A stretch of DNA of 64,000 bases from Prorocentrum cordatum (lineage: Eukaryota > Sar > Dinophyceae > Prorocentrales > Prorocentraceae). Position 1 is the stretch's first letter. Every line of letters begins with the position of its first letter. The position numbers were made by a program, and so were the translations under genes. The stretch lies in contig CAUYUJ010004335.1 of assembly GCA_963575745.1 (NCBI GenBank), positions 56,001 to 120,000 on the forward strand, read 5' to 3'. The notes below the pieces were generated by a model. The model was not told the origin of the DNA. It saw nothing but the letters and a program-made list of their open reading frames with translations, and searched no databases. Below are positions 1-64,000 of this stretch, one piece after another.

Positions 1-2
1 GC

Positions 3-689
3 GCGCCGCGCGCGGACTCACAAGGCGCCACCTACGAGCCGGCGCCCCTCGTGTACCCTAAGGAGGAGGACCCCGACTGGATCGACGACGACCAGGAACA
101 AGAGAGGAAGCAGAGGCTCGCGGAGGCCTTAAGCATGGCCCATACGGTCTCCCCATCCTCAGACCCCGACACAGTCGAGAAGGGCCAAGCCAAGTGGAGC
201 CCTCGTGACGAGCGACGCAGCAGTCCCGAGCGCGACACAAGCAGTACGCACCAGACCCAGCCAGCCTGCGCACCCACGGAACCGACCATGTTTCTGACGG
301 CCGCCGCCGACGACCGAGCACTGCACACGCGGCCCAGATCCAAAGGCCCAGAAGACCGGCGCCCCGTGCTCAACCCCCTCCCTGCGCATGAGCTAGAGCG
401 CTTGCGCGGCAGGGCGCGGGATCCATTTCCTTGGGGATCGTGCGAGAATGCGGTAGAAACCAGCGACCAGGCCCGTGCTGGAGAGCACGACCGCGACCGC
501 CACCGCGACTGCAACAAAGGCGTAGAAGGGGGCCCCGTGGCGCAAGCAAGACACCAACGACTGGGACATAACCGGGGGGCGCTACTGGGACCAGGACCTC
601 GACTATGGCAGGGGCACAGGGTGGACCCCCTGGCGCCAGCCAGAAGGCCCACGCAGCTCTCACCACAGGGGCGATCGCCGTTACCCTGA
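3..689 (+). CDS. Acidic open frame running in from the window edge, function unknown
   Basis: The frame is open from base 3 to a stop at 687-689. Only the first 45 or so codons look protein-like: an acidic stretch (YPKEEDPDWIDDD) followed by a charged, helix-prone segment (ERKQRLAEALSMAH). The rest is rich in Arg, Pro and Ser and could be intron or chance. No family is recognised. It could be an exon of a host gene that ends near 140, but I see no decisive splice junction. Confidence 0.15.
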   Translation, partial: APRADSQGATYEPAPLVYPKEEDPDWIDDDQEQERKQRLAEALSMAHTVSPSSDPDTVEKGQAKWSPRDERRSSPERDTSSTHQTQPACAPTEPTMFLTAAADDRALHTRPRSKGPEDRRPVLNPLPAHELERLRGRARDPFPWGSCENAVETSDQARAGEHDRDRHRDCNKGVEGGPVAQARHQRLGHNRGALLGPGPRLWQGHRVDPLAPARRPTQLSPQGRSPLP

Positions 690-764
690 CCCCAGCCGTC
701 CACGGACAATCCACCGCGTCAGCTGGCCACGCCGCTCACACGAGACAGCAGTCACACACACCTG

Positions 765-911
765 ATGAGGCTGCAGGCTGAGGGGGCGTGCCACTTCGCC
801 GCAGCCTGGCACTCGTGGTGCAGGCATGTGTGTAAGAAGCAGGGCAAAAACAAATCCAAAGACCAGGTCGCGTTCGACCCGAACTTCTGGCAGCCCAAGA
901 TAATAAACTAA
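765..911 (+). CDS. Small 48-codon open frame, possible terminal exon
   Basis: This short frame ends at TAA 909-911. Its C-terminus is basic then aromatic (KKQGKNKSKDQV, then FDPNFWQPKI), a mixed composition more protein-like than the surrounding frames. No family is recognised. Its stop means it cannot belong to the transporter gene whose exons begin at 5122. It may be the end of another gene or chance. Confidence 0.15.
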   Translation: MRLQAEGACHFAAAWHSWCRHVCKKQGKNKSKDQVAFDPNFWQPKIIN

Positions 912-3900
912 TTTCTAGATGATATGGGCAGCTGAAACCACCGCGTGGAGACGTGGTCTCGATGCGCTGGCGTCTGCGTGGACTGGGGCTGGGAAAACGC
1001 CCTGTGCCAGGACGTCCAGAAGAACAAAGAGGTTGCCAGAGGTGAAGGGCGCGGGGAGGACCAGGCACGCAGCTCCGGGTACAATGACAATTGGACCGGG
1101 GAGCGCCCCAGGCGCTGACCAGCCTGCAACTGGCCCCCCCTGTCAGGCGTAGCGCGCCGCGACCGCCTTCTTGCGCTCCCAACAACTTGCGGCAAGGTCC
1201 TTGTCCGACCCACCGCTGGCCACGCCCGCCACCTGTTCCCCCTTCCCCCTCCCTCGCCGCCTGGCTTGGGGCCGTGTGTCCTCCTGTCCCCCCCCGCCTG
1301 TTCCCCCGCAGCCTTGGCTGGAAGGCTGATCCAGGAGCGCGGCAGCCCGCGTGCGCCCCCGTCGCGCGCGCGGCGCAGGCGCGCGCAGCTTGGCGGGCGC
1401 AGTAGCGGTGCAGTTGGTGCGTGCACGGTCCACTCGCGGCGTCTGCCTACTGGCCCACCTGGCCCCCGACTGCGTTGCCTGCCCCCCCCCCCCCCCCCCC
1501 CTTCTGTCCCTAACGTGTATTTGGACGGTGTGTCCTACCTGAGCCCATTGGGAGCCCAGCTCCTCCACGTGAGCACCGACGGTGCGGGCTGGCACGTCGA
1601 CGGCCGGCGGTGAGCGCCGGCCTTTCTCCTTCCTGTTCGCTTCTTCCCCCCCCGCTCGCTCCCCCCCCCTCCCATGGCGGCGGCGCCCGGCACTGCGCGG
1701 CTTCGGCCCGGTGCCAGGCGCTGCACCTTGCCGCCTCGGCGGCCCCGCTCGCCATGGCGCTGCGCGGCTCAGGCGCGGCCCTTGGCAGTGCGGACGTCAG
1801 CGCATTGTGTGTGGCTGCTGCCCGTCTTCGCGCGCTGGCGATGCAGAGCAGGTTTTTTCCCTGCAGCCCACCGACTTCCTGTTGGTCATGGACGGTTCTG
1901 TCGTTTGAGGCCGCACCTCAAGCTACGCTGCTACCTGGTCGTGGATGGGACTACCACCCTGGGCCTCCTCCGCATCATCTGGTGGCACAACGTTGCTCAT
2001 CGACTCCGTGGTGCTCTTGTTCCTCCTGGGCGTCGACCTGGTCAAGTGGCGCGTCCTCCCCTGCAGTGCTTGGGCTGGTGTTCGCGATGTGCCGTTGACG
2101 GCAGCGCCGTTTCCTTCGCCTTCCGGGTCTTCGCCCTCGGTCCCTGTCCGCGGCGTATCTTTTCCTGAGCATCCATGTCGGCGCCGCCTGCACCCCGGGC
2201 CCCGCCCGCTCCGGCCGCCTGAGGCCCCGCTTTCTTGTGCCCTGTCTCCCTAGTTCAAGCTGTGCGTAGCCCGCCTAGCTTTATCGGAAGAGGTTCGCTC
2301 TCGCCCCGCAAATCAAAGTGAGTGTGTGTGTGTGTGTGTGTTTGTGCGATGGTGCAGGCCTTGCTGAGGGCGACGCCTGCGTAGCTCTATCGCTTCGCTG
2401 CGCGCTCTTTAGGCGCGCGCGTCTCTGGGGGACATCCCGACGCATGGTGCGGGCGCTGTCCCCTAGGTGGTGGGAGTTTGCGGATAGGCTCACTGGTGCG
2501 ATCATCCCACTGTCACAGAGAGGCTGCCGCGGCCGTTGCCGCGCCTGCCGACTTTCCAAGCGCAGCTGTCGCAACCGTGGAAATAAGATCGTATGGAAAA
2601 CGCAAACGTTGACTTGATATAGAGTGCGCGGTCTGGGAAGGTGGCAGGGAGTTCGGTAATTGGAATCGCCGTCTGCGCTGGGTCCCAGAGTCCCCGAGTA
2701 GGCTTAGCGCCGCCATCGCCATTGTATTCCCGCTTCCGCACATGTATCAAGACTTTGGCCTGATGTTGCCTGGCGCGGTTGCGACTGCGTCCGCGGTTGC
2801 TCCCAGGTTGGATCTGGGCCGTGGCATGCAGGGCATGGAGTTAGGAGGAGGGAGGGCGATGAGGAAAAGGAGGAGGAAGAGGAGGAGGGGGGGGAGGAGG
2901 AGGATGGAGGCATCGGCAACCAGCGGAAGCTCGTGGACTCGGCGAGTGCATGTTGGCGACCCCCTTCGCAGGGCTCGTGTCTGACCGTGCTCCACCTGTC
3001 CAATAGTGCTTGGCCGCGCTGGGGGACAATTGCAAGAAACCCGCCCATGAGATGCGCGCCAGATTTTTCGTGGAGGACCCTAGGCCAAGCGGCAGGAGGA
3101 CCAGTCATGGGGCGCAGGGTGGTTGTGGCAGTTGTGGCAGCTCTTCCCGTTGTTTTATTTATCAATTCAGCTGGATACATACCGCTTCGCAGCCGATGGG
3201 TAATTCGGATTGGGCGCTTCGCCATCAACGACGGTGGATATATTGTACATCGTGAGCAGGAGTCGTATCCTTGAAGCGGACCAGATCTATCGCACAGGAA
3301 CCTCCAGAGAAAACGGTTCGTCCACAAAGGGGCGCGTATGTACTCTTGGCACCGTTTGGCAGCATTGACTTCCCCTCGCCAATAGCGCATTTAGGATTCA
3401 CCTGCGCCGTGCATCCGGTAAACTTGCTTGGGAGATGCGCCATAGCAGCCACTGGGTACGAAGGAAGGAGATGATTGCTCTGACGATGATCGCGGCAAAA
3501 CGCTTGTAGGACAATGGCGCGTCCATGGTGCAAAATCGCAGTGGTTTCCGCGACGCAGTAGGCCGAGGGATCTTTCGTCAAATTCGTGGAGACGGACCGC
3601 GTCACAGACCTCGCGAGGCCTGTGCCTGGTGCGCACGCAAAGCCTGGTGATCTCGATCTGCAGATGGACCCAGGAAACGATCTGAAAGCATGACGCGCAC
3701 GTGAAGATCGGCCCATATTTGCTAAGGCCAAGTAAGTGCATCTTGTGACAGTGTGGGAGAATGGGGGACGCTAGCGCGACAGGCATGTTTCAAGGCTTCG
3801 GGGATTCTGGTCACTTGCGGGTCGATGGCCCACGTGCTGACCTAGAAGGCCATTCGAGGATTTCTCGCGCTGCCGCGTTTGGGTAATCTGTGCAGCAATG

Positions 3901-3950
3901 CCGTAGGGTTGCACGGCTGCTGCCTAGTGCGGTTGCCGCTTGGGGACCCT
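912..3950. other. 3-kb GC-rich stretch without a recognisable gene
   Basis: I see no supported gene here. It holds a run of C at about 1482-1501, a GT array at about 2320-2341 and a GGA-rich tract at about 2843-2905. Open frames exist on both strands, but they overlap, have low-complexity composition and match nothing I recognise. Confidence 0.5.
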
Positions 3951-3959
3951 TCTGTGGCT

Positions 3960-4265
3960 TTTTGAAGCTCCTTGTGGGCTCTTCGGGCGCTTCTAGGTTT
4001 TTTGTTGGTATCTTGGGTCCTTTTTGTGTGGTCTTGGGAACGTATGCGTGTTCTTGAGGCTATCTTGGGCTGCTTCGGGGGTTCTTGGGCCGTCTCAGGC
4101 TAGACTTGGGCACTCTTGGGGCCCTCTTGGGGCGGTCCTGTGCCGTCTTGGTGTCGTGTTTGGGAATGCTCTGAGTCTCCTTGGAACCGATTGGCGGCAT
4201 TTTGGGAGGGTCTGCTGGATTGCTTGGGCGAAGTTCGGAGAGGCCCGACGGCCGCCTGAGGGGTT
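3960..4265. repeat. Degenerate CTTGGG-type tandem repeat, first locus
   Basis: Units of roughly 10-15 bases centred on TCTTGGG and GCCGTCTTGG are repeated with much substitution. The same family recurs at about 5420-5520, 12770-13880 and 14040-14240, always with the CTTGGG strand on +. Frames through it give repetitive Gly/Leu/Trp/Ser peptides that are most simply repeat translation. Confidence 0.6.
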
Positions 4266-4664
4266 GATGGAGGCACCTTCAAACTTTGCTGGGTCTGTCG
4301 CCTCCTCTGCCCTCCTCGTCCTCCCCTCTTGGCCGCGCTGCCCTGCTTTTTACTGGAGAGGCCAGGGACACCCGCTCCCGCTCCATTTACGGGCCGTTCT
4401 GCTTCTTCTTCTTCTTCTTTTTCTTTTGCTTCTTTCTCTTTTCCCCTACCTAGGCTCTGCCTAGAAGGGTTCTTCCTCTGTTGGCTTAAAGGGGCCGGGC
4501 AGTGCACACCGCCCCGGGCGGTTCCCCCAGTCCCCTGGGACCAAAGCAAAAGCAACAGCAAAGGTAAAAGCAAACGCGCGGTTCCCCCAGTTGCGCTCCC
4601 TGGGTGCCACGCAAAAGCAAAAGCAGCGGCAAACGTGAAGGCAAAAGCGAAGGCAAAGTAAACA

Positions 4665-5021
4665 CATAGCATAGCATAGCATATCATAGCATAGCATAGC
4701 ATAGCGCAGCATAGCATAGCGCAGCATAGCATCGCATAGCCTAGCCTAGCCTAGCCTAGCCTAGCCTAGCCCAGCATAGCATTGCGCAGCATAGCATAGC
4801 ATAGCATAGCATAGCATAGCATAGCATAGCATAGCATATCATATCATAGCATAGCATAGCATATCATATCATAGCATAGCATAGCATAGCATAGCATATC
4901 ATATCATAGCATAGCATAGCATAGCATATCATATCATAGCATAGCATAGCATAGCATAACATAGCATAGCATAGCATACCATAGCATAGCATAGCATACC
5001 ATAGCATAGCATAGCATATAA
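4665..5021. repeat. CATAG pentanucleotide satellite
   Basis: About 70 near-perfect copies of CATAG occur in tandem, with variants such as CATAT, CCTAG and CATAC in blocks. The blocks of identical variants suggest segmental duplication within the array. It ends about 100 bases before the first transporter exon. Confidence 0.95.
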
Positions 5022-5121
5022 TGTTGCTTTCCTAGAGGCTCCAACTCCCAGGTAGGGTCGCACTGGGATAATTCTTCTATTACTCTTCTTCTCTCTCACT
5101 CTTCTCGTCCCTTGCGTTTAG

Positions 5122-5241
5122 GGTCGCAACCCGCGCGCCCCGCGCGGCGAGGTGGATCTGGGGATCTCGGCGACGATCAACATATTCCTGAGCACCTGCG
5201 TGGAGATGGCCGGCCTGGTGCTGGCCACCTTTCTCAGCAAG
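5122..5241 (+). CDS. MFS (SVOP/SLC22-like) transporter, exon A, transmembrane helix 7 region
   Basis: The exon follows a TTTAG acceptor and ends at AAG followed by GC (GCTCTG), phase 0 on both sides. It encodes a basic linker, then DLGISATINIFLSTCVEMAG and a hydrophobic run ending LATFLSK. In SVOP and SLC22 carriers the seventh helix has an acidic residue and Gly in the pattern E-x-P/A-G followed by a short loop to GRK. Here V-E-M-A-G fits, and joining to exon B supplies the SRK loop. These are polytopic solute carriers of the membrane. Alternatively the frame runs on to 5290, splices a 68-base GT-AG intron (5291-5358) and stops at 5402. Confidence 0.4.
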
Positions 5242-5419
5242 GCTCTGGCCCGCTTCGCCTGGCTGTGCCCGTGCCTGTTCTTCTCCTCTTGTGCCAGTTT
5301 TTGGCCCTGGTCCTTCTTGATGCACACGCTCCCGCGCTCCTCCTCACCGTCCTTACAGGGGCCCAGGGCGGCATGTCCCACTACATCCGTCAGAAGCAAT
5401 GAAGTCGACGCTGCCACTG

Positions 5420-5520
5420 CTCCTGGGGCTCCTTGAGGGCCTCTTGGGCCGTTTGAAGGGCATCTTGGGCGTCTTGGGGTCCTCTTGGACCGTCTTGGGG
5501 GCCAGTTGAAACCTCTGGGG
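5420..5520. repeat. Degenerate CTTGGG-type tandem repeat, second locus
   Basis: A short run of TCTTGGGGCC and GGGCGTCTTGGGG units, the same family as the loci near 4.0, 12.8 and 14.1 kb. Confidence 0.5.
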
Positions 5521-5949
5521 CCGTGATCGCGCCCTCTGGCCTCTGGGAATATCATCCGAGGCCCCACAACATTCACGCGACCAGCCCTACATGCTACGCG
5601 AGCGGACCGAGTCAGTTGTGGCTCTGGACCCTGGGCTCCCAAAAAGGGTATTACAATTCTGGATGCAGAGGACTCCAGAAGGACCTCAGGCCACTCAACT
5701 CAGTACTTACGGCACGGTGGCGGATTATGAGAGGGGGGGTCGGAGTGGGCGGGGCCCGCTCTGACGCCCGAATTGTCTACCTTGACTCCGTGTCTAAATC
5801 CTTCATTCGTATATACTCCTTCTTGGCTACCTATCTGGCCGATAGCAACCGTATCCGGGTGGTTCCACGCTACCTCTGAATATTCTGGCGACGGGCCCAA
5901 CCATATGCAGGCGTGAGTACCGCAAGGCAGGTAGGGCGAATGACGGGGA

Positions 5950-6200
5950 AGTCCCTATGGGGCCGAGAAGCGTGTGATGGGTGTGCCCAAATTGAGAGGC
6001 GGCGCCGCCTTGCAGACCTTCAGCTCCCTATGGGGCCACGAAACGTGTGAGGGGTGTGCCGACATGAGGCGGCGAAGCCTTGCGGACCCTGGCATGTGGG
6101 CGTTAGCTGGGGCCCCCTAATGGGCCACGAGACGTGTGAGGAGTGTGTCGACATGAGGCGGAAACGCCGTGCGGACCCTGGTATTTGCGTTTTTCCCATG
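5950..6200. repeat. ~89-bp tandem repeat, short locus (about 3 copies)
   Basis: Each unit contains CTATGGGGCCACGAAACG, then TGTGAGGGGTGTGCCGACAT, GAGGCGG, and GCGGACCCTGG. The same unit forms a longer array at 10770-11520. Confidence 0.8.
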
Positions 6201-6201
6201 A

Positions 6202-6590
6202 CGCAGCAAGGCGCGCAGCGCGCCCCGATCTGCTCTTGCGAACTGCGGCGGGCACCGAGCCCACTTGACTCGGCTCTGGAGGCAGGCAAGCGGCCAAGCC
6301 TCTCCAGGCTGCTCGACGCAGGCTCGCCAGGCGCCTGCACGCGATGGGGCTCCGAGAGACGAGCCTCACGCACAGGCGTCCGCTCATGAGAGTGGCCTTC
6401 CGCTCTGGGGTTCACTCCCCTCATGAACAGTTGGCCTTCCGCCACTTGCTTCTCTCAGCCTCCTTGGTCTTGGCCTCCTCGCAAGCCGTCCCGAGGCCGC
6501 GATACTTGCCCTTGATATCCTTGGCATGCTGCCCACACCTCACGCACACCTTGTGGCCGTAGCAGGTGCGCAGCTGGTGCCCACTCTCGC
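6202..6590. other. No gene recognised
   Basis: This 0.4-kb stretch lies between the short 89-bp array and the LINE-like relic. I see no coding feature or repeat that I can support. Confidence 0.4.
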
Positions 6591-6592
6591 CC

Positions 6593-7360
6593 TCAGCGTC
6601 CAGCGAGCCAGACCCGTTGGGGGCATCGGCCTTCCTCGTGCCTCTGCTTGTGGCGCTGGTCCCGATCCTGGCTCTTCCGTGTCCTGCACTGGCGGAACCC
6701 CTTCGGCCCGAGTTTCAGGGCTGGCTGCGCGTCACCAGCACCGCCAGGCAGGACGCGTACACCAGGGCCAGTCGAGCCCATGAAGACGTCGAACTCGGCC
6801 TCGTCGGTCTCCTCTGGCGCCTCCGCTGCTGAAGGGTTACCTCCTTCTGCACCTCTGCCTGCGCCTGACGCGGCCGCGGGCTTCTGAGCCGCCGCCGGCT
6901 GCTCTGGCGGGATAGTGGCCTGCTCCAGCTCGTTGGCGACGGCCTGGAGGCTCTCGAGGACGTCGGTAAGGGTGGCGTTCACGGTGGGACTTCTGCGAGT
7001 TTGGTCATGAGCTGCGTAGCGTTGATGCTTCCCGCTGTGGCGCCGTAAAGCTTGGCGGTCTCCTTCTTCGCGTGCACCAGCTCCTTCTCCAGCCTCGCGA
7101 TGTCGCTCTCTGCCTCCGCCGCCGGCGCCTGCGCCTTGAGAACCTTCTCCTTATTGTTAACCAAGCGGTCCTTCGCGTTTTGCAGGAAGAGATCAGCTTT
7201 GTCAACGGCCTGGGGAGCTTCGCGCCCAGCAGTGCCCAGCACCCCAGCAGCAGCAGGGCGCCGAACGCACTCCACCTTGGCCCGAGAACGGTTGAGGGCA
7301 CCCGTGTATTTCTCGAAGGCGATGTTGGGGAGCTCAGCCCCCTCCTGCAACGCACTGGGA
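6593..7360 (-). pseudogene. LINE-like ORF1 relic, copy 1 (coiled-coil protein)
   Basis: The minus strand encodes an alanine-, lysine- and glutamate-rich segment with coiled-coil character (ESDIARLEKELVHAKKETAK) followed by ATAGSINATQLMTKLAEV. A second part in another frame carries ETDEAEFDVFMGS. The same order (LP..FEK.TGA, coiled coil, FMGS) occurs in the copy at 9656-10651, so the two are duplicates of one protein. The frame changes near 6980, and it abuts an RT-like fragment at 7380-8234. I infer a degraded first-ORF protein of a dinoflagellate non-LTR retrotransposon; the coiled coil could serve oligomerisation. Confidence 0.45.
6697..6745. repeat. ~45-bp dispersed repeat, copy 1
   Basis: The segment around TTCGGCCCGAGTTTCAGGGC and TGGCTGCGCGTCACCAGCAC recurs at about 8650-8695 and 8727-8775. 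In the first copy it lies inside the LINE-like relic. Confidence 0.6.
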
Positions 7361-7379
7361 CTGAGCGTGGCCCCTCATT

Positions 7380-8234
7380 GGAGACTGCGGAGCATGCCGA
7401 AGAGCCGATGCCGCTGGCCGCTTCGCTGGCCCTTTTACCAGGAGCGAAGGCCTTCTTCGCTTCGGGCCTCGCGATGAGCTGGCGGGCGCCCTCCGAGTCG
7501 TTCCCAGCGCGAAGGCGCCTCAGCCAGTGAGTCGCCTGCGCGCCTTCGACATTGTCCTTCACCTTGACCATCTCGTGTTTGGTGAGAGCGACCCTCGGGA
7601 TGGCGTTCGGGTGCTCCGTGCAACTGCCGAAGTTGTCCTCAAGCGTGCCGTGGCCGTTGACCCTTAGCGCCTTGCGGCCTTGGCCGCCCAGCTCGCCGAA
7701 CTCATCCAGGGTCGAGCCGAACGCCCAGTCCTGATAAATGGGGGCCGTCACCGTCAAGTGGTTCAACTCTGCTCGCGCCTGCTGCTGCCACGCGACTTGG
7801 CCGCCGCCCGTGCCAGCGCTGGCCCACCAAAACGGTCTGTCGTGGTCGGCCTCCCCCTGCTTCGCCAGCAGGCGGCGGAGCCGCCCGTGGATGCGCACCA
7901 TCGCCCCCCGAAGCCCGGTTGGCCTCAACCCGCCGACAGACTTAGGGAAGATGGCTCTCTCCGTGGCGAAGTGAGGCCACTCGCCGAAGCCGAAGCTCTC
8001 GAAGCGGACAACGAGGTCGAAAAACTCCTCGATGCCCTTGTCGTCCAGCGGCTGCAGCTCGCGCGGCCTGAGGGAGTCGAAGGCCACTCCTGTGCCCTTC
8101 CTGAAGCTGACGACGGCCTGCCTTGCCTCGTCGATCGCAGGCCTCCTGCTGTTGTCCGCCTCCTGCTGAACCATGCAGTCCGCAACTCTGGTCGCGAAGG
8201 GGCTGCCGATGTTGAGTGCATGCCTCGTGGTCAC
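7380..8234 (-). pseudogene. Non-LTR reverse transcriptase fragment
   Basis: The minus-strand frame from 8234 encodes a segment matching the N-terminal fingers/palm of LINE-type reverse transcriptases. A GTGVAFDSLRPRELQ block is followed by FPKSVGGLRPTGLRGAMVRI, which fits the usual LPK..GG.RPI.L pattern of RT motifs 1-2, and by RPFWWASAGTGGGQVAWQQ. The catalytic YxDD motif is not seen before the frame becomes basic and repetitive near 7380. It is therefore truncated or diverged. Its downstream neighbour is the ORF1-like relic. Confidence 0.5.
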
Positions 8235-9650
8235 CAGCTCCTCGAAAATATCCTCAGCGCCCTGACCGTTCTCGGCGGCCCTCGGGACGTTGAGCGCGCC
8301 CTGGATGCTCGACTGCGCTAGCTCGTGGGGCTCCTGGTTGTCGTCCCCTCCTATGGTGATGGGCTCGCCGATCTGCTAGGTAGTGGTACATACGTCTGCA
8401 TCACCTCGTAGCTGAATCCTGAGAGGTCGTCACTGGCCTTGTTGCCGAAAACTGGCTCGACAAGTCAGCCACCAAAGGGTAGGCCCTGCAGGTGAATGTG
8501 TTCCGTCTTCTCCCGCTGCAGGACGCTGACCAAGACCCCCTCTTCCGAACAAGGTCCTGGACCTTGACGATCCGCACCACGGCTTGACCACTCTGTGCCG
8601 GCGTGGAGCTCTCCGCGCGTGTCATCAGCGCGGCTGTTCTCAGGCGGAGCCCCTCGGCCCGACTTCCAGGGCTGGCTGCACGTCGCCAGCACGGCCTCTT
8701 CACCTCCATGCCCTTCGCTGTCGGAACTCCTCGGCCCGAGTTCCAGGACTGGCTGCGCGTCACCAGGACGGCCAGGTAAGACATGTCACCGCAATTCAAC
8801 TTCCGAAGGAACACCTGCTTCCTGCGTGCTCTCTTCCTTTGCCTCCAGCCGATTCTCTCCTCCCGAGTTCCGCAGGACTCGAGTCTCAGCCTTCCCTGGC
8901 GCAGGTGAGTCCAGCAACAAAGACGGAGTACACTGCCGCCGACGACCCCTTGCTAATACAAGGCCGTTGATCCACCTCCTCCACGCCCTGTGCCTGGCAC
9001 TTGTCATGGCGGCCTCCCAGCTCTGCTGGCTGCTGAGCGAGCCGACCCTGGCCAGGATCTCCCTGCGACAGGGCTGCCCTCGCCTCCCTGCGCTGGCGCA
9101 GCACTCAGTTTCCATCTGCTGCTCCGTTGTGAGGCCAGTCGAAGCGCTCGTGCGGGAAAGTCTTCGACACGTGGGGCTCGCACCGCGTGAGTCCTTCCCG
9201 TCCTCCGCATCGGACTCCTCTCCGAGCCAGGGGCCCTGGATCCGCCTCTTCCCCCACCTGGTGTCCCCCGTGATCAGCTCCGGGGGCTGGGCTCCTGTCG
9301 GCCCGCTGGAGCTCCACAGTGATCCCCGCGGCGTGGGTCTCGGCGGCTCGCCCGGGAGCGAGCTCAGGTCCGCCCTCGATCTCGTGAGCTCCGAGCCCCT
9401 GCGCACGCGGCGCCAGCTGGCGTTGCCCGCCGTGGCCGTGGGCCCCGGACCCCGTGATGCCCTCGGGGCATGCCGACGCATGCCCCCCCCCGCTCAAACG
9501 ACTCATCGGTTCCCTCGCCGCACTCGGTCTGCGAGAGGTGTGCCTCCTGAACTGCTATCGTGTCGCTCACCGCGCTGCTGCGCTGCAGCAGCGCCTCGAC
9601 CATGCTGCAGCTGGCGTTGATGGTCAGTGCCAACCACCTTCGGCTCCTCC
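8235..9650. other. 1.4-kb stretch with no confident gene
   Basis: Two copies of the ~45-bp repeat shared with 6697-6745 lie at about 8650-8695 and 8727-8775. Open frames on both strands (for example 8595-9620 on +) overlap each other and match no family. The stretch may be degraded internal LINE sequence between the two ORF1-like copies. Confidence 0.4.
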
Positions 9651-9655
9651 TCGCA

Positions 9656-10183
9656 CTATGCTCCGGTAGCCTTGGCCCGCTCTGCTGCGCACAGGGTCTC
9701 GATGGCGCCGACAATGCGCGTGCGCTCCTCGTCGTCCCCGCATGCGCCCAGCAGGCCCTCAGGGTCAGCAGAGCCCATGAAGACAGTCGAACGTCGCCGC
9801 TTCGTCGATCTCCTCTGGTACCGGTGCCTTCGCTGCTGCTGAAGTTTTTGGAGCTCCTCCTCCTGCGCCTTTGCCTGCGCCTGGCGCGGCGGCAGGCCGC
9901 TGGGCTGTAGGCAGGCCCTTGAGGAAGTCGGCCAGCGAAATGTCCTTGGTGGGGATCGCCGCGAGGTTGGTCTTGAGCTGCTTGACGTCGATACTCCCCG
10001 CAGTGGCGCCGTAGAGGTTGGCGGCCTCTTGCTTCGTGTGCTACAGCTCCTTCTCCAGCCTCGCGAGTTCGCTCTCTGTGTCCGCCACCGCTGCCAGCGC
10101 CTTGAGAACCTTCTCCTTCTTGCTCGCCAAATTGGTCCTTGGCGTTGTCGCCTCAGGAGCTTCGTGCCCAGCAGCGCCCAGTA

Positions 10184-10242
<59 letters not shown>

Positions 10243-10651
10243 CGCGCCTAGCATTCTCCACCTTGTACCGAGAAGAGTTGGACATGGCGCCCCCGGTCTT
10301 CTCGAATACCTCGCTGGGGAGCTCTGCCCAAGCCTGGACCTCGCTAGGGCTAAGTGTGGCACCCGAGGAAGGCTGCGGGCTGCTGCTTTCCGAATGCAAC
10401 CATGCTTTCTGCTGCCCTTGGTTCCATTGCTTCGCCCACTTGTTGCCACCGACCCAGAAGGCGGCGCCTGTCGGCGAGCCTGTGCTCCAGGTTTTACGAG
10501 GCTCCCGCGTTGCCCCGCAGTCTCCGCACGTCCAAAGGCCCTTGGATGTGAACACCCCGCAACTGCACTTCCAGTAATCAGCCATAGCGAAGCGCACAGA
10601 CCGAGCACAAGTTGCACAACCAAAGAGTGGGGGCTCCAGCTTGACGCACAC
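9656..10651 (-). pseudogene. LINE-like ORF1 relic, copy 2, with N-terminal zinc finger
   Basis: Reading from 10651, a zinc-finger-like module comes first (MADYWKCSCG, then GLWTCGDCGATREPRK: C-x-C ... C-x2-C, RanBP2-type spacing with Trp before the cysteines). It is followed by a Gln/Ser-rich linker and LPSEVFEKTGGAMSNSSRY, the region shared with copy 1. Near 10240-10189 a CTG/GCA expansion inserts a homopolymer. After it the frame gives Arg-rich text, so the coiled coil of copy 1 is probably continued in a different frame. It ends with FMGSADPEGLLGACGDDEE. The likely role is nucleic-acid binding. Confidence 0.45.
10189..10241. repeat. GCA trinucleotide expansion inside LINE-like ORF1
   Basis: About 17 uninterrupted GCA units lie within copy 2 of the ORF1-like gene and are absent from copy 1. 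On the coding strand they read as CTG and give a homopolymer. Confidence 0.95.
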
Positions 10652-10769
10652 TGGTGCGAAGCAATGAAAATGTTGAGGGCGAGCCGCGGACTAGCGGCAT
10701 CCACTTGGTTCACATGAGAACCTTGCATCTTGAGCCCAAACGGATACGGAACGGTATTGGGGCCTCAGT

Positions 10770-11520
10770 TGGAGCTCCTTGTGGGGCCGTGAAACGTCTT
10801 AGTGGCGTGCCGACATGGGGAGGTGCCGGTACAGTATGCGGACCCTTGAATTTGGGGCTTCAGTTGGAGTTCCTTACGGGGCTACGATGCGTGTGAGGGG
10901 TGCGCCGCAAGGAAGCGGTGACGCCATGCGGACCCTGGGCCTGGATTGGAGTTCCCCATGGGGCCACGCACCGTATGAGGGGTGTGCCGAAATGAGGCGG
11001 CGACGCCATGCGGACCCTGGCACTTGGGCCTTAGCTGGAGCTCCCTATGGGGCCACGGGACGTGTGAGGGGTGTGTCGACATGAGGCTGCGACGCCATGC
11101 GGACCCTGGTATTTGAGCCTTAGTTGGAACTCCCTATGGGGCTGCGACGCGTATGAGGGGTGTGCCGAAGTGATGCTGCGACGCCATGCGGACCTTGATA
11201 TCTGGGCCTTAGTTGGAGCTCCCTACCGGGCCACGACGCGTGTGCGGGGAGTGCCTCAATGAGGCGGCGACGCCATGCGGATCGTGGCATCTGGGCCTTA
11301 GCTGGAGCTTCCTATGGGGCCACGAAGCGTGTTAGGGGTGTGTCGACGTGAGGCGGCGATGCCATGCGGACACTGGCATTTGGGCCTTGGCTAGAGCTCC
11401 TTATTAGGCCACGACGCGTGCGATGAGTGTGCCGAACTGAGCCTGCGACGCCATGCGGGCCCTGGTATTTGGGCCGTAGTTGGGGCTACCTATGGTGCCA
11501 CGAAGCATGGGAGGAGACGA
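10770..11520. repeat. ~89-bp tandem repeat, long locus (about 9 copies)
   Basis: Successive units start near 10771, 10868, 10951, 11038, 11127, 11215, 11305, 11394 and 11484. Each has TATGGGGCCACGA, GTGTGAGGGGTGTGCC, GAGGCGGCGACGCCATGCGG and GGGCCTTAGCTGGAGCTCC, with substitutions. It is the same family as 5950-6200. Confidence 0.85.
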
Positions 11521-11689
11521 CTATGAGGACATGTGGCGGGCAGGGGCAGGGATGGGAGGAGGGAGGGAGGGAGGGAGGGAGGGAGCGGGGAGGAGAAGGA
11601 AGGAGGAGAACGCGGGGCGCCGCCTCCCCAAAGAGCCGACCCAACACCACAGGATAGCTGGAACAAAACCAATGCAGCGTCGACATGTT

Positions 11690-12310
11690 TGCTTTCAACA
11701 TTGACGTTGTGTCTTCCACGTTGCAGCGTGCGTGGCAAGTATGGGACGGGGCACACATCCTGCGCGAAAGGCCGACGTGTCGCTCTCGCCTCGGCGCCGC
11801 GTTCATTTTTCTAGAGAGTCGAGCTCCCCCTGGGGCGTGGCACACATTCTTCGCACGCCACTTCGTCGACGAGCGAGCCGACGAACATGTCGCTCTCGCC
11901 GCGGTGCCGCGTAGATTTCGCTTGAGAATGTCGTTCCCGCTTCGGCGCGGCGCGTATTTGACACTTGCCAAGTTTTGGGGCCCCGCGCGAGTGGGTGACT
12001 TGTCGCCCTCGCCCGAGCTCCGTGTGCATTTGGGTCGGAAGTGGCGTTCCCACGTGAGCGCGGCGCATGGCTCGTTCGCCGAACCGCCTGAAAGCGACAG
12101 GGGCGGCGAATGCCTACGTCGCCCAAGCGCTGCGCAGGTTTTGAGTGAACGTGGTCGTGCTGTATCGGCGCGGCGCATGCTTCGTCGCCGCCGCGCTCAT
12201 TGGAAGCTTTGCCGTTGGCCCGCGTAGTTTTCCCATCGCCAAATCGTCGGAAACGGGGTCGCGCGCGAGTGTCTTCTGTTTGCGAGGTGAGAAAGGATTC
12301 CAATCCGGAT
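11690..12310 (+). repeat. Left arm of a diverged ~600-bp inverted repeat
   Basis: The arm contains GGACGGGGCACACATCC, TCTCGCCTCGGCGCCGCG, CCGCGCGAGTGGGTGACTTG and, at its end, CCATCGCCAAATCGTCGGAA. The reverse complement of each is found in the same order at 14925-15565. The inner sub-units also resemble one another, suggesting older internal tandem repetition. A + strand open frame crosses it but matches nothing. Confidence 0.75.
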
Positions 12311-12769
12311 ACCAGAATGTGCCAACATGTATTCTTCTGTTACGGGAGGGAGGGTGTGCATAGGTGAGGCCTTCTGGTTCGCTCGATCTGGTTTCTCTCT
12401 CCAAGTAGGCTTGCCCATCAAAGACTTAGCTCAATGGCGTAAGGAACTTGTCCACTGCCCACACTATTTTGCTTACACTAGTCAAACTATCCGCATTGCT
12501 TCCTTCCTATGTGTCCGCATTGCCTCCTCTGTGTCCGCATGGCTTTCCCTGCTATTCCAATGGCTTCCAGTGGCTATTCGAATGCGTTCCCACCAATCCT
12601 CCAACACTCGTCAACCCCAAAAGCTTACTATATGTGAGTCGAGCAGAGTAGACAAGAGGGGAGGATATGAATAAAGTAGAACAGGGTGTGTGTATACTAA
12701 TATACGCACATGTTAACGGCCTTCGGTCCATCCCGCCTCGTTGCTTGGGTTGTGGGTATGCAGCCTATT

Positions 12770-13885
12770 GGATGTTTGTTGGGATCTCATGGGGTCCTCT
12801 TGGGGGCCCATTCGATGCAGTTTTGAAGCCTCTTGAGGGCCGTTTTGGGGCCTCTTAGGGCCTCCTGGGGGCCTCTTGGGGCGGAAGGCTCGGATTTTCG
12901 GTTCGTGTTCCCTCCTGGGCCCCTTTAGGGGCCGTCTTGGGGCCGTCTTTGGCGCCACTTGGGCCGTCGTGGGGCGCGCTTAGGCCGTCTTGGGGACCTT
13001 TTGGAGGCCTCTTGGGCCGTCTTAGGGTGGTTCTGTAGGCCTCTCGGGCCGTCTTGGAGCGTCGGAAAGCCGAACAGGCGAGAACGCCCAAATCCTTCAA
13101 ACACTTTTGGAGCATCGATTATTCAATCGCTTCGCTCATTCCGCCGGCCCATATTGCCTCGCCGCTGTCGGGGTGTTGTTGTCAATGCGGTGCGGTTGGG
13201 CGGCTGCCATTTTTATCGGAGGCGGCGGGTGGCGGGTCAGAGGCCTCACGGATGTTGGTTGGGCTTTCGTGGTTGGCCTCTCAGGGGCTTTTGGGAGGCA
13301 GTTTTGAGGCCTTTTGGAGGCCGTGTTGGGTCTCTTGGGGCCTCTTGGGGGCCTCTTGGGGCTTCTTGGAGTGCCTCTTGGGGGCCCCTTGGGGCCTCTT
13401 GGAGGCCTCTTGGGGCCTCCTTGGGGCCAGTGGGGGCTGAAGGCTGGACTTTTCGGTTCCGGGCCCCCTTCTTGGGCCCTCTTGTGGCCGTTTTGGGGCT
13501 CTCTTGGGCCGTCTTGGGCTCCTCTTGGGTTGTCTTGGGGCCATCTTGGGCCGTCTTGGGGCCCTCTTGGAGGCTTCGTGGGCCGTCTTGGGGCGGTCTT
13601 GGAAGCCTCAGGCCGTCTTGGAGCGCCGGTGAGCCGAAAAGGCGAGAACGCCAAAAACCGTCAGAAACTATAGGGAAATTGCTAATTTCTGCCTCTGTGG
13701 GTCCTCTTGGGAGGTCTCTTGGAGGCCTCTTGGGGCGTCTTGAAGGGGCTTTAGGCTGTCTGGAGGCAATCTTTGGCGTCTTGGATCGCTCTTAGACCGT
13801 CTCGGACCATGTTGAGCTCTCTTGGAGGTCACTTGAGGCGCTCCTGGAGCGCTCTTGGGAGCCTGCTGGGACCTGGCCGGGACCT
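12770..13885. repeat. Degenerate CTTGGGG-type tandem repeat, third and longest locus
   Basis: More than a kilobase of GCCTCTTGGGG, GCCGTCTTGGGG and related ~11-base units, interrupted at about 13060-13260 by unrelated sequence. The loci all share the same strand polarity. It lies in the spacer of the inverted repeat pair. Confidence 0.75.
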
Positions 13886-14039
13886 GGCCGGGACCTGCCC
13901 GGGATCTTGCCGGGACCTTGCCAGGGTTTTTGCGTTTTTTTTTCTTTTTGTCCAGGGACCCCCAGGGGCGGCCCCGCGCGCGCGAACTAGAAATATTGTT
14001 AACCAGTTACCGGAGATCTTAGCACGCCCTTGGCCCGTT

Positions 14040-14240
14040 GGGCCGGCGAAATTTTGCCTCTTGGGGCCTTTTTGGGAGGCCTCTCGGAGGCATCTTGTGG
14101 CATCTTGGAGGCCTCTTGGGCCATCTTGAGGTTGTCTTGGGCGTCTTGCTTCGATCTTGGGGCGACTTGGGGCCCAACTTGACCATTTTCAGGGCTTCTT
14201 GGAACCATCTGGGCTCGTTTTGGGGCCCTCGTGGGTGGGG
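14040..14240. repeat. Degenerate CTTGGGG-type repeat, fourth locus
   Basis: The same GCCTCTTGGGCC family as at 12770-13885, separated from it by a short CGGGACCTGGC repeat at about 13870-13920 and unique sequence. Confidence 0.6.
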
Positions 14241-14323
14241 TAGGTCGACGTGACCTGTTCCAGCTGACCCGGGGCCAGCCGGTCCGGGAAGCGATTGGTT
14301 TGGGCTTTGGAAGACTTACAATT

Positions 14324-14327
<4 letters not shown>

Positions 14328-14358
<31 letters not shown>
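14328..14358. repeat. GCA trinucleotide array
   Basis: About 10 GCA units in tandem. Confidence 0.9.
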
Positions 14359-14359
<1 letters not shown>

Positions 14360-14429
14360 CAGCCCTCTCAGTGCTGCATGAGCCGTGTGGCACTCCATTT
14401 TTTTTCAGAGGCACAGTGGTGGACTAAAG

Positions 14430-14830
14430 TAAAGTAGAGCGAAGCATTGTAGAGTGAGTAGAGTGGATACGGGGAGAGTGGAGCCGAGTATAGTAGAACA
14501 GAGTAGAAGTCAAGTAGAGTAGACCAGAGTAGAGTAGAGTAGAGAAGAGTAGGAGTAGAGCTGTGTAGAGCCGAGTAGGTTAGGGTAGGGTATACTAAAG
14601 TAGTCTAGCGTCGAGTAGAGTAGAGCATGGTAGATGGTAGAGTCGAGTCTGTCGACAAACGTAGTGTAGAGTAGAGTTGGGCAGTAGAGTAGAGTAGAGT
14701 AGAGTAGAGTAGAGTAGACTAGACTAGAGTAGAGTAGAGTAGAGTAGAGTGGGACTAGGGTCGATAATATTAGAGTATGAGTAGAGTAGAGTAGAGTAGA
14801 GTAGAGTAGAGTAGAGTAGAATATGCACAG
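14430..14830. repeat. GTAGA pentanucleotide satellite
   Basis: A degenerate to perfect AGTAGAGTAGAG array, most perfect at 14685-14750 and 14780-14820. A second short patch of the same repeat flanks the GGA array at 15868-15945. Confidence 0.9.
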
Positions 14831-14924
14831 GATTATACTCAACTTCGTCAGGTCGAGCGAGTCAGATGGCACCGCCTAGTCCCGCTCTCCCTCCCATAAC
14901 AGAATCATCGATCATGGTATGACT

Positions 14925-15565
14925 TGATATTGGGATTCGAGCGTTCTCCCACTTCGCAAGCGGAAGGCGCTCGTGCGCGGTCCCGCTTCCGACGAGTTGG
15001 CGACGGTAAAACCACGCTGGCCGCGCAGGGGCAGGGGCGGCAAAACTTCCGATGGGAGGGGCGACGACGAAGCATGCGTCGCGCTTGTACAGCATTGCCA
15101 CTCTCGCAAACTATTTTCGCGGCGTACGGGCGAGGTCGGCATTTCGCCCGCTCTCGCGCGGCCCCGCTGCCGCTTTCGCTTTCATGCGCTTCGGCGAACT
15201 AGCCCTGCACGCCACTTCCGACCCAACTGCGTACAGAACTTGGGCGAGGGCGACAAGTTGCCCACTCGCGCGGGCACCCCCAAATTGGCGAGTGACAGAT
15301 ACGCGCCGCGTCGAGGCGGGAGCGCCACTTTCAGGTGAAGTCTGCGCGGCGCCGGAGCGAGAGCGACATTTTCGTGCGCTCGCGCGTCGGCGAAAATGCG
15401 TGCGACCAATGTGCGCCGCGCCCGAGCGGGAGCTCAATCTTCCAGAAAAGGGAGCGCGGCGCCGAGGCGAGATCGGCATGTGAACCTTTCGCGCGGGATG
15501 TGTGCCCCGTCCCGCTCCCGCCGCGCCTTTTTGCAACGTGCACGACGTGATGTCCATGCCGAGCC
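14925..15565 (-). repeat. Right arm of the ~600-bp inverted repeat
   Basis: This is the reverse complement of 11690-12310. The pair GTCCCGCTTCCGACGAGTTG / CCATCGCCAAATCGTCGGAA and the shared GACGGGGCACACATCC block establish it. The outer ends are about 3.9 kb apart. Confidence 0.75.
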
Positions 15566-15710
15566 GAAAGACACGGGCTTTGGCATGTCCTCGCAGGTGG
15601 CAGGGCGGGCCCAGAGGTGGGGGCCATCGGCCGGCAGAGGCCCAGAGTGGGAGTATATTGCAACAGAGCGGGCTGCGCGGGTCGGCGCGGGCTGCGCGGG
15701 TCGGTCGAGA

Positions 15711-15866
15711 GGAGGAGGAGGAGGAGGAGGAGGAGGAGGAGGAGGAGGAGGAGGAGGAGGAGGAGGAGGAGGAGGAGGAGGAGGAGGAGGAGGAGGAGGA
15801 GGAGGAGAGGAGGAGGAGGAGGAGGAGGAGGAGGGGGAGGGGGAGGGGGAGGGGGAGGGGGAGGAG
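15711..15866. repeat. GGA/GGGGGA purine array
   Basis: About 50 GGA units grade into GGGGGA. All purines are on the + strand. Confidence 0.95.
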
Positions 15867-15949
15867 GATAGAGTAGAGTAGGGTAGATGGTGGAGTAGGG
15901 TCGGACAGAGTAGGGTAGAGTAGAGTGGAGTAGAGTCCACCCCAGTCCT

Positions 15950-16859
15950 GTCCAGTCTACTCTAGTTCAGGCGATTTTGGTCCGCTCCAGTCCACCTCAT
16001 TTCAGTCTTCTGAGCTATTTGGAGTTTGCACTAGCTGAGATTTATCGTATTCCTGATCCTGCTCCTATATCCAAGGTTCAAATTCCAGTTCCAAGGCAAA
16101 CGCCTACTTCATACGAAGTCCAACTCCAACTCTTATGCTTCCGGTCTTACGCCGACTCCTGTTCCTACTCTTGCTCCTGCACAGAGTATCGCCCCAACTC
16201 CAACTGCTCCTCCTACTTCTCTCATGCTTAGGCTGGTGCTCCTGCTCTTCCTCCTCCGTCCACTCCTGCTCCTACTCCTGTCCCGGCAATTTACCCGCTC
16301 CTTTCGGTTTCGCCACCAGATGGGATCAAAGCGGGCCGATATCTTTCCTTTTAGCGTGGGCAAGTCTCTTCCGAGGGGGCTCTGCGGCTCGTTGAAGCCT
16401 CTCGGTGGGCTCGCCGTGTTTTCCGGGGCGGTCCTGGACGGCCCAGAGGTTGTCTCAGGGGCTCTCTTAGGCGACCCAGGTTCGGTCTCAGAAGTGCCAT
16501 GCAAGCTTCCACGACCGTTCTCGGATGCGCCATTAGCCCCCCCTCCCCCCCCAATTGCAGATGAGCAGAAGTTCCATGCATGTCAGGCCGCGTTCCTCGT
16601 GTGAGCAAATATGCAGCCCTCCCTCGTGGTGTTTTGGGTGAGCGCTCCTCAGGGTGCTCGTATTATGGTCTAGGTAGTCAGTCCCCCACAACTCCAAGAG
16701 TCGTTCTGCATGCGACGCCCTTCCCTGTGCTCGCTGTGCCCCTGATGCCTCTCGGGAGCTCTTCCGTGCTTGAGGACGCTTCTTGTGCTCACAGTGCCCT
16801 GGGCCGCGCCTCTGCACTCCTCATCGCCCGTGCGCCCGAGCGGCCCACACGCCCGCCAG
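15950..16859. other. No gene recognised between the GGA array and exon B
   Basis: Pyrimidine-rich degenerate sequence (CTCCAACTCC-like) fills about 16080-16290. The rest to 16859 has no feature I can support other than the acceptor CCAG at its end. Confidence 0.4.
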
Positions 16860-16940
16860 ACGCTGTCGAGGAAGGCCGCCCTGCTGATCTACCTGGGCGG
16901 CATGTCCGTCTGCGTCTCTCTCCTGCGCCCCGGGCCGCTG
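16860..16940 (+). CDS. MFS (SVOP/SLC22-like) transporter, exon B, transmembrane helix 8
   Basis: This exon of 27 codons follows CCAG and precedes GCAAAG, phase 0 on both sides. It starts TLSRKAALLIYLGGMSVCV, the loop-plus-helix seen in MFS carriers where a GRK/GRR loop is followed by a hydrophobic helix. Joined to exon A it gives the expected E-x-A-G helix, then the SRK loop, then the next helix. The end at 16940 is a choice: GC donors are used by the other candidates, and the join to exon C is in frame. The frame itself continues downstream without a stop. Confidence 0.4.
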
Positions 16941-17249
16941 GCAAAGCTGGGCCGGCGGGGGCGGGCGCTGGGGAGCGGCGGACCGCAGTCTGGAGGATCA
17001 GCTTCCGCAGGGGGAGATCCTGGAGGCCTCTTCCTCCTCCCCGTCCCCCTTTTCCCTCTCTCCACTCCGCCTTCCCCCCTCTCGCCGTCTGCTTCCAGCC
17101 CGTGGAGGAATCTTGGAGGTCTCCCCCCCGTCCCCTCTTTCCCTCTCTCTGTTCCCCCTTCGCCCCCTGTCGCCGTCTGTCTGCCCCTCCCCGTCCCCTT
17201 TTCCCTCCTCCTCCTGCTCCTACTCCTCCTTCTCCTTCTCCTCCTCCCA

Positions 17250-17435
17250 TTCCTTTTTTTTTTTTTTTTGGGGTGGGGGGGTCTCTCTCTCTCTCTCTCT
17301 CCCTCCTCCCTCTTTTTTCGCCCCCTCTCTCTGTCTCTGTCTCTGTCTCTGTCTCTGTCTCTGTCTCGGTCTCTGTCTCTGTCTCGGTCTCTGTCTCTGT
17401 CTCTGTCTCTGTCTCTGTCTCTGTCTCTGTCTCTG

Positions 17436-17471
<36 letters not shown>

Positions 17472-17482
17472 TCCCCCTTCTC
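17250..17482. repeat. CT/CTGTCT pyrimidine array
   Basis: A T run at 17255-17270 and a CT stretch are followed by about 25 CTGTCT hexanucleotides (17333-17460) and more CT. All pyrimidines except G are on the + strand. Confidence 0.9.
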
Positions 17483-19227
17483 CCCCCTCTCGCCGTGTCT
17501 CTCCCCCTCTTCTCTCCCTCCTGGCCCAGGGGCGGCCCGACGGCGCCCCATATCCTCCCCCAGCCCCGCTCGCATTCGCCATAGGGGCCCCGTCCGCGCC
17601 CCTGTGGCTCTTGGCCTCCCGTGGCCTCCCGGCTGCTTGCCGCCCCGGTGGCCTCGGGTGTTCCTGTGGCTTGGCCTCACGTAGCTCCACGTATTGCTCT
17701 AATAATCGGTCGCTGTGGGCTTCACGCGGTGGCATCATCACCCAACTCTGATTGCCTCTGCGGGCTTCCCAGAGGATCGGCTCGTTGCGCCCGAGCCTTG
17801 TCCGCTGCCGAGAAGGTCTTGCCAATGCGACTCCGATGTCGAGTCTGTGGTGCAGCAGGCGCCTCTTTCTGGTTGAAGTGCGGTCGCCTGACCGCGGCCC
17901 CGGCAGTGCTGGGCTCGGCCGCTACCAGCACACAGCAACAGCCACAGCGGCGGCAACAGCATCATCGCTTGCTCCCTCCCCTCGGGGGCAACGTTCGACC
18001 CCACTGATCGCCAATCATAGGGGTCCGACGGCCCACCCGCTCAGGAGCGTGCGCTTTCGCTATCGAGGGCCTATCGCCGTTCTGTCGGCGATCTATCGCC
18101 TATCGCCGATTCCAGGTCGATGTTCTCCCCCCCCCCCCCCGCGCTGGTCCCCTCTGACGCTCCCCCTCGGTCCCTGGCCCCTCGCTTCGTTCGCTTTTCG
18201 GGCCCTCGTTCCGGTCCCCACTCGTCGCGCTGTGCGACTGCAGTGCAGGGGAGTTGGAGCCTGGCGCCAACCCGCGGCCGAACAAGACGCTCCCCCCCCC
18301 CCCTCGTCCCCTGCTCCTGCTCCGGCAGGGCGCGCCCGCGGGGTGCGCCACCGCTGCGGGGCTGCCGGTGGCCCGGCCCCACGCGCGCGGGGCCGAGGTG
18401 CTCCTGCCTCGCCTTCGCGCCCCGGGCGGACGAGGCGCGGGGAGCGGGGCCGCCGGGGGCCGCCGTCTGTCGTTGCCCCTCGAGGGGGGAGCGGGGAGGG
18501 GAGGGGAAGGAGGTGGAGTGGGGATTCGGCTCGGAGGAGGGGAGGTTGGGGTGGAGGTGGGGGGCAGCGGAGAAGGCGAGGCAGGGGAGGGGATGCAGGG
18601 GGTGGAGGGGGGGAGAGGGAGGGCGGGGGGCGGCAGGGGCGAGATCGCGTAATTGTTGAACGCCGCCCTGTTATAACGAGAAGCGCCTGCAGCGAATGCT
18701 TGCAACTGCCCATCATGATGGACAGTGTTTTTCACGGAGCTCATCTGCAGGAGGGAGGGGCTGAGGAGTAGCGCACGCAGCGCGGCAGGTGCAGGCGGTG
18801 ATGCCGCATCACGGCGTGATCATGACTTTCAGTAGTGCCGCCGTCTCTGGCACGAAGGATGGCTTTCCCTCCCCTGTCCTTACCTCCCCCTGAGCATCTC
18901 TGCCATCGTCCCCCCCCCTCCCACTCTCCGTCGCGCTCCCCATCCCCATCTCCGTCTCTGTCCCGTCTTGTCCCGTCTCCGCTGCTCCATTTCCTCTCCC
19001 CTCCCCTTCACTCTGACTTACTGTAGCTCATCATGAATACAACTCCCTTCTCTTTCCTGACCGCGCTCGCTCTTACGTTCGCCATTCCCGCACATGATAT
19101 TTATTATGCACGCTTGATTTCTCATACCGCAGACGGTTCGTTTGTTTCTTTGTTTGCTTGCTTGCTTGTTGGTTTCTTTGTTTATTTGTTTGTGTGCCTG
19201 TTGAACTGTTGTGTGTTGTTTTGTTGA
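17483..19227. other. 1.7-kb flank left of the retrotransposon, no confident gene
   Basis: GC-rich with C runs at about 18127-18140 and G-rich tracts at about 18480-18640. Overlapping open frames on both strands are low in complexity. Just before the element a TTTG/CTTG-rich tract (19140-19215) is seen. Confidence 0.4.
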
Positions 19228-19232
19228 GTTTT
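19228..19232 (+). repeat. Target site duplication, left copy (GTTTT)
   Basis: GTTTT immediately precedes the 5' LTR and is repeated immediately after the 3' LTR. Five bases is the usual duplication length for Ty1/copia integrases. Confidence 0.75.
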
Positions 19233-19552
19233 AGTAAATATGCTCCTCTCCGCCTCATTGTACACTTGCCTCTCCTGCTGCCTGCCTTGCCACACCTTGA
19301 CATTGGTATTATTGTATACCGAAGCTGTATCATACTGCTCGAGTGTGAAAAGGAGCGCGCCGGGGCGCGCGGGCGGCTCGCGTCGTCGTCTGTCTCTGGC
19401 CGGCCTCGTCACACCCTATACTTGAGTACAGTTGCTTAACGGATAACCTACAGTTTCATCGATGTCTCATTCCGTATCCTCTACCACTGAGCATAGTCAA
19501 CATGAGACCTTAACTCCTTTGGCAGCATACCCCGATTTTCAGAGGAAAGACT
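19233..19552 (+). repeat. 5' LTR (320 bp)
   Basis: It begins AGTAAATATGCTCC and ends GAGGAAAGACT. It aligns base for base with 42522-42839 with about 16 substitutions and a 2-base indel (GTGTGAAAAGG versus GTGTGAAGG). Canonical TG...CA ends are not present at the boundaries given by the duplication. The gag ATG at 19462 lies inside the LTR. Confidence 0.9.
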
Positions 19553-21342
19553 GGTTATCAGCCCAAACCCGCGACCAAGTCGCAATAGGGATGAGCTATG
19601 ACGAGATAACCGAATTGCCCGCTGGATCACGCGGTGTGTATCGAGACGGGCAAGAACATCAGGACAGCGGCCCGGGGGAGGGCCGCTCTCTTTCTTCTTC
19701 TAATCCCATTCGGATTTCTCGTGGAAGGGGCGCGGGAGAAGCCATAGATTTGTCAGCAGATGATTCCCCCACTCGTATTCCGATCAGGGATCGTGAACAG
19801 ACCCCATACCCGAAAAGGCGGGACGGCACAGCCGTAAATGCCAGGCGAAGAGCCTTTTCATCTTGGATTGCTGAATCCTCAGAAACAATACATTCCAGCC
19901 CGATTGCCGTGCGTTCAATCGAGCCGGCCGCTGGCCCAGCCAGTGGGTCGCAAGACGTAAAGGAGTCCGGCGGTGCGGTCCCCGCCGTCCCAGACGGTTG
20001 GGGTCGTACGCACGAGACTCACCCCATCCCGATAGCCTTGAACGGGCAACCCGGTCAAGACAGCGACGAACAGCTTGATGACGAAGACGATATCAGCTCC
20101 ATGGAGGCAGACATAGAGTATGCCAATTATCAAGTGTCACCAAGACGAGTTTTGTCGCTGAGGAACGCTGCTGACCACCCCGTCCAAGACGGAAGGTCAT
20201 CCCCTGGGCAAGAAACCGTTGACTACGATCACCTGGAAGCCCTTGGGAAGGCGCTCGCAGAACCAGATTTAGACACCACGATCAGCGACCTACCGCCCCA
20301 GGCGGCGGAGGTAGAAATGAGTTCCCAATTTCATGTGAAGCATGACCGGGAGACCACGGGTCGAACGCCGGCTCCTCAACATAAGAAGCACAAGAACGAA
20401 TATTATGATCTGAATGCTTCCCCGCTTCAGGAGGGGTTCTATCGGGCTGCCGTCGCCCCAGGCGATTGGCAACCGTCCGTGCCCGCGGTAGTTGAGGACA
20501 ATGATATGTTCGACCCCCCAGCAACGCTCACTGAGTTGGTCGAACAGGATGAACGGGATGAGGAGCGTCGAGAGGTGGCCAAGCCACCGGAGAGCACGCA
20601 CGTGTGCCCTCGATCGTCAGCTTCGAGCAGGGGAAGGCCCAAGATGCCACGATCTGGTGCCCGGTCGACTTCGAGGAGTAACAGTGCCATATCCATGCGT
20701 GAGGCATGCTGGAACCGAGGCCCCGACTGCCCGCCACAGGCGGAGAACAGGTGCCCGGGGAAAGCTCACAAACAGGACGGACCCTGCAAGCGTCCAGTGT
20801 GTGGATGCTGTTCTGACGTGTGTCCTAATTGCGGCAATCACTGGTTGTGTGGGGATTGCGTTCAGATGGAAGAACATAACTGCCAATGCCTTTTCATTCA
20901 AGCTATGCAGGACCAGGCCAGATTCGTTGAGGCCAAGGGACAGCAAGAAACCGTGATCCTGGAAGCTCAGAGGGCCGAACAGGCTCGACCGGATCGAGAA
21001 GAAATGAACGCAGTTATTGCCGATGTTCGGAAGAGGTTCGAGGCCGATAGAGTCGCCATGGCCCAAGCTGCCAGTCGGCGGGAACAAGAGTTGATGGAGC
21101 AAATGTCTTATCAGACCGCGTCTGCTCAGCAGCGTCCGGAAGAAGAAGCCGAGAACAGGATTGTTGAGGCGAGATCTTCTGAGCGACAGGCTGCCCTGGT
21201 GGCAAACAGACAATCTGTCGATGCCAAGTCCGCCTGCGCCGCTGTTGCGGTGGCGAGAATGGAAGGACATGCTCCAAGACCAACTTCGTGCTGCCAGGCT
21301 AGAAGTGGCCGATGCGCAGATTGTAGCTGCGACGATTGTTGA
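19462..21342 (+). pseudogene. Gag, N-terminal part, with Cys-rich module
   Basis: The 626-codon frame starts with MSHSVSSTTEHSQHETLTPL inside the LTR. It runs through acidic, low-complexity sequence to a Cys-rich module at 20707-20895 (CPGKAH, then CGCCSDVCPNCGNHWLCGDC), which looks like a treble-clef or B-box-like zinc site. A Gln/Glu/Arg-rich coiled-coil segment follows. The last ~20 codons before the stop at 21340-21342 are out of context, and the coiled coil resumes in the next frame, so a frameshift lies near 21260-21280. It probably forms the particle. Downstream methionines such as MSYDEITEL are alternative starts. Confidence 0.6.
19553..19563 (+). other. Candidate tRNA primer binding site
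   Basis: GGTTATCAGCC directly follows the LTR; with the preceding T it reads TGGTTATCAG. It resembles the TGGTATCAGAGC site used by many copia elements for initiator-Met tRNA, with one extra T. The priming tRNA of this organism is not known to me, so the assignment is tentative. Confidence 0.5.
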
Positions 21343-21919
21343 TCAGAACAATCAGTGCCGAGAAGAGCTCAAGTTGCATGAAAATATTAGAGCATCACTT
21401 CAGCGAGTGCAATTAGGTGACGAGGTGTGCCTGCCGGCCAAGCCGGCGGGGGCGAGCGGGCGACCGTCGCCGGCGGCCCAGCCGTCTGGTGCGACGTCGT
21501 CGCAGGCCCGGCCTGGCTCGGCGCCCCCAGGAGGCGGAATGCCGCCAATGTTGCGCGTAAGAGCTGCTCAGAAGCCGCAGTCTTCGAAAGGGGGCGCCGA
21601 AGAGAATTGTTCAATATGCTCGAGTCCGAAGATCGAAACATGCGCTACTTGCGGATTGCCAAGCTGTAAGGACCACTTTGACACGGGCGCCAGACGTTGC
21701 GTCACTTGTACTCAACGAAAGAGCCTGCCCGTGGAACAGGCGGAGTGGGATGGGCAATGGCAGCGACATAGCGCTGATCCCAATTTTCGGGCCCAACAGC
21801 AGAAGCTCCTCGATGATTTTTACGCTGATAAACGTAATGTGCAACGGATGAAGGAGCAAGCTGAGGAACAGCTTCGACTGAGCTCAGAAAGGTCAGCTGC
21901 CAACCTTCGAGAAAGATGA
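21280..21919 (+). pseudogene. Gag, continuation in a second frame, second Cys-rich module
   Basis: Coiled coil (KDMLQDQLRAARLEVADAQI) is followed by a Gly/Ala/Pro linker with two hairpin motifs (21433-21447 and 21474-21484). A second Cys-rich module follows at about 21607-21715 (CSICSS, CATCGLPSC, CVTC). The stop at 21917-21919 appears caused by a frameshift at about 21905, because the helix continues in the next frame. Confidence 0.55.
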
Positions 21920-22778
21920 AGCATTGGCACGCGCAGCTGCATCAGAGAAAGAAGTGATTGAGTTCAAGGCTGTCATCACTGAATCCTTGAAAGAAAAATG
22001 GCAAAATGTGCAGTCTCAATTGCAATCTGCTGACCGTGAGGCGGCCATGATCGAAAGGGCTCAAGAGATGACGAGTACTATGGGAATGGAATACGTTCAA
22101 TAGATCGAGAAAGAATTGGACAAGTTGCCCAGGTTCCGTCTGTTCGATATGCCCCAGCTTTCACAGGGGACGCCCGTGAGGCCAATCATGCAATCCCTTC
22201 ATTCTGTCCCTGGCCCTGCAACCGAAGGTCCAGCCAAGCCTGGCATCTCCGGGAACAATGTACCCATCAATGCGGAGTTGGCAGGTATTGCTGATGACAT
22301 GACCTTCATTAACTATTACCCTTTCACCAAGGCGGGGCCAGCGAGACCAACGACGGCCCAGCCGTCTGGTGGAGGTAAGGGTCATGCGCCAGCGGCCACG
22401 CCGCCTGGCGGGGCAGGGCAAGACAATGATGGGGATGATCATCGTACCGCACCAAGTACCGAGATCTTGTCAGCACTCGCCAATGCCATTCGAGACCAGT
22501 CGGAGAAGCCGCCCCCAGGGGGTCCGGGGGGTTCTGGATCCCCAGGAGGTGGAGGCGGTCGTGGCGGACCTCAGGGCCCAGGAGGGCCAAATGACCCGGG
22601 AGGTCTTGACGAGAGCACCCCTTTGGATCAGTGGAGACAGGTTGGGAACAACCAGAAGGTCGATCTGATGGACATTCCCGATGTTACAAACATGCGGGAG
22701 TGGCAGATGCATGCGGTTCGTGCTGTTGCTGGATCGTCTCCTGAGATTCGGGAAGCGCAGCTCTGGATCTGTGACTAA
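21909..22778 (+). pseudogene. Gag, third frame segment, with in-frame TAG
   Basis: Helical sequence (EKDEALARAAASEKEVIEF) continues to an in-frame TAG at 22101-22103. It then goes on in the same frame with EKELDKLPRFRLFDMPQL and a Gly/Pro-rich linker. The end (NMREWQMHAVRAVAGSSPEI) begins the copia-type Gag core, which continues in a different frame from about 22770. Confidence 0.55.
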
Positions 22779-24174
22779 AGAACAGCTCAGACATCCGGGT
22801 CGCTTCCAACGTCTAGATATCATGATCGCCACTAACCTGATCAAGAAATTTAATAAACTGCGTCGGAATCGCAGTCTTTCCACTCATCACATTCACTTCC
22901 CCCAACAGATCAATCGCATGGAATGCGGCGCCCAGAATGAGAAGAGACCCTTAACAGGGCGCGAAATGAAACGAGCCATCTGCCATTGGTGTTCAGTCAG
23001 ATCGGAGTTAGGTCAACATCGCATTTCGCTTGACATCTTCAAGGTAGTTATTGATCCCAATCGCCCAGATGCTGATTTATACCATTTCTATAATGAGTGG
23101 ACAGATGTGTATTAGCAACTCTACGGCGTGCGACCCCCGTCTGATGAGATGCGAGCTTCGATCCGTGCACACTTCATTGAGCAATGCAGGAAGCCGAAGA
23201 AATTGGAGCTAATCTGCCAGCTTTATGATTTGTCCACGGACAAGCTAGGAGAAGGCATGAAAACCTATGAGTGGCTCATAACCCAGATTGAACGGATGAT
23301 GTTGCGTGAGAAGGAAGAATGGAAGATGCATTTGCATGAGGGTACTTTGAATCAACGTGCTCGACAGACGCGCTTGGGCGGCGGCGGGGGCAACGGCGAC
23401 GACAACCGCCGAGGCCTCAACGGCGAAGCCGCTGCGGCAGAAGTGGCAGCGCGTCTTGGGAAATCCACGGACGTTAAGAAGAATGGAGTGACGAAGGGCG
23501 AGACGACGTGCAACTTTGTGCGTAGGGGCGAGACCTGCCCGCATGCAGGTCAGGGTTGCCCGTTTAATCATAAGAAGCCCAAAGCCGCCGCTGCGGCCCA
23601 GCCGGTTGCGGGGGCTAAATCGAATGCTGCCCCGGCTCCGAATGCGAGTTCCAGAGGGGGGTCTGAGAAACCCAAAGGCGGAGGCCGAAAGGCACAGAGC
23701 CGCTCGCAGACCCCAGCGGGTGGCCGTGGAAAGGGTGCGCAGCAACGGAATAGGGGCCAATCCGATCGTTCGCGCGGAAAACAGAGCAAGTTGCCGTGTT
23801 ACCCTTATTCGCGTGATCCTAAGGACTGCCGTGGACCCCCAGACGGTTGCTACAGGCAACGCAGAGCCTTGACCGACGCAGAAAATCTCAAGCGTGACAA
23901 GTATGAACAAGCGAAGCTTAATGCGGGACAGGCTCTGGGATATGAGCGCACGATTAAACAAGCCAGTGCCGCTGCTGCCAATGTCTCTTCATCTGCGGGT
24001 GGTGGTGGCTCTAGGGCCGCCAGCTCCAGTTCGGAGAGACGCAGAGGAGATGGAGACAAAGGCAAAGGCAAAGGCAAGGGCAAGGACATGATGTGTCGTT
24101 CTTTCAAGGAAAAGGCAAAGTGCACGCGTGGAAAGGATTGTTGGTTCGCTCAGACCACGCCCAACCATCCGTGA
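22770..24174 (+). pseudogene. Gag core and CCCH zinc fingers
   Basis: The helical core (IATNLIKKFNKLRRNR, LQ-type UBN2-like region) is interrupted by TAG at 23113-23115 and resumes directly (PPSDEMRASIRAHFIEQC, LELICQLYDLSTDKL). A CCCH finger lies at 23509-23571 (C-x8-C-x6-C-x3-H, ending CPFNHKK). A second C-rich module is near the end (MMCRSFKEKAKCTRGKDCWF). Fingers of this type bind RNA and replace the CCHC knuckle of standard copia Gag. Serine/arginine/glycine-rich linkers separate them. Confidence 0.65.
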
Positions 24175-24530
24175 CACTGGCTCAGCATTGGCGGCCCAGC
24201 CGCCAGTGCAGATGGACTAATTGGATTAATTTTGTTAAGGACAATATTTCTTGCCTTCTTCGCTAGACGGATGCGGCGACGCTCGCGTCGGTCAAACCGA
24301 ATGCGGGGGGGCGGGAATATGTCCACTGACTCAGTCAGCCTGGGCGCGATAGCGTGCCCTGCCCCGTTAATTCGGTGCCTTCCTGGGCAGAAGCAGGCCG
24401 GCCCTCATTTTCCAAAGGTCTTCATATATATATATATATATATATATATGCGGAGGAGTTGAGAAACGCCCCTCCAGTGGAGAGCCCCTTCACGCGCGCA
24501 GGGGGCAAGTCGAGAATCTCGTAATTATTC
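24175..24530. other. Gag-protease junction
   Basis: It holds the strong hairpin at 24189-24205 (7-bp stem, CCA loop) just after the gag stop, and an AT array at about 24425-24450. No open frame spans it cleanly. Confidence 0.5.
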
Positions 24531-25964
24531 TTGCAAATTTCCTGCGCCCTCTTTCTCGGGGCGCTATCAAGATGTATTGGAGCGACCCCCCCAGCAAGAG
24601 TTGCATTCGATCTCAGACAAAGGGTCGGTGCAAATTCCGCGTGCGATTTCACCCCTTCGACTGCGGGGCCCGCCATCGCTCGTAGGAAGGCGCGTCGCCA
24701 CGACCTGAAAGAGTTGCCCTCGAGTGACGAAGACAGGTGGAGGTTCCCAGCTGAAGTGCGCCAGCAGTTATCCACCCAGTGGAGAGCGTCTGCGGCGGAG
24801 GCCCTAATCAAGGCATCAGACCTACAAGATGATGTCTGGCACCTTTGGTTGAGGACCGAGGATGGGGAAGAGGGCCCGCGCGGCGCAGCCGCTGCGGGAT
24901 GTGCAGACAAAGATGCTGCATATCTTGGAGCGCTGAGCTTTATCATTGATACAGGGTGTGGGTATAACCTTATAGCGGAAAGATACATTAAAAGTGCAGG
25001 TGCGATGAGATTGATTCGAAAGCTTCCGCAATCGATCACTCTGAATACTGCCGGGGGGAAGTCAAAAGCCCCCGGCTCAGTTCGCATCGCGTGCCCTAAA
25101 TTTAAGGGTGGTAGTTTTAACGCAGTGGTCATGCTGGAGACTCCGTGCGTGATCTCGGTAGGAGAGCGGTGCATGGATCGCAGCTTTAGTTTCTTCTGGC
25201 CAGCAGGCCGAAGGCCCTGCCTTCTGTTGCCCAACGGTCAAAGAGTGGACCTGATCGTTGAGGGCAAGATTCCATACTTGATCCCTTCAGGCAAAGAGGC
25301 GCTGGGTCAGTGGATGTGCGCGGTTGCCGCTGGGGAGGGTGAAACTCCCGAGCGGTGGTGTTGCGTGGCGCCAGGCGCCAAGGCATTTCTGGATGATGTG
25401 GAATCGGCGGGAGGCCCTCCGCCCCGTGCTGTTCAGACTCGCGTAACCATAGACTTGCATACACATGAGATGATTGGAAACCACAGCTACGTTGACGGAC
25501 GGCCGACTGAATTCGCGCCCGTTTTCCCATCCTCATTAGACTCTGCGGATACCATCTTTTATTTCTACTATTTGCCTTGTAAGGCTAGCGAATGCGGTTG
25601 GATTCGGGCACCTACCGGCATCGCTGCCTCCATATGTTTCTCGACTTTGCCCTGCCGCGGCCAAGCCGTCGGTGGGGCCGACGATCAGCCCGGCAAAGCC
25701 GTGGCCTGCGCAGCCGCATATAAGAGCCCTTGTTGGTACGGGGTTACAGGATACCTTCCCTCCAACATGGAGCAAGGGTTGGACTCCGATGCGTGCGACG
25801 CGGCCCCCGGGCCCGAGGAGGGTGAAGTTGGAGACGCTGACGGTGTCGACCTAGTCGACATCGACGCACCGTCAGAACCGGACCCAGATGATGCGGAGGT
25901 TGAATGTCGGGTTCCCTTGCCGAGCGGCTTAAGAAGGCCGCAGCCTCCCTTCCGCATCTCCTAA
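24531..25964 (+). pseudogene. Retropepsin-like aspartic protease region
   Basis: The 477-codon frame carries GALSFIIDTGCGYNLIAERY with the catalytic Asp-Thr-Gly at 24948-24956, set in the usual hydrophobic-hydrophobic-DTG context. The second conserved region (CPKFKGGSFNAVVMLETPC) and LLLPNGQRVDLIVEGKIPYL follow. Such proteases cleave Gag-Pol in the particle. The acidic tail (PSEPDPDDAEVEC) leads to integrase, which continues in another frame from about 25904. Confidence 0.7.
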
Positions 25965-27008
25965 CTCATACCCCCAAGAACCCATATCGCTCAGTATGCA
26001 ATTGGGCCAAAGCTCTCAGACGACAGCAGCGCAAAGCGCGCAACAAAGGGCTGAAGGTCCCCCGCCCATGCGCCAACCCCACTTCGTTCGGACACCTACC
26101 TGACGACGATGGATCATTGGTTTGCGATGGATGAACTCTCGCGGGGGCTCCACGATGAGACCGCGTGCGTGATTTTTCGCGACCGAGCAACTGATTTTCT
26201 CGCCGCTCAGGGTGTGCACGACAAGTCTGCGGTTCATATTTGTAACTTTCTAGTAAACCTTAAAGCCCCGGGAGAGAAGTTAGAATCTTGTTATGCTGAT
26301 GGTGCGCGCGAGCTTGCAAGGGCATGTTGCGAGCTCAAGATTGCCCATGATCTTACCATTCCACGAAACAAGAAGCAAAACGCTGTTGCCGAACGTGCAA
26401 ACGGCGTGGTACAGATGGAGACTCGGGCTCTTCTCATGCAGGCCGGTCTCCCACCGCCATATTGGACGTATGCCGTCAGATATTTCTGTTTCTGCTGCAA
26501 CGCCAGGGCCCGTGAGGGGGGGAAGTCTAGTTGGGGGCGTCGCTTTGGACATCAGTTTGAGGCACCGCTTCTTCCTTTCGGGTCTCTTGTGCGTTATGTG
26601 CCCCCGCCAGAATCGAGATTTCGGATCGCCAAGACTGGCGGTGCAATGGTCCCTGGGTTATACCTGGGGTATGTGCACAAAACGGGGGGGATGGTTGGTC
26701 CAGAGAGCTATGTTGCGCCGCTTAGACAGCTAGAAGGACTTAACATGGAATCAGGGCGCACGCCTGAAGGCAAGCGACCCACCATTGAGAAGTCCGATCA
26801 GGTCTACAGCAACATCCTAGATGGCACTGCTGACGACCAATCGCCCCAATTTCCAATGAGGAAAGCGTACGAGAAGGCGATGACTGAAGTGCGCTCCGTT
26901 ACGATCCCCCCCGCTGGCGAAGCCGCGGCCGTCCCAGACGGTTCGGGGCAGGGGTCCCCGAGGAGGCGAGGGCGCACCGCCGCCAGACTCCGAGGCCGAT
27001 TCCGATGA
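25904..27008 (+). pseudogene. Integrase (zinc domain plus DDE core), frameshifted
   Basis: The N-terminal zinc domain is in one frame (HLLTHTPKNPYRSVCNWAK; H-x3-H then only one clear Cys of the usual C-x2-C, so possibly damaged). The core runs in another frame from about 26109. DHWFAMDELSRGL carries the first Asp, YADGARELARACCELKIAHD the second Asp (26298-26300), and NAVAERANGVVQMETRALLM the Glu (26391-26393). That spacing and the AERANG context match Ty1/copia integrases. The tail GGAMVPGLYLGYV is the GKEGVFVGY-like C-terminal motif. Confidence 0.75.
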
Positions 27009-27033
27009 TGACGACGGTCCGGGGGGCTCGTGT

Positions 27034-29685
27034 GTGGACGACGAGCCTGTGGTCATTGACGGAAGGGGCCCACAGCGAGACTCTCGCCCAGACGAAGATC
27101 AAGATCAGAAGTTAGGTCTCGCTCACATTGAGTGCCGCTTGGGTCGTCAATCTAACTTTTCGGCGGCCAAGCCGCGCGAAAAAGTCCTGGGGAAAGGGCA
27201 GCTCCTTGTTCGCGCGACTCAGAACCTTGATACGATGGAATACTATGAAGACCGGCGCATTGCCGTTTGTCTAACGAAAGATGAGCTAACACAAAAGCTT
27301 CCATTGACGGGCCGTCGAAAAACATGCAGCATACGAATTGTACTTTATTATGATCCTGACTACGTTCCCGTGACCCGAGTGTGGGTTACAGACCCAGATC
27401 CGAAATGCGGTGCTCAATGGCTACAGAAATTGCCCGAATCCACCAATCCTGGCATTCATCCCGGACACTGGTTCAACGTGAATCAGGCTCATCGCCGACA
27501 GGCAGTTGAGCAATACAAGGCCGAGAAGAGAGGATTCTTTGGCATTGACGACCCCGGCCCTTGTCTTGCCTTACTGCGTGATGTAGGCTTGGGCGGGGAA
27601 GATCCAGCGACTCCACCCGGGCCCGCAGTGGCCAAGCCGCCCGCGGCTCGTCCACTCTCTGAGGAGGATGCCGCTTATCTTGCGACACATCCAAAGGCAA
27701 GGAGAGCCGCTCCGCGGGTCGTTGAGCGATTTCGGAGACAGGCGGCACAGAGCGGCCAAGCCGCAGCTGTGGCCGCCGAATCTTCCGCGGAGGATGACTC
27801 AGGCGACTGCCTTTCGGATGCTGAGGACGTCTGGTGGAAGCAAACTTGGTGCAGGGGTGCTATCGCACGTGATGGTGATCCCCCCGGCCCAGTCGGTAGG
27901 GGCCCATTATCCGATGCGGAATCTGAGGTGGCACAAGAGGCAAGCCTGCCCTCGAGCCCGGCGGCCGCCGCGTCGCGGCGAAGCGTGCCTCGAATGCCGT
28001 TGCAGCGTAGCTCGGCCCCAATGCCAAGTCACCGTGAAAAAGAAAGGTTTGACTTGGATTACCTGTGCAACCCTTTTACTGATCTCATCTCAGTTGTCGA
28101 CGAGCCCTTTCAACTCCCCAATGAATGGCGACAGACTCGGATCGATGCCGCTGTAGCGCGATCGGTTTCCAAAGTCGAAGCCCAGGCGAATCAAGATGCC
28201 AAGGCCGCCTCGAGAAAGGAATGGAACCGATTGCGAGAAATAGGCACCTGGGACGAGAAAGGCGTCAAATAATATGCTGATGTTGTTGCAGAACTCAAAG
28301 GGAGGACTGCCCACTTCGGTCGTCTATTCGCGATCCTAGTCGAAAAGAATATCGAGCTGCCGCTAGGACACAAAGACCGTAAATATAAAGGTCGGGTTGT
28401 CTTCGACGGTTCTAGCGTGAGAGATCATAACAAAGATGTGGCGTTGTTTCAAGAACTTTCCAGCGGCCCTGCTACAATGCAGGCTAGCAAAGCTGCTGAC
28501 ACCTACGGGCTCTTCGAAGGCCATAGTATCGAACAAGCCGACGCCCGTCAGGCCTACGCTCAATCAAAGTTGGGTGGCACCCCAGCATGGGCATTTCTGC
28601 CCCGTGATGAGTGGCCTGAGTCCTGGTCGCATATGCGCAATCCCGTGTGCCCATTGATTTTATCTTTGTACGGGCACCCTGATTCAGGGGGGCATTGGGA
28701 GCAACACTGCGAAGGGCATGTTACGGCTAACGGCTTCGTCAAATGCAGCCCGTGGCGCAGCTGTTATTTCCACGCAGATTTGAAACTTTTCTTGATAATC
28801 TATGTTGACGATTTTAAGCTGGCCGGTCCTGCCGACAAGCTAGCCCAAGGATGGAAGCTGTTGCAATCCCCATCTCCCAATTGCCCCGAAGGCATAGAGA
28901 TAGACCCTCCGACAGCGGTCGGACCATATTTGGGTTGCGAACACAGGTTATCCATACAGCTTGTCGAATGGCAAGGTGAGTTGCCCACGATTTTGGACCC
29001 GCCGCCTCCAAAAGTCAAGAAGAACGCATCCGTCCCAGACGAGAGCGATGAGGAGGCCACGGGGGGTGACTCAGCGGCCCAGCCGCCAGAGCCATACCAA
29101 CCTAGAGAACCCAAACAGGCCAGAGTCATAGACTACGACATGACTGAATTCTTCGATTCCTGTGTTACTTTATATGCCCAACTCAGAGATACTGGCCCAG
29201 CTACGTATCCTGCTGCAGGTACCCCTTGTGGCCCCGAACTTGCCGATCTCGAGGACGGCCGCGGCGGGCCTCGAGGCGAAGTTTACTCTCCTGCGGAGGA
29301 GGCCATAGCATCGGCCTTGAACGTCAGTGTTGACGTTGGGCCCCCAGACCAAGAGATCGTCGTGCACGGCCTTGAAGCCGCAGCGGCCAGCCCGAACGAT
29401 CTGGAGCCACCGACCCAGTCGGGCGTGCTCCAGCCCATTGCGGCGAAAGTCTTGATGAAGATCCTATACGGTGCGAGAATGGCTCGATATGACCTTCTCC
29501 GCGCTATTTGCCATGCAGCGAGTTGCATAGCCAGATGGACAGAGCAACAAGGCACGGATCTTTTCTGCCTCATTTGTTATATCAAGTGTACTTCTCACTA
29601 CCGCATGTCTTCATGGGTAGGTGATAGAATGGAGGGTGTCTTGTTGAAGCAATACTCCGATGCGGATCTGGCCAGTGACGTCTGA
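27034..29685 (+). pseudogene. Copia-type reverse transcriptase (RVT_2), one in-frame stop
   Basis: A variable N-terminal part (27034-28020) with several hairpin motifs precedes the RT. The RT starts near ASRKEWNRLREIGTWDEKGV. TAA at 28270-28272 interrupts it and the same frame goes on (YADVVAELKGRTAHFGRLFA). Conserved motifs follow: GRVVFDGSSVRDHN, QADARQAYAQSKLGG, LSLYGHPDSGGHWEQH and the catalytic YVDDF at 28801-28815. The carboxylates of YVDD and of ADARQAY are present. After an Ala/Pro-rich insert the connection domain leads to YSDADLASDV, the first RNase H aspartates. The stop at 29683-29685 follows a frameshift. Confidence 0.85.
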
Positions 29686-30067
29686 ACACATCGGAGCACG
29701 AGTGCCAGTTATCAAGCAATTTTGGGGCCCATACACTGGAGCTGGGCAGTCTATGGGGTCTCAGCGACAGACGTGTGTTTCCCATGGCACTCTTGAGGCT
29801 GAAATTGTGGCTGCTGACCTTGCCCTGCGAAAAGAGCTGCTTGCAGCCCTTCCGCTTTGGGATATTGCTTGGACGACAAATACGTTGCCTTTTTTCTTAG
29901 AAGATAACCAGGCAGTTTGCAAGGTCATTAAAGCAGGAGGATCCGTGAAGCTTAGGCGCCTTCCGCGCACTCATCGTACGGATGCTGCCGCAGTGTCTGA
30001 ACAGTTTCCCCGGGGCATCGTGGAACTTCAGTACGAGCGGACACAAAGCGAGGCTGCCGACATTTGA
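29660..30067 (+). pseudogene. RNase H domain of the pol gene
   Basis: This continues the YSDADL start in a new frame. SQRQTCVSHGTLEAEIVAAD carries the Glu, FFLEDNQAVCKVIKAG the Asp, and RLPRTHRTDAAAVSEQF the late His/Asp region. This is the standard copia layout. The stop is at 30065-30067. In ordinary copia elements the 3' LTR follows soon after; here it is 12.5 kb away. Confidence 0.75.
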
Positions 30068-30275
30068 ACGAAGAGATTCACAGACCCTTTGTCCTGGGTT
30101 AAGGTACTATATCTTGTCAGCGTAGTGACTCCGAAGTTTTGGACCGCCCAGTGGCACCAAGACAATTTAGATTCGACGTTTCCAGACGGCCCCCCCTCAA
30201 ACCCGGGGGGATCCTGAAGCCCCGCTTAGGTCCGAGTTCGGCCTTGCGGAGAGGAGCTGTTGTACCCGGTAAAGA

Positions 30276-30794
30276 ATGAATAAGACAAGTAAGCGTCTTA
30301 ACAAGGGTAAGCCCGCGGTGCGCCCCCAAAAACCAATGCGCATTCCAGCGGCGCCGAGCGGCGCCGAGCGCCCGGCTGCCATCGATGCTGCCCCCGGCCA
30401 AGCCGCGGTGGCAAACGCGCCCCGCCAAGCCGTGGTAGCGAGTACAACTACTCCTGCTACGAAGAAAGAAGGTTCCAAGAGAGGCTCCGATAAACCCAGG
30501 TCCAAGGAGGGTATTGAAATAAGAGCGATGTTTGACCTAACTGAGAGTGAGAGTCAGTCTGATACATGTGATCCGGCAAGAATGAGATGTGATGAGCAGT
30601 CACAAACTGAGCCAATTAACGTCGAGCAAAAAGAAGACACGCTCGGATGCAACATTCTTCTCCCTCAACTTCCTTCTGCCACTGCCGCCGACCTTCAGAA
30701 TAGGAAGGATCACTGGGCACAACGCGGACAGAGTCTTAGACGTTGGCACTTCGTTCCTAGACTTGTCGCGCTTGCGCCCGTGAATGCAGATTAG
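30276..30794 (+). CDS. Accessory ORF 1: basic Pro/Ala-rich protein, unknown
   Basis: 172 codons. The N-terminus is lysine-rich (MNKTSKRLNKGKPAVRPQKP), then come an Ala-rich linker carrying two hairpin motifs, another Lys cluster and an acidic half. It resembles a linker or nucleic-acid-binding tail. No family is recognised. It lies directly between RNase H and the methyltransferase-like domain, in a different frame from the latter. Confidence 0.4.
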   Translation: MNKTSKRLNKGKPAVRPQKPMRIPAAPSGAERPAAIDAAPGQAAVANAPRQAVVASTTTPATKKEGSKRGSDKPRSKEGIEIRAMFDLTESESQSDTCDPARMRCDEQSQTEPINVEQKEDTLGCNILLPQLPSATAADLQNRKDHWAQRGQSLRRWHFVPRLVALAPVNAD

Positions 30795-30835
30795 TTGATC
30801 AGCGTCGCACATATGCAACCAACGTCCGCCATGGT

Positions 30836-31700
30836 TGAACTATTGGCCGTGCGGATAACTGGCGTGATGAAGATGTAGAATATCATCGCCCCATTGAGCA
30901 GAATTCGAATGGCGATTCCAGCGATGGCGACTATCACCCAAGTAGATGGACCGGCTGGGCTGAACTCTGGATCCGGGACGATTGCGCCCAGGCCACCCAG
31001 TGGACCGGGGATCGGCTCTTATTAGAATACTGTTGTGGCCCTGAGAGCAGGCTTGGAGACCCCAGGAATTTCGTTGATAATTCTTGTAAGGTGATACGGT
31101 ATACGGAGAAGGAGGATATGAGAACCGATAAGGGGAAAAGATTGGCTTTGAGTGATATTAAGAAGTTCAAAGGACAACACATAGCTCTGTGGGGCTCAAT
31201 GCCCTGTACGGGTGGCTCTCCCTGGCAATACGTGAATGAAGCCCATTGTTTCCGCGCTGGAAATCATAGAGCGATGCGTAGGCTTCGAAGTATTCGGACC
31301 GACTTCAGATATCTGTTCTGGAACTTCCGCGAGATTGCCCGTGCTGTGCACAAAGCGGGGGGTGCAGTTTGTCTCGTGTGGCGTACTCAGTGTAATTATT
31401 GGAGGGCCCCCCCAGGTGAAAGAGTTTATGAAAGAGTTAGGTTTTGTAAAAACGGCGTTGCATGGGTGTGCATACGGTTTGAGGGGCAGAAAAAGGTAAT
31501 TTCATGAAACAAGCCCCGGACGATTGCATCCACATCTCATGACGTGATTGAGGGACTTGAGCGCAGATGTGACGGCACGCATAGGCATGCTGAGGCCAGA
31601 GGCAGGGATTGTAAGGCGGCTGAAGATTACACGGATGCCTTTGCACAGCAAGTTCACATTGTTGTTGCTCGTGCTGCTGAGCGCATATTGTCATATCGTC
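30836..31700 (+). pseudogene. Accessory domain 2: SAM-methyltransferase-like, broken
   Basis: The frame, open from 30836, reads WTGDRLLLEYCCGPESRLGD, a glycine-containing motif-I-like loop at 31022-31048, followed after ~20 residues by an acidic turn (IRYTEKEDM). WGSMPCTGGSPWQ at 31190-31228 has a Pro-Cys dipeptide like motif IV of C5-cytosine methyltransferases. A helix (FRYLFWNFREIARAVHKAGG) follows. The end shifts frame twice near 31400-31500 (HGCAYGLRG) and has a TGA at 31505-31507 before CDGTHRHAEARG. I recall similar segments in other dinoflagellate retroelements. The reaction and substrate are unknown. Confidence 0.4.
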
Positions 31701-32128
31701 ATCATTCTGTCTCCTCTTCTAATTCCCCGTGTGCCGCTGCCGTTTTGTCTCCAGAGCTTGCGCGGGCCACCCGACGGCCGGCCTCCCCTCGGACCGCGCC
31801 GCCGCCGCGTTGCGGCTGTGCGGGCCCCGTCTGCCGCGGTCCTCGCGCGCCCGATTGGTCATTGGCCGAACCCATGTGTCAGCCGCTGGACACAACCGCG
31901 GCCGAGCCGTCGGGGGAGGATGTGACGTCGGTTTGCTCGGATGATCTCATGTATGAACCCGCCTCGGATTTGCCCGACGGCGAAGAAGCTTTAATCGGAG
32001 CAAAAGGACAGGCCCCTCCCAATGCGAACAAAGAGGCTCCCCATCGGCCCAGCCGAGTGGGGGCGCCGCCCCGTCGGCCCAGCCGGCTGGGGAGATGGCC
32101 GTTCTTTTTAGCCCTAGTGATGTCATGA
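31700..32128 (+). CDS. Pro/Ala-rich linker after the methyltransferase-like domain
   Basis: It continues the same frame with low-complexity sequence (SPRTAPPPRCGCAGPVC) and an acidic stretch (VCSDDLMYEPASDLPDGEEA). Two perfect hairpin motifs lie at 32044-32056 and 32075-32085, read here as Arg-Pro-Ser rather than the Ala-Lys/Gln-Pro seen elsewhere. The stop is at 32126-32128. Confidence 0.35.
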   Translation, partial: HHSVSSSNSPCAAAVLSPELARATRRPASPRTAPPPRCGCAGPVCRGPRAPDWSLAEPMCQPLDTTAAEPSGEDVTSVCSDDLMYEPASDLPDGEEALIGAKGQAPPNANKEAPHRPSRVGAPPRRPSRLGRWPFFLALVMS

Positions 32129-33561
32129 TGGGTGTTGACATCGAAATGGAAGGCGGCGTCGAAATTCACGCAGCGGAGATTACAGCTCGCAAGAGAGCTG
32201 CCTCCGCTGCTGTTGATGACAACAAGCTTGCCAAGAAGACAGCCGCCTCCTCTTGTGGGAAACATAGTCCCCGCGAGGAGCAACCTGTCTTTCGCTGTTT
32301 TCCCGACAAGACCGAATGGTCCAGGCCTAGCCATGCAATGGGCACTTCGCTCCTGCGCAAAAGGGGGCGGAGCTGGCGCTACACGATGTGGCGGCGCCAT
32401 ATCTTGCATTCGCGGAGCGACCAAGTCGTTGCCGCGCTGAAGGAAGATTTAGCCGCCAACTCGCAGACAATCTTTGAGCGTCTGTCTTCTCGTGTCTCGC
32501 AAGACCCGTGGGTCGCCCGCTGGACGACATTCGATAGAAAAGCCACGTGCCGTTTCGATTGTGTTCCTCCCAAGGTTGACCAGATTCTTGAGGGTACGTA
32601 CTTCCAGTCATACCCCGATGAAATGACGAAGTTGGTCTGCAAGTTATACACGAAAGCGCCAGGGGAGGCCGGACGTCTTGTCCGCACTCTCGAGAAGGGA
32701 GAGGTCGTGGGTCCCACCGTTGGTCCAGCCAGTCGGCGGGTGACGACATTCGGTGATTTCGTAAGCGTCCCATCTCGGGACGACAAGACGGAAGGTTCTC
32801 CCATTGTGTGGTTGAACATTTGGGGCCCTTCACCGCGCTCGCCGCCCCGCGGCCAAGCCGCTGGGGACGGCTGGGGTATTATGTTTGCCCTGCCTGTTGT
32901 TAAGGGCCGTCCCTACATGCCTGTGCATGTTGTTGAGGAGGCTCGGTCTTCTCCCGAGCAGGCTGTGGCCTGGCGTGAGGCAGCTCCTTGGTGGTCCCGC
33001 CCCTGCGATTTTCAGGCGTGGCTCGTGAGTGCTAGTCTTGGAGGCAGTGTTGGTTCGACTGAGAAGCCACGCTCTCCGCCAGTTACGGAGACCGAGGCTG
33101 AGCAGCACGACCCAGTCGTTGCTGGAACAACGCCACTTATGCCAGCAGATCTTGAGCAGCCAGAGCGTGGGGCGCCCTCAGAGGGGCCTTCCAGAGACAA
33201 ACAGGGGGGTCCTGTCAAGGCGCCGAAAAGGCTACGCTTGAGAGCGGGGTTGCCGGCCGACTCCGTCGGCTCGGCCAGCAATCAAGCGAACGTTGCGATG
33301 TCGCTTCCTTCGGTTGGCTCCATGCCACCGAAGCCTTTGGACAATCGAGGAGCTGGCCGGCAGGCGACCAGCGGGCCATCCGCTGGGTCGGCCTCAAGTC
33401 CGGCTGCCCCGCCTGGCCAAGCCGAGGGCGGGGCGGTCGGTGGCTCTCCCCCTGGCCCAGCCGGTGGTGGAGGTGCCCCGTCCGGCTCAGGTGGCTCCCC
33501 CACAGGGAACCCTCCGCCCTCTGGTGCCCCCTGGGGGCGGTGGCGGAGGTGGCCCCCCTGA
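32095..33561 (+). CDS. Accessory ORF 3: 488-codon protein of unknown family
   Basis: The N-terminal ~330 residues have mixed, globular composition with many Trp (SWRYTMWRRHILHSRSDQVV, DPWVARWTTFDRKATCRFDC, PIVWLNIWGPSPRSP, AAPWWSRPCDFQAW). The C-terminal third is Pro/Gly/Ala-rich with hairpin motifs. No catalytic motif is recognised. It overlaps the next frame, into which the SGNH-like domain continues. Confidence 0.45.
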   Translation: MAVLFSPSDVMMGVDIEMEGGVEIHAAEITARKRAASAAVDDNKLAKKTAASSCGKHSPREEQPVFRCFPDKTEWSRPSHAMGTSLLRKRGRSWRYTMWRRHILHSRSDQVVAALKEDLAANSQTIFERLSSRVSQDPWVARWTTFDRKATCRFDCVPPKVDQILEGTYFQSYPDEMTKLVCKLYTKAPGEAGRLVRTLEKGEVVGPTVGPASRRVTTFGDFVSVPSRDDKTEGSPIVWLNIWGPSPRSPPRGQAAGDGWGIMFALPVVKGRPYMPVHVVEEARSSPEQAVAWREAAPWWSRPCDFQAWLVSASLGGSVGSTEKPRSPPVTETEAEQHDPVVAGTTPLMPADLEQPERGAPSEGPSRDKQGGPVKAPKRLRLRAGLPADSVGSASNQANVAMSLPSVGSMPPKPLDNRGAGRQATSGPSAGSASSPAAPPGQAEGGAVGGSPPGPAGGGGAPSGSGGSPTGNPPPSGAPWGRWRRWPP

Positions 33562-34876
33562 TACGGGGCCGATGGGAGTCGATGGCGAAGGGAAGGACCC
33601 GCCCTACCTTGGGCGTAGTCCCTGGAACGCCCTCGACTACCGTCGGCACAAGGGTGAGTTCGCCGAGGACCCCAAACCGCCCACGCATGAATGGGAGGTT
33701 CGCGTGTCCGAGATTCTTCAGCTTTATGTTGAAATAACAGATCCTCGATTGAAGGCCTGGACGGGCAGTTTGTCGTTCCTAGAGAAGTGCCAGGCCATGG
33801 CCCAGGTTGCCCGCCAGAATGGGCACTCATGGGTTCAATTTGTTGGTGAGGACATTGCGGCCATGATGGCGACCGGGAAGCCCCCCGCGGACTTTTCCCA
33901 CCGTTTATGCTTGATGCAACACGAGCAATGCAAGTTTTGGTCTTGTTCTATTCATATCGTTTCTGATTCTACGGTCTCGTTCAAAACGGCGGCCGCGCAG
34001 AAAGTCACATCAAGCCATTACATTCAATACTTCATGCACGAGCTTGTTCATGGCATATCTGCCAACGTCATGGGCGGCTGCAAGGGCCCCGAGCTTCGGG
34101 AAGCCGCCCAGTCGCACAATTGGTCGAGCTCCGGGCATCAGCATTACGTGAAAGGAGTCCATAGTCCAGTGCGGTTTATCTTCTGGTCCTTTAATGATAT
34201 TGCCGATCAGACGACATTTAATTTGCTTGGCGTTCGCGCCGAAGGGAAGCGGCATGAAGACCCTCCGCTACTCGCTGGAGCCCTCCGAGTGATGCTCGAG
34301 ACAGCTGATCGCATCATAGACGACGCAATTAAGCGATCGCCTGATGGTGCGGTTGAGATTTTGTACATTGGAGGAGACCACAGGTGTTGGAAGTCCCCTG
34401 ATGGAGGTTGCGATATTGACCCTATGTGGGACGACGTCGCCACCCTGGTCCGATGTCGAATGAACCGTCGGATTGAAGACTATAAGGCCGCGGGGATATG
34501 CCCGCGCATCCTGATTCTTGACGGCGCATGCCTTTACCGCAGGTTGAAACACCCTGCTGGTGATTCCTACCATTTTCTGTCAGAGCATAGTGAATATAAG
34601 ATAGACAGAGACGGACAAATGATGAACGGTAAGGCGGCCGAGATGTTCGCAGAACACATGTTAAAGGCTGCAAACTTGCTGCTCTGTTCTTTTGCCAACC
34701 CTCCGGTGGCCCAGCCGTTCCGGGGGGTAACCCATCGCCGGAGAGAAGAGACGATGGGCACGCGGCAGAGGAGGCTACCTTCAAAGAGCTTGTCAGGCAT
34801 TGGCAAGCATGGAGCCCCACTGAGAACAATATGCCCAAGTCTGTGTTCAACGCTCGTCCTTTTCGGACACCTTTGA
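33560..34876 (+). CDS. Accessory domain 4: SGNH-hydrolase-like
   Basis: The frame, open from 33293, carries a globular domain from about 33560. Three blocks fit the SGNH/GDSL esterase layout. Block I is HIVSDSTVSF, with the putative nucleophile Ser in the S-D-S at 33962-33970. Block III is FIFWSFNDIADQ, with Asn-Asp at 34193-34198. Block V is AGDSYHFLSEH, with Asp-x-x-His at 34562-34573. The spacing (about 75 and 120 residues) is acceptable. A Gly-Asp block II is unclear. SGNH esterase domains are known in ORF1 of CR1/L2 LINEs, not to my knowledge in copia elements. A role in membrane or lipid interaction would be inference. Confidence 0.4.
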   Translation, partial: DTGPMGVDGEGKDPPYLGRSPWNALDYRRHKGEFAEDPKPPTHEWEVRVSEILQLYVEITDPRLKAWTGSLSFLEKCQAMAQVARQNGHSWVQFVGEDIAAMMATGKPPADFSHRLCLMQHEQCKFWSCSIHIVSDSTVSFKTAAAQKVTSSHYIQYFMHELVHGISANVMGGCKGPELREAAQSHNWSSSGHQHYVKGVHSPVRFIFWSFNDIADQTTFNLLGVRAEGKRHEDPPLLAGALRVMLETADRIIDDAIKRSPDGAVEILYIGGDHRCWKSPDGGCDIDPMWDDVATLVRCRMNRRIEDYKAAGICPRILILDGACLYRRLKHPAGDSYHFLSEHSEYKIDRDGQMMNGKAAEMFAEHMLKAANLLLCSFANPPVAQPFRGVTHRRREETMGTRQRRLPSKSLSGIGKHGAPLRTICPSLCSTLVLFGHL

Positions 34877-35046
34877 GCCCCGTTAAGTTCCCTGCCGTCC
34901 AAGACGGGACAGGGGACGGGGCTATTCATTCCAAGCTTTCCAACAATTTCATTGGTTTTCTCAAGCGAGGGAATGTGCACACATAATTCTATCCCTGGCG
35001 AGATCATCGATATTTCTTACCGCGATGTCTTCCCTTTTGTCCGGGC
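34877..35046. other. Short junction between accessory ORFs
   Basis: It holds one hairpin motif with a changed stem (34895-34907, CCGTC-CAA-GACGG). No complete frame spans it; a frameshift probably separates the neighbouring proteins. Confidence 0.4.
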
Positions 35047-36314
35047 ATGCCCCCGAAAGAGGAACGCCTCCGATTGCTTACGGAGGGAGTGCAAAATGAC
35101 CAACACATGCGCCCTGCGTTAGAGGAGCTGTCGAAGGTAGTGCCTGTTGCCAAACCCAGCGGCCCAGCCGCCTCGGGTAATGTTACTGCAGGGCGGGCGG
35201 CCCAGCCGTCCCGCGAGCCCTTGCTCGCCCCTGTAACGTGTGTACAGGACGCCAAGACGCCCGGCGAAGCGGCGGAGGACGCTATCCGTGCGAAATGTCC
35301 TGTCGGCGTGGGAGCCAAGCTCAGCGGCGGAAAGAGATTCCCCAAGCGCCTCAGAGCCGGAGGCAATCCCAACAACGATGCTGATTGGGAAATCGATTGG
35401 CCTGTGCACCAGTTGTATCAGGACGTTAAGAGATTGCCCTATAGTGATGCATCGAGCACGGATCCACTGTATTTTCATTTCCTCCGACCGTTCACTGCGG
35501 AGAGCGGTGAGCTCAATAGACTTATGATGCCTGGGAACTGCTACCCAGGGGAGGGTCGAGTTGAAAAGGTGGCGAACGGAGAAAATCCGGCCCGCAGCAA
35601 AGAGTTCAAGACCATCCAGATTCATGCCCCAGGAGAAGCTTGGTTGGGTGGCCAGATGCTACATACGTCCACGAAGACCCCTGTCTTGGACCCTTTCTAT
35701 ATGGTTCCCACTTGGGCACGGTTCTTTGTGATTAAGGCCGATCGGTCATGCGAAGATCCAGAGGCCACCGTTGCTGATCGCCTGGATTGGGCGAAATTGT
35801 CGACCAAGACCCACAAGGCAGGAAACATACAGTGTACACAGCTCACTTTGCCCTTCTTTGTAACGGCGGACAAGCTTGAGGAGGTCCAAGACCCGTCCTC
35901 AGGCTGGAGCAGACTGTCTCACGGTACGTCTGTGACCGCCTCCATTCAATATTGGAGGGCCACCAGTTGCCCCCGTCGAATCCCCGCTACGGCGGGGGTA
36001 TCAAAATGGGACGCGTGGGCGTGTATTCCTTCCCTTGCATTGATGATCCCTCTACACGCACTACATATTCTGTTGCAGAGGAGACTTTTGGAGATGGCAT
36101 CTGTGCAACAGCAGGGGCTATATTCTATGCAAAGCCATTGCGCATCAAGGGAAGGCTAGATCAGTTTTGTACACTTGACCCATCCCAGATGGTGTTAAGT
36201 GAGCTTCGCTTGTGCCATTGGACGCCGACGGCCCTTCACGTCACTCAGGCTTGCACTTTCTCACAACATGTCTCCAGAAATGAAATTGCCCCTGGAGCAA
36301 GACTTCGGGGTTGA
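35047..36314 (+). pseudogene. Accessory domain 5: ADP-ribosyltransferase-like, one frameshift
   Basis: The first frame (35047-35945) gives a globular region (DPLYFHFLRPFTAESGELNR, APGEAWLGGQMLHTSTKTPV) ending SGWSRLSHGTSV, with His-Gly-Thr at 35920-35928. The continuation in the next frame reads ILEGHQLPPSNPRYGGG and GRVGVYSFPCIDD (GVYSF at 36018-36032), then YSVAEETFGDGICATAG. The order HGT, I-L-x-x-G, G-V-Y, Tyr is that of PARP/ART folds, which bind NAD+. The final Glu of PARPs is not identified. The target is unknown. Confidence 0.4.
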
Positions 36315-36960
36315 GCGTTATCGCGACAAGGAGAGAGTGGATGCCGCGGACCAAGTCCGAGAGGCACAGAGACAGTGGGTCCCAAACTTGGGGCCCATCA
36401 TCTGGCAGGAGGATCGTAGTCCTTCCCGTCCATATCGCCCAGAGTTTGATGACATGTGGCCATGGCTCCAAGACAGGGGAGTTACAATTACTAGGACCAA
36501 CCCGTTGCATAAGGATGAGGCCTCGGATAAATCCAAGGCGCTTGTTCGGGTTCATAAAGAAAATGAAGACAAGGCCAAAGCCAAATCATCGGCGGATGTT
36601 CGCGCCCAGGCGCCTGCGGCCAAGCCTTCCGACGCTTCATTTTCGCTTGCGACCGAGAATTTTCCCCTTTTGGGGCGGCCTGCGTCGCAGGCTGAGGGGG
36701 TGCCCCATTCTCCGCCCGGCTCAGCCGTGGCTGAGGTGGCGCCTCCTCCTCCACCGACAGGCGCAGCTGCGAGTGTGGTTGTGCCTCCGCCTCCGCCGAG
36801 GGAGGCGCCGTCATTAGATAGGTCAGAGGACGCCGTGACAAAGATGGCGCCGCCACCGGCCAAGCCGGCGAACGTTATGCCGAAGAAGGGTCCGCCCCCA
36901 GTTAAGCTGGCGGACGATGTGCCAAAGAAGCCTCCGCCACCATTCGATGCGAGGAGTGTT
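36268..36960 (+). pseudogene. Accessory ORF 6a: helical then proline-rich linker
   Basis: Starting MSPEMKLPLEQDFGVERYRD, it has a charged helical part (VREAQRQWVPNLGPIIWQED) followed by repeats of PPPP, AKP and KKGPPP. Hairpin motifs are frequent (36856-36868). A frameshift near 36960 moves the linker into the next frame. No family is recognised. Confidence 0.35.
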
Positions 36961-36965
36961 GCCCA

Positions 36966-37860
36966 ATGGCGAAGCCTCCACCGGCCAAGACGGCTGGCGC
37001 TGATGTTGGAGCCGATCGCCTCCCAGATCGATCGACTAGCGCCGCAGCGACTGAGGAACGGCCACCAGCTAGGCCCGCCGATGCTGCGCCCACGGCCGCG
37101 CAGCCACCGGCCAAGCCGGCTGGCGCAGGGGCGACGGAAGGCAAGCCCCAGGCTTGGCCAGCGCCTCCGGGTAGGCCAACCTGGGCACCGCGTCTCCGTT
37201 CGCCTCCGCCTGCTCCCCAAGCTTCGAGATGGGCGGTTCGGCGTCAACCATTCGCTGACTACAGACGTCAGCAAACTGACGCTGCGCCCAAGGCGGCACC
37301 TCAGCAGTCGCAATTTAAAACTTCTCCTGGGCCTCCCCCGTCCGCCCAAGGCGGTGCTGGGGCGAACCCGGCGGCGAAGACCGAGGGCCCAGCGGCGATG
37401 GCTGTAACCGTTGAAATAGAAGCCAAGACTGCCGAGGATGCGGGCTCTGATCGCCCCGGAGGCAATGAAGGGCTGGGCGCTCCTGCAGCCCCTCCCCCGA
37501 ATCAGATGGGCGGAGACCCCTCGTCAGAGGAATCTCCGGCTCCAGAAGGGAGTGACGCTGCGTCCAATCTTGTCCGGACCATCAAAGAGGTTTCACATTG
37601 CCACTATGTCGGCAATGCGCTCAAGAATGAGCGCGGCTTTTTCAGTCAGTGGAGTCGTGCAATTTCCGCGGACCCAGCGATCGAGGGGGGTCCTGCTAAT
37701 TTGCAGGAAAAGGATGTGCAAATTGAAGCTGCAATGAAGGTATACAAGATTGCTCAGAGAAAGAGAACGCATCAGCCAGGTGATTGCTCGAACCCGTGGA
37801 AGAAATTTGCTGCTACTGTTGTAGACAATATCCAGAACGCGAAATCTCTGATTTCTCTCC
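36966..37860 (+). pseudogene. Accessory ORF 6b: proline-rich linker with a small globular segment
   Basis: About 190 Pro/Ala-rich residues precede a globular stretch (SNLVRTIKEVSHCHYVGNAL, GFFSQWSRAISADP, ANLQEKDVQIEAAMKVYKI) ending near 37840, after which the frame shifts. No family is recognised. It may be a helical adaptor between catalytic domains. Confidence 0.35.
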
Positions 37861-38740
37861 TACTCCTGAGATTGCTGCCGAGAGCGAGCGTCCCCAGCCT
37901 CGCACTGAGAGCGGCCCGATCGAAGGTGGACACAGGGTGCCTGCTCCCCCTGCGCCTCCATCCGGCTCAGCTATGGCAGTAGGTGCACCTAGGCCTCCGC
38001 CTGGCCCAGCCAGAGCGGAGAACACACCGTCGCAGAGTGACCCGATGCAGTTTGAATTGGGTGCTGTTGATGCAACGCGTACTGCGCCATGCGAGGTTGC
38101 AGAATCATCCCCTACCAGGGAAGTCAACAGCTCTTCTGATGACGTGGCTGCGCCCGCTGTGAAGGCAGCCCCACCAGTCGCCGCTCCGAGCGGACAAGAC
38201 GTTGCGGAGCCTTCCCTAGCGAACAGAGCCCCAGGTGTCCCAGACACGCCGGGGTCTCTTGAGGCCAGCCTAGGTCTTGGTGACCTCCATGAATTTCCGT
38301 ATCAGGGTGACCCTGACCTTATCTTCCTCGAGGCGGATAATTATCGGTCTGGCGCAGCGGCGACCAACTTCTTCTGCAGAGCGACACTGCCGCCTTCCCC
38401 TGGTATGCGGCAGCCTAACCCGACGGCAGATCAGTCCCGTCCGGGCGGAAATGAGGTTACCGTTGGCCATGCTGACACATTCAGGGGCAAGGAGCTCTAT
38501 CTTTCGCAAAACGACCGCATTCGAATTATTGAGAGCACGCCTGTTCAGTTGAAGCGGCGAGTTCGAGAGGCTCCTACTACTGGTCCTGAACCTCCTGGTG
38601 TCGAGGCTCTTCGTGGTAAAACGTTTGATACGCTCAAACGCATAGCGGAGCTCGTCGTGGATCCCATATTTGCGTTGTTGGGCGAATTTTCCGTGGACGT
38701 AGATAGTTCTGAGAAGGTGCGGGGTTTTCTCCGTGCATAA
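37850..38740 (+). pseudogene. Accessory ORF 6c: linker and unassigned domain before the KptA-like domain
   Basis: The Pro/Ser-rich part is followed by mixed sequence (DLHEFPYQGDPDLIFLEADN, TFRGKELYLSQNDRIRIIES, KTFDTLKRIAELVVDPIFAL). The TAA at 38738-38740 is followed in the same frame by continuing protein-like sequence (FYSDAPSGFDPRVFKALTPL), so the stop is probably a lesion. Confidence 0.4.
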
Positions 38741-39690
38741 TTCTATTCTGATGCTCCCAGCGGATTTGATCCTCGGGTCTTTAAGGCCCTGACTCCGTTG
38801 GCTGTGGGCGTCCCTGACGACGAAAATCCGACGGCCCTGGGCTCTGCGGATTTTTGGCGACGCCACAGTGGTCGAGTAGATGTATTTGCGAAGTGCATTT
38901 GAGATTTTGCTACGTACCTCGCGAGACATTGTTCCGATTACGCCAGGTCTTCTGGAGGTTGGGTCTATTTTGGAGACCTAGTGGACAAGATGCATGAAGA
39001 TGGGTATGAGCACCAAACAGTGGCACTTGCTGCACACGGCCTAGCCGCGCTGCAGCCAGGGACCGTGGAAGTCCTAGGTATGCTTCCTGATGACCTTGCT
39101 TGCATCAACGAAACCAGTGTTCATCGGCAATGGCGCGACTTTAAGAGTTGGCCCCTTTTAGGGGAAGGGGCGGGCTAAATGTCCCGTCCCCGTTTTCTAT
39201 AGAGCATGTCAGGGGCATTCCACGTTTGTTGCCCCTACTGAAAGGATGTATGCGCCTTATGGCCCTGGCCTAGCCAGGTGTCGTGGGGTTCTCCTCCATT
39301 TTACGGACATGGAGGCGCTGATGGGATCAATGCTCGGGGATATTCAGTTCCCTAAGAGCACATCAGGCCTTTGTCTCGAGGCGGACTATGGCTTGTTGAG
39401 GCTTCTTCCGGCCAAGCGGGATCCGATCATGCAAAGCCCAGGTCATCATCCCTCCTGGCTAAGCCAGCGTAGGGATGGAGAGAGTGTTCCTGCGAAAGAG
39501 CACCGCGCCATGGGCCAAGCCCCGAAGGCGGGGGAGCCTCCTACGATTGGATCATGGCCCACAGCGGACGCAGTCCGTCTGTGGGACCAGCATCCAACAC
39601 ACAGAGATTCCTGGCCACTTGTTCTTGTGTCCAATGGCCGTGTGCTTACCCGGTTTTCGTACCGGGTCTGCCGCGACGGGACCCTTGTGT
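38741..39690 (+). pseudogene. Accessory domain 7: Tpt1/KptA RNA 2'-phosphotransferase-like
   Basis: Tpt1/KptA enzymes use NAD+ to remove an RNA 2'-phosphate and have a winged-helix lobe and an ART lobe. After an in-frame TGA near 38900, the first lobe is LARHCSDYARSSGGWVYFGD then LVDKMHEDGYEHQTV, like the family LRH ... GWV..DLL. After a frameshift near 39165 the second lobe has YRACQGHS at 39198-39221, matching the signature RA-x-QGH, then VLLHFTD (His 39297-39299, the usual HGT position, here HFT) and VSNGRVLTR near 39630-39650, like S-x-NGVVLT. The LRH Arg and the second His are kept; the Thr/Gly of HGT is changed. Confidence 0.55.
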
Positions 39691-40844
39691 CCAATGAAGT
39701 GCCAAGGTTCACCGACATAGGCAAAGCTGTCACTCTTGCCACAGTCGACGATTGGCCAGATGTGAACCGAAAGTTGACTTCTTGGTCCCTTGTCTTCAGT
39801 CAGGAGTGGACCTCGTATGAGGTAGATTTTGATGACAGTTCCATGCTTGGTTGGATTCACGCTGACGAGACTGTGACACTGCGGCCAGACTTTAGAAGCT
39901 GGTCTGACAGGGCAGACGCATTCATTCGATCTGTTCCCTGGGATAACGACGGTCGGTTTCTCTGCGCTGACCTGCACTGGGTGCGGACTGGCTTCGGCCG
40001 TTGCCCCTTTTGCAGTAACCCAGTGAGGTGCAAGTACATGGTTGCGCACAATTACTTGCTCCAGTCACTCAAGACGAGAACCATTGAGGACTCACTGTGG
40101 AGAAATGGCTTCAAGCTGACCGTTCCTGATCATGACGCCTTTTCCTGGACGCAGGATCGGTATGTTAGAGAGAGAATAGAAAGGCAGCGTAGAGCGTCAG
40201 CGGATGTCATGACGAACATCAACAACAATCTGAAGCTGGAGCGTAAGTGGGCAGAAGGTGGATACATTGCGATGGCTGCTTCAGGTCAAACCTTTGGCAA
40301 CAGCCGCCCTGGCAGCGTTCCTGCGTGGTTCCCTGGCGACGCCGCGGCCCAGCCGCCGGCGCGTCACGGACCTTTCTTCCAGTACCTTGAACCCCTCAAG
40401 AGGCGATTCATAAAATGGCTAGCATGCTTGGCTGAGAGAGAAGGGGTTGAGGCACCAACGATCGCTGAGGGGTGGCCCCTGCTTTGGGCCAGAGATATCG
40501 ATCAGTATGCGCGTCCCTTTTCTTGTCCTGCTCTGGCTGTTTTCGACTGGCCAAAAACACATGACTCGTACATTTCACCCGACGAAGGTTGGGATGAATG
40601 GGAGCGCAGCGTGCGGAGGACTGATACTTTTGTGACGACACTTCAAACGTTGCGAGACGCAAAAACAGGAGCCGCACCCTGTTTGCCCGATGCACACGAC
40701 ACCGGCGCGGACGCCACAGGGCCCAGCCCTCGTGGACGTCCGCCGGTTGCCTGGGCGGATCGGCTTGTTGCTCGTCCTGCCGTCGATCCCAGTCTGTATC
40801 CAGGCGCGACAAAATCTGTTCTGATCATCCTCTCAGTGTTGTGA
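39690..40844 (+). CDS. Accessory domain 8: unassigned region downstream of the KptA-like domain
   Basis: It continues the frame that begins at 39180. It has a globular composition (DIGKAVTLATVDDWPDVNRK, SLVFSQEWTSYEVDFDDSSM) and a possible zinc site (CPFCSNPVRCKYMVAHNYLL; C-x2-C-x5-C-x5-H) at about 40004-40060. A Trp-rich end (DEGWDEWERSVRR) follows. No family is recognised. Hairpin motifs lie at 40344-40356 and 40718-40730. Confidence 0.4.
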   Translation, partial: SNEVPRFTDIGKAVTLATVDDWPDVNRKLTSWSLVFSQEWTSYEVDFDDSSMLGWIHADETVTLRPDFRSWSDRADAFIRSVPWDNDGRFLCADLHWVRTGFGRCPFCSNPVRCKYMVAHNYLLQSLKTRTIEDSLWRNGFKLTVPDHDAFSWTQDRYVRERIERQRRASADVMTNINNNLKLERKWAEGGYIAMAASGQTFGNSRPGSVPAWFPGDAAAQPPARHGPFFQYLEPLKRRFIKWLACLAEREGVEAPTIAEGWPLLWARDIDQYARPFSCPALAVFDWPKTHDSYISPDEGWDEWERSVRRTDTFVTTLQTLRDAKTGAAPCLPDAHDTGADATGPSPRGRPPVAWADRLVARPAVDPSLYPGATKSVLIILSVL

Positions 40845-41930
40845 AACCTGTCGCCGGCCAAGCCGAGACGACAGGTAACGAGGGGCCCGATCCGATTCCC
40901 CTCGACTTCACCGCTGTCTGCGGGTCCCAGACCCAGCAGATGCTAGACGGGATGGTCAATCTTGACCTGCCCGATGGACAGGTGTACCCTCGCAATGATG
41001 ATGGCACATTGAGCGTCGCAGTGACGAAGCAGGAAGCCATCGATGTTGCTGCGCAATATGTCATGGAGCACACATGCTATAAACCGGACACGGGCGCCAC
41101 CAATAGGTTGTGCCTAACGGGAGAATCGACGCATGTTGTCCCTGACGATGTGCGACAGGCCATTGTGCGGAATTGGAAGATTCCCGTTAAAGACCTCGAA
41201 TTGGGTCTTCGTGCCATGCGTGTGTTTGTGATCGTCCGCGAGCTCATCAGTTGTTTTATTGCCGAGGGGTATTATTGCATATCCCATGCATGGGCTCTAT
41301 GCCCGCGACGCAGCCGCAGGGTATGACACCGATGGGCGCCGCACTGACGCATGCGCGCTCGATTGCCGTATTCGTGCGGCTGTCGAAACGGACGACCTCA
41401 TTGAGGCGTGGGCCCGCGACTTGGGTAAACTGCGTCGTGCAGAGATCCGTCGCCAGGGCATGATGTTGCAAGATGCTGTCTTCTTCTTATACCCGTTCGC
41501 GGAATCAACTGAAATCCAGGACAGCGACGAAGGCCCCTTTCGCTCTGCCTGTGGCAAATATGGTGCCTATGTCGCTACTGCCGCGAGGGGTATTGTAAGA
41601 TACGCGAAATTGCAGCATGACGTCCGTCTTCGTGAGGAAGGAGGCGCTGACGATCCCTTCGACGGCCCAGCCGGTTCGGAAGGGGCTCCCGTTGCGCCAG
41701 CAAGGCCAAGCCTTGCTGCTCGCCCAGCTCCGCCTCCTCCGCCTCGAAGGCCCGACGTCCAAGACGATCGGGCCAACGATGACATTACTGAGTCTCCTTG
41801 CTCCGCCAGCGGTCAAACCGTAACGGCGGGAGAGGAGTTCTCGAGACGTTCGTCTGGCGGGGACGCGTGGGATCGGTCCATGTCCGCGCGCGCGCGCCGG
41901 GGCCATGGCTGCCGGCCGCGCTGCTGGTGA
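40841..41930 (+). pseudogene. Accessory ORF 9: unknown helical protein, one frameshift
   Basis: The first frame (40841 to about 41260) reads CGSQTQQMLDGMVNLDLPDG, KQEAIDVAAQYVMEHTC and VPDDVRQAIVRNWKIPVKDL. The second, from 41259, reads LIEAWARDLGKLRRAEIRRQ and LQDAVFFLYPF then an Ala/Pro linker. Three hairpins lie in that linker, including the 8-bp stem at 41699-41717. No function is inferred. Confidence 0.35.
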
Positions 41931-41973
41931 CTGCAACTCCGCGATCCACTGCCCTTAGTACACGGCGGATGGA

Positions 41974-42270
41974 TTGCAGGGATACTGGATTCACCGTGAT
42001 GTAGTATACTGGATGACTCGCAGAGAAAAACTGAGTCGTCTGTGGCACTCTGTGTCCCCGAACGACTACGGCTACTACTTCCCAAGAGAGGAAGGCAAGG
42101 GGTGCGCCAAGAGCAAGGGCAAGTCCAAGAACATCCGGCCAGCTCCCTACGCTGGCCCTGGCAAGGGAGGCAAGTCAGCTGTGCCTCATTGGACAGCTGG
42201 ACAAAAGGGAGGATCATCGTCTTCGACTCCGAGACCTCCGGCTCCGCCTCCACACTCGCGGTTCCTCTAG
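41974..42270 (+). CDS. Accessory ORF 10: small basic C-terminal ORF
   Basis: 99 codons. An aromatic start (YWIHRDVVYWMTRREKLSRL, DYGYYFPREEG) is followed by a Lys/Gly-rich tail (GCAKSKGKSKNIRPAPYAG). The tail resembles nucleic-acid-binding ends. It is the last open frame of the element, about 250 bases before the 3' LTR. Confidence 0.4.
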   Translation: MQGYWIHRDVVYWMTRREKLSRLWHSVSPNDYGYYFPREEGKGCAKSKGKSKNIRPAPYAGPGKGGKSAVPHWTAGQKGGSSSSTPRPPAPPPHSRFL

Positions 42271-42515
42271 TACAGCGAGTGAGGGCATGCGCGAGCCGTG
42301 CGACCAAATCGCTACGGCGCCGACCGAACGACCCAGTCGTTTCGGCGGAGAGGCTTTATTTTAACTATTGGTGGGATTCGTCGGGTTTTCTTCGGCCCTC
42401 AGCCCCCTGGCAACCACCGTTGAGCGGTGAAATGCTTTTGGGGTTCGCTCCGGTGGCTGTAAATATGCGCGGGCCGGGTGGGCCGTGGCTGGATGGACTC
42501 TGCGAAACCCGCCGC
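42271..42515. other. 3' untranslated region of the retrotransposon
   Basis: No recognised gene; GC-rich sequence between the last open frame and the purine tract. Confidence 0.5.
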
Positions 42516-42521
42516 GGGGGG
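42516..42521 (+). other. Candidate polypurine tract
   Basis: A run of six G immediately precedes the 3' LTR (GCGGGGGG then AGTAAATATG). Such tracts prime plus-strand DNA synthesis in LTR elements. It is short, so this is a positional inference. Confidence 0.5.
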
Positions 42522-42839
42522 AGTAAATATGCTCCTCTCCGCCTCATTGTGCACTTGCCTCTCCTGCTGCCTGCCTTGCCACACCTTGACATTTGTATTA
42601 TTGTATACCGAACCTGTATCATACTGCTCGAGTGTGAAGGAGCGCGCCGGGACGCGCGGGCGGCTCGCGTCGTCGTCCGTCTCTGGCCGGCCTCCTCACT
42701 TCCTATACTTGAGTACAGTTGCTTAACGGATAACCTACAGTTTCATCGATGTCTCATTCCGTATCCTCTACCACTAAGCAGAGTCAATATGAGACCTTAA
42801 TTCCTTTGGCATCTTACCCCGATTCTCAGAGGAAAGATT
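42522..42839 (+). repeat. 3' LTR (318 bp)
   Basis: Direct copy of 19233-19552 with about 16 substitutions and a 2-base deletion. It begins AGTAAATATGCTCC and ends GAGGAAAGATT. Confidence 0.9.
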
Positions 42840-42844
42840 GTTTT
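42840..42844 (+). repeat. Target site duplication, right copy (GTTTT)
   Basis: Matches 19228-19232 exactly. Confidence 0.75.
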
Positions 42845-43559
42845 CGATGATTCACATCGGGACGCCTTTTGTCTTTCGGATTGGCGCTCTGGCGACTGTC
42901 CATTCCTGCCCTTCTGAGGCACTCATTGCGAGTGTAGTTATCCTTTCTCGCCTGGTCAGTCCCTATACTCTGAGTGGGGCTATGGTTTTTCTTTCCTACC
43001 CGAAGATCTCCAGAGTCTGGAGGCCCTCGGAGGCGCCAGAGAAACAAAACGCGCCCCAGAACGTACAATCGTCCGATAACGTCCACAGACGACGACGACC
43101 ACCGCCACCACCACGACGACCACCATGCCGATCATCGCGACGGCGGCGGCAGCTGCGGGGGCGCCGCCCGCGGGGGCGGCGGCGGCGGCGACGGCCTGGC
43201 AGCCCAGAGCTTCTGGGGCCCTCCTCGGCCACCGTGGCAGTCGCGTCACTTGTTCAGTCTGGGAAACACTCGGAGCTTTCCGACGCGTCGCACGTCGATC
43301 TCGTGCGGCTCCGCGACCGCCCACCGAACCCTAAAGTATCCCCCGGAAGACCCAGCACCTCCACGCGCCTCGAGCGGCCCTTGCCTGGGAACCCTCTCTT
43401 GGATATCCGGGGTTCTTGGATTGCCCAAGGTCTACTTACAACGACTGCGCAGTCGGCTAGAACCTAAGCGCGCGTGGCGCGCGTCGTTCTAGTGTGTGTA
43501 TATATATATATATCTGTATATATGTATATGTTAGCCAGCATGGGCGTCAAGTAGCGTGT
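42845..43559. other. Right flank of the retrotransposon, no gene recognised
   Basis: GC-rich sequence with a CCACCGCCACCACCACGACG-type patch at 43095-43135. At 43460-43491 is a compound hairpin: CTAGAAC ... GTTCTAG outside, CGCGCG-TGG-CGCGCG inside. It is followed by a short AT array at 43499-43513. Confidence 0.5.
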
Positions 43560-43847
43560 GTCTCGTAATCCATTGTGCGCAATCCGTGGTGAAATCTGCA
43601 GGGTGCAATCTATGTGGTGCAAGCTGTATCGTAAGCTCAGTGTGGCGCAAACCATGTTGTGCAATCTCTTTGGTGCAAGTAATGTTGCGCACCCGACGTG
43701 ATGAAACCTATGTTTTGCAATTCGCTTGCTCAACTTGAAGCTGTCCTCTCCCCTGCTCGTGCAAACATCCCACACTCCCACCCGCAACTTGGTCGCAATA
43801 CCTCTTAATACTGTGACAGTAGGTGCCAAATTGCACTTGGCAGCGAC

Positions 43848-44435
43848 ACCGACGCCGACGACGACAGCGACGACGACGACGCCGCCGACGCCGACTGCGG
43901 TGACGCCGACGACGTCTCCAACGTCTTCGACGACGGCGACAACGACGGCGACGACGCTGACGACAACGACGACGACGACGCCGACGCCGACGACGGCGAC
44001 GATGACAACGCCGACGACGACGACGCCGACGCCGACGACGACGACGACGCCGACGACGACGACGACGACGAAGACGATGTCGACGACGACGACGACATCG
44101 CCAACGAAGACGACGACGACTAGGGAGGAGGGAGGACGACGACGGCGACAACGACGACAACGACGAGGGAGGAGGGAGGACGGCGACGACGCGAACGACG
44201 AAGAGGGAGGGAGGACGGCGACGCCGACGACGACAACGACGAGGAAGGAGGGAAGACGACAACGACGACGACGACGGCGACGAAATAGGGAGGACGACGA
44301 CGAGACGCCGACGACGGACGACGACGACGACGAGGGAGGAGGAAGGACGACCACGGCGACAACGACGACGGAAACGACGACTATGCCAAAGAGGACGCCG
44401 ACGACGACGACGAGGAAAAACAGGGGGCGACGACG

Positions 44436-44466
<31 letters not shown>

Positions 44467-44503
44467 GGGAGGAGGGAGGACGGCGACGACGACGCAAGAG
44501 CGC
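43848..44503. repeat. GAC-rich array 1
   Basis: Tandem GAC with GCC/GGC variants and periodic GGGAGGAGGGAGGA interruptions. Long Asp/Thr/Arg or Ser/Val open frames on all phases are repeat translation. Confidence 0.95.
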
Positions 44504-44655
44504 GCGCGCACGCTTTTGTTGAAACTCCGTGTTGCGAAACGATGTGTTTTTGGATGTTTTTTGGACACTCGATTTTGACATCCTTCCGAAACCGAAGGTT
44601 CTTGAAGGATTTCGGCATGCGCGCGCGACGACGCGCGCGCTTGCGCTTCGTCGCA

Positions 44656-44656
<1 letters not shown>

Positions 44657-44700
<44 letters not shown>
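44657..44700. repeat. Poly-T run
   Basis: An uninterrupted run of about 44 T inside the first unit. Confidence 0.95.
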
Positions 44701-46559
44701 CAGAGGTTTCTCGCGACGGCGCGCGCGCAAGGGCGTCCGAAAGTTTTCGACATGCGCGCGCGAAGACCGTTTGGTAGTTTTTTTTTTGGCGTTTGTTTTT
44801 CTTGAAAAACCGATGGTGTCCTTTCGATGCCGCAAGAGCGCGCGTAATATGTGTTAGGAAATCAGTGTCGTGGAACCATGTGTTTCTGTATGTTTTCTTG
44901 AAGCTCGCTTAAACCAAAGGTTTTTGAAGGATTTTCGGCGCGCGCTCGCGACGACGCGCGCGTGTGCACGCGTTTTTTTTGGGGGGGGGGCAGCGGATTG
45001 TTGGAATCGCATGGTTTGTGATGCACGAGTGTGCGCGCGTATTTTTTGCAGAGGATGGCGGGGGGGGGCGATGCCGGCCTGGCTAGGATAGTATGAATTC
45101 GCAGGTAGGATGGACAGTGGGTCAGACTTCGATGTGTTTTGCATCGGTTCCCGGGGTGTCTTCAATCCCGGGGGGGGGGGGGGGGAAGGAGAACATATGT
45201 TGTGCATTTTGTGTTGTGCAATATTTGCGGAACAATCCATGTGGTGCAACCTGTGTGGCGCAGTGTATGTGGTGCAATGTAGGTTGGGCAATCTATGTTG
45301 TGCAATCCACTTTGCTGAACTTGAAGTCTTCATCTCCACTGCTCGCGCAAACATCCCGCCCTCCCACCCGCAACTTGTTTGGCAAAACTCATGATGCGGG
45401 GGGCGGCGACGCCGCCGATGACGATGTCGATGATAACATCCTCACTGCCGATGCTCGTCACCGCGAGTCGATGGTGAAGGTGAGCGTTCTGACGATGCTC
45501 GGACGTGCGGGATGACAAGATGACGTCGGCAACGTCTGCGACAATGACGAAGATGGCACCAGCGACGACGATGTTCTAGAGGGCGACGGCACGAACGAGA
45601 ATGGTGCCAATGATGGCAAACACGTTGACGATGCTGATGTCCATCTGTCGATGATGCAGGTGATCGCGGTGATGCTGGCAAGGTTGAAAAGGAAATCCGC
45701 GCGCGCGGAAGTTCAACGAATCCTTCAGACTGATCATGCGCGCGCGGCGGTGCGCGCATGTGGCCCGCGTGGAATTTTTTGCAGGGGATTCGCGCCCTCG
45801 GCGCATGGCAGGAGTATCGCGGGTGCACCGCGCGGTGACATGAAACCGCTGGATTTGGCAGAATTCATAAGAACCCTACGTGGCATGGGCGCGCATACAG
45901 GGAATTTATATTTTGTTTGTTTGCTAGGCCCCTGGGTCTTTCAGGTTTTTATGTTGACATGCTTGTAGACACATCGTGTTCGGTGCGATTTTGCCATGGA
46001 CGCGCGCGCGATGACCTCGTGAAGATGCAAAAGTGTGCGCGCATAGTACGATTTTTCAGGGATGGCGGATGGGGTGGGGGGGTGGGCGATGCTGGCCTGG
46101 CTGGGATGGTGTGAATTCATATTCAAGATGGGCGAGAGCGCAGAATAAATATGAAGTTGTTGCAACGCCCCAAGTTCGGACTGTTAACTCCGAGGGGGGG
46201 GGGGGGGGGGGGGGGTCTTTCCTTCCTTTAGAAAGGATGCTATTATATGTGGTGCAATTGATTTTTACAAACGAGTTGGCACATCCCGTGCTCTTTCAAA
46301 CATCCCACCCGCCCGCCCGCAACTTGGTTTGCAAAGCGCATAAGGTGGCGATCGCGATGCATGCTCGGCGTTGGCTGGTGCGTCTCTGCGGCCGTGCCAA
46401 CCCGAGCGCGCGCGCAGCGGCAAGCTGGTTTGGCGCGACCGACGCGGCCGCGGTGGCGCTGATCGCTGGGCACGCACCAGCGGGCACTTCATTGCGAGTC
46501 GGCGACTTGGGCGGGCGCGGTATCATGGCAACGTCGACAACGGTAGACGTTGCGGGCGA

Positions 46560-46714
46560 GTCTCCAACGACTTCGACGACGACGACAAAGACGACGACGA
46601 CAACGCCGACGACGACGACGACGCCGACGCTGACGACGACGGCGACGATGACAACGCGGACGACGACGACGCCGCCGCCGACGATGACGACGCCAGCGAC
46701 GACAACGACGGCGG

Positions 46715-46746
<32 letters not shown>

Positions 46747-47037
46747 TCGCCGACGAAAACGACGACGACGAGGGAGGAGGGAGGACGACGACGGCGGCGG
46801 CGACAGCGACTAGGGAGGAGGGAAGACGACGACGACGACGACGACGGCGACGAAGTAGGAGGGAACGACGAAACGCCGACGAAAACGACGAGGGAGGAAG
46901 GACGACCACGGCGACAACGACGACGGACACGACGACGACGCCAGGACGACGACGACGAGGAAAGACAGAAGACGACGACGGCGATGACGACGACGACGAC
47001 GAGGGAGGAGGGAGGACGGCGACGACGACGACGACGC
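46560..47037. repeat. GAC-rich array 2
   Basis: Same structure as array 1, shorter. Confidence 0.95.
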
Positions 47038-47273
47038 AAGAGCGCGCGCGCACGCTTTTGTTGAACATCCGCGTCGCGAAACCATGTATTCGCATATATT
47101 TTTTGGACGCGATCTTGACGTCCTTCCGAAACCGATGGTTTTTGAAGGATTTTGGCAAGCGCGCGCGACGACGCGCGCGCCCGAACTTCGCCCCATTCGT
47201 TGCAGAGGGTTCTCGCGACGGCACGCGCGCAAAAGGGTGTTCGACAGATTTCGACATGCGCACGCGCGAAGCC

Positions 47274-47402
<129 letters not shown>

Positions 47403-47449
47403 TAATTAAAAAACAATAAAAAATATATATAACAAATATTTTATATTTG

Positions 47450-47519
<70 letters not shown>

Positions 47520-48124
47520 AAAACTCCTCCTTCTTCCCCCTTTCTCTCTCTTCTCTCTCCCCCAAAGCTTGAAATACCGATGGTTTTGTCAAGATGTCGC
47601 CATGGCGCGCGCGTGAGCTTTTCAAGCAATTCGGCGCTGCGAAACTTTTTATGGGGGGGAACTCGATTTTGAAGTCCTTTCGAAACCGAGGGTTTGACGG
47701 ATTTTGGCATGCGCGCGCGACGACGCGCGCGTGTGCCTCTCGTTTAATTTATTGCAAGGGGTTCTTGAGCACTTAGGGTTTTTGATAAACGGGTGTGCAC
47801 GCATAGTATTTTTTGCAGGGGATGGCGGGGAGGTGCGATGCCGGTTTGGCTGGCAATAGTTTGAGTTCGCAGCTCGGACGGACGACGGGGCAGAATCGCA
47901 TGATTGCAATGCGAAAGGGCGGCCCGTTGATTCCGAGGGGGGGTGGGGGATCGAGTCTGTTCTTCTATTGTAAAGGAGAATCTATTTGATGCAGGGTGTG
48001 TGGCGCGCAATCTACGTGGTGCAGTTAACTTCTGTTCGCAGTGAGTTGCCCACTCCACTGCTCGCGCAACCACCCCGCCCGCCCGCCCGCAACTTGGTCG
48101 GCAAAACCTCCTGGGGCCGTGACT

Positions 48125-48720
48125 GTGGGCGCCGACGGCGACAGCGACACCGACGACGACGACGCCGCCGACAACGACTGCGACGCCGACGACGTCCCCA
48201 ACGACTTCGACGACGCCGACAACGACGACGACGACGACGCCGGCGACGACGACGATGACAACGACGACGACGACGCCGACGACGACGACGACGGTGACAA
48301 CGACGACGACGAAGACGGCGACGACAACGACGACGACGTCGTCAACGAAGACGACGACGGCGACGAGGGGGGAGGGAGGGCGACGACGGCGGCAGCGGCG
48401 ACAACGACGAGGGAGGAGAGAGGGCGGCGACGACGCGAACGACGAAGAAGGAGGGAGGGCGGCGACGCCGACGACGACAACGACGGGGGAGGAGGGAGGA
48501 CGATGACGACAACGACGACGACGACGACGGCGACGAAATAGGAGGGACAACGACGAAATGCCGACGAAAACTACGAGGGAGGAAGGGCGACCACGGCGAC
48601 TGCGACGACGGAAACGACCGCGACGCCAAGACGACGACGACGACGAGGAAGGACAGAGGACGACGACGGCGACGACAACGACGACGAGGGAGGAGGGAGG
48701 ACGGCGACGACGACGACGAC
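48125..48720. repeat. GAC-rich array 3
   Basis: Same structure as array 1. Confidence 0.95.
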
Positions 48721-50999
48721 GCAAGAGCGCGCGCGCGCGCTTTTGTTGAGGATCCGTGTTGCGAAATCTTGTTTTTGTATGTTTTTTTTTTTTTTTTTTG
48801 TTGGGCACTCGATTTTGAATTCCTTCCGAAACCGATGGTTGCTGAAGGATTTTGGCATGCGCCCGCGACGACGCGCGCGCGCGCTCCGTCCCGTTTTTTG
48901 CAAAGGATTCTCGCGACGGCCTGCGCGCAAGGGGCGTTCGTCAGATTTCGACATGCGCGCGCGCTCGAAGCCCGTTTGGTAGTCGTATTTCGTGGGAATC
49001 TTGAAAGACCGATGGTTTTCTTCAGACTTCGCAAGAGCGCGCGCGTAAGTTTTTTAGCAAGGCAGTGTTGCGAAACCCTGTGTTTTTGCATGTATGTTTT
49101 GGATGTTCAATTATGAAATCCTTCCGACATCGAAGGTTTTTGATGGATTTCGGCATGCGGGCGCGACGACGCGCGCGTGTGCACTTCGTCCAATTTTTTC
49201 TGCAAGGGATTCTTGTGCTTGCGTGGTTTTTGATAAAAGCGTGCGCGCATGGCCCGCGTGGTATTTTTTGTATGGGTATCGCGCCCTCGGCGCATGGCAG
49301 GAGTATCGCGGGTGCGCCGCGCGGTGACATGAAACCGCTGGGTGTGGCAGAATTCAAGAGTCATGTGGTTTTAGGGATTTTCGCATGAGCGCGTGGACAG
49401 GAAATTTGCAAAGTGTTTGTGGTATTTTTATTTTGCGCGCGCATTGTGTTTGGTACGATTTTGACGTGGGCGCGCGCGTGATGTGTTTGTTTTTTTGGGT
49501 TGCAAGGGATTCTTGAAAACTTAGGATTTCTGAAACGTGCGCGCGTGGTATTCTTTACAGAGGATGGCGGGGGGGGTGCCGATTCGGCTGGGGTAACATG
49601 AATTCATGTTCAGGATGGACGATGGGACAGAATCGTATGTACATTGGAATACGACAGGGGGGGTCGTTAACTCGGGGGGGGGGGGGGAGTCTATTATTCT
49701 TCTTTCTATCATTTTCTTTCAGAAAGGAGAACTACTTTCTGTTCGCAGTGAGTTGCCCAGTCCACTGCTCGCGCAAACGTCTCGCCCGCCCGCCCGCAAC
49801 TTGGTTTGCAAGCCTCATGCGGCGGCGATTGCGATGTGTGCTTGGCGCTGGCTGGTGCATCTCTGCGGCCGCGCCGGCCAGCTCATGCGCGCGCGCGGCG
49901 GCCAGGCAGTTTGGCGCGACCGACGCGGCCGCGGTGGTGCTGACCGCTCGGCGAATCCCAGCGGGCACTCGAGTGCGAGTCTGCGACTTGGTCGGGCGCG
50001 GTAGCATGGCAACGTCGACGTATGTAGACATGATGATGATAGTAGCGATGTTGGCGACGATGCTGACAGCGACGACGGCGCGGCCAGTGGCGGCGCCGAT
50101 GCCGATCACGCCGACGAGGCAGGTGATCGCGGCGATGCTGACAAGTTTGAAGAAGAAATCCGCGCGCGCGCGGAAGTTCAACAAATCCGTCGGACTGATC
50201 ATGCGCGCGCGGCGGTGCGCGCATGTGGCCCGCGTCGTATTTTTTTTGCAAGGGGTTTGGGGCCTCGGCGCATGGCAGGAGTATCGCGGGTGCGCCGCCC
50301 GGTGACATGAAATCGATGCGTTTAGCAGAGTTCATAAGAGTCATGTGGTTTTGGTATGATTTTAGCATGAGCGCGCTGACAAGACATTTCCAAATTTCTT
50401 GTTGCCAGTCTTCATTTTATTATAAGTATTCTTCTTTTGTATATTCTTTCTTTTATTATTATTCTTATCATCAGTCTTATTGTTATTCTTATTCTTATTT
50501 GTATGTTTAAAACCTATACGTTTTTTTTTAATGCTGACATGCTTGCGAGCGCAGTGCGTTTGGTACGATTTCGACACGGACGCGCGCGTGATGACTTATT
50601 TTTTTCTGCACGGGATTCTTGAACAGTAATGATTTTTGATAAACGAGTGTGCGCGCATAGTTTGTTTTTGCAGAGGATGGCGGAAGGGGGGTCGATACCG
50701 GCCTGGCTGGGATGGGACGAGTTCATATTTCGGATGGACGATGGGGCAGAATCATATGTCCATTGCAGCACAAAAAAAAGGCTTGCCGTTAACTCCGGGG
50801 GGGGGGTCGAGTCTATTATTCTTTAAGAAAGGAAAGCCGACGTGTTCTTATATGTATGGTGCAATCTATGTTGTGCAATCAATCGCCCGCTCAACTTGAA
50901 GCTGTCCTCTCCATTGCTCGTGCAAACATCCCGCCCTCCCACCCGCAACTTGATCGCAATACCTCTTAAGACCGTGACGGTGGGTACCAGATTGCATTT

Positions 51000-51510
51000 G
51001 GCAGCGACGACGCCGACGTCGACGACGACGACACCGACGACGACGATGACGCCGACGACGACGACGAAAACGACGACGACGTCGCCAACGAAGACGACGA
51101 CGAGGGAGGAGGGAGGACGACGTCGGCGACAACGACGACAACGACGACAACGACGACAACCAGGGAGGAGGGAGGACGGCGACGACGCGAACGACGAAGA
51201 AGGAGGAGGGAGGACGGCGACGCCGACGACGACAACGACGAGGGAAGAGGGAAAACGACGACGAAACGAAAAAAACGACGACGACGACGGTGACGAAATA
51301 GGAGGGACGACGACGAGACGCCGACGACGGACGACGACGACGACGACGAGGGAGGAGGAGGAAGGACGACCACGGCGACACCGACGACGGAAACGACCAC
51401 GACGCCAAAGAGGACGACGACGACGAACACGAGGAAAGACACAGGACGACGTAGGCGACGACGACGACGACGACGCGGGAGGAGGGAGGACGACGACGAC
51501 GACGACGCCG
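51000..51510. repeat. GAC-rich array 4
   Basis: Same structure as array 1. Confidence 0.95.
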
Positions 51511-51814
51511 CAAGAGCGCACGCGCACGCTTTTGTTGAAAATCCGTGTTGCGAAACCTATTGTTTTTGTATGTTTTTTGGACACGCGGTTTTGAACTCCT
51601 TCCGAAACCGAAGGTTTTGGAAGGATTTCGGCAAGCGCGCGCGACGACACGCGCGCCTGCACTTCGTCCGATTTTTTGCAGAGGATTCTCGCGACGGCAC
51701 ACGCGCAAGGGCGTTCGACAGATTTCGACATGCGCGCGCGACGCCCGTTTGGTAGCATGTTGTGCAAATCTTGAAAACCTACAGTTTTTTTGTTTTGTTT
51801 TTTTTTCTTTCTCT

Positions 51815-51852
51815 CTTTATATATATATATTCATTATTTTGTATTTTTGCTA

Positions 51853-51900
<48 letters not shown>
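51815..51900. repeat. AT dinucleotide arrays
   Basis: TATATATATA at about 51818-51832 and 51860-51897, inside the fourth unit. Confidence 0.9.
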
Positions 51901-52451
51901 TTAAACTAATACTATATATAGAAAGATTTCGCAAAAGCTCGCGCGGAAGCTTTTTTAAGCAATTCAGTGTTGCGAAACCCTGTGTGTGTTCGTATGTTTT
52001 TTGGAATCTCGATTGCGAAATCCCTCCGGCACCGAAGGTTTTTGAAGGATTTCGGCATGCGCGCGCAACGACGCGCGCGTCTGCACTTCGTTACGTTTTT
52101 TTGCAAGGGATTCGTGAACAAGTGTTATGTTATAACAACAAATGTCACCGTATAGCGTTTGTTTTCAAAGGGAACCGCAGGGGGGGATACCGGTTGGCCT
52201 GGGACATTGCGATTTCATATTTAAGATCGACATGTGGTCATAATCGTATACGATTTACATACCCAAAAAAAGGAAGAGTGATAACGCCAGGGGGGGGTAG
52301 ATCCTATTCTGTTTTTTACAAGGAGAATTCACTTTGACCGTCTTGAAGTTGTCTTCTCCGCTGCTCGTGCAAACATCCCACCCTCCCACCCGCAACTTGG
52401 TCGCAAGACCTCTCAAGACAAGACCGTGGCGGTAGGTACCACATGGCACTT

Positions 52452-52807
52452 GGCCACGACACCGACGCCGACGACGACAGCGACAACGACGACAACGGCG
52501 CCGCCGACACCGACGACGACGACACCGACGACGTCCCCAACGACTTCGACGACGACAGCGACCACGACCACGACGACACCGACGACGACGATGACGCCGA
52601 CGACGACGACGACGAAGACAACGACGACGACGATGACAACGACGTCGCCGACGAAGACGACGACGAGGGAGGAGGGAGGACGACGACGGCGACAACGACG
52701 ACAACGACGACAACAACGAGGGAGGAGGGAGGACGGCGACGACGCGAACGACGAAGAAGGAGGGAGGACGGCGACGCCGACGACGACAACGACGAGGGAG
52801 GAAGGAA

Positions 52808-52839
<32 letters not shown>

Positions 52840-53053
52840 CGAAATAGGAGGGACGACGACGAGACGCCGACGACGGACGACGACGACGACGAGGGAGGAG
52901 GAGGAAGGACGACCACGGCGACAACGACGACGGAAGCGACCACAACGCCAACGAGGACGACGACGACGAACACGAGGAAAGGCACAGGACGACGTAGGCG
53001 ACGACGACGACGACGCGGGAGGATGGAGGACGGCGACGACGACGACGGCGACG
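52452..53053. repeat. GAC-rich array 5
   Basis: Same structure as array 1. Confidence 0.95.
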
Positions 53054-53909
53054 CAAGAGCGCGCGCGCACGCTTTTATTGAACATGCGTGTTGCGAAACC
53101 TTGGGTTTTTGTAGGTTTTTTGGACACGATTTCGAACTCCTTCCGAAACCGAATGGTTTTGAAGGATTTCGGCATACGCGCGCGACGACACGCGCGTCTT
53201 AACGTCGTCCAATTTTTTGCAGAGGATTCTTGCGACGGCACACGCGCAAGGGCGTTCGACAGATTTCGATTTGCGCGCGCGCGAAGCCCGTTTTATATAA
53301 TTTTGTGAAAATCTTGAAAAAACACTTATGGTTTTCTGAAGATTTCGCAAGGGCTCTCGCGTAAGCTTTTTTAGCACATCTGTGTTGCGAAACCCTGTGT
53401 TTTTGTATGTTTTTATGGAAACTCGATTGCGAAGTCCTTCTGGCACCAGAAAGGTTTTTGAAGGATTTCTGCATGCGCGCGCGACGACGCGCGCGTGTGC
53501 ATTTCGTGAGTTTTTTTGCAAGGGATTCGGGGAAAAGTGTTATGTTCAAACAAATCATGTCACCGCATAGTTTTTTCACAAGGGAACCTCAGGGGGGGAT
53601 ACGGTTGGCCTGGGACATTGCGATTTCATATTTGGGATGGACATGTGGTCATAATCATATACGATTTACATGCCCGAAAAGGGGGGGGCGATAACTCCGG
53701 GGGGTGGGGGTGGGGGTAGAATTTATTTTCTTTTAAGCAATCATTTGCCGAGCTTGATGTTGTCAACTCCACTGCTCGCGCAATCATCCCACCCACCCAC
53801 CCGCAACTTGGCTTGCAAAACCCATGCGGGACCGAACGCAGATATCGCTCCGGGGTCGTGGAGCCCTCGGGGGCGTCTCAAGAGCGCCCTAAGAAGGCCG
53901 GAGAAGCAA

Positions 53910-54460
53910 GACGGCCGACGACGACGACGACGACGGCGGCGACGACGACGACGCCGACGTCGACGACGACGAAGACGACGACGCCGACGCCGACGACGAC
54001 GACGAAGACGACGACGACGTCGCCAACGAAGACGACGACGAGGGAGGAGGGAGGACGACGACGGCGACAATGACGACAACGACGACAACGACGACAACGA
54101 GGGAGGAGGGAGAACGGCGACGACGCGAACGACGAAAAAAGAGGAAGGACGGCGACGCCGACGACGACAACGACGAGGGAGGAGGGAAGACGACGACGAG
54201 ACGACGACGACAACGACGACGACGACGGCGACGAAATAGGAGGGACGACGACGAGACGCCGACGACGGACGACGACGACGCGGGAGGAGGGAGGAGGAGG
54301 AAGGACGACCACGGCGATAACGACGACGGAAACGGCCACGACGCCAAAGAGGACGACGACGACGAACAGGAGGAAAGGCACAGGACGACGTAGGCGACGA
54401 CGACGACGACGACGCGGGAGGAGGGAGGACGGCGACGACGACGACGACGACGACGCCGCA
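53910..54460. repeat. GAC-rich array 6
   Basis: Same structure as array 1. The lead sequence differs here (CCGGGGTCGTGGAGCCCTCG). Confidence 0.95.
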
Positions 54461-55189
54461 AGAGCCCGCGCGCACGCGTTTGTTGAAAATCCGTGTTGCG
54501 AAAGCTTGTGTTTTTGTAGGTTTTTTGGACGCGCGATTTTGAAATCCTTCGGAAACCTATGGGTTTTGAAAGATTTTGGCGTACGCGCGCGACGACGCGC
54601 GCGTCTGCACTTCGTCCGATTTCTTGCAGAGGATTCTCGCGACGGCACGCGCGCAAGGGCGTTCGACAGATTTCGACATGCGCGCGCGCGACGCCCGCTT
54701 GGTAGCATGTTGTGCAAATCTGGAAAAACCTACAGTTTTGTTAAGATTTCGCAAGAGCTCGCGCGGAAGCTTTTTTAGCACATCAGTGTTAAGAAACAGT
54801 GTGTTTCTGCATGTTTTTGGGAAACTCGATTGCGAAATCTTTCTGGCACCGAAGGTTTTTGAAGGATTTCGGCATGCGCGCGCGACGACGCGCGCGTGTG
54901 TACTTCGTCTTATCTGTTGCAAGGGATTCACTAACAAGTGTTATGTTAGAACAACAAATGTCACCGCATAGCGTTTTTTACAAGGGAACCTCAGGGGGGG
55001 ATACCGGTTGGCCTGGGACATTGTTATTTCATAGTTAGGATGGACATGTGGTCATAATCATACACGATTTACATACCCGGAAGGGGACGTGATAACGCCG
55101 GGGGGGTAGAGTCTATTCTGTTTTTAGTGATTTTTACAAATGATTTGCACCCACCCACCCGCAACTTGGTTTGCAAAACCTCTTAAGAC

Positions 55190-55466
55190 CGACTACGACG
55201 ACACCGACGACAACGACTACGACGACACCGACGACGTTCTGACGATTCGACGACGACAACGACGCCGACGCCGACGACGACGAAGACGACGACGACGACG
55301 CCAACGAAGACGACGACGAGGGAGGAGGAAGGACGACGACGGCGACAACGACGACAACGACGACAAGGACGAGGGAGGAGGGAGGACGGCGACGACGCGA
55401 ACGACGAAGAAGGAGGAAGGACGGCGACGCCGACGACGACAACGACGAGGGAGGAGGGAAGACGAC

Positions 55467-55498
<32 letters not shown>

Positions 55499-55684
55499 AA
55501 TAGGAGGGACGACGACGAGACGCCGACGACGGACGACGACGACGACGAGGGAGGAGGAGGAAGGACGCCCACGGCGACAACGACGACAGGAACGACCTTG
55601 ACGCCAAAGAGGACGACCGCGACGAACACGAGGAAAGACACACGACGACGTAGGCGACGACGACGACGACGCGGGAGGAGGGAG

Positions 55685-55715
<31 letters not shown>

Positions 55716-55720
55716 CCGCA
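55190..55720. repeat. GAC-rich array 7
   Basis: Same structure as array 1. Confidence 0.95.
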
Positions 55721-56524
55721 AGAGCGCGCGCGCACGCTTTTGTTGAAAATCCGTGTTGCGAAAGCTTGTGTTTTTGTAGGTTTTTTGGACGCGCGATTTT
55801 GAAATCCTTCGGAAACCGATGGGTTTCGAAGGATTTCGGCGTGCGCGCGCGACGACGCGCGCGTCTGCACTTCGTCCGATTTCTTGCATAGGATTCTCGC
55901 GACGGCACACGCGCAAGAGCGTTCGGCAGACTTCGACATGCGCGCGCGACGCCCGTTTGGTAGCATGTTGCGAACATCTGGAAAACCCTACAGTTTTCTC
56001 AAGATTTTGCAAGAGCTCGCGCGGAAGCTTTTTTAGCACATCAGTGTTACGAAACCATGTGTTTTTGTAGTTTTTTTCTTTTGGAACTCGATTGCGAAAT
56101 CTTTCTGGCACCGAAGGTTTTTGAAGGATTTCGGCATGCGCGCGCGACGACGCGCGCGTGTGCACTTCGTCCAATTTTTCGCAAGGGATTCGTGAAACAA
56201 GTGCTATGTTAGAACAACAAAAATCACCGCATAGTGTTTTTTACAAGGGAACCTCCAGGGGGGGATACCGGCTGGCCTGGGACATTGCGATTTCATATTT
56301 AGGATGGACATGTGGTCATAATCATATAGGATTTACATACCCGAAAAGGGGACCGATGATGCCGGGGGGAGGGTAGAGTCTATTCTTTTTTTAGAGAGGA
56401 GAATTGATTTTTACCCATGATTTGACACATCCCATGCTCTTGCAAACATCCCACCCGCCCACCCGCAATTTGGTTTGCAAAACCTCTTAAGACCGTGACG
56501 GTAGGTACGAAAAGAACCTTGGCA

Positions 56525-57137
56525 ATGACACCGACGCCGACGACGACAGCGACGACGACGACGCCGCCGACGACGACGACGACTACGACGACACCGACGT
56601 CTCCGACGACGGCGACGACACCGACGACGACGACGTCGCCGATGCCGACGACGCCGACGATGACGACGCCGACGACGACGACGCCGACGACGACGACGAC
56701 GTCGACGACGCCGACAACGACGACGACGACGACGGCGGCGACGACGACGACGCCGACGTCGACGACGACGAAGCCGCTGACGACGCCGACGCCGACGACG
56801 ACGACAACGTCGCCAACGAAGACGACGACGACGAGGGACGAGGGAGGACGACGACGGCGACAACGACGACAACGACGAGGGAGGAGGGAGGACGGCGACG
56901 ACGCGAACGACGAAGAAGGAGGGAGGACGGCGACGCCGACGACATCGACGAGGGAGGAGGGAAAACGACGACGACGACGACGACGACGGCGACGAAATAG
57001 GAGGGACGACGACGAGACGCCGACGACGGACGATGACGACGACGAGGGAGGAGGAGGAAGGACGACCATGGCGACAACGACGACGGAAACGACCACGACG
57101 CCAAAGAGGACGACGACGACGACGAGGAAAGACAGAG

Positions 57138-57169
<32 letters not shown>

Positions 57170-57207
57170 GGGAGGAGGGAGGACGGCGACGACGACGACG
57201 ACGATGC
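56525..57207. repeat. GAC-rich array 8
   Basis: Same structure as array 1; the longest array. Confidence 0.95.
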
Positions 57208-57849
57208 AAGAGCGCGCGCGCACGCTTTTGTTGAAAATCCGTGTTGCGAAACTTTTTTGTTTCTGTGCACGATTTCGAAGCCTTTCCGAAACTGCAGGTT
57301 TTTGAAGGATTTCGGCATGCGCGCGCGACGACGCGCGCGTCTGCACTTCGTCCGATTTGTTGCAGAGGATTCTCGCGACGGCACGCGCGCAAAGGGCGTT
57401 CGAAAGATTTCGACATGCGCGCGCGCGAAGCCCGTTTGGTAGCATTTTTTGAAAATCTTGAAAGACCGATGGTTTTAAGATTTCGCAAGAGCGCGCGCTT
57501 AAGAAACTCAGTGTTGCGAAACCATGTGTTTTTGCATGTGTTTGGAAACTCGATTATGACATCCTTCCAACACCGAAGGTTTTTGAAGGATTTCGGCATG
57601 CGCGCGCGACGACGCGCGCGTCTGCACTTCGTCCCATTTTTTGCACGGAGTTTTGTCAACCTATGGTTTTTGATAAACGAGTGTTGATAACCGAGTGTGC
57701 GCGCATAGTCATTTTTTGCAGAGGATGGCGGGGGGGGGGGGCGCGATACCGGCCTGGCTGGGATAGTATGAACTCCCCAATCGGAGCTTGTCTCTGTAGG
57801 GGTTCTAGCGGATTCATATGGTTAGGTTAGGTTTGCCACCGATTTTCGC

Positions 57850-58205
57850 TGCACGCCCGGGTGCCCGGGTGCCCGGGGGTGCCCGGGTGCCCGGGTGCCC
57901 AGGTGCCCGGGTGCTCGGGCGTGCCCGGGGGTGCCCGGGTGCCCGGGGGTGCCCTATAGCCCTATTGGCCTGTAGCCCTATAGCCCAATAGCCCAATAGC
58001 CCTATAGCCCTATAGCCCTACAGCTCTATAGCTCTATAGCCCTATAGCCCTATAGCTCACTGGCCCTATAGCCCTATAGCCGTAAAACCATCTAGCTCTA
58101 TAACCCTATACCCCTATACCCTATAGCCCTATAGCCCTGTAGCTCTGTTACCCTATAGCCCAATAGCCCTATAGCCCATACAGCCCTATAGCTCTACAGC
58201 CCTAA
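57850..58205. repeat. GGTGCCCG and CCCTATAG short satellites
   Basis: GGGTGCCC units at 57855-57955 pass directly into CCCTATAGC units at 57952-58200 with variants. Confidence 0.9.
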
Positions 58206-58339
58206 AAAGGTTATGATTGGGTTTTTCTCAAGTATCATTCATATTTGGGATGGACGAGTGTGCAGAATCACATGTAAATTGCAATGCGAAAAGGTGTGCC
58301 GTTAACTCCGGGGGGGGGGGTAGAGTCTATTCTTCTTTT

Positions 58340-58460
58340 AGGACGGAGAATCTAATAAGTGGTGCAATCTATGTTGTGTCATCGAGGTGCCTCAATCGAC
58401 GTAGTGCAATCAGAATGGTGCAATCTTGTATGTGGTGCAATGTATGTTGTGCACTATAGC
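58340..58460. repeat. ~15-bp TGGTGCAATCTATGT repeat
   Basis: A degenerate repeat also found at about 43570-43725, 45190-45310 and 50855-50885, in the lead region of macrosatellite units. Confidence 0.6.
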
Positions 58461-58671
58461 CGGCGACGGGGCGGCGGCGAGGCTTCGACGGGGCGGCGCC
58501 GGCGGCTGCATAGCCGCCAGAGCAGCAGACAATCAGGCCCAGACGACGGTTGGCGACGAGGCGGCGACGAGGCGGTGACGGCGGCCACATAGCCGCCAGA
58601 CCGAAGACACGGCCCAGTTCCTTAGAAAAATACCTCGGACTGCAAACACTGTCTGGCGAATAAACATATGT

Positions 58672-58925
58672 GTAATATGTAGAGTATATGTATGTATGTG
58701 GGCATTGTGTTTTATGTATAGATATATGTATGTATACATATACACATATAGATATATGTATATATATATGCCAGTGCATAATTACACAGCGTGTGTATAT
58801 CTATGAATGTATGTATGTATATATATATATATATAAAAACAGGCGTGCAAACGTGCCTATGTGTATATACATAGACATACACGTACATATGTTCACACAC
58901 ACATGGGTGTATGTGTGTATATATA
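58672..58925. repeat. TATG/TATA-rich microsatellite region
   Basis: Interleaved TATGTATG, ACATATAC and TATA arrays. Confidence 0.85.
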
Positions 58926-59014
58926 CTTCGTTCATGTCGGAGGAATCTGCAGGGAATATCAGAGGTGGGGGCAGTGGTGGTCGCAGTTGTAGAAGCAGAG
59001 CCAGTGTGTGAGAG

Positions 59015-59225
59015 TAGCGAGAGAAGCGAGAAAGAGAGAGCGAGAGAGAGAGAGAGCGAGACACAGAGGGACAGAGAGGGAGAGTGAAACATAAAGAGAG
59101 AGAGACATAGAGAGAAAGAAAGATATATACAGAGAGAGAGAGAGAGAGAGAAAGAGTGAGAGAGAGAGAGAGAGAGAGCAAGAAAGAAGGAGAGAGAGAG
59201 AGAGAGAGAAACATAAGGAGAGAGA
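59015..59225. repeat. GA purine array
   Basis: AGAGAGAGAG with short interruptions, all purines on +. It ends about 35 bases before exon C. Confidence 0.9.
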
Positions 59226-59258
59226 AGGAACAGAGTGAGCTCGCGCCGCCCCCGCAAG

Positions 59259-59306
59259 CTCTGCATCTCCATTGGCTGGGTGTTCGTTTACGTGTACAGT
59301 GTCGAG
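59259..59306 (+). CDS. MFS (SVOP/SLC22-like) transporter, exon C, helix before the E-x-x-PT-x-x-R motif
   Basis: Sixteen codons, phase 0 on both sides, between GCAAG and GC (GCCCGC). They encode LCISIGWVFVYVYSVE. In SVOP, SV2 and SLC22 carriers a helix ending Y-x-Y-[ST]-x-E is followed directly by [FYL]PT-x-x-R. Exon D starts VLPTSCRAFG, so the split motif is restored exactly by joining C to D. The segment is short, but the joint match of both halves is unlikely to be chance. Confidence 0.5.
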
Positions 59307-60589
59307 GCCCGCCTCTTATGCTCAATCTGGGAGGGTGATCGCATCTCGTTCTTTGGAGGGTGGTCGCGCAGACACAGCAGCGGTGGTGGCAACGGCGACA
59401 TGAGTAGCAACAACATCACCCACAGCATCACTAGCGACGGTGGCAGCGCAAGCGATGTCATAGTTGTACCCTCACTGCCACGGAATGCCATGTGCTTCTC
59501 AGGCAGGGCTCTCTCACGGGATGTGGGGAACGGGGGAATCACCCCTCCCTCTCTCATTTGCAGTGCTCCAGCCTGCCTTTCCTTTCCTCTCCATCTCCGA
59601 GTTCTTCCGAGAGTGTATGACGATGAGGAGGGGGATGAAAGATGATTATTCTGATTGTGAGGGGGGGTCGGATTTTTCACCAACGGTATATGACCACCTC
59701 TTGTCGGGCGTGACGAGCATCACCTCCACGAGATCCACCATGTGGAACACGAGGACCACGAGGAAAACACCGCAGGACACGCCTTCTTCAACGTCGAACA
59801 CGGGGGGTATTGGACGAGGCCCATCTCGAAAACCACGTAAAAACAAAACCAACGAACCGCGGCGCGCATGACGTAGTGATACCACGAAGCCAGCACAAAC
59901 ATTAAATAGTTCGGCGGGGCACTCGATAAACAACAGCAAACAGATGAACCCAAGCCGATCGCCATCGAGTACGACCAGTGCATACAGCTGCGCAGCACCA
60001 CATGGCAACCGTGGGCAACCCGTCACCCCCAAGACTGGACATGAATACGTGCCCCGAAAACTGTAATATACCTTGCAGCGATGAGGACGCAGAGGTATAA
60101 CATCACCACGATGATAGATGTGACACAAACTGTGGACATTCCGCAAAATGTAGAGATGAATCAAAGGCATAAACACCCGCGCCGTCGCCCAAGCCTCCAG
60201 TGCCGCAAGTCCCGCGCGAGGAATCCCGTAGGAACCTCGGCAATATCCGCTGAAGGAAAACGGAACGAGTTTATGCCAGACCGCCAACGAAGACGAGGAA
60301 GGACTCGCACTCCCGGCGTAGCATACCCTGGCGTTCACCGCTGAGGAAAGCTTGAAGAAGAAGAAGAAGAAGAAGTCAAACACCAGCGACCAAGTCAGCA
60401 CACGTGTGGTAAAATCCTGAGTCGTCACGGCGCAGGCAGCTAGCACGATTGAGCCAAAGCTGGCCTGAGCCGAGATGGTATTTGAAGGCGGGGGGGTAGG
60501 AAGGGGATTTGGAGGTGGAGGAGGAGTAGGAGGAGGATGCGGAGGCGGAAGGTCGGATGGCGGAGAACGACAAGGACATGGGGGATGGT

Positions 60590-60691
60590 ATGTGCTGATG
60601 ATGGTGATGACGATGATGACAATGATGATGATGCTGATGATGATGATGCTGATGATGGTGATGGTGATGATGATGATGATGATGATGATGG

Positions 60692-60723
<32 letters not shown>

Positions 60724-61129
60724 GGGATGATGGTGGTGATAATGATGATGAGGAGGATGATAACGAGGACGAGGATGAGGATGATGATGATTATGATGCT
60801 GATGATGGTAATGGTGATGGTGATGGTGAGGATGATGGTAATGGTGATGGTAATGATACTGCTGATGATGACGATGACAGTTACGATGATGATGCTGCTG
60901 CTGATGATGATAATGCTGCTGATGATGATGATGGTGGTGGTGGTGGTAATGATGATGCTGCTGATGATACTGCTGACGATGATGATGCTGATGATGACGA
61001 TGATGATGCTGATGCTGATGCTGATGCTGATGATGCTGATGATTGTGTTGATGATATTGATAATGATGGTGATGATGATGATGATGGTGATGATGCTGAT
61101 GATGATGATGATGCTGATGGTGATGATGA

Positions 61130-61165
<36 letters not shown>

Positions 61166-61211
61166 TTGATGTTGATGATGATGCTGATGATGATGAGTCT
61201 GAGTCTGATGA

Positions 61212-61245
<34 letters not shown>

Positions 61246-61295
61246 GGTGGTGATGGTGGTGGTGGTGATGTTGATGATGAGGATGATGATGATGC

Positions 61296-61329
<34 letters not shown>

Positions 61330-61352
61330 CATGATGATGATGATGATGATGC

Positions 61353-61393
<41 letters not shown>

Positions 61394-61394
61394 C

Positions 61395-61451
<57 letters not shown>
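60590..61451. repeat. GAT trinucleotide array
   Basis: About 860 bases of GATGAT with GCT, GGT and AAT variants. The most perfect part is 61125-61450. Adjacent GGA-rich sequence continues to about 61560. Confidence 0.95.
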
Positions 61452-61724
61452 GTAGGAGTAGGGAGGAAGGGGATGGTATGGGATCAGGGGGAGGAGAGAG
61501 GTGGGGAGGACAATGAGGAGGAGGATGAGGAAGAGCACGAGGAGGAGGAGGAGTAGGAGGAGAGGTGTGGTGCCAGCGACTCTCCGCTGGTAGGCATGTG
61601 GTGGGACCTTTCTAATAGTGGGTAAACTCGGCGAGACGACATATGAGCATCATAGTATTCCTTTACACCAGAGAAAAGCCCCAATCAGTAGATGGTTCGA
61701 ATCATAGTGATATGTACACTTGGA

Positions 61725-61935
61725 TCGATTTTGAGATCGATAGTGATATCGATAGTGGACCGATAGTGAGGTCGATAGTAAGGTCGATCGTTAGGCCGAT
61801 AGTCTAGTCGATTCAGTGAGATCGATAGTGAGATCGATCGTGGGATCGCTTGGCGATCTATAGTGAGATCGATTGTGAGATCGATCATGAAATCGATAGA
61901 GAGGTGGGTAATGAGATCGATGGGTGACACCGATC
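61725..61935. repeat. GATCGATAGTGA repeat
   Basis: About 18 degenerate ~11-base units (AGATCGATAGTG) rich in the palindrome ATCGAT. Confidence 0.85.
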
Positions 61936-62990
61936 CATAGGGAGATCGACCAGGAACCCAGAAACCCTGTCAATCTCCGCTAGGACCCCTTCAGTGCAAG
62001 CACTGATTGTGGAACTACGTGCCAGAGTGGACCCTGGCGGCCGAGGAAGCCGCGCGAATGCTGCACAGAGAACCGCCAATCTTTTGGAGCACTAGCACCA
62101 GCAATAGCAAGTCGAGGCCGAGCTCCTGCGGGGCACCACGCGCCGCTGGCAGGCAGCATGTCGCGCCCTGTGCTGCAGGCCGGCCGACACGTGACGCACC
62201 ACACTCGCCGTTGCTTGTCGCTGTTGTCAGCTGTGGCAGGCTCGCGACTCGCCGTTTTTCCATCGTTCCTGCGGTGGCGGCGCGAAAATGCGTGCATGGA
62301 GGAGCACATTCGCACCTAGTGCGGCTATCGTGTGGATCACTGTCCACGTCTAGAATCGGGGCCAATGGGTTTGGCAGGCTTTTTTGGCAGCTTTCTGAAT
62401 GCCTTGAGCTTGGATCACGCTACGAGGTCTGTCGTACATCTGGAGGCGCAGAGGGCTCCTTGATTTACGCTGGGCGTATCACTCCGCCATGTTGTAGTCA
62501 GGGACTCAGCTGCTGTGGCCGTGGCCGCGAGCCGAGGCGCCCAGGTTGGCAGGTGCCTGCGCTCTCTGGCAGACCGCTGCGCTTGGCTTGTCTTGCTGCT
62601 CCCCGGAGAGATGGGAAGGCGATGTGGCCAGACCGCCTGTCTTGCGTCACCCTCGCCTCTTGGCGCGTGACAGCATGGCAGGTCGAGAGGGACTGGACTT
62701 TGGCGGTGGGCAGCACCGTGCGCGGCATTTGATTGCGGAATTGTCAATGCCATTCTGCCGAGCCGAGGCCGGGCTGCTGCCCACGAGCAACACCGGAGGC
62801 GCTTAACCCGCAACGGGTTTAGATGCTGGTAGTGGGGTCAAGAGGAAAAAAGGCAGGAGCAGGAGCAACACCACGAGCAGAATCTTGGGCAAGGAGGGGG
62901 ACAGGACGAAGACGACTAAGACGGCGACGGCGAAGACGATGATCAGGAGCAAGAGGAGCCGAAATTAACGTACCCACCCTGCGCCCCGAG

Positions 62991-63030
62991 GTGCTGCCGA
63001 CTTCCTGCCGGGCGTTTGGCAGCGCTGCAG
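62991..63030 (+). CDS. MFS (SVOP/SLC22-like) transporter, exon D, E-x-x-PT-x-x-R motif
   Basis: Forty bases after CCGAG and before GCAAGT, a consensus-like GC donor; phase 0 in, phase 1 out. It encodes VLPTSCRAFGSAA. With the preceding Glu of exon C it forms E-V-L-P-T-S-C-R-A-F-G, the signature at the cytoplasmic start of helix 11 in SVOP/SLC22 carriers (EVYPT-x-x-RA-x-G). Later exons are presumably outside the window. Confidence 0.55.
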
Positions 63031-64000
63031 GCAAGTGCCCATCCCGCCAGGGTGTGGGCGGGAGCGGGTCGTCGCCAACGGCACGGCACTTGTGCGTGAG
63101 CCCTGTTTGTATACCGAGCGCGCCCACTGGGTACAGAAGGGACTTCCGCCAGTTCGTCGCTCGAGATGGTCCTGGATGGCCACAGTTCGGCGAAAGTTTC
63201 ATTTCAACGGGCGGTGCCAGTGCCTTGCTTGGCTTTGGCAGCCCGGGCTTGGCCCCACAGCGGAATCAATCGAATGCGTTTCCGAGGGGTAATTACTCGA
63301 TTTGGCGCGCGAGGTGGGCGGCCGCCACTTTCATAGCACCGACGCCCTGCTCCCCAGCCAGCCAATGGGCCAGACTGCTGGAAGTGGTCAAGACCTGGGC
63401 CCGCAGTTCTGGAGTTCTGGAGGCTTTTGTAGTTGCTTGAGCTGATCTGTTGCTGGGAGGCTGCTTCAGCATATTTGTGCATGATCCCCTCGCGCCTCGC
63501 ATGTACCAACATGGTCAGCACAGCTGGATGACACATCTGACTCCATGCACGTCATGTGTTGTCTTATTCTCGCTTGTCTTGGCACCTTTTGACCACGCAG
63601 CGCTCAATCGCATAGCATCTCAGCCGTGCGTATCTGTGTTGATTTCAGTGTTCTATGCGTGCGTGTCGGGATACATTTATCCGTGACAACGTCGACATAT
63701 ATGCACACAGTTGCATGAAACCTGTGCCGTCAGGCGACACATTCACTATCCAGGTAATCGTAGTTACGAAGCCAAGATTGTCGATGGAATTGCCAGCTGC
63801 ATGGCCAGCCAACTCTTCATTCCCATGCCCCCCCCTCGAGGTAAGCCGCGGAAAGCAGGAGCATCCTGGTAAAACGTCTCGGTTGTAGCTCCAACCTGAT
63901 CACACATCACATTATGATGTGTATCGATTGGGCGGGGTTGCGCGCAATTGTACGGAGGTTTCTGCGGGCGCGTCCGAAGCTTCGACGGCGAGAGGGAGAA
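63031..64000. other. Right end of window, no further exon recognised
   Basis: I see no supported gene or repeat here. The next transporter exon should start in phase 1 and encode an R-x-G-x-x-x-P helix; none was found. Confidence 0.4.

Follow-up and report, generated by a model that had tools for sequence, protein, structure and literature searches.

A repeated copia-type retrotransposon family of Prorocentrum cordatum carries a conserved 12-kb accessory segment with a putative Tpt1/KptA-like domain

Retrotransposons are usually thought to carry a minimal kit. The window, the whole stretch of 64,000 nucleotides that was analyzed, contains a copia-like LTR retrotransposon of 23.6 kb (19233..42839, + strand), in a 4-gigabase genome, and its RNase H is followed on the same strand by ~12 kb of extra protein-like sequence. 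The question raised by this locus is whether that sequence belongs to the element and, if so, what it could encode. The features were placed as follows.

19228..19232 (+), left target duplication GTTTT, 5 bp
19233..19552 (+), 5′ LTR, containing the first in-frame ATG of gag at 19462
19552..19570 (+), primer-site-like sequence directly 3′ of the 5′ LTR, conserved in all 7 copies compared
19462..24171 (+), gag-like region in broken frames, with stretches rich in Cys and His
24900..25961 (+), aspartic-protease region (LSFIIDTGC), weak Pfam match, by eye; dN/dS 0.51
26055..26950 (+), integrase region, by eye; dN/dS 0.33
28100..28860 (+), copia-type reverse transcriptase (YVDD), RVT_2; dN/dS 0.29 for 28273-28860
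29401..30064 (+), RNase H region, by eye; dN/dS 0.41-0.49
30839..31950 (+), accessory domain 1, called methyltransferase-like in the earlier note, with CCGPxSRIG, PCTGGSPWQ and EWP
31957..33558 (+), accessory domain 2, unnamed, Pro/Gly/Ala linker at its end; dN/dS 0.53 for 31957-33150
33590..34873 (+), accessory domain 3, called SGNH-like in the earlier note, with IVSDSTV, FWNFND and IGGDHRCW; dN/dS 0.42 for 33590-34640
34987..35760 (+), accessory domain 4, unnamed; dN/dS 0.43
35761..36330 (+), stretch called ART-like by eye (HGTS, GVYSSP), with a disturbed frame in the window copy
36480..38280 (+), Pro/Ala-rich linker region
38903..39470 (+), accessory domain 5, Tpt1/KptA-like, with ARHC...GGWV, RACQGHS and LLHFT; from profile test and dN/dS
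39471..40300 (+), accessory domain 6, unnamed; dN/dS 0.39
40850..41650 (+), accessory domain 7, unnamed; dN/dS 0.43 for 41292-41650
42511..42521 (+), short G-run at the polypurine-tract position
42522..42839 (+), 3′ LTR
42840..42844 (+), right target duplication GTTTT, 5 bp

The two LTRs of the window, ~320 bp each and identical at 305 of 323 positions, start with AGTAAATATG and end with GAAAGACT, with GATT at the end of the 3′ copy, and GTTTT was found on both sides, which confirmed the ends that the earlier note had set by LTRs and a 5-bp duplication. Exact 5-bp duplications flank three of six copies (the window, C5558 and C13378); the flanks of C13260 agree at four of five positions, those of C12447 show no clear duplication, and the 5′ LTR end of C969 reads as a GGA repeat, so that its flanking duplication cannot be judged. 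A primer site and a purine tract had also been proposed. The sequence right after the 5′ LTR, GGTTATCAGCC..., was kept in the window and six other copies, with single changes in some, and can stand as a conserved putative primer site. The tract came down to a run of six G that precedes the 3′ LTR in all six copies read at that end.

Between these ends the order gag, protease, integrase, reverse transcriptase (RT) and RNase H was read, with integrase upstream of RT and RNase H after it, in agreement with the Ty1/copia order claimed before. The protease matches were weak and below the Pfam cut-offs (PF13975, E 0.02; PF13650, E 0.06), and integrase and RNase H were called from motifs by eye. The RVT_2 profile matched with E 0.0077 in the window and E 0.00019 in one other copy, both below the Pfam cut-off (best match 21.6 bits vs. 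a cut-off of 31.6), and the element was therefore filed as copia-type by its anatomy, with a far-diverged RT. A phage tblastn search with the RT piece gave no match. A stop at 28270 within the RT is common to the window and three of five other copies.

The window copy is old and broken, and its accessory segment (30.0-42.5 kb) consists of many pieces interrupted by stops and frameshifts, including a frameshift in domain 5 near 39162-39175, and not of one open frame. The segment had been described as continuous protein-like sequence on the same strand; it proved protein-like, in that the frame with the fewest stops has the lowest dN/dS in all but two of the stretches tested, and not one open frame in this copy. 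Same-frame linkage along it was seen in pieces, and no chain of overlapping ORFs crosses near 35.9 kb, so that a second ORF is possible there; note that such chains include links through off-frame stretches and are a hint only. The stretch of domain 2 was also recognized by eye in ORFs of a sister subfamily. Pfam and NCBIfam searches of the accessory pieces gave no match reaching a cut-off, the best weak Pfam match being to Remorin_N, at E 0.033 and within the linker region, and a comparison of the accessory domains with the sequences of solved structures in the PDB gave no match below E 0.4. Cys, Arg, Glu and Trp positions in these domains are invariant or nearly so.

Other copies of the family were then considered. 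Five of seven other loci read match the window element end to end at 85-91% identity, with the segment included and its order the same, and this is what the earlier note had proposed to check in other copies. Neither a copy lacking the segment nor a nested segment with its own ends, the two findings named there as contrary, was seen among the loci read; these were picked by high LTR scores, four of them for LTRs ~23 kb apart, so that shorter family members are not systematically excluded. A spacing of ~11 kb, as for an element without the segment, was not seen among the six LTR pairs at 40 listed places of 1211 candidates, and this total, like the 87,025 of another search, is a loose first look and not a copy number. 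RNase H and accessory domain 1 share one ORF in 4 of 28 loci and also in P0004, from another source, and in C969 one ORF continues from RNase H into the initial portion of domain 1. Accessory homologues elsewhere show 46-82% identity over the matched part.

Selection was assessed in 28 stretches across the element, and in 26 of these the frame with the fewest stops was also that of lowest dN/dS; the stretches that depart from this, 40.85-41.23 and 41.70-42.36 kb, both lie in the segment. Nine bootstrapped accessory stretches gave dN/dS values of 0.20-0.53 (upper 95% bounds 0.32-0.82), and integrase, RT and RNase H gave 0.29-0.41, also by bootstrap. Domain 5 gave 0.20 (38903-39160) and 0.53 (39171-39470), both bootstrapped. 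For domain 1, the value within the family was 0.41 for 30839-31504 (bootstrapped) and 0.73 for 31508-31950 (not bootstrapped). Between subfamilies the core of domain 1 gave 0.08 at dS 1.7 (84 pairs from 25 sequences, namely the 23 of the 28 loci that had ORFs >250 aa, and two others), a value somewhat lowered because stretches with local identity <35% were dropped. The bootstrap left out 30.27-30.79, 31.51-31.95, the ART-like stretch, 36.2-37.98, 40.3-41.23 and 41.7-42.4 kb, where dN/dS was 0.56-0.78 in the frame with the fewest stops. Coding signal was weak or absent in the two exceptional stretches and the ART-like stretch: 40850-41230 had none, with dN/dS 0.78 in the open frame, and 35761-36156 had dN/dS 0.65 and no third-position excess. 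The low accessory dN/dS that had been named as a check was thus found in the nine bootstrapped stretches and in the domain 1 core between subfamilies. The segment is under purifying selection, and these data show that the accessory 12 kb is inherited with the family and kept by selection.

Tpt1/KptA is an NAD-dependent RNA-repair enzyme, an RNA 2′-phosphotransferase. Comparison of domain 5 with Tpt1/KptA in hhalign gave a local score of 27.5 vs. a shuffled maximum of 21.5 and a global E of 0.00026 over 127 columns, and none of 400 shuffles reached the real score; the hhalign probability was only 10-19%, with a shallow query profile (Neff 1.6). With that qualification the profile comparison supports the name Tpt1/KptA-like given earlier. 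A Pfam scan of domain 5 gave no Tpt1/KptA match. RH, GW, RAxQGHS and LxHxT occur in the same order as in Tpt1/KptA over 127-133 profile columns, and most of the RH, RACQGH, LxHxT and later Arg positions are conserved, with Q for the R of RH in P0013, Q for the H of RH in one copy, and R for the QGH histidine in two of six alignment rows. Unlike Tpt1/KptA, domain 5 lacks the C-terminal RxxVHLS block, has long insertions and would lie within a retrotransposon polyprotein. The other enzyme names fared differently. The SGNH reading of domain 3 was not supported in a comparison with one E. coli enzyme, TesA, as a single sequence: 14 of 60 shuffles scored as high. The name ART-like for 35761..36330 was given by eye, and Pfam scans of broken pieces of this stretch (35.8-36.3 kb) gave no match.

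The segment could have entered one copy as a nested element or as captured host sequence and do nothing for the family. In favour of this, Pfam names nothing in it, and so long a segment is unusual in copia elements. Against it, five of the seven other loci have the segment at this position and in this order, which refutes such an origin for the five full copies read; the segment is also under selection and, in other loci and a further source, shares an ORF with RNase H. Because copies are colinear, selection is purifying and an ORF is shared with RNase H, the segment is not a passenger or nested insert, and this origin is scarcely credible. A rather unlikely alternative gives the accessory part a structural or targeting function, env-like or of an extended gag-like kind, with resemblances to enzymes that are accidental. 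Three of the four enzyme names have no profile support, the pieces are joined by Pro/Ala linkers, and PMC6338049 describes non-enzymatic modules such as chromodomains in LTR elements. Against this reading, the Tpt1/KptA match withstands 400 shuffles and the near-invariant Cys, Arg, Glu and Trp positions are kept.

Domain 1 might instead be a far-diverged C5-cytosine methyltransferase, in which case the element would be the copia equivalent of the Symbiodinium LINE and DIRS elements that carry a DNMT. By eye, the PC of PCTGGSPWQ and the E of EWP are placed like motifs IV and VI of C5-methyltransferases. The methyltransferase-like name, tested against C5-methyltransferases only, failed its shuffle control (32 of 100 as high): hhalign against Dcm and six phage or archaeal-virus enzymes stayed at noise (E 0.11 and 0.24), and no Pfam DNA-methylase match was found in 20 domain 1 members. 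An IMG/VR scan with domain 1 gave one pattern match, encoding no relative. DNMT capture by dinoflagellate retrotransposons is documented in PMC5890265, which also states that no DNMT domain is present in the copia elements of Symbiodinium. A C5-methyltransferase identity of domain 1 is distinctly improbable. Finally, the accessory domains could counter a host defence based on RNA or NAD+ in place of repairing RNA. They are strongly conserved without being basic retrotransposition enzymes, and helicase accessory domains of insect retrotransposons are proposed in PMC6338049 to suppress RNA silencing; a role in counter-defence nevertheless seems unlikely.

We consider it probable that the window holds an old, degraded member of a 23.6-kb copia-type family that is repeated in the genome, has a selected accessory part and encodes a polyprotein with a Tpt1/KptA-fold domain. 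Gag, pol and accessory domains would be translated together as a single very long polyprotein, which the element's own protease would then cleave, and one of the released domains may be an enzyme of the Tpt1/KptA fold, altering the ends of RNA (or DNA) with the use of NAD+. Its most likely role would be repair or protection of the genomic RNA or the tRNA primer in the particle. At this stage the other accessory domains probably act too, by modifying RNA, DNA or host proteins. More tentatively, and with some doubt, a copia lineage may have fixed an NAD+-using RNA-end enzyme (Tpt1/KptA) and at least one unnamed enzyme family in its polyprotein; tools for repairing or modifying RNA would then accompany the RT and would have become widespread in a multi-gigabase genome. 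What follows RNase H exceeds the protease-to-RNase H part about twofold in length, and a large share of it is conserved protein. Should domain 5 be an active enzyme of the Tpt1 type, a mobile element would bring its own RNA-end repair or NAD+-dependent modification; retrotransposition would then be linked to RNA repair in a directly assayable way, and this may be relevant to the question of why such genomes accumulate elements of this kind.

The element resembles Ty1/copia elements (Pseudoviridae) in its LTRs, 5-bp duplications, protease-integrase-RT-RNase H order and RVT_2-type RT below cut-off. It differs in its 23.6-kb length, a gag that starts inside the LTR, the ~12 kb with conserved domains after RNase H, and LTR ends that read AGT...ACT, whereas those of Ty1/copia are usually TG...CA. 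Accessory enzymes in retrotransposons are already known, and a literature search listed no paper on a Tpt1-like one in a copia element. According to PMC5890265, SymbioLINE, SymbioDIRS and KnitGypsy-Dnmt3 are dinoflagellate (or charophyte) retrotransposons that code for a conserved DNMT; they share with the present element a conserved enzyme-like part in the coding region, but they are LINE, DIRS and Gypsy elements with recognizable DNMTs, whereas this is a copia element with domains named by no library searched. The bdelloid LTR elements Vesta, Juno and TelKA, as presented in PMC5408684, likewise have extra enzyme-like coding sequence. Theirs is a recognizable ORF3 for a GDSL esterase or DEDDy exonuclease, and that of the present element is a long extension of several domains, fused to pol at least at its start. 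Similar in length are the 25-kb orchid Gypsy elements, which according to PMC9289625 carry an AlkB-type RNA demethylase; an accessory RNA-acting enzyme, putative in the present case, is common to both, and the orchid elements differ in being of Gypsy type, with one named domain that was acquired recently.

The 23.6-kb copia-type retrotransposon is bounded by two LTRs.

19233-19552, + strand, 5' LTR
42522-42839, + strand, 3' LTR

The LTRs are identical at 305/323 aligned bases (5.6% apart) and run from AGTAAATATG to GAAAGACT, the window 3' LTR ending in GATT instead. GTTTT flanks the element on both left and right in the window, which bears out the LTR-defined ends and 5-bp duplication claimed earlier, and among five further copies the target duplication was exact in two (CAAAC, CTTCT), matched at 4/5 positions in one, was unclear in one and was not judgeable in one. 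A primer-like site adjoins the 5' LTR in all seven copies inspected and a tract, of six G, lies upstream of the 3' LTR in 6/6, again as proposed. The first in-frame gag ATG is at 19462, within the 5' LTR, so that the 3' LTR holds a second copy of the first codons. Within the copia-type pol, integrase and RNase H were assigned by motif. Pfam matches to protease and RVT_2 were weak in the window copy, and the best RVT_2 match, in one other copy (E 0.00019), was still under the Pfam cut-off. To the right of the element, eight (CGA)n-type arrays of ~460-670 bp, spaced 1.3-2.9 kb, lie in 43850-57204, and an 84-nt repeat occurs at 43726 and 45312 (80% identical); together these likely form a tandem array of a larger unit.

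The genome assembly (4,128,499,153 bases, 21,875 contigs) was then queried with the LTR, giving 40 scored matches out of 1211 candidates. Among these 40, six same-contig pairs were present including the window, five with start-to-start spacing of 23.1-24.0 kb and one of 39 kb; none of the six showed the ~11-kb spacing of an element lacking the ~12-kb accessory segment that follows RNase H. Seven loci were examined as 20 fetched pieces, a sample biased by its selection criteria: a high LTR score in every case and, in four cases, the LTR spacing as well. The earlier note had suggested searching for copies with the segment in order between LTRs, and five of the seven (C13260, C5558, C13378, C969 and C12447) were colinear with the window element from LTR to LTR at 85-91%. 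C15877 was alignable, with insertions, up to ~35.25 kb, the pieces fetched excluding its 3' end, and C3592 (two pieces) up to 22763 only. In C15877, an insertion (L023:6198-8000, on a fetched piece) breaks up the accessory region; by eye it can be read as a reverse transcriptase of non-LTR type (LDLSSAFNTLDP, YGVQQGDPLGP) and is probably a nested retroelement.

The window copy is old, because its LTRs are 5.6% apart and its frames are broken. Some 60 bases at 26954/26955, present in 5/6 other copies, are missing from it. The window and three of the five other full copies share an RT-region stop codon at 28270. Some members of the family may therefore have relied on functions supplied in trans to spread; the shared stop suggests either a subfamily spreading while RT-defective or readthrough.

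Selection was analyzed in 28 stretches over the whole element, using the 15 non-independent pairs formed by the window and five full copies.

dN/dS along the element (confidence ranges, in brackets, by codon bootstrap)
pol: integrase 0.33; RT 0.29; RNase H 0.41
Domain 1 (30839-31504): 0.41 (0.29-0.57)
32-33 kb: 0.53 (0.42-0.66)
SGNH-like, domain 3 (33590-34640): 0.42 (0.33-0.53)
35 kb: 0.43 (0.32-0.58)
37.8 kb: 0.52 (0.41-0.68)
Tpt1-like, N part: 0.20 (0.11-0.32)
Tpt1-like, C part: 0.53 (0.35-0.82)
39.5-40.3 kb: 0.39 (0.28-0.52)
41.3 kb: 0.43 (0.28-0.69)

The lowest dN/dS fell in the frame with fewest stops in 26/28 stretches, the exceptions being 40.85-41.23 and 41.70-42.36 kb. Low accessory dN/dS, which the earlier note had named as support, was thus seen in nine bootstrapped stretches (0.20-0.53, against 0.29 for RT), while the remaining accessory stretches, outside the bootstrap, gave 0.56-0.78 in the same 15 pairs. 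As part of the change is post-insertion, source copies were probably more constrained than these values indicate. In the ART-like stretch, no third-position excess was found at 35.76-36.16 kb in the 15 pairs (dN/dS 0.65), which argues against the ART-like call or points to a disturbed frame.

When P0010, a distant domain 1 homologue, was used as genome query, 117 scored matches at 42-57% identity were obtained, and 23 matched loci were assigned to a sister subfamily (20) or the window subfamily (3). Between the two, the domain-1 core showed median dN 0.124, dS 1.695 and dN/dS 0.08 (84 pairs). One ORF spans RNase H (ADIGTK motif) and domain 1 in 4/28 loci listed (sister subfamily three, window subfamily one); in C969 an ORF that includes RNase H continues into the beginning of domain 1, and P0004, a protein from another source (62% identity across 60% of the query), likewise holds both in a single ORF. 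The accessory part, at least its start, is therefore fused to pol. A single frame through the whole 12 kb is likely; the overlap chain of ORFs is interrupted near 35.9 kb.

The Tpt1/KptA-like domain (38903..39470) was compared with a family alignment of ten sequences, E. coli KptA and nine others from phages, bacterial plasmids and archaeal plasmids. With untrimmed alignments E was 0.0031; as controls, other domains of the element scored E 0.42, 0.57 and 0.44 versus KptA, and the Tpt1-like domain scored 0.16 versus C5-methyltransferases. Trimmed alignments gave a local score of 27.5 (E 0.0012) and a global E of 0.00026. The motifs RH, GW, RAxQGH, LxHxT and then two Arg were aligned. No shuffle reached the score (local 0/100 and 0/150, global 0/150), which favours the name, but the hhalign probability stayed at 10-19% throughout. 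Two of the other names were not upheld: domain 1, as a methyltransferase of C5 type, matched C5-methyltransferases (Dcm plus six phage or archaeal-virus enzymes) at noise level, 32/100 shuffles scoring equally, as did 14/60 for domain 3 as SGNH against TesA alone.

Searches covering 5.8 billion proteins returned 11 homologues each for domains 1 and 3, and at least two for the Tpt1-like region (49 and 54%) among the 8000 scored candidates sharing most words. The EukProt label Pyramimonas sp. AAC, a green alga by name, was carried by 4/11 domain 1 and 11/11 domain 3 homologues (P0002, P0005, P0006, P0011, P0014-P0024; identity up to 82%). Dinoflagellate contamination and transfer are both possible.

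The most likely mechanism is that a long polyprotein would be cleaved by the element's protease, and that the Tpt1-like enzyme would act on RNA ends inside the particle, using NAD+, to repair or protect genomic RNA or primer tRNA. The main rival explanation is that the accessory domains would counter a host defence.

Capture of enzymes by retrotransposons is already established. No element combining Tpt1/KptA or ADP-ribosyltransferase with a retrotransposon was found among the titles and abstract openings listed, a coverage mostly outside subscription papers. According to PMC5890265, dinoflagellate retrotransposons of the LINE and DIRS types and a charophyte Gypsy carry DNMTs, and Symbiodinium copia elements are stated to be without any DNMT domain. 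Other reports describe rotifer LTR elements with GDSL and DEDDy enzymes (PMC5408684), AlkB in an orchid Gypsy (PMC9289625), and helicases and other accessory enzymes in retrotransposons (PMC6338049).
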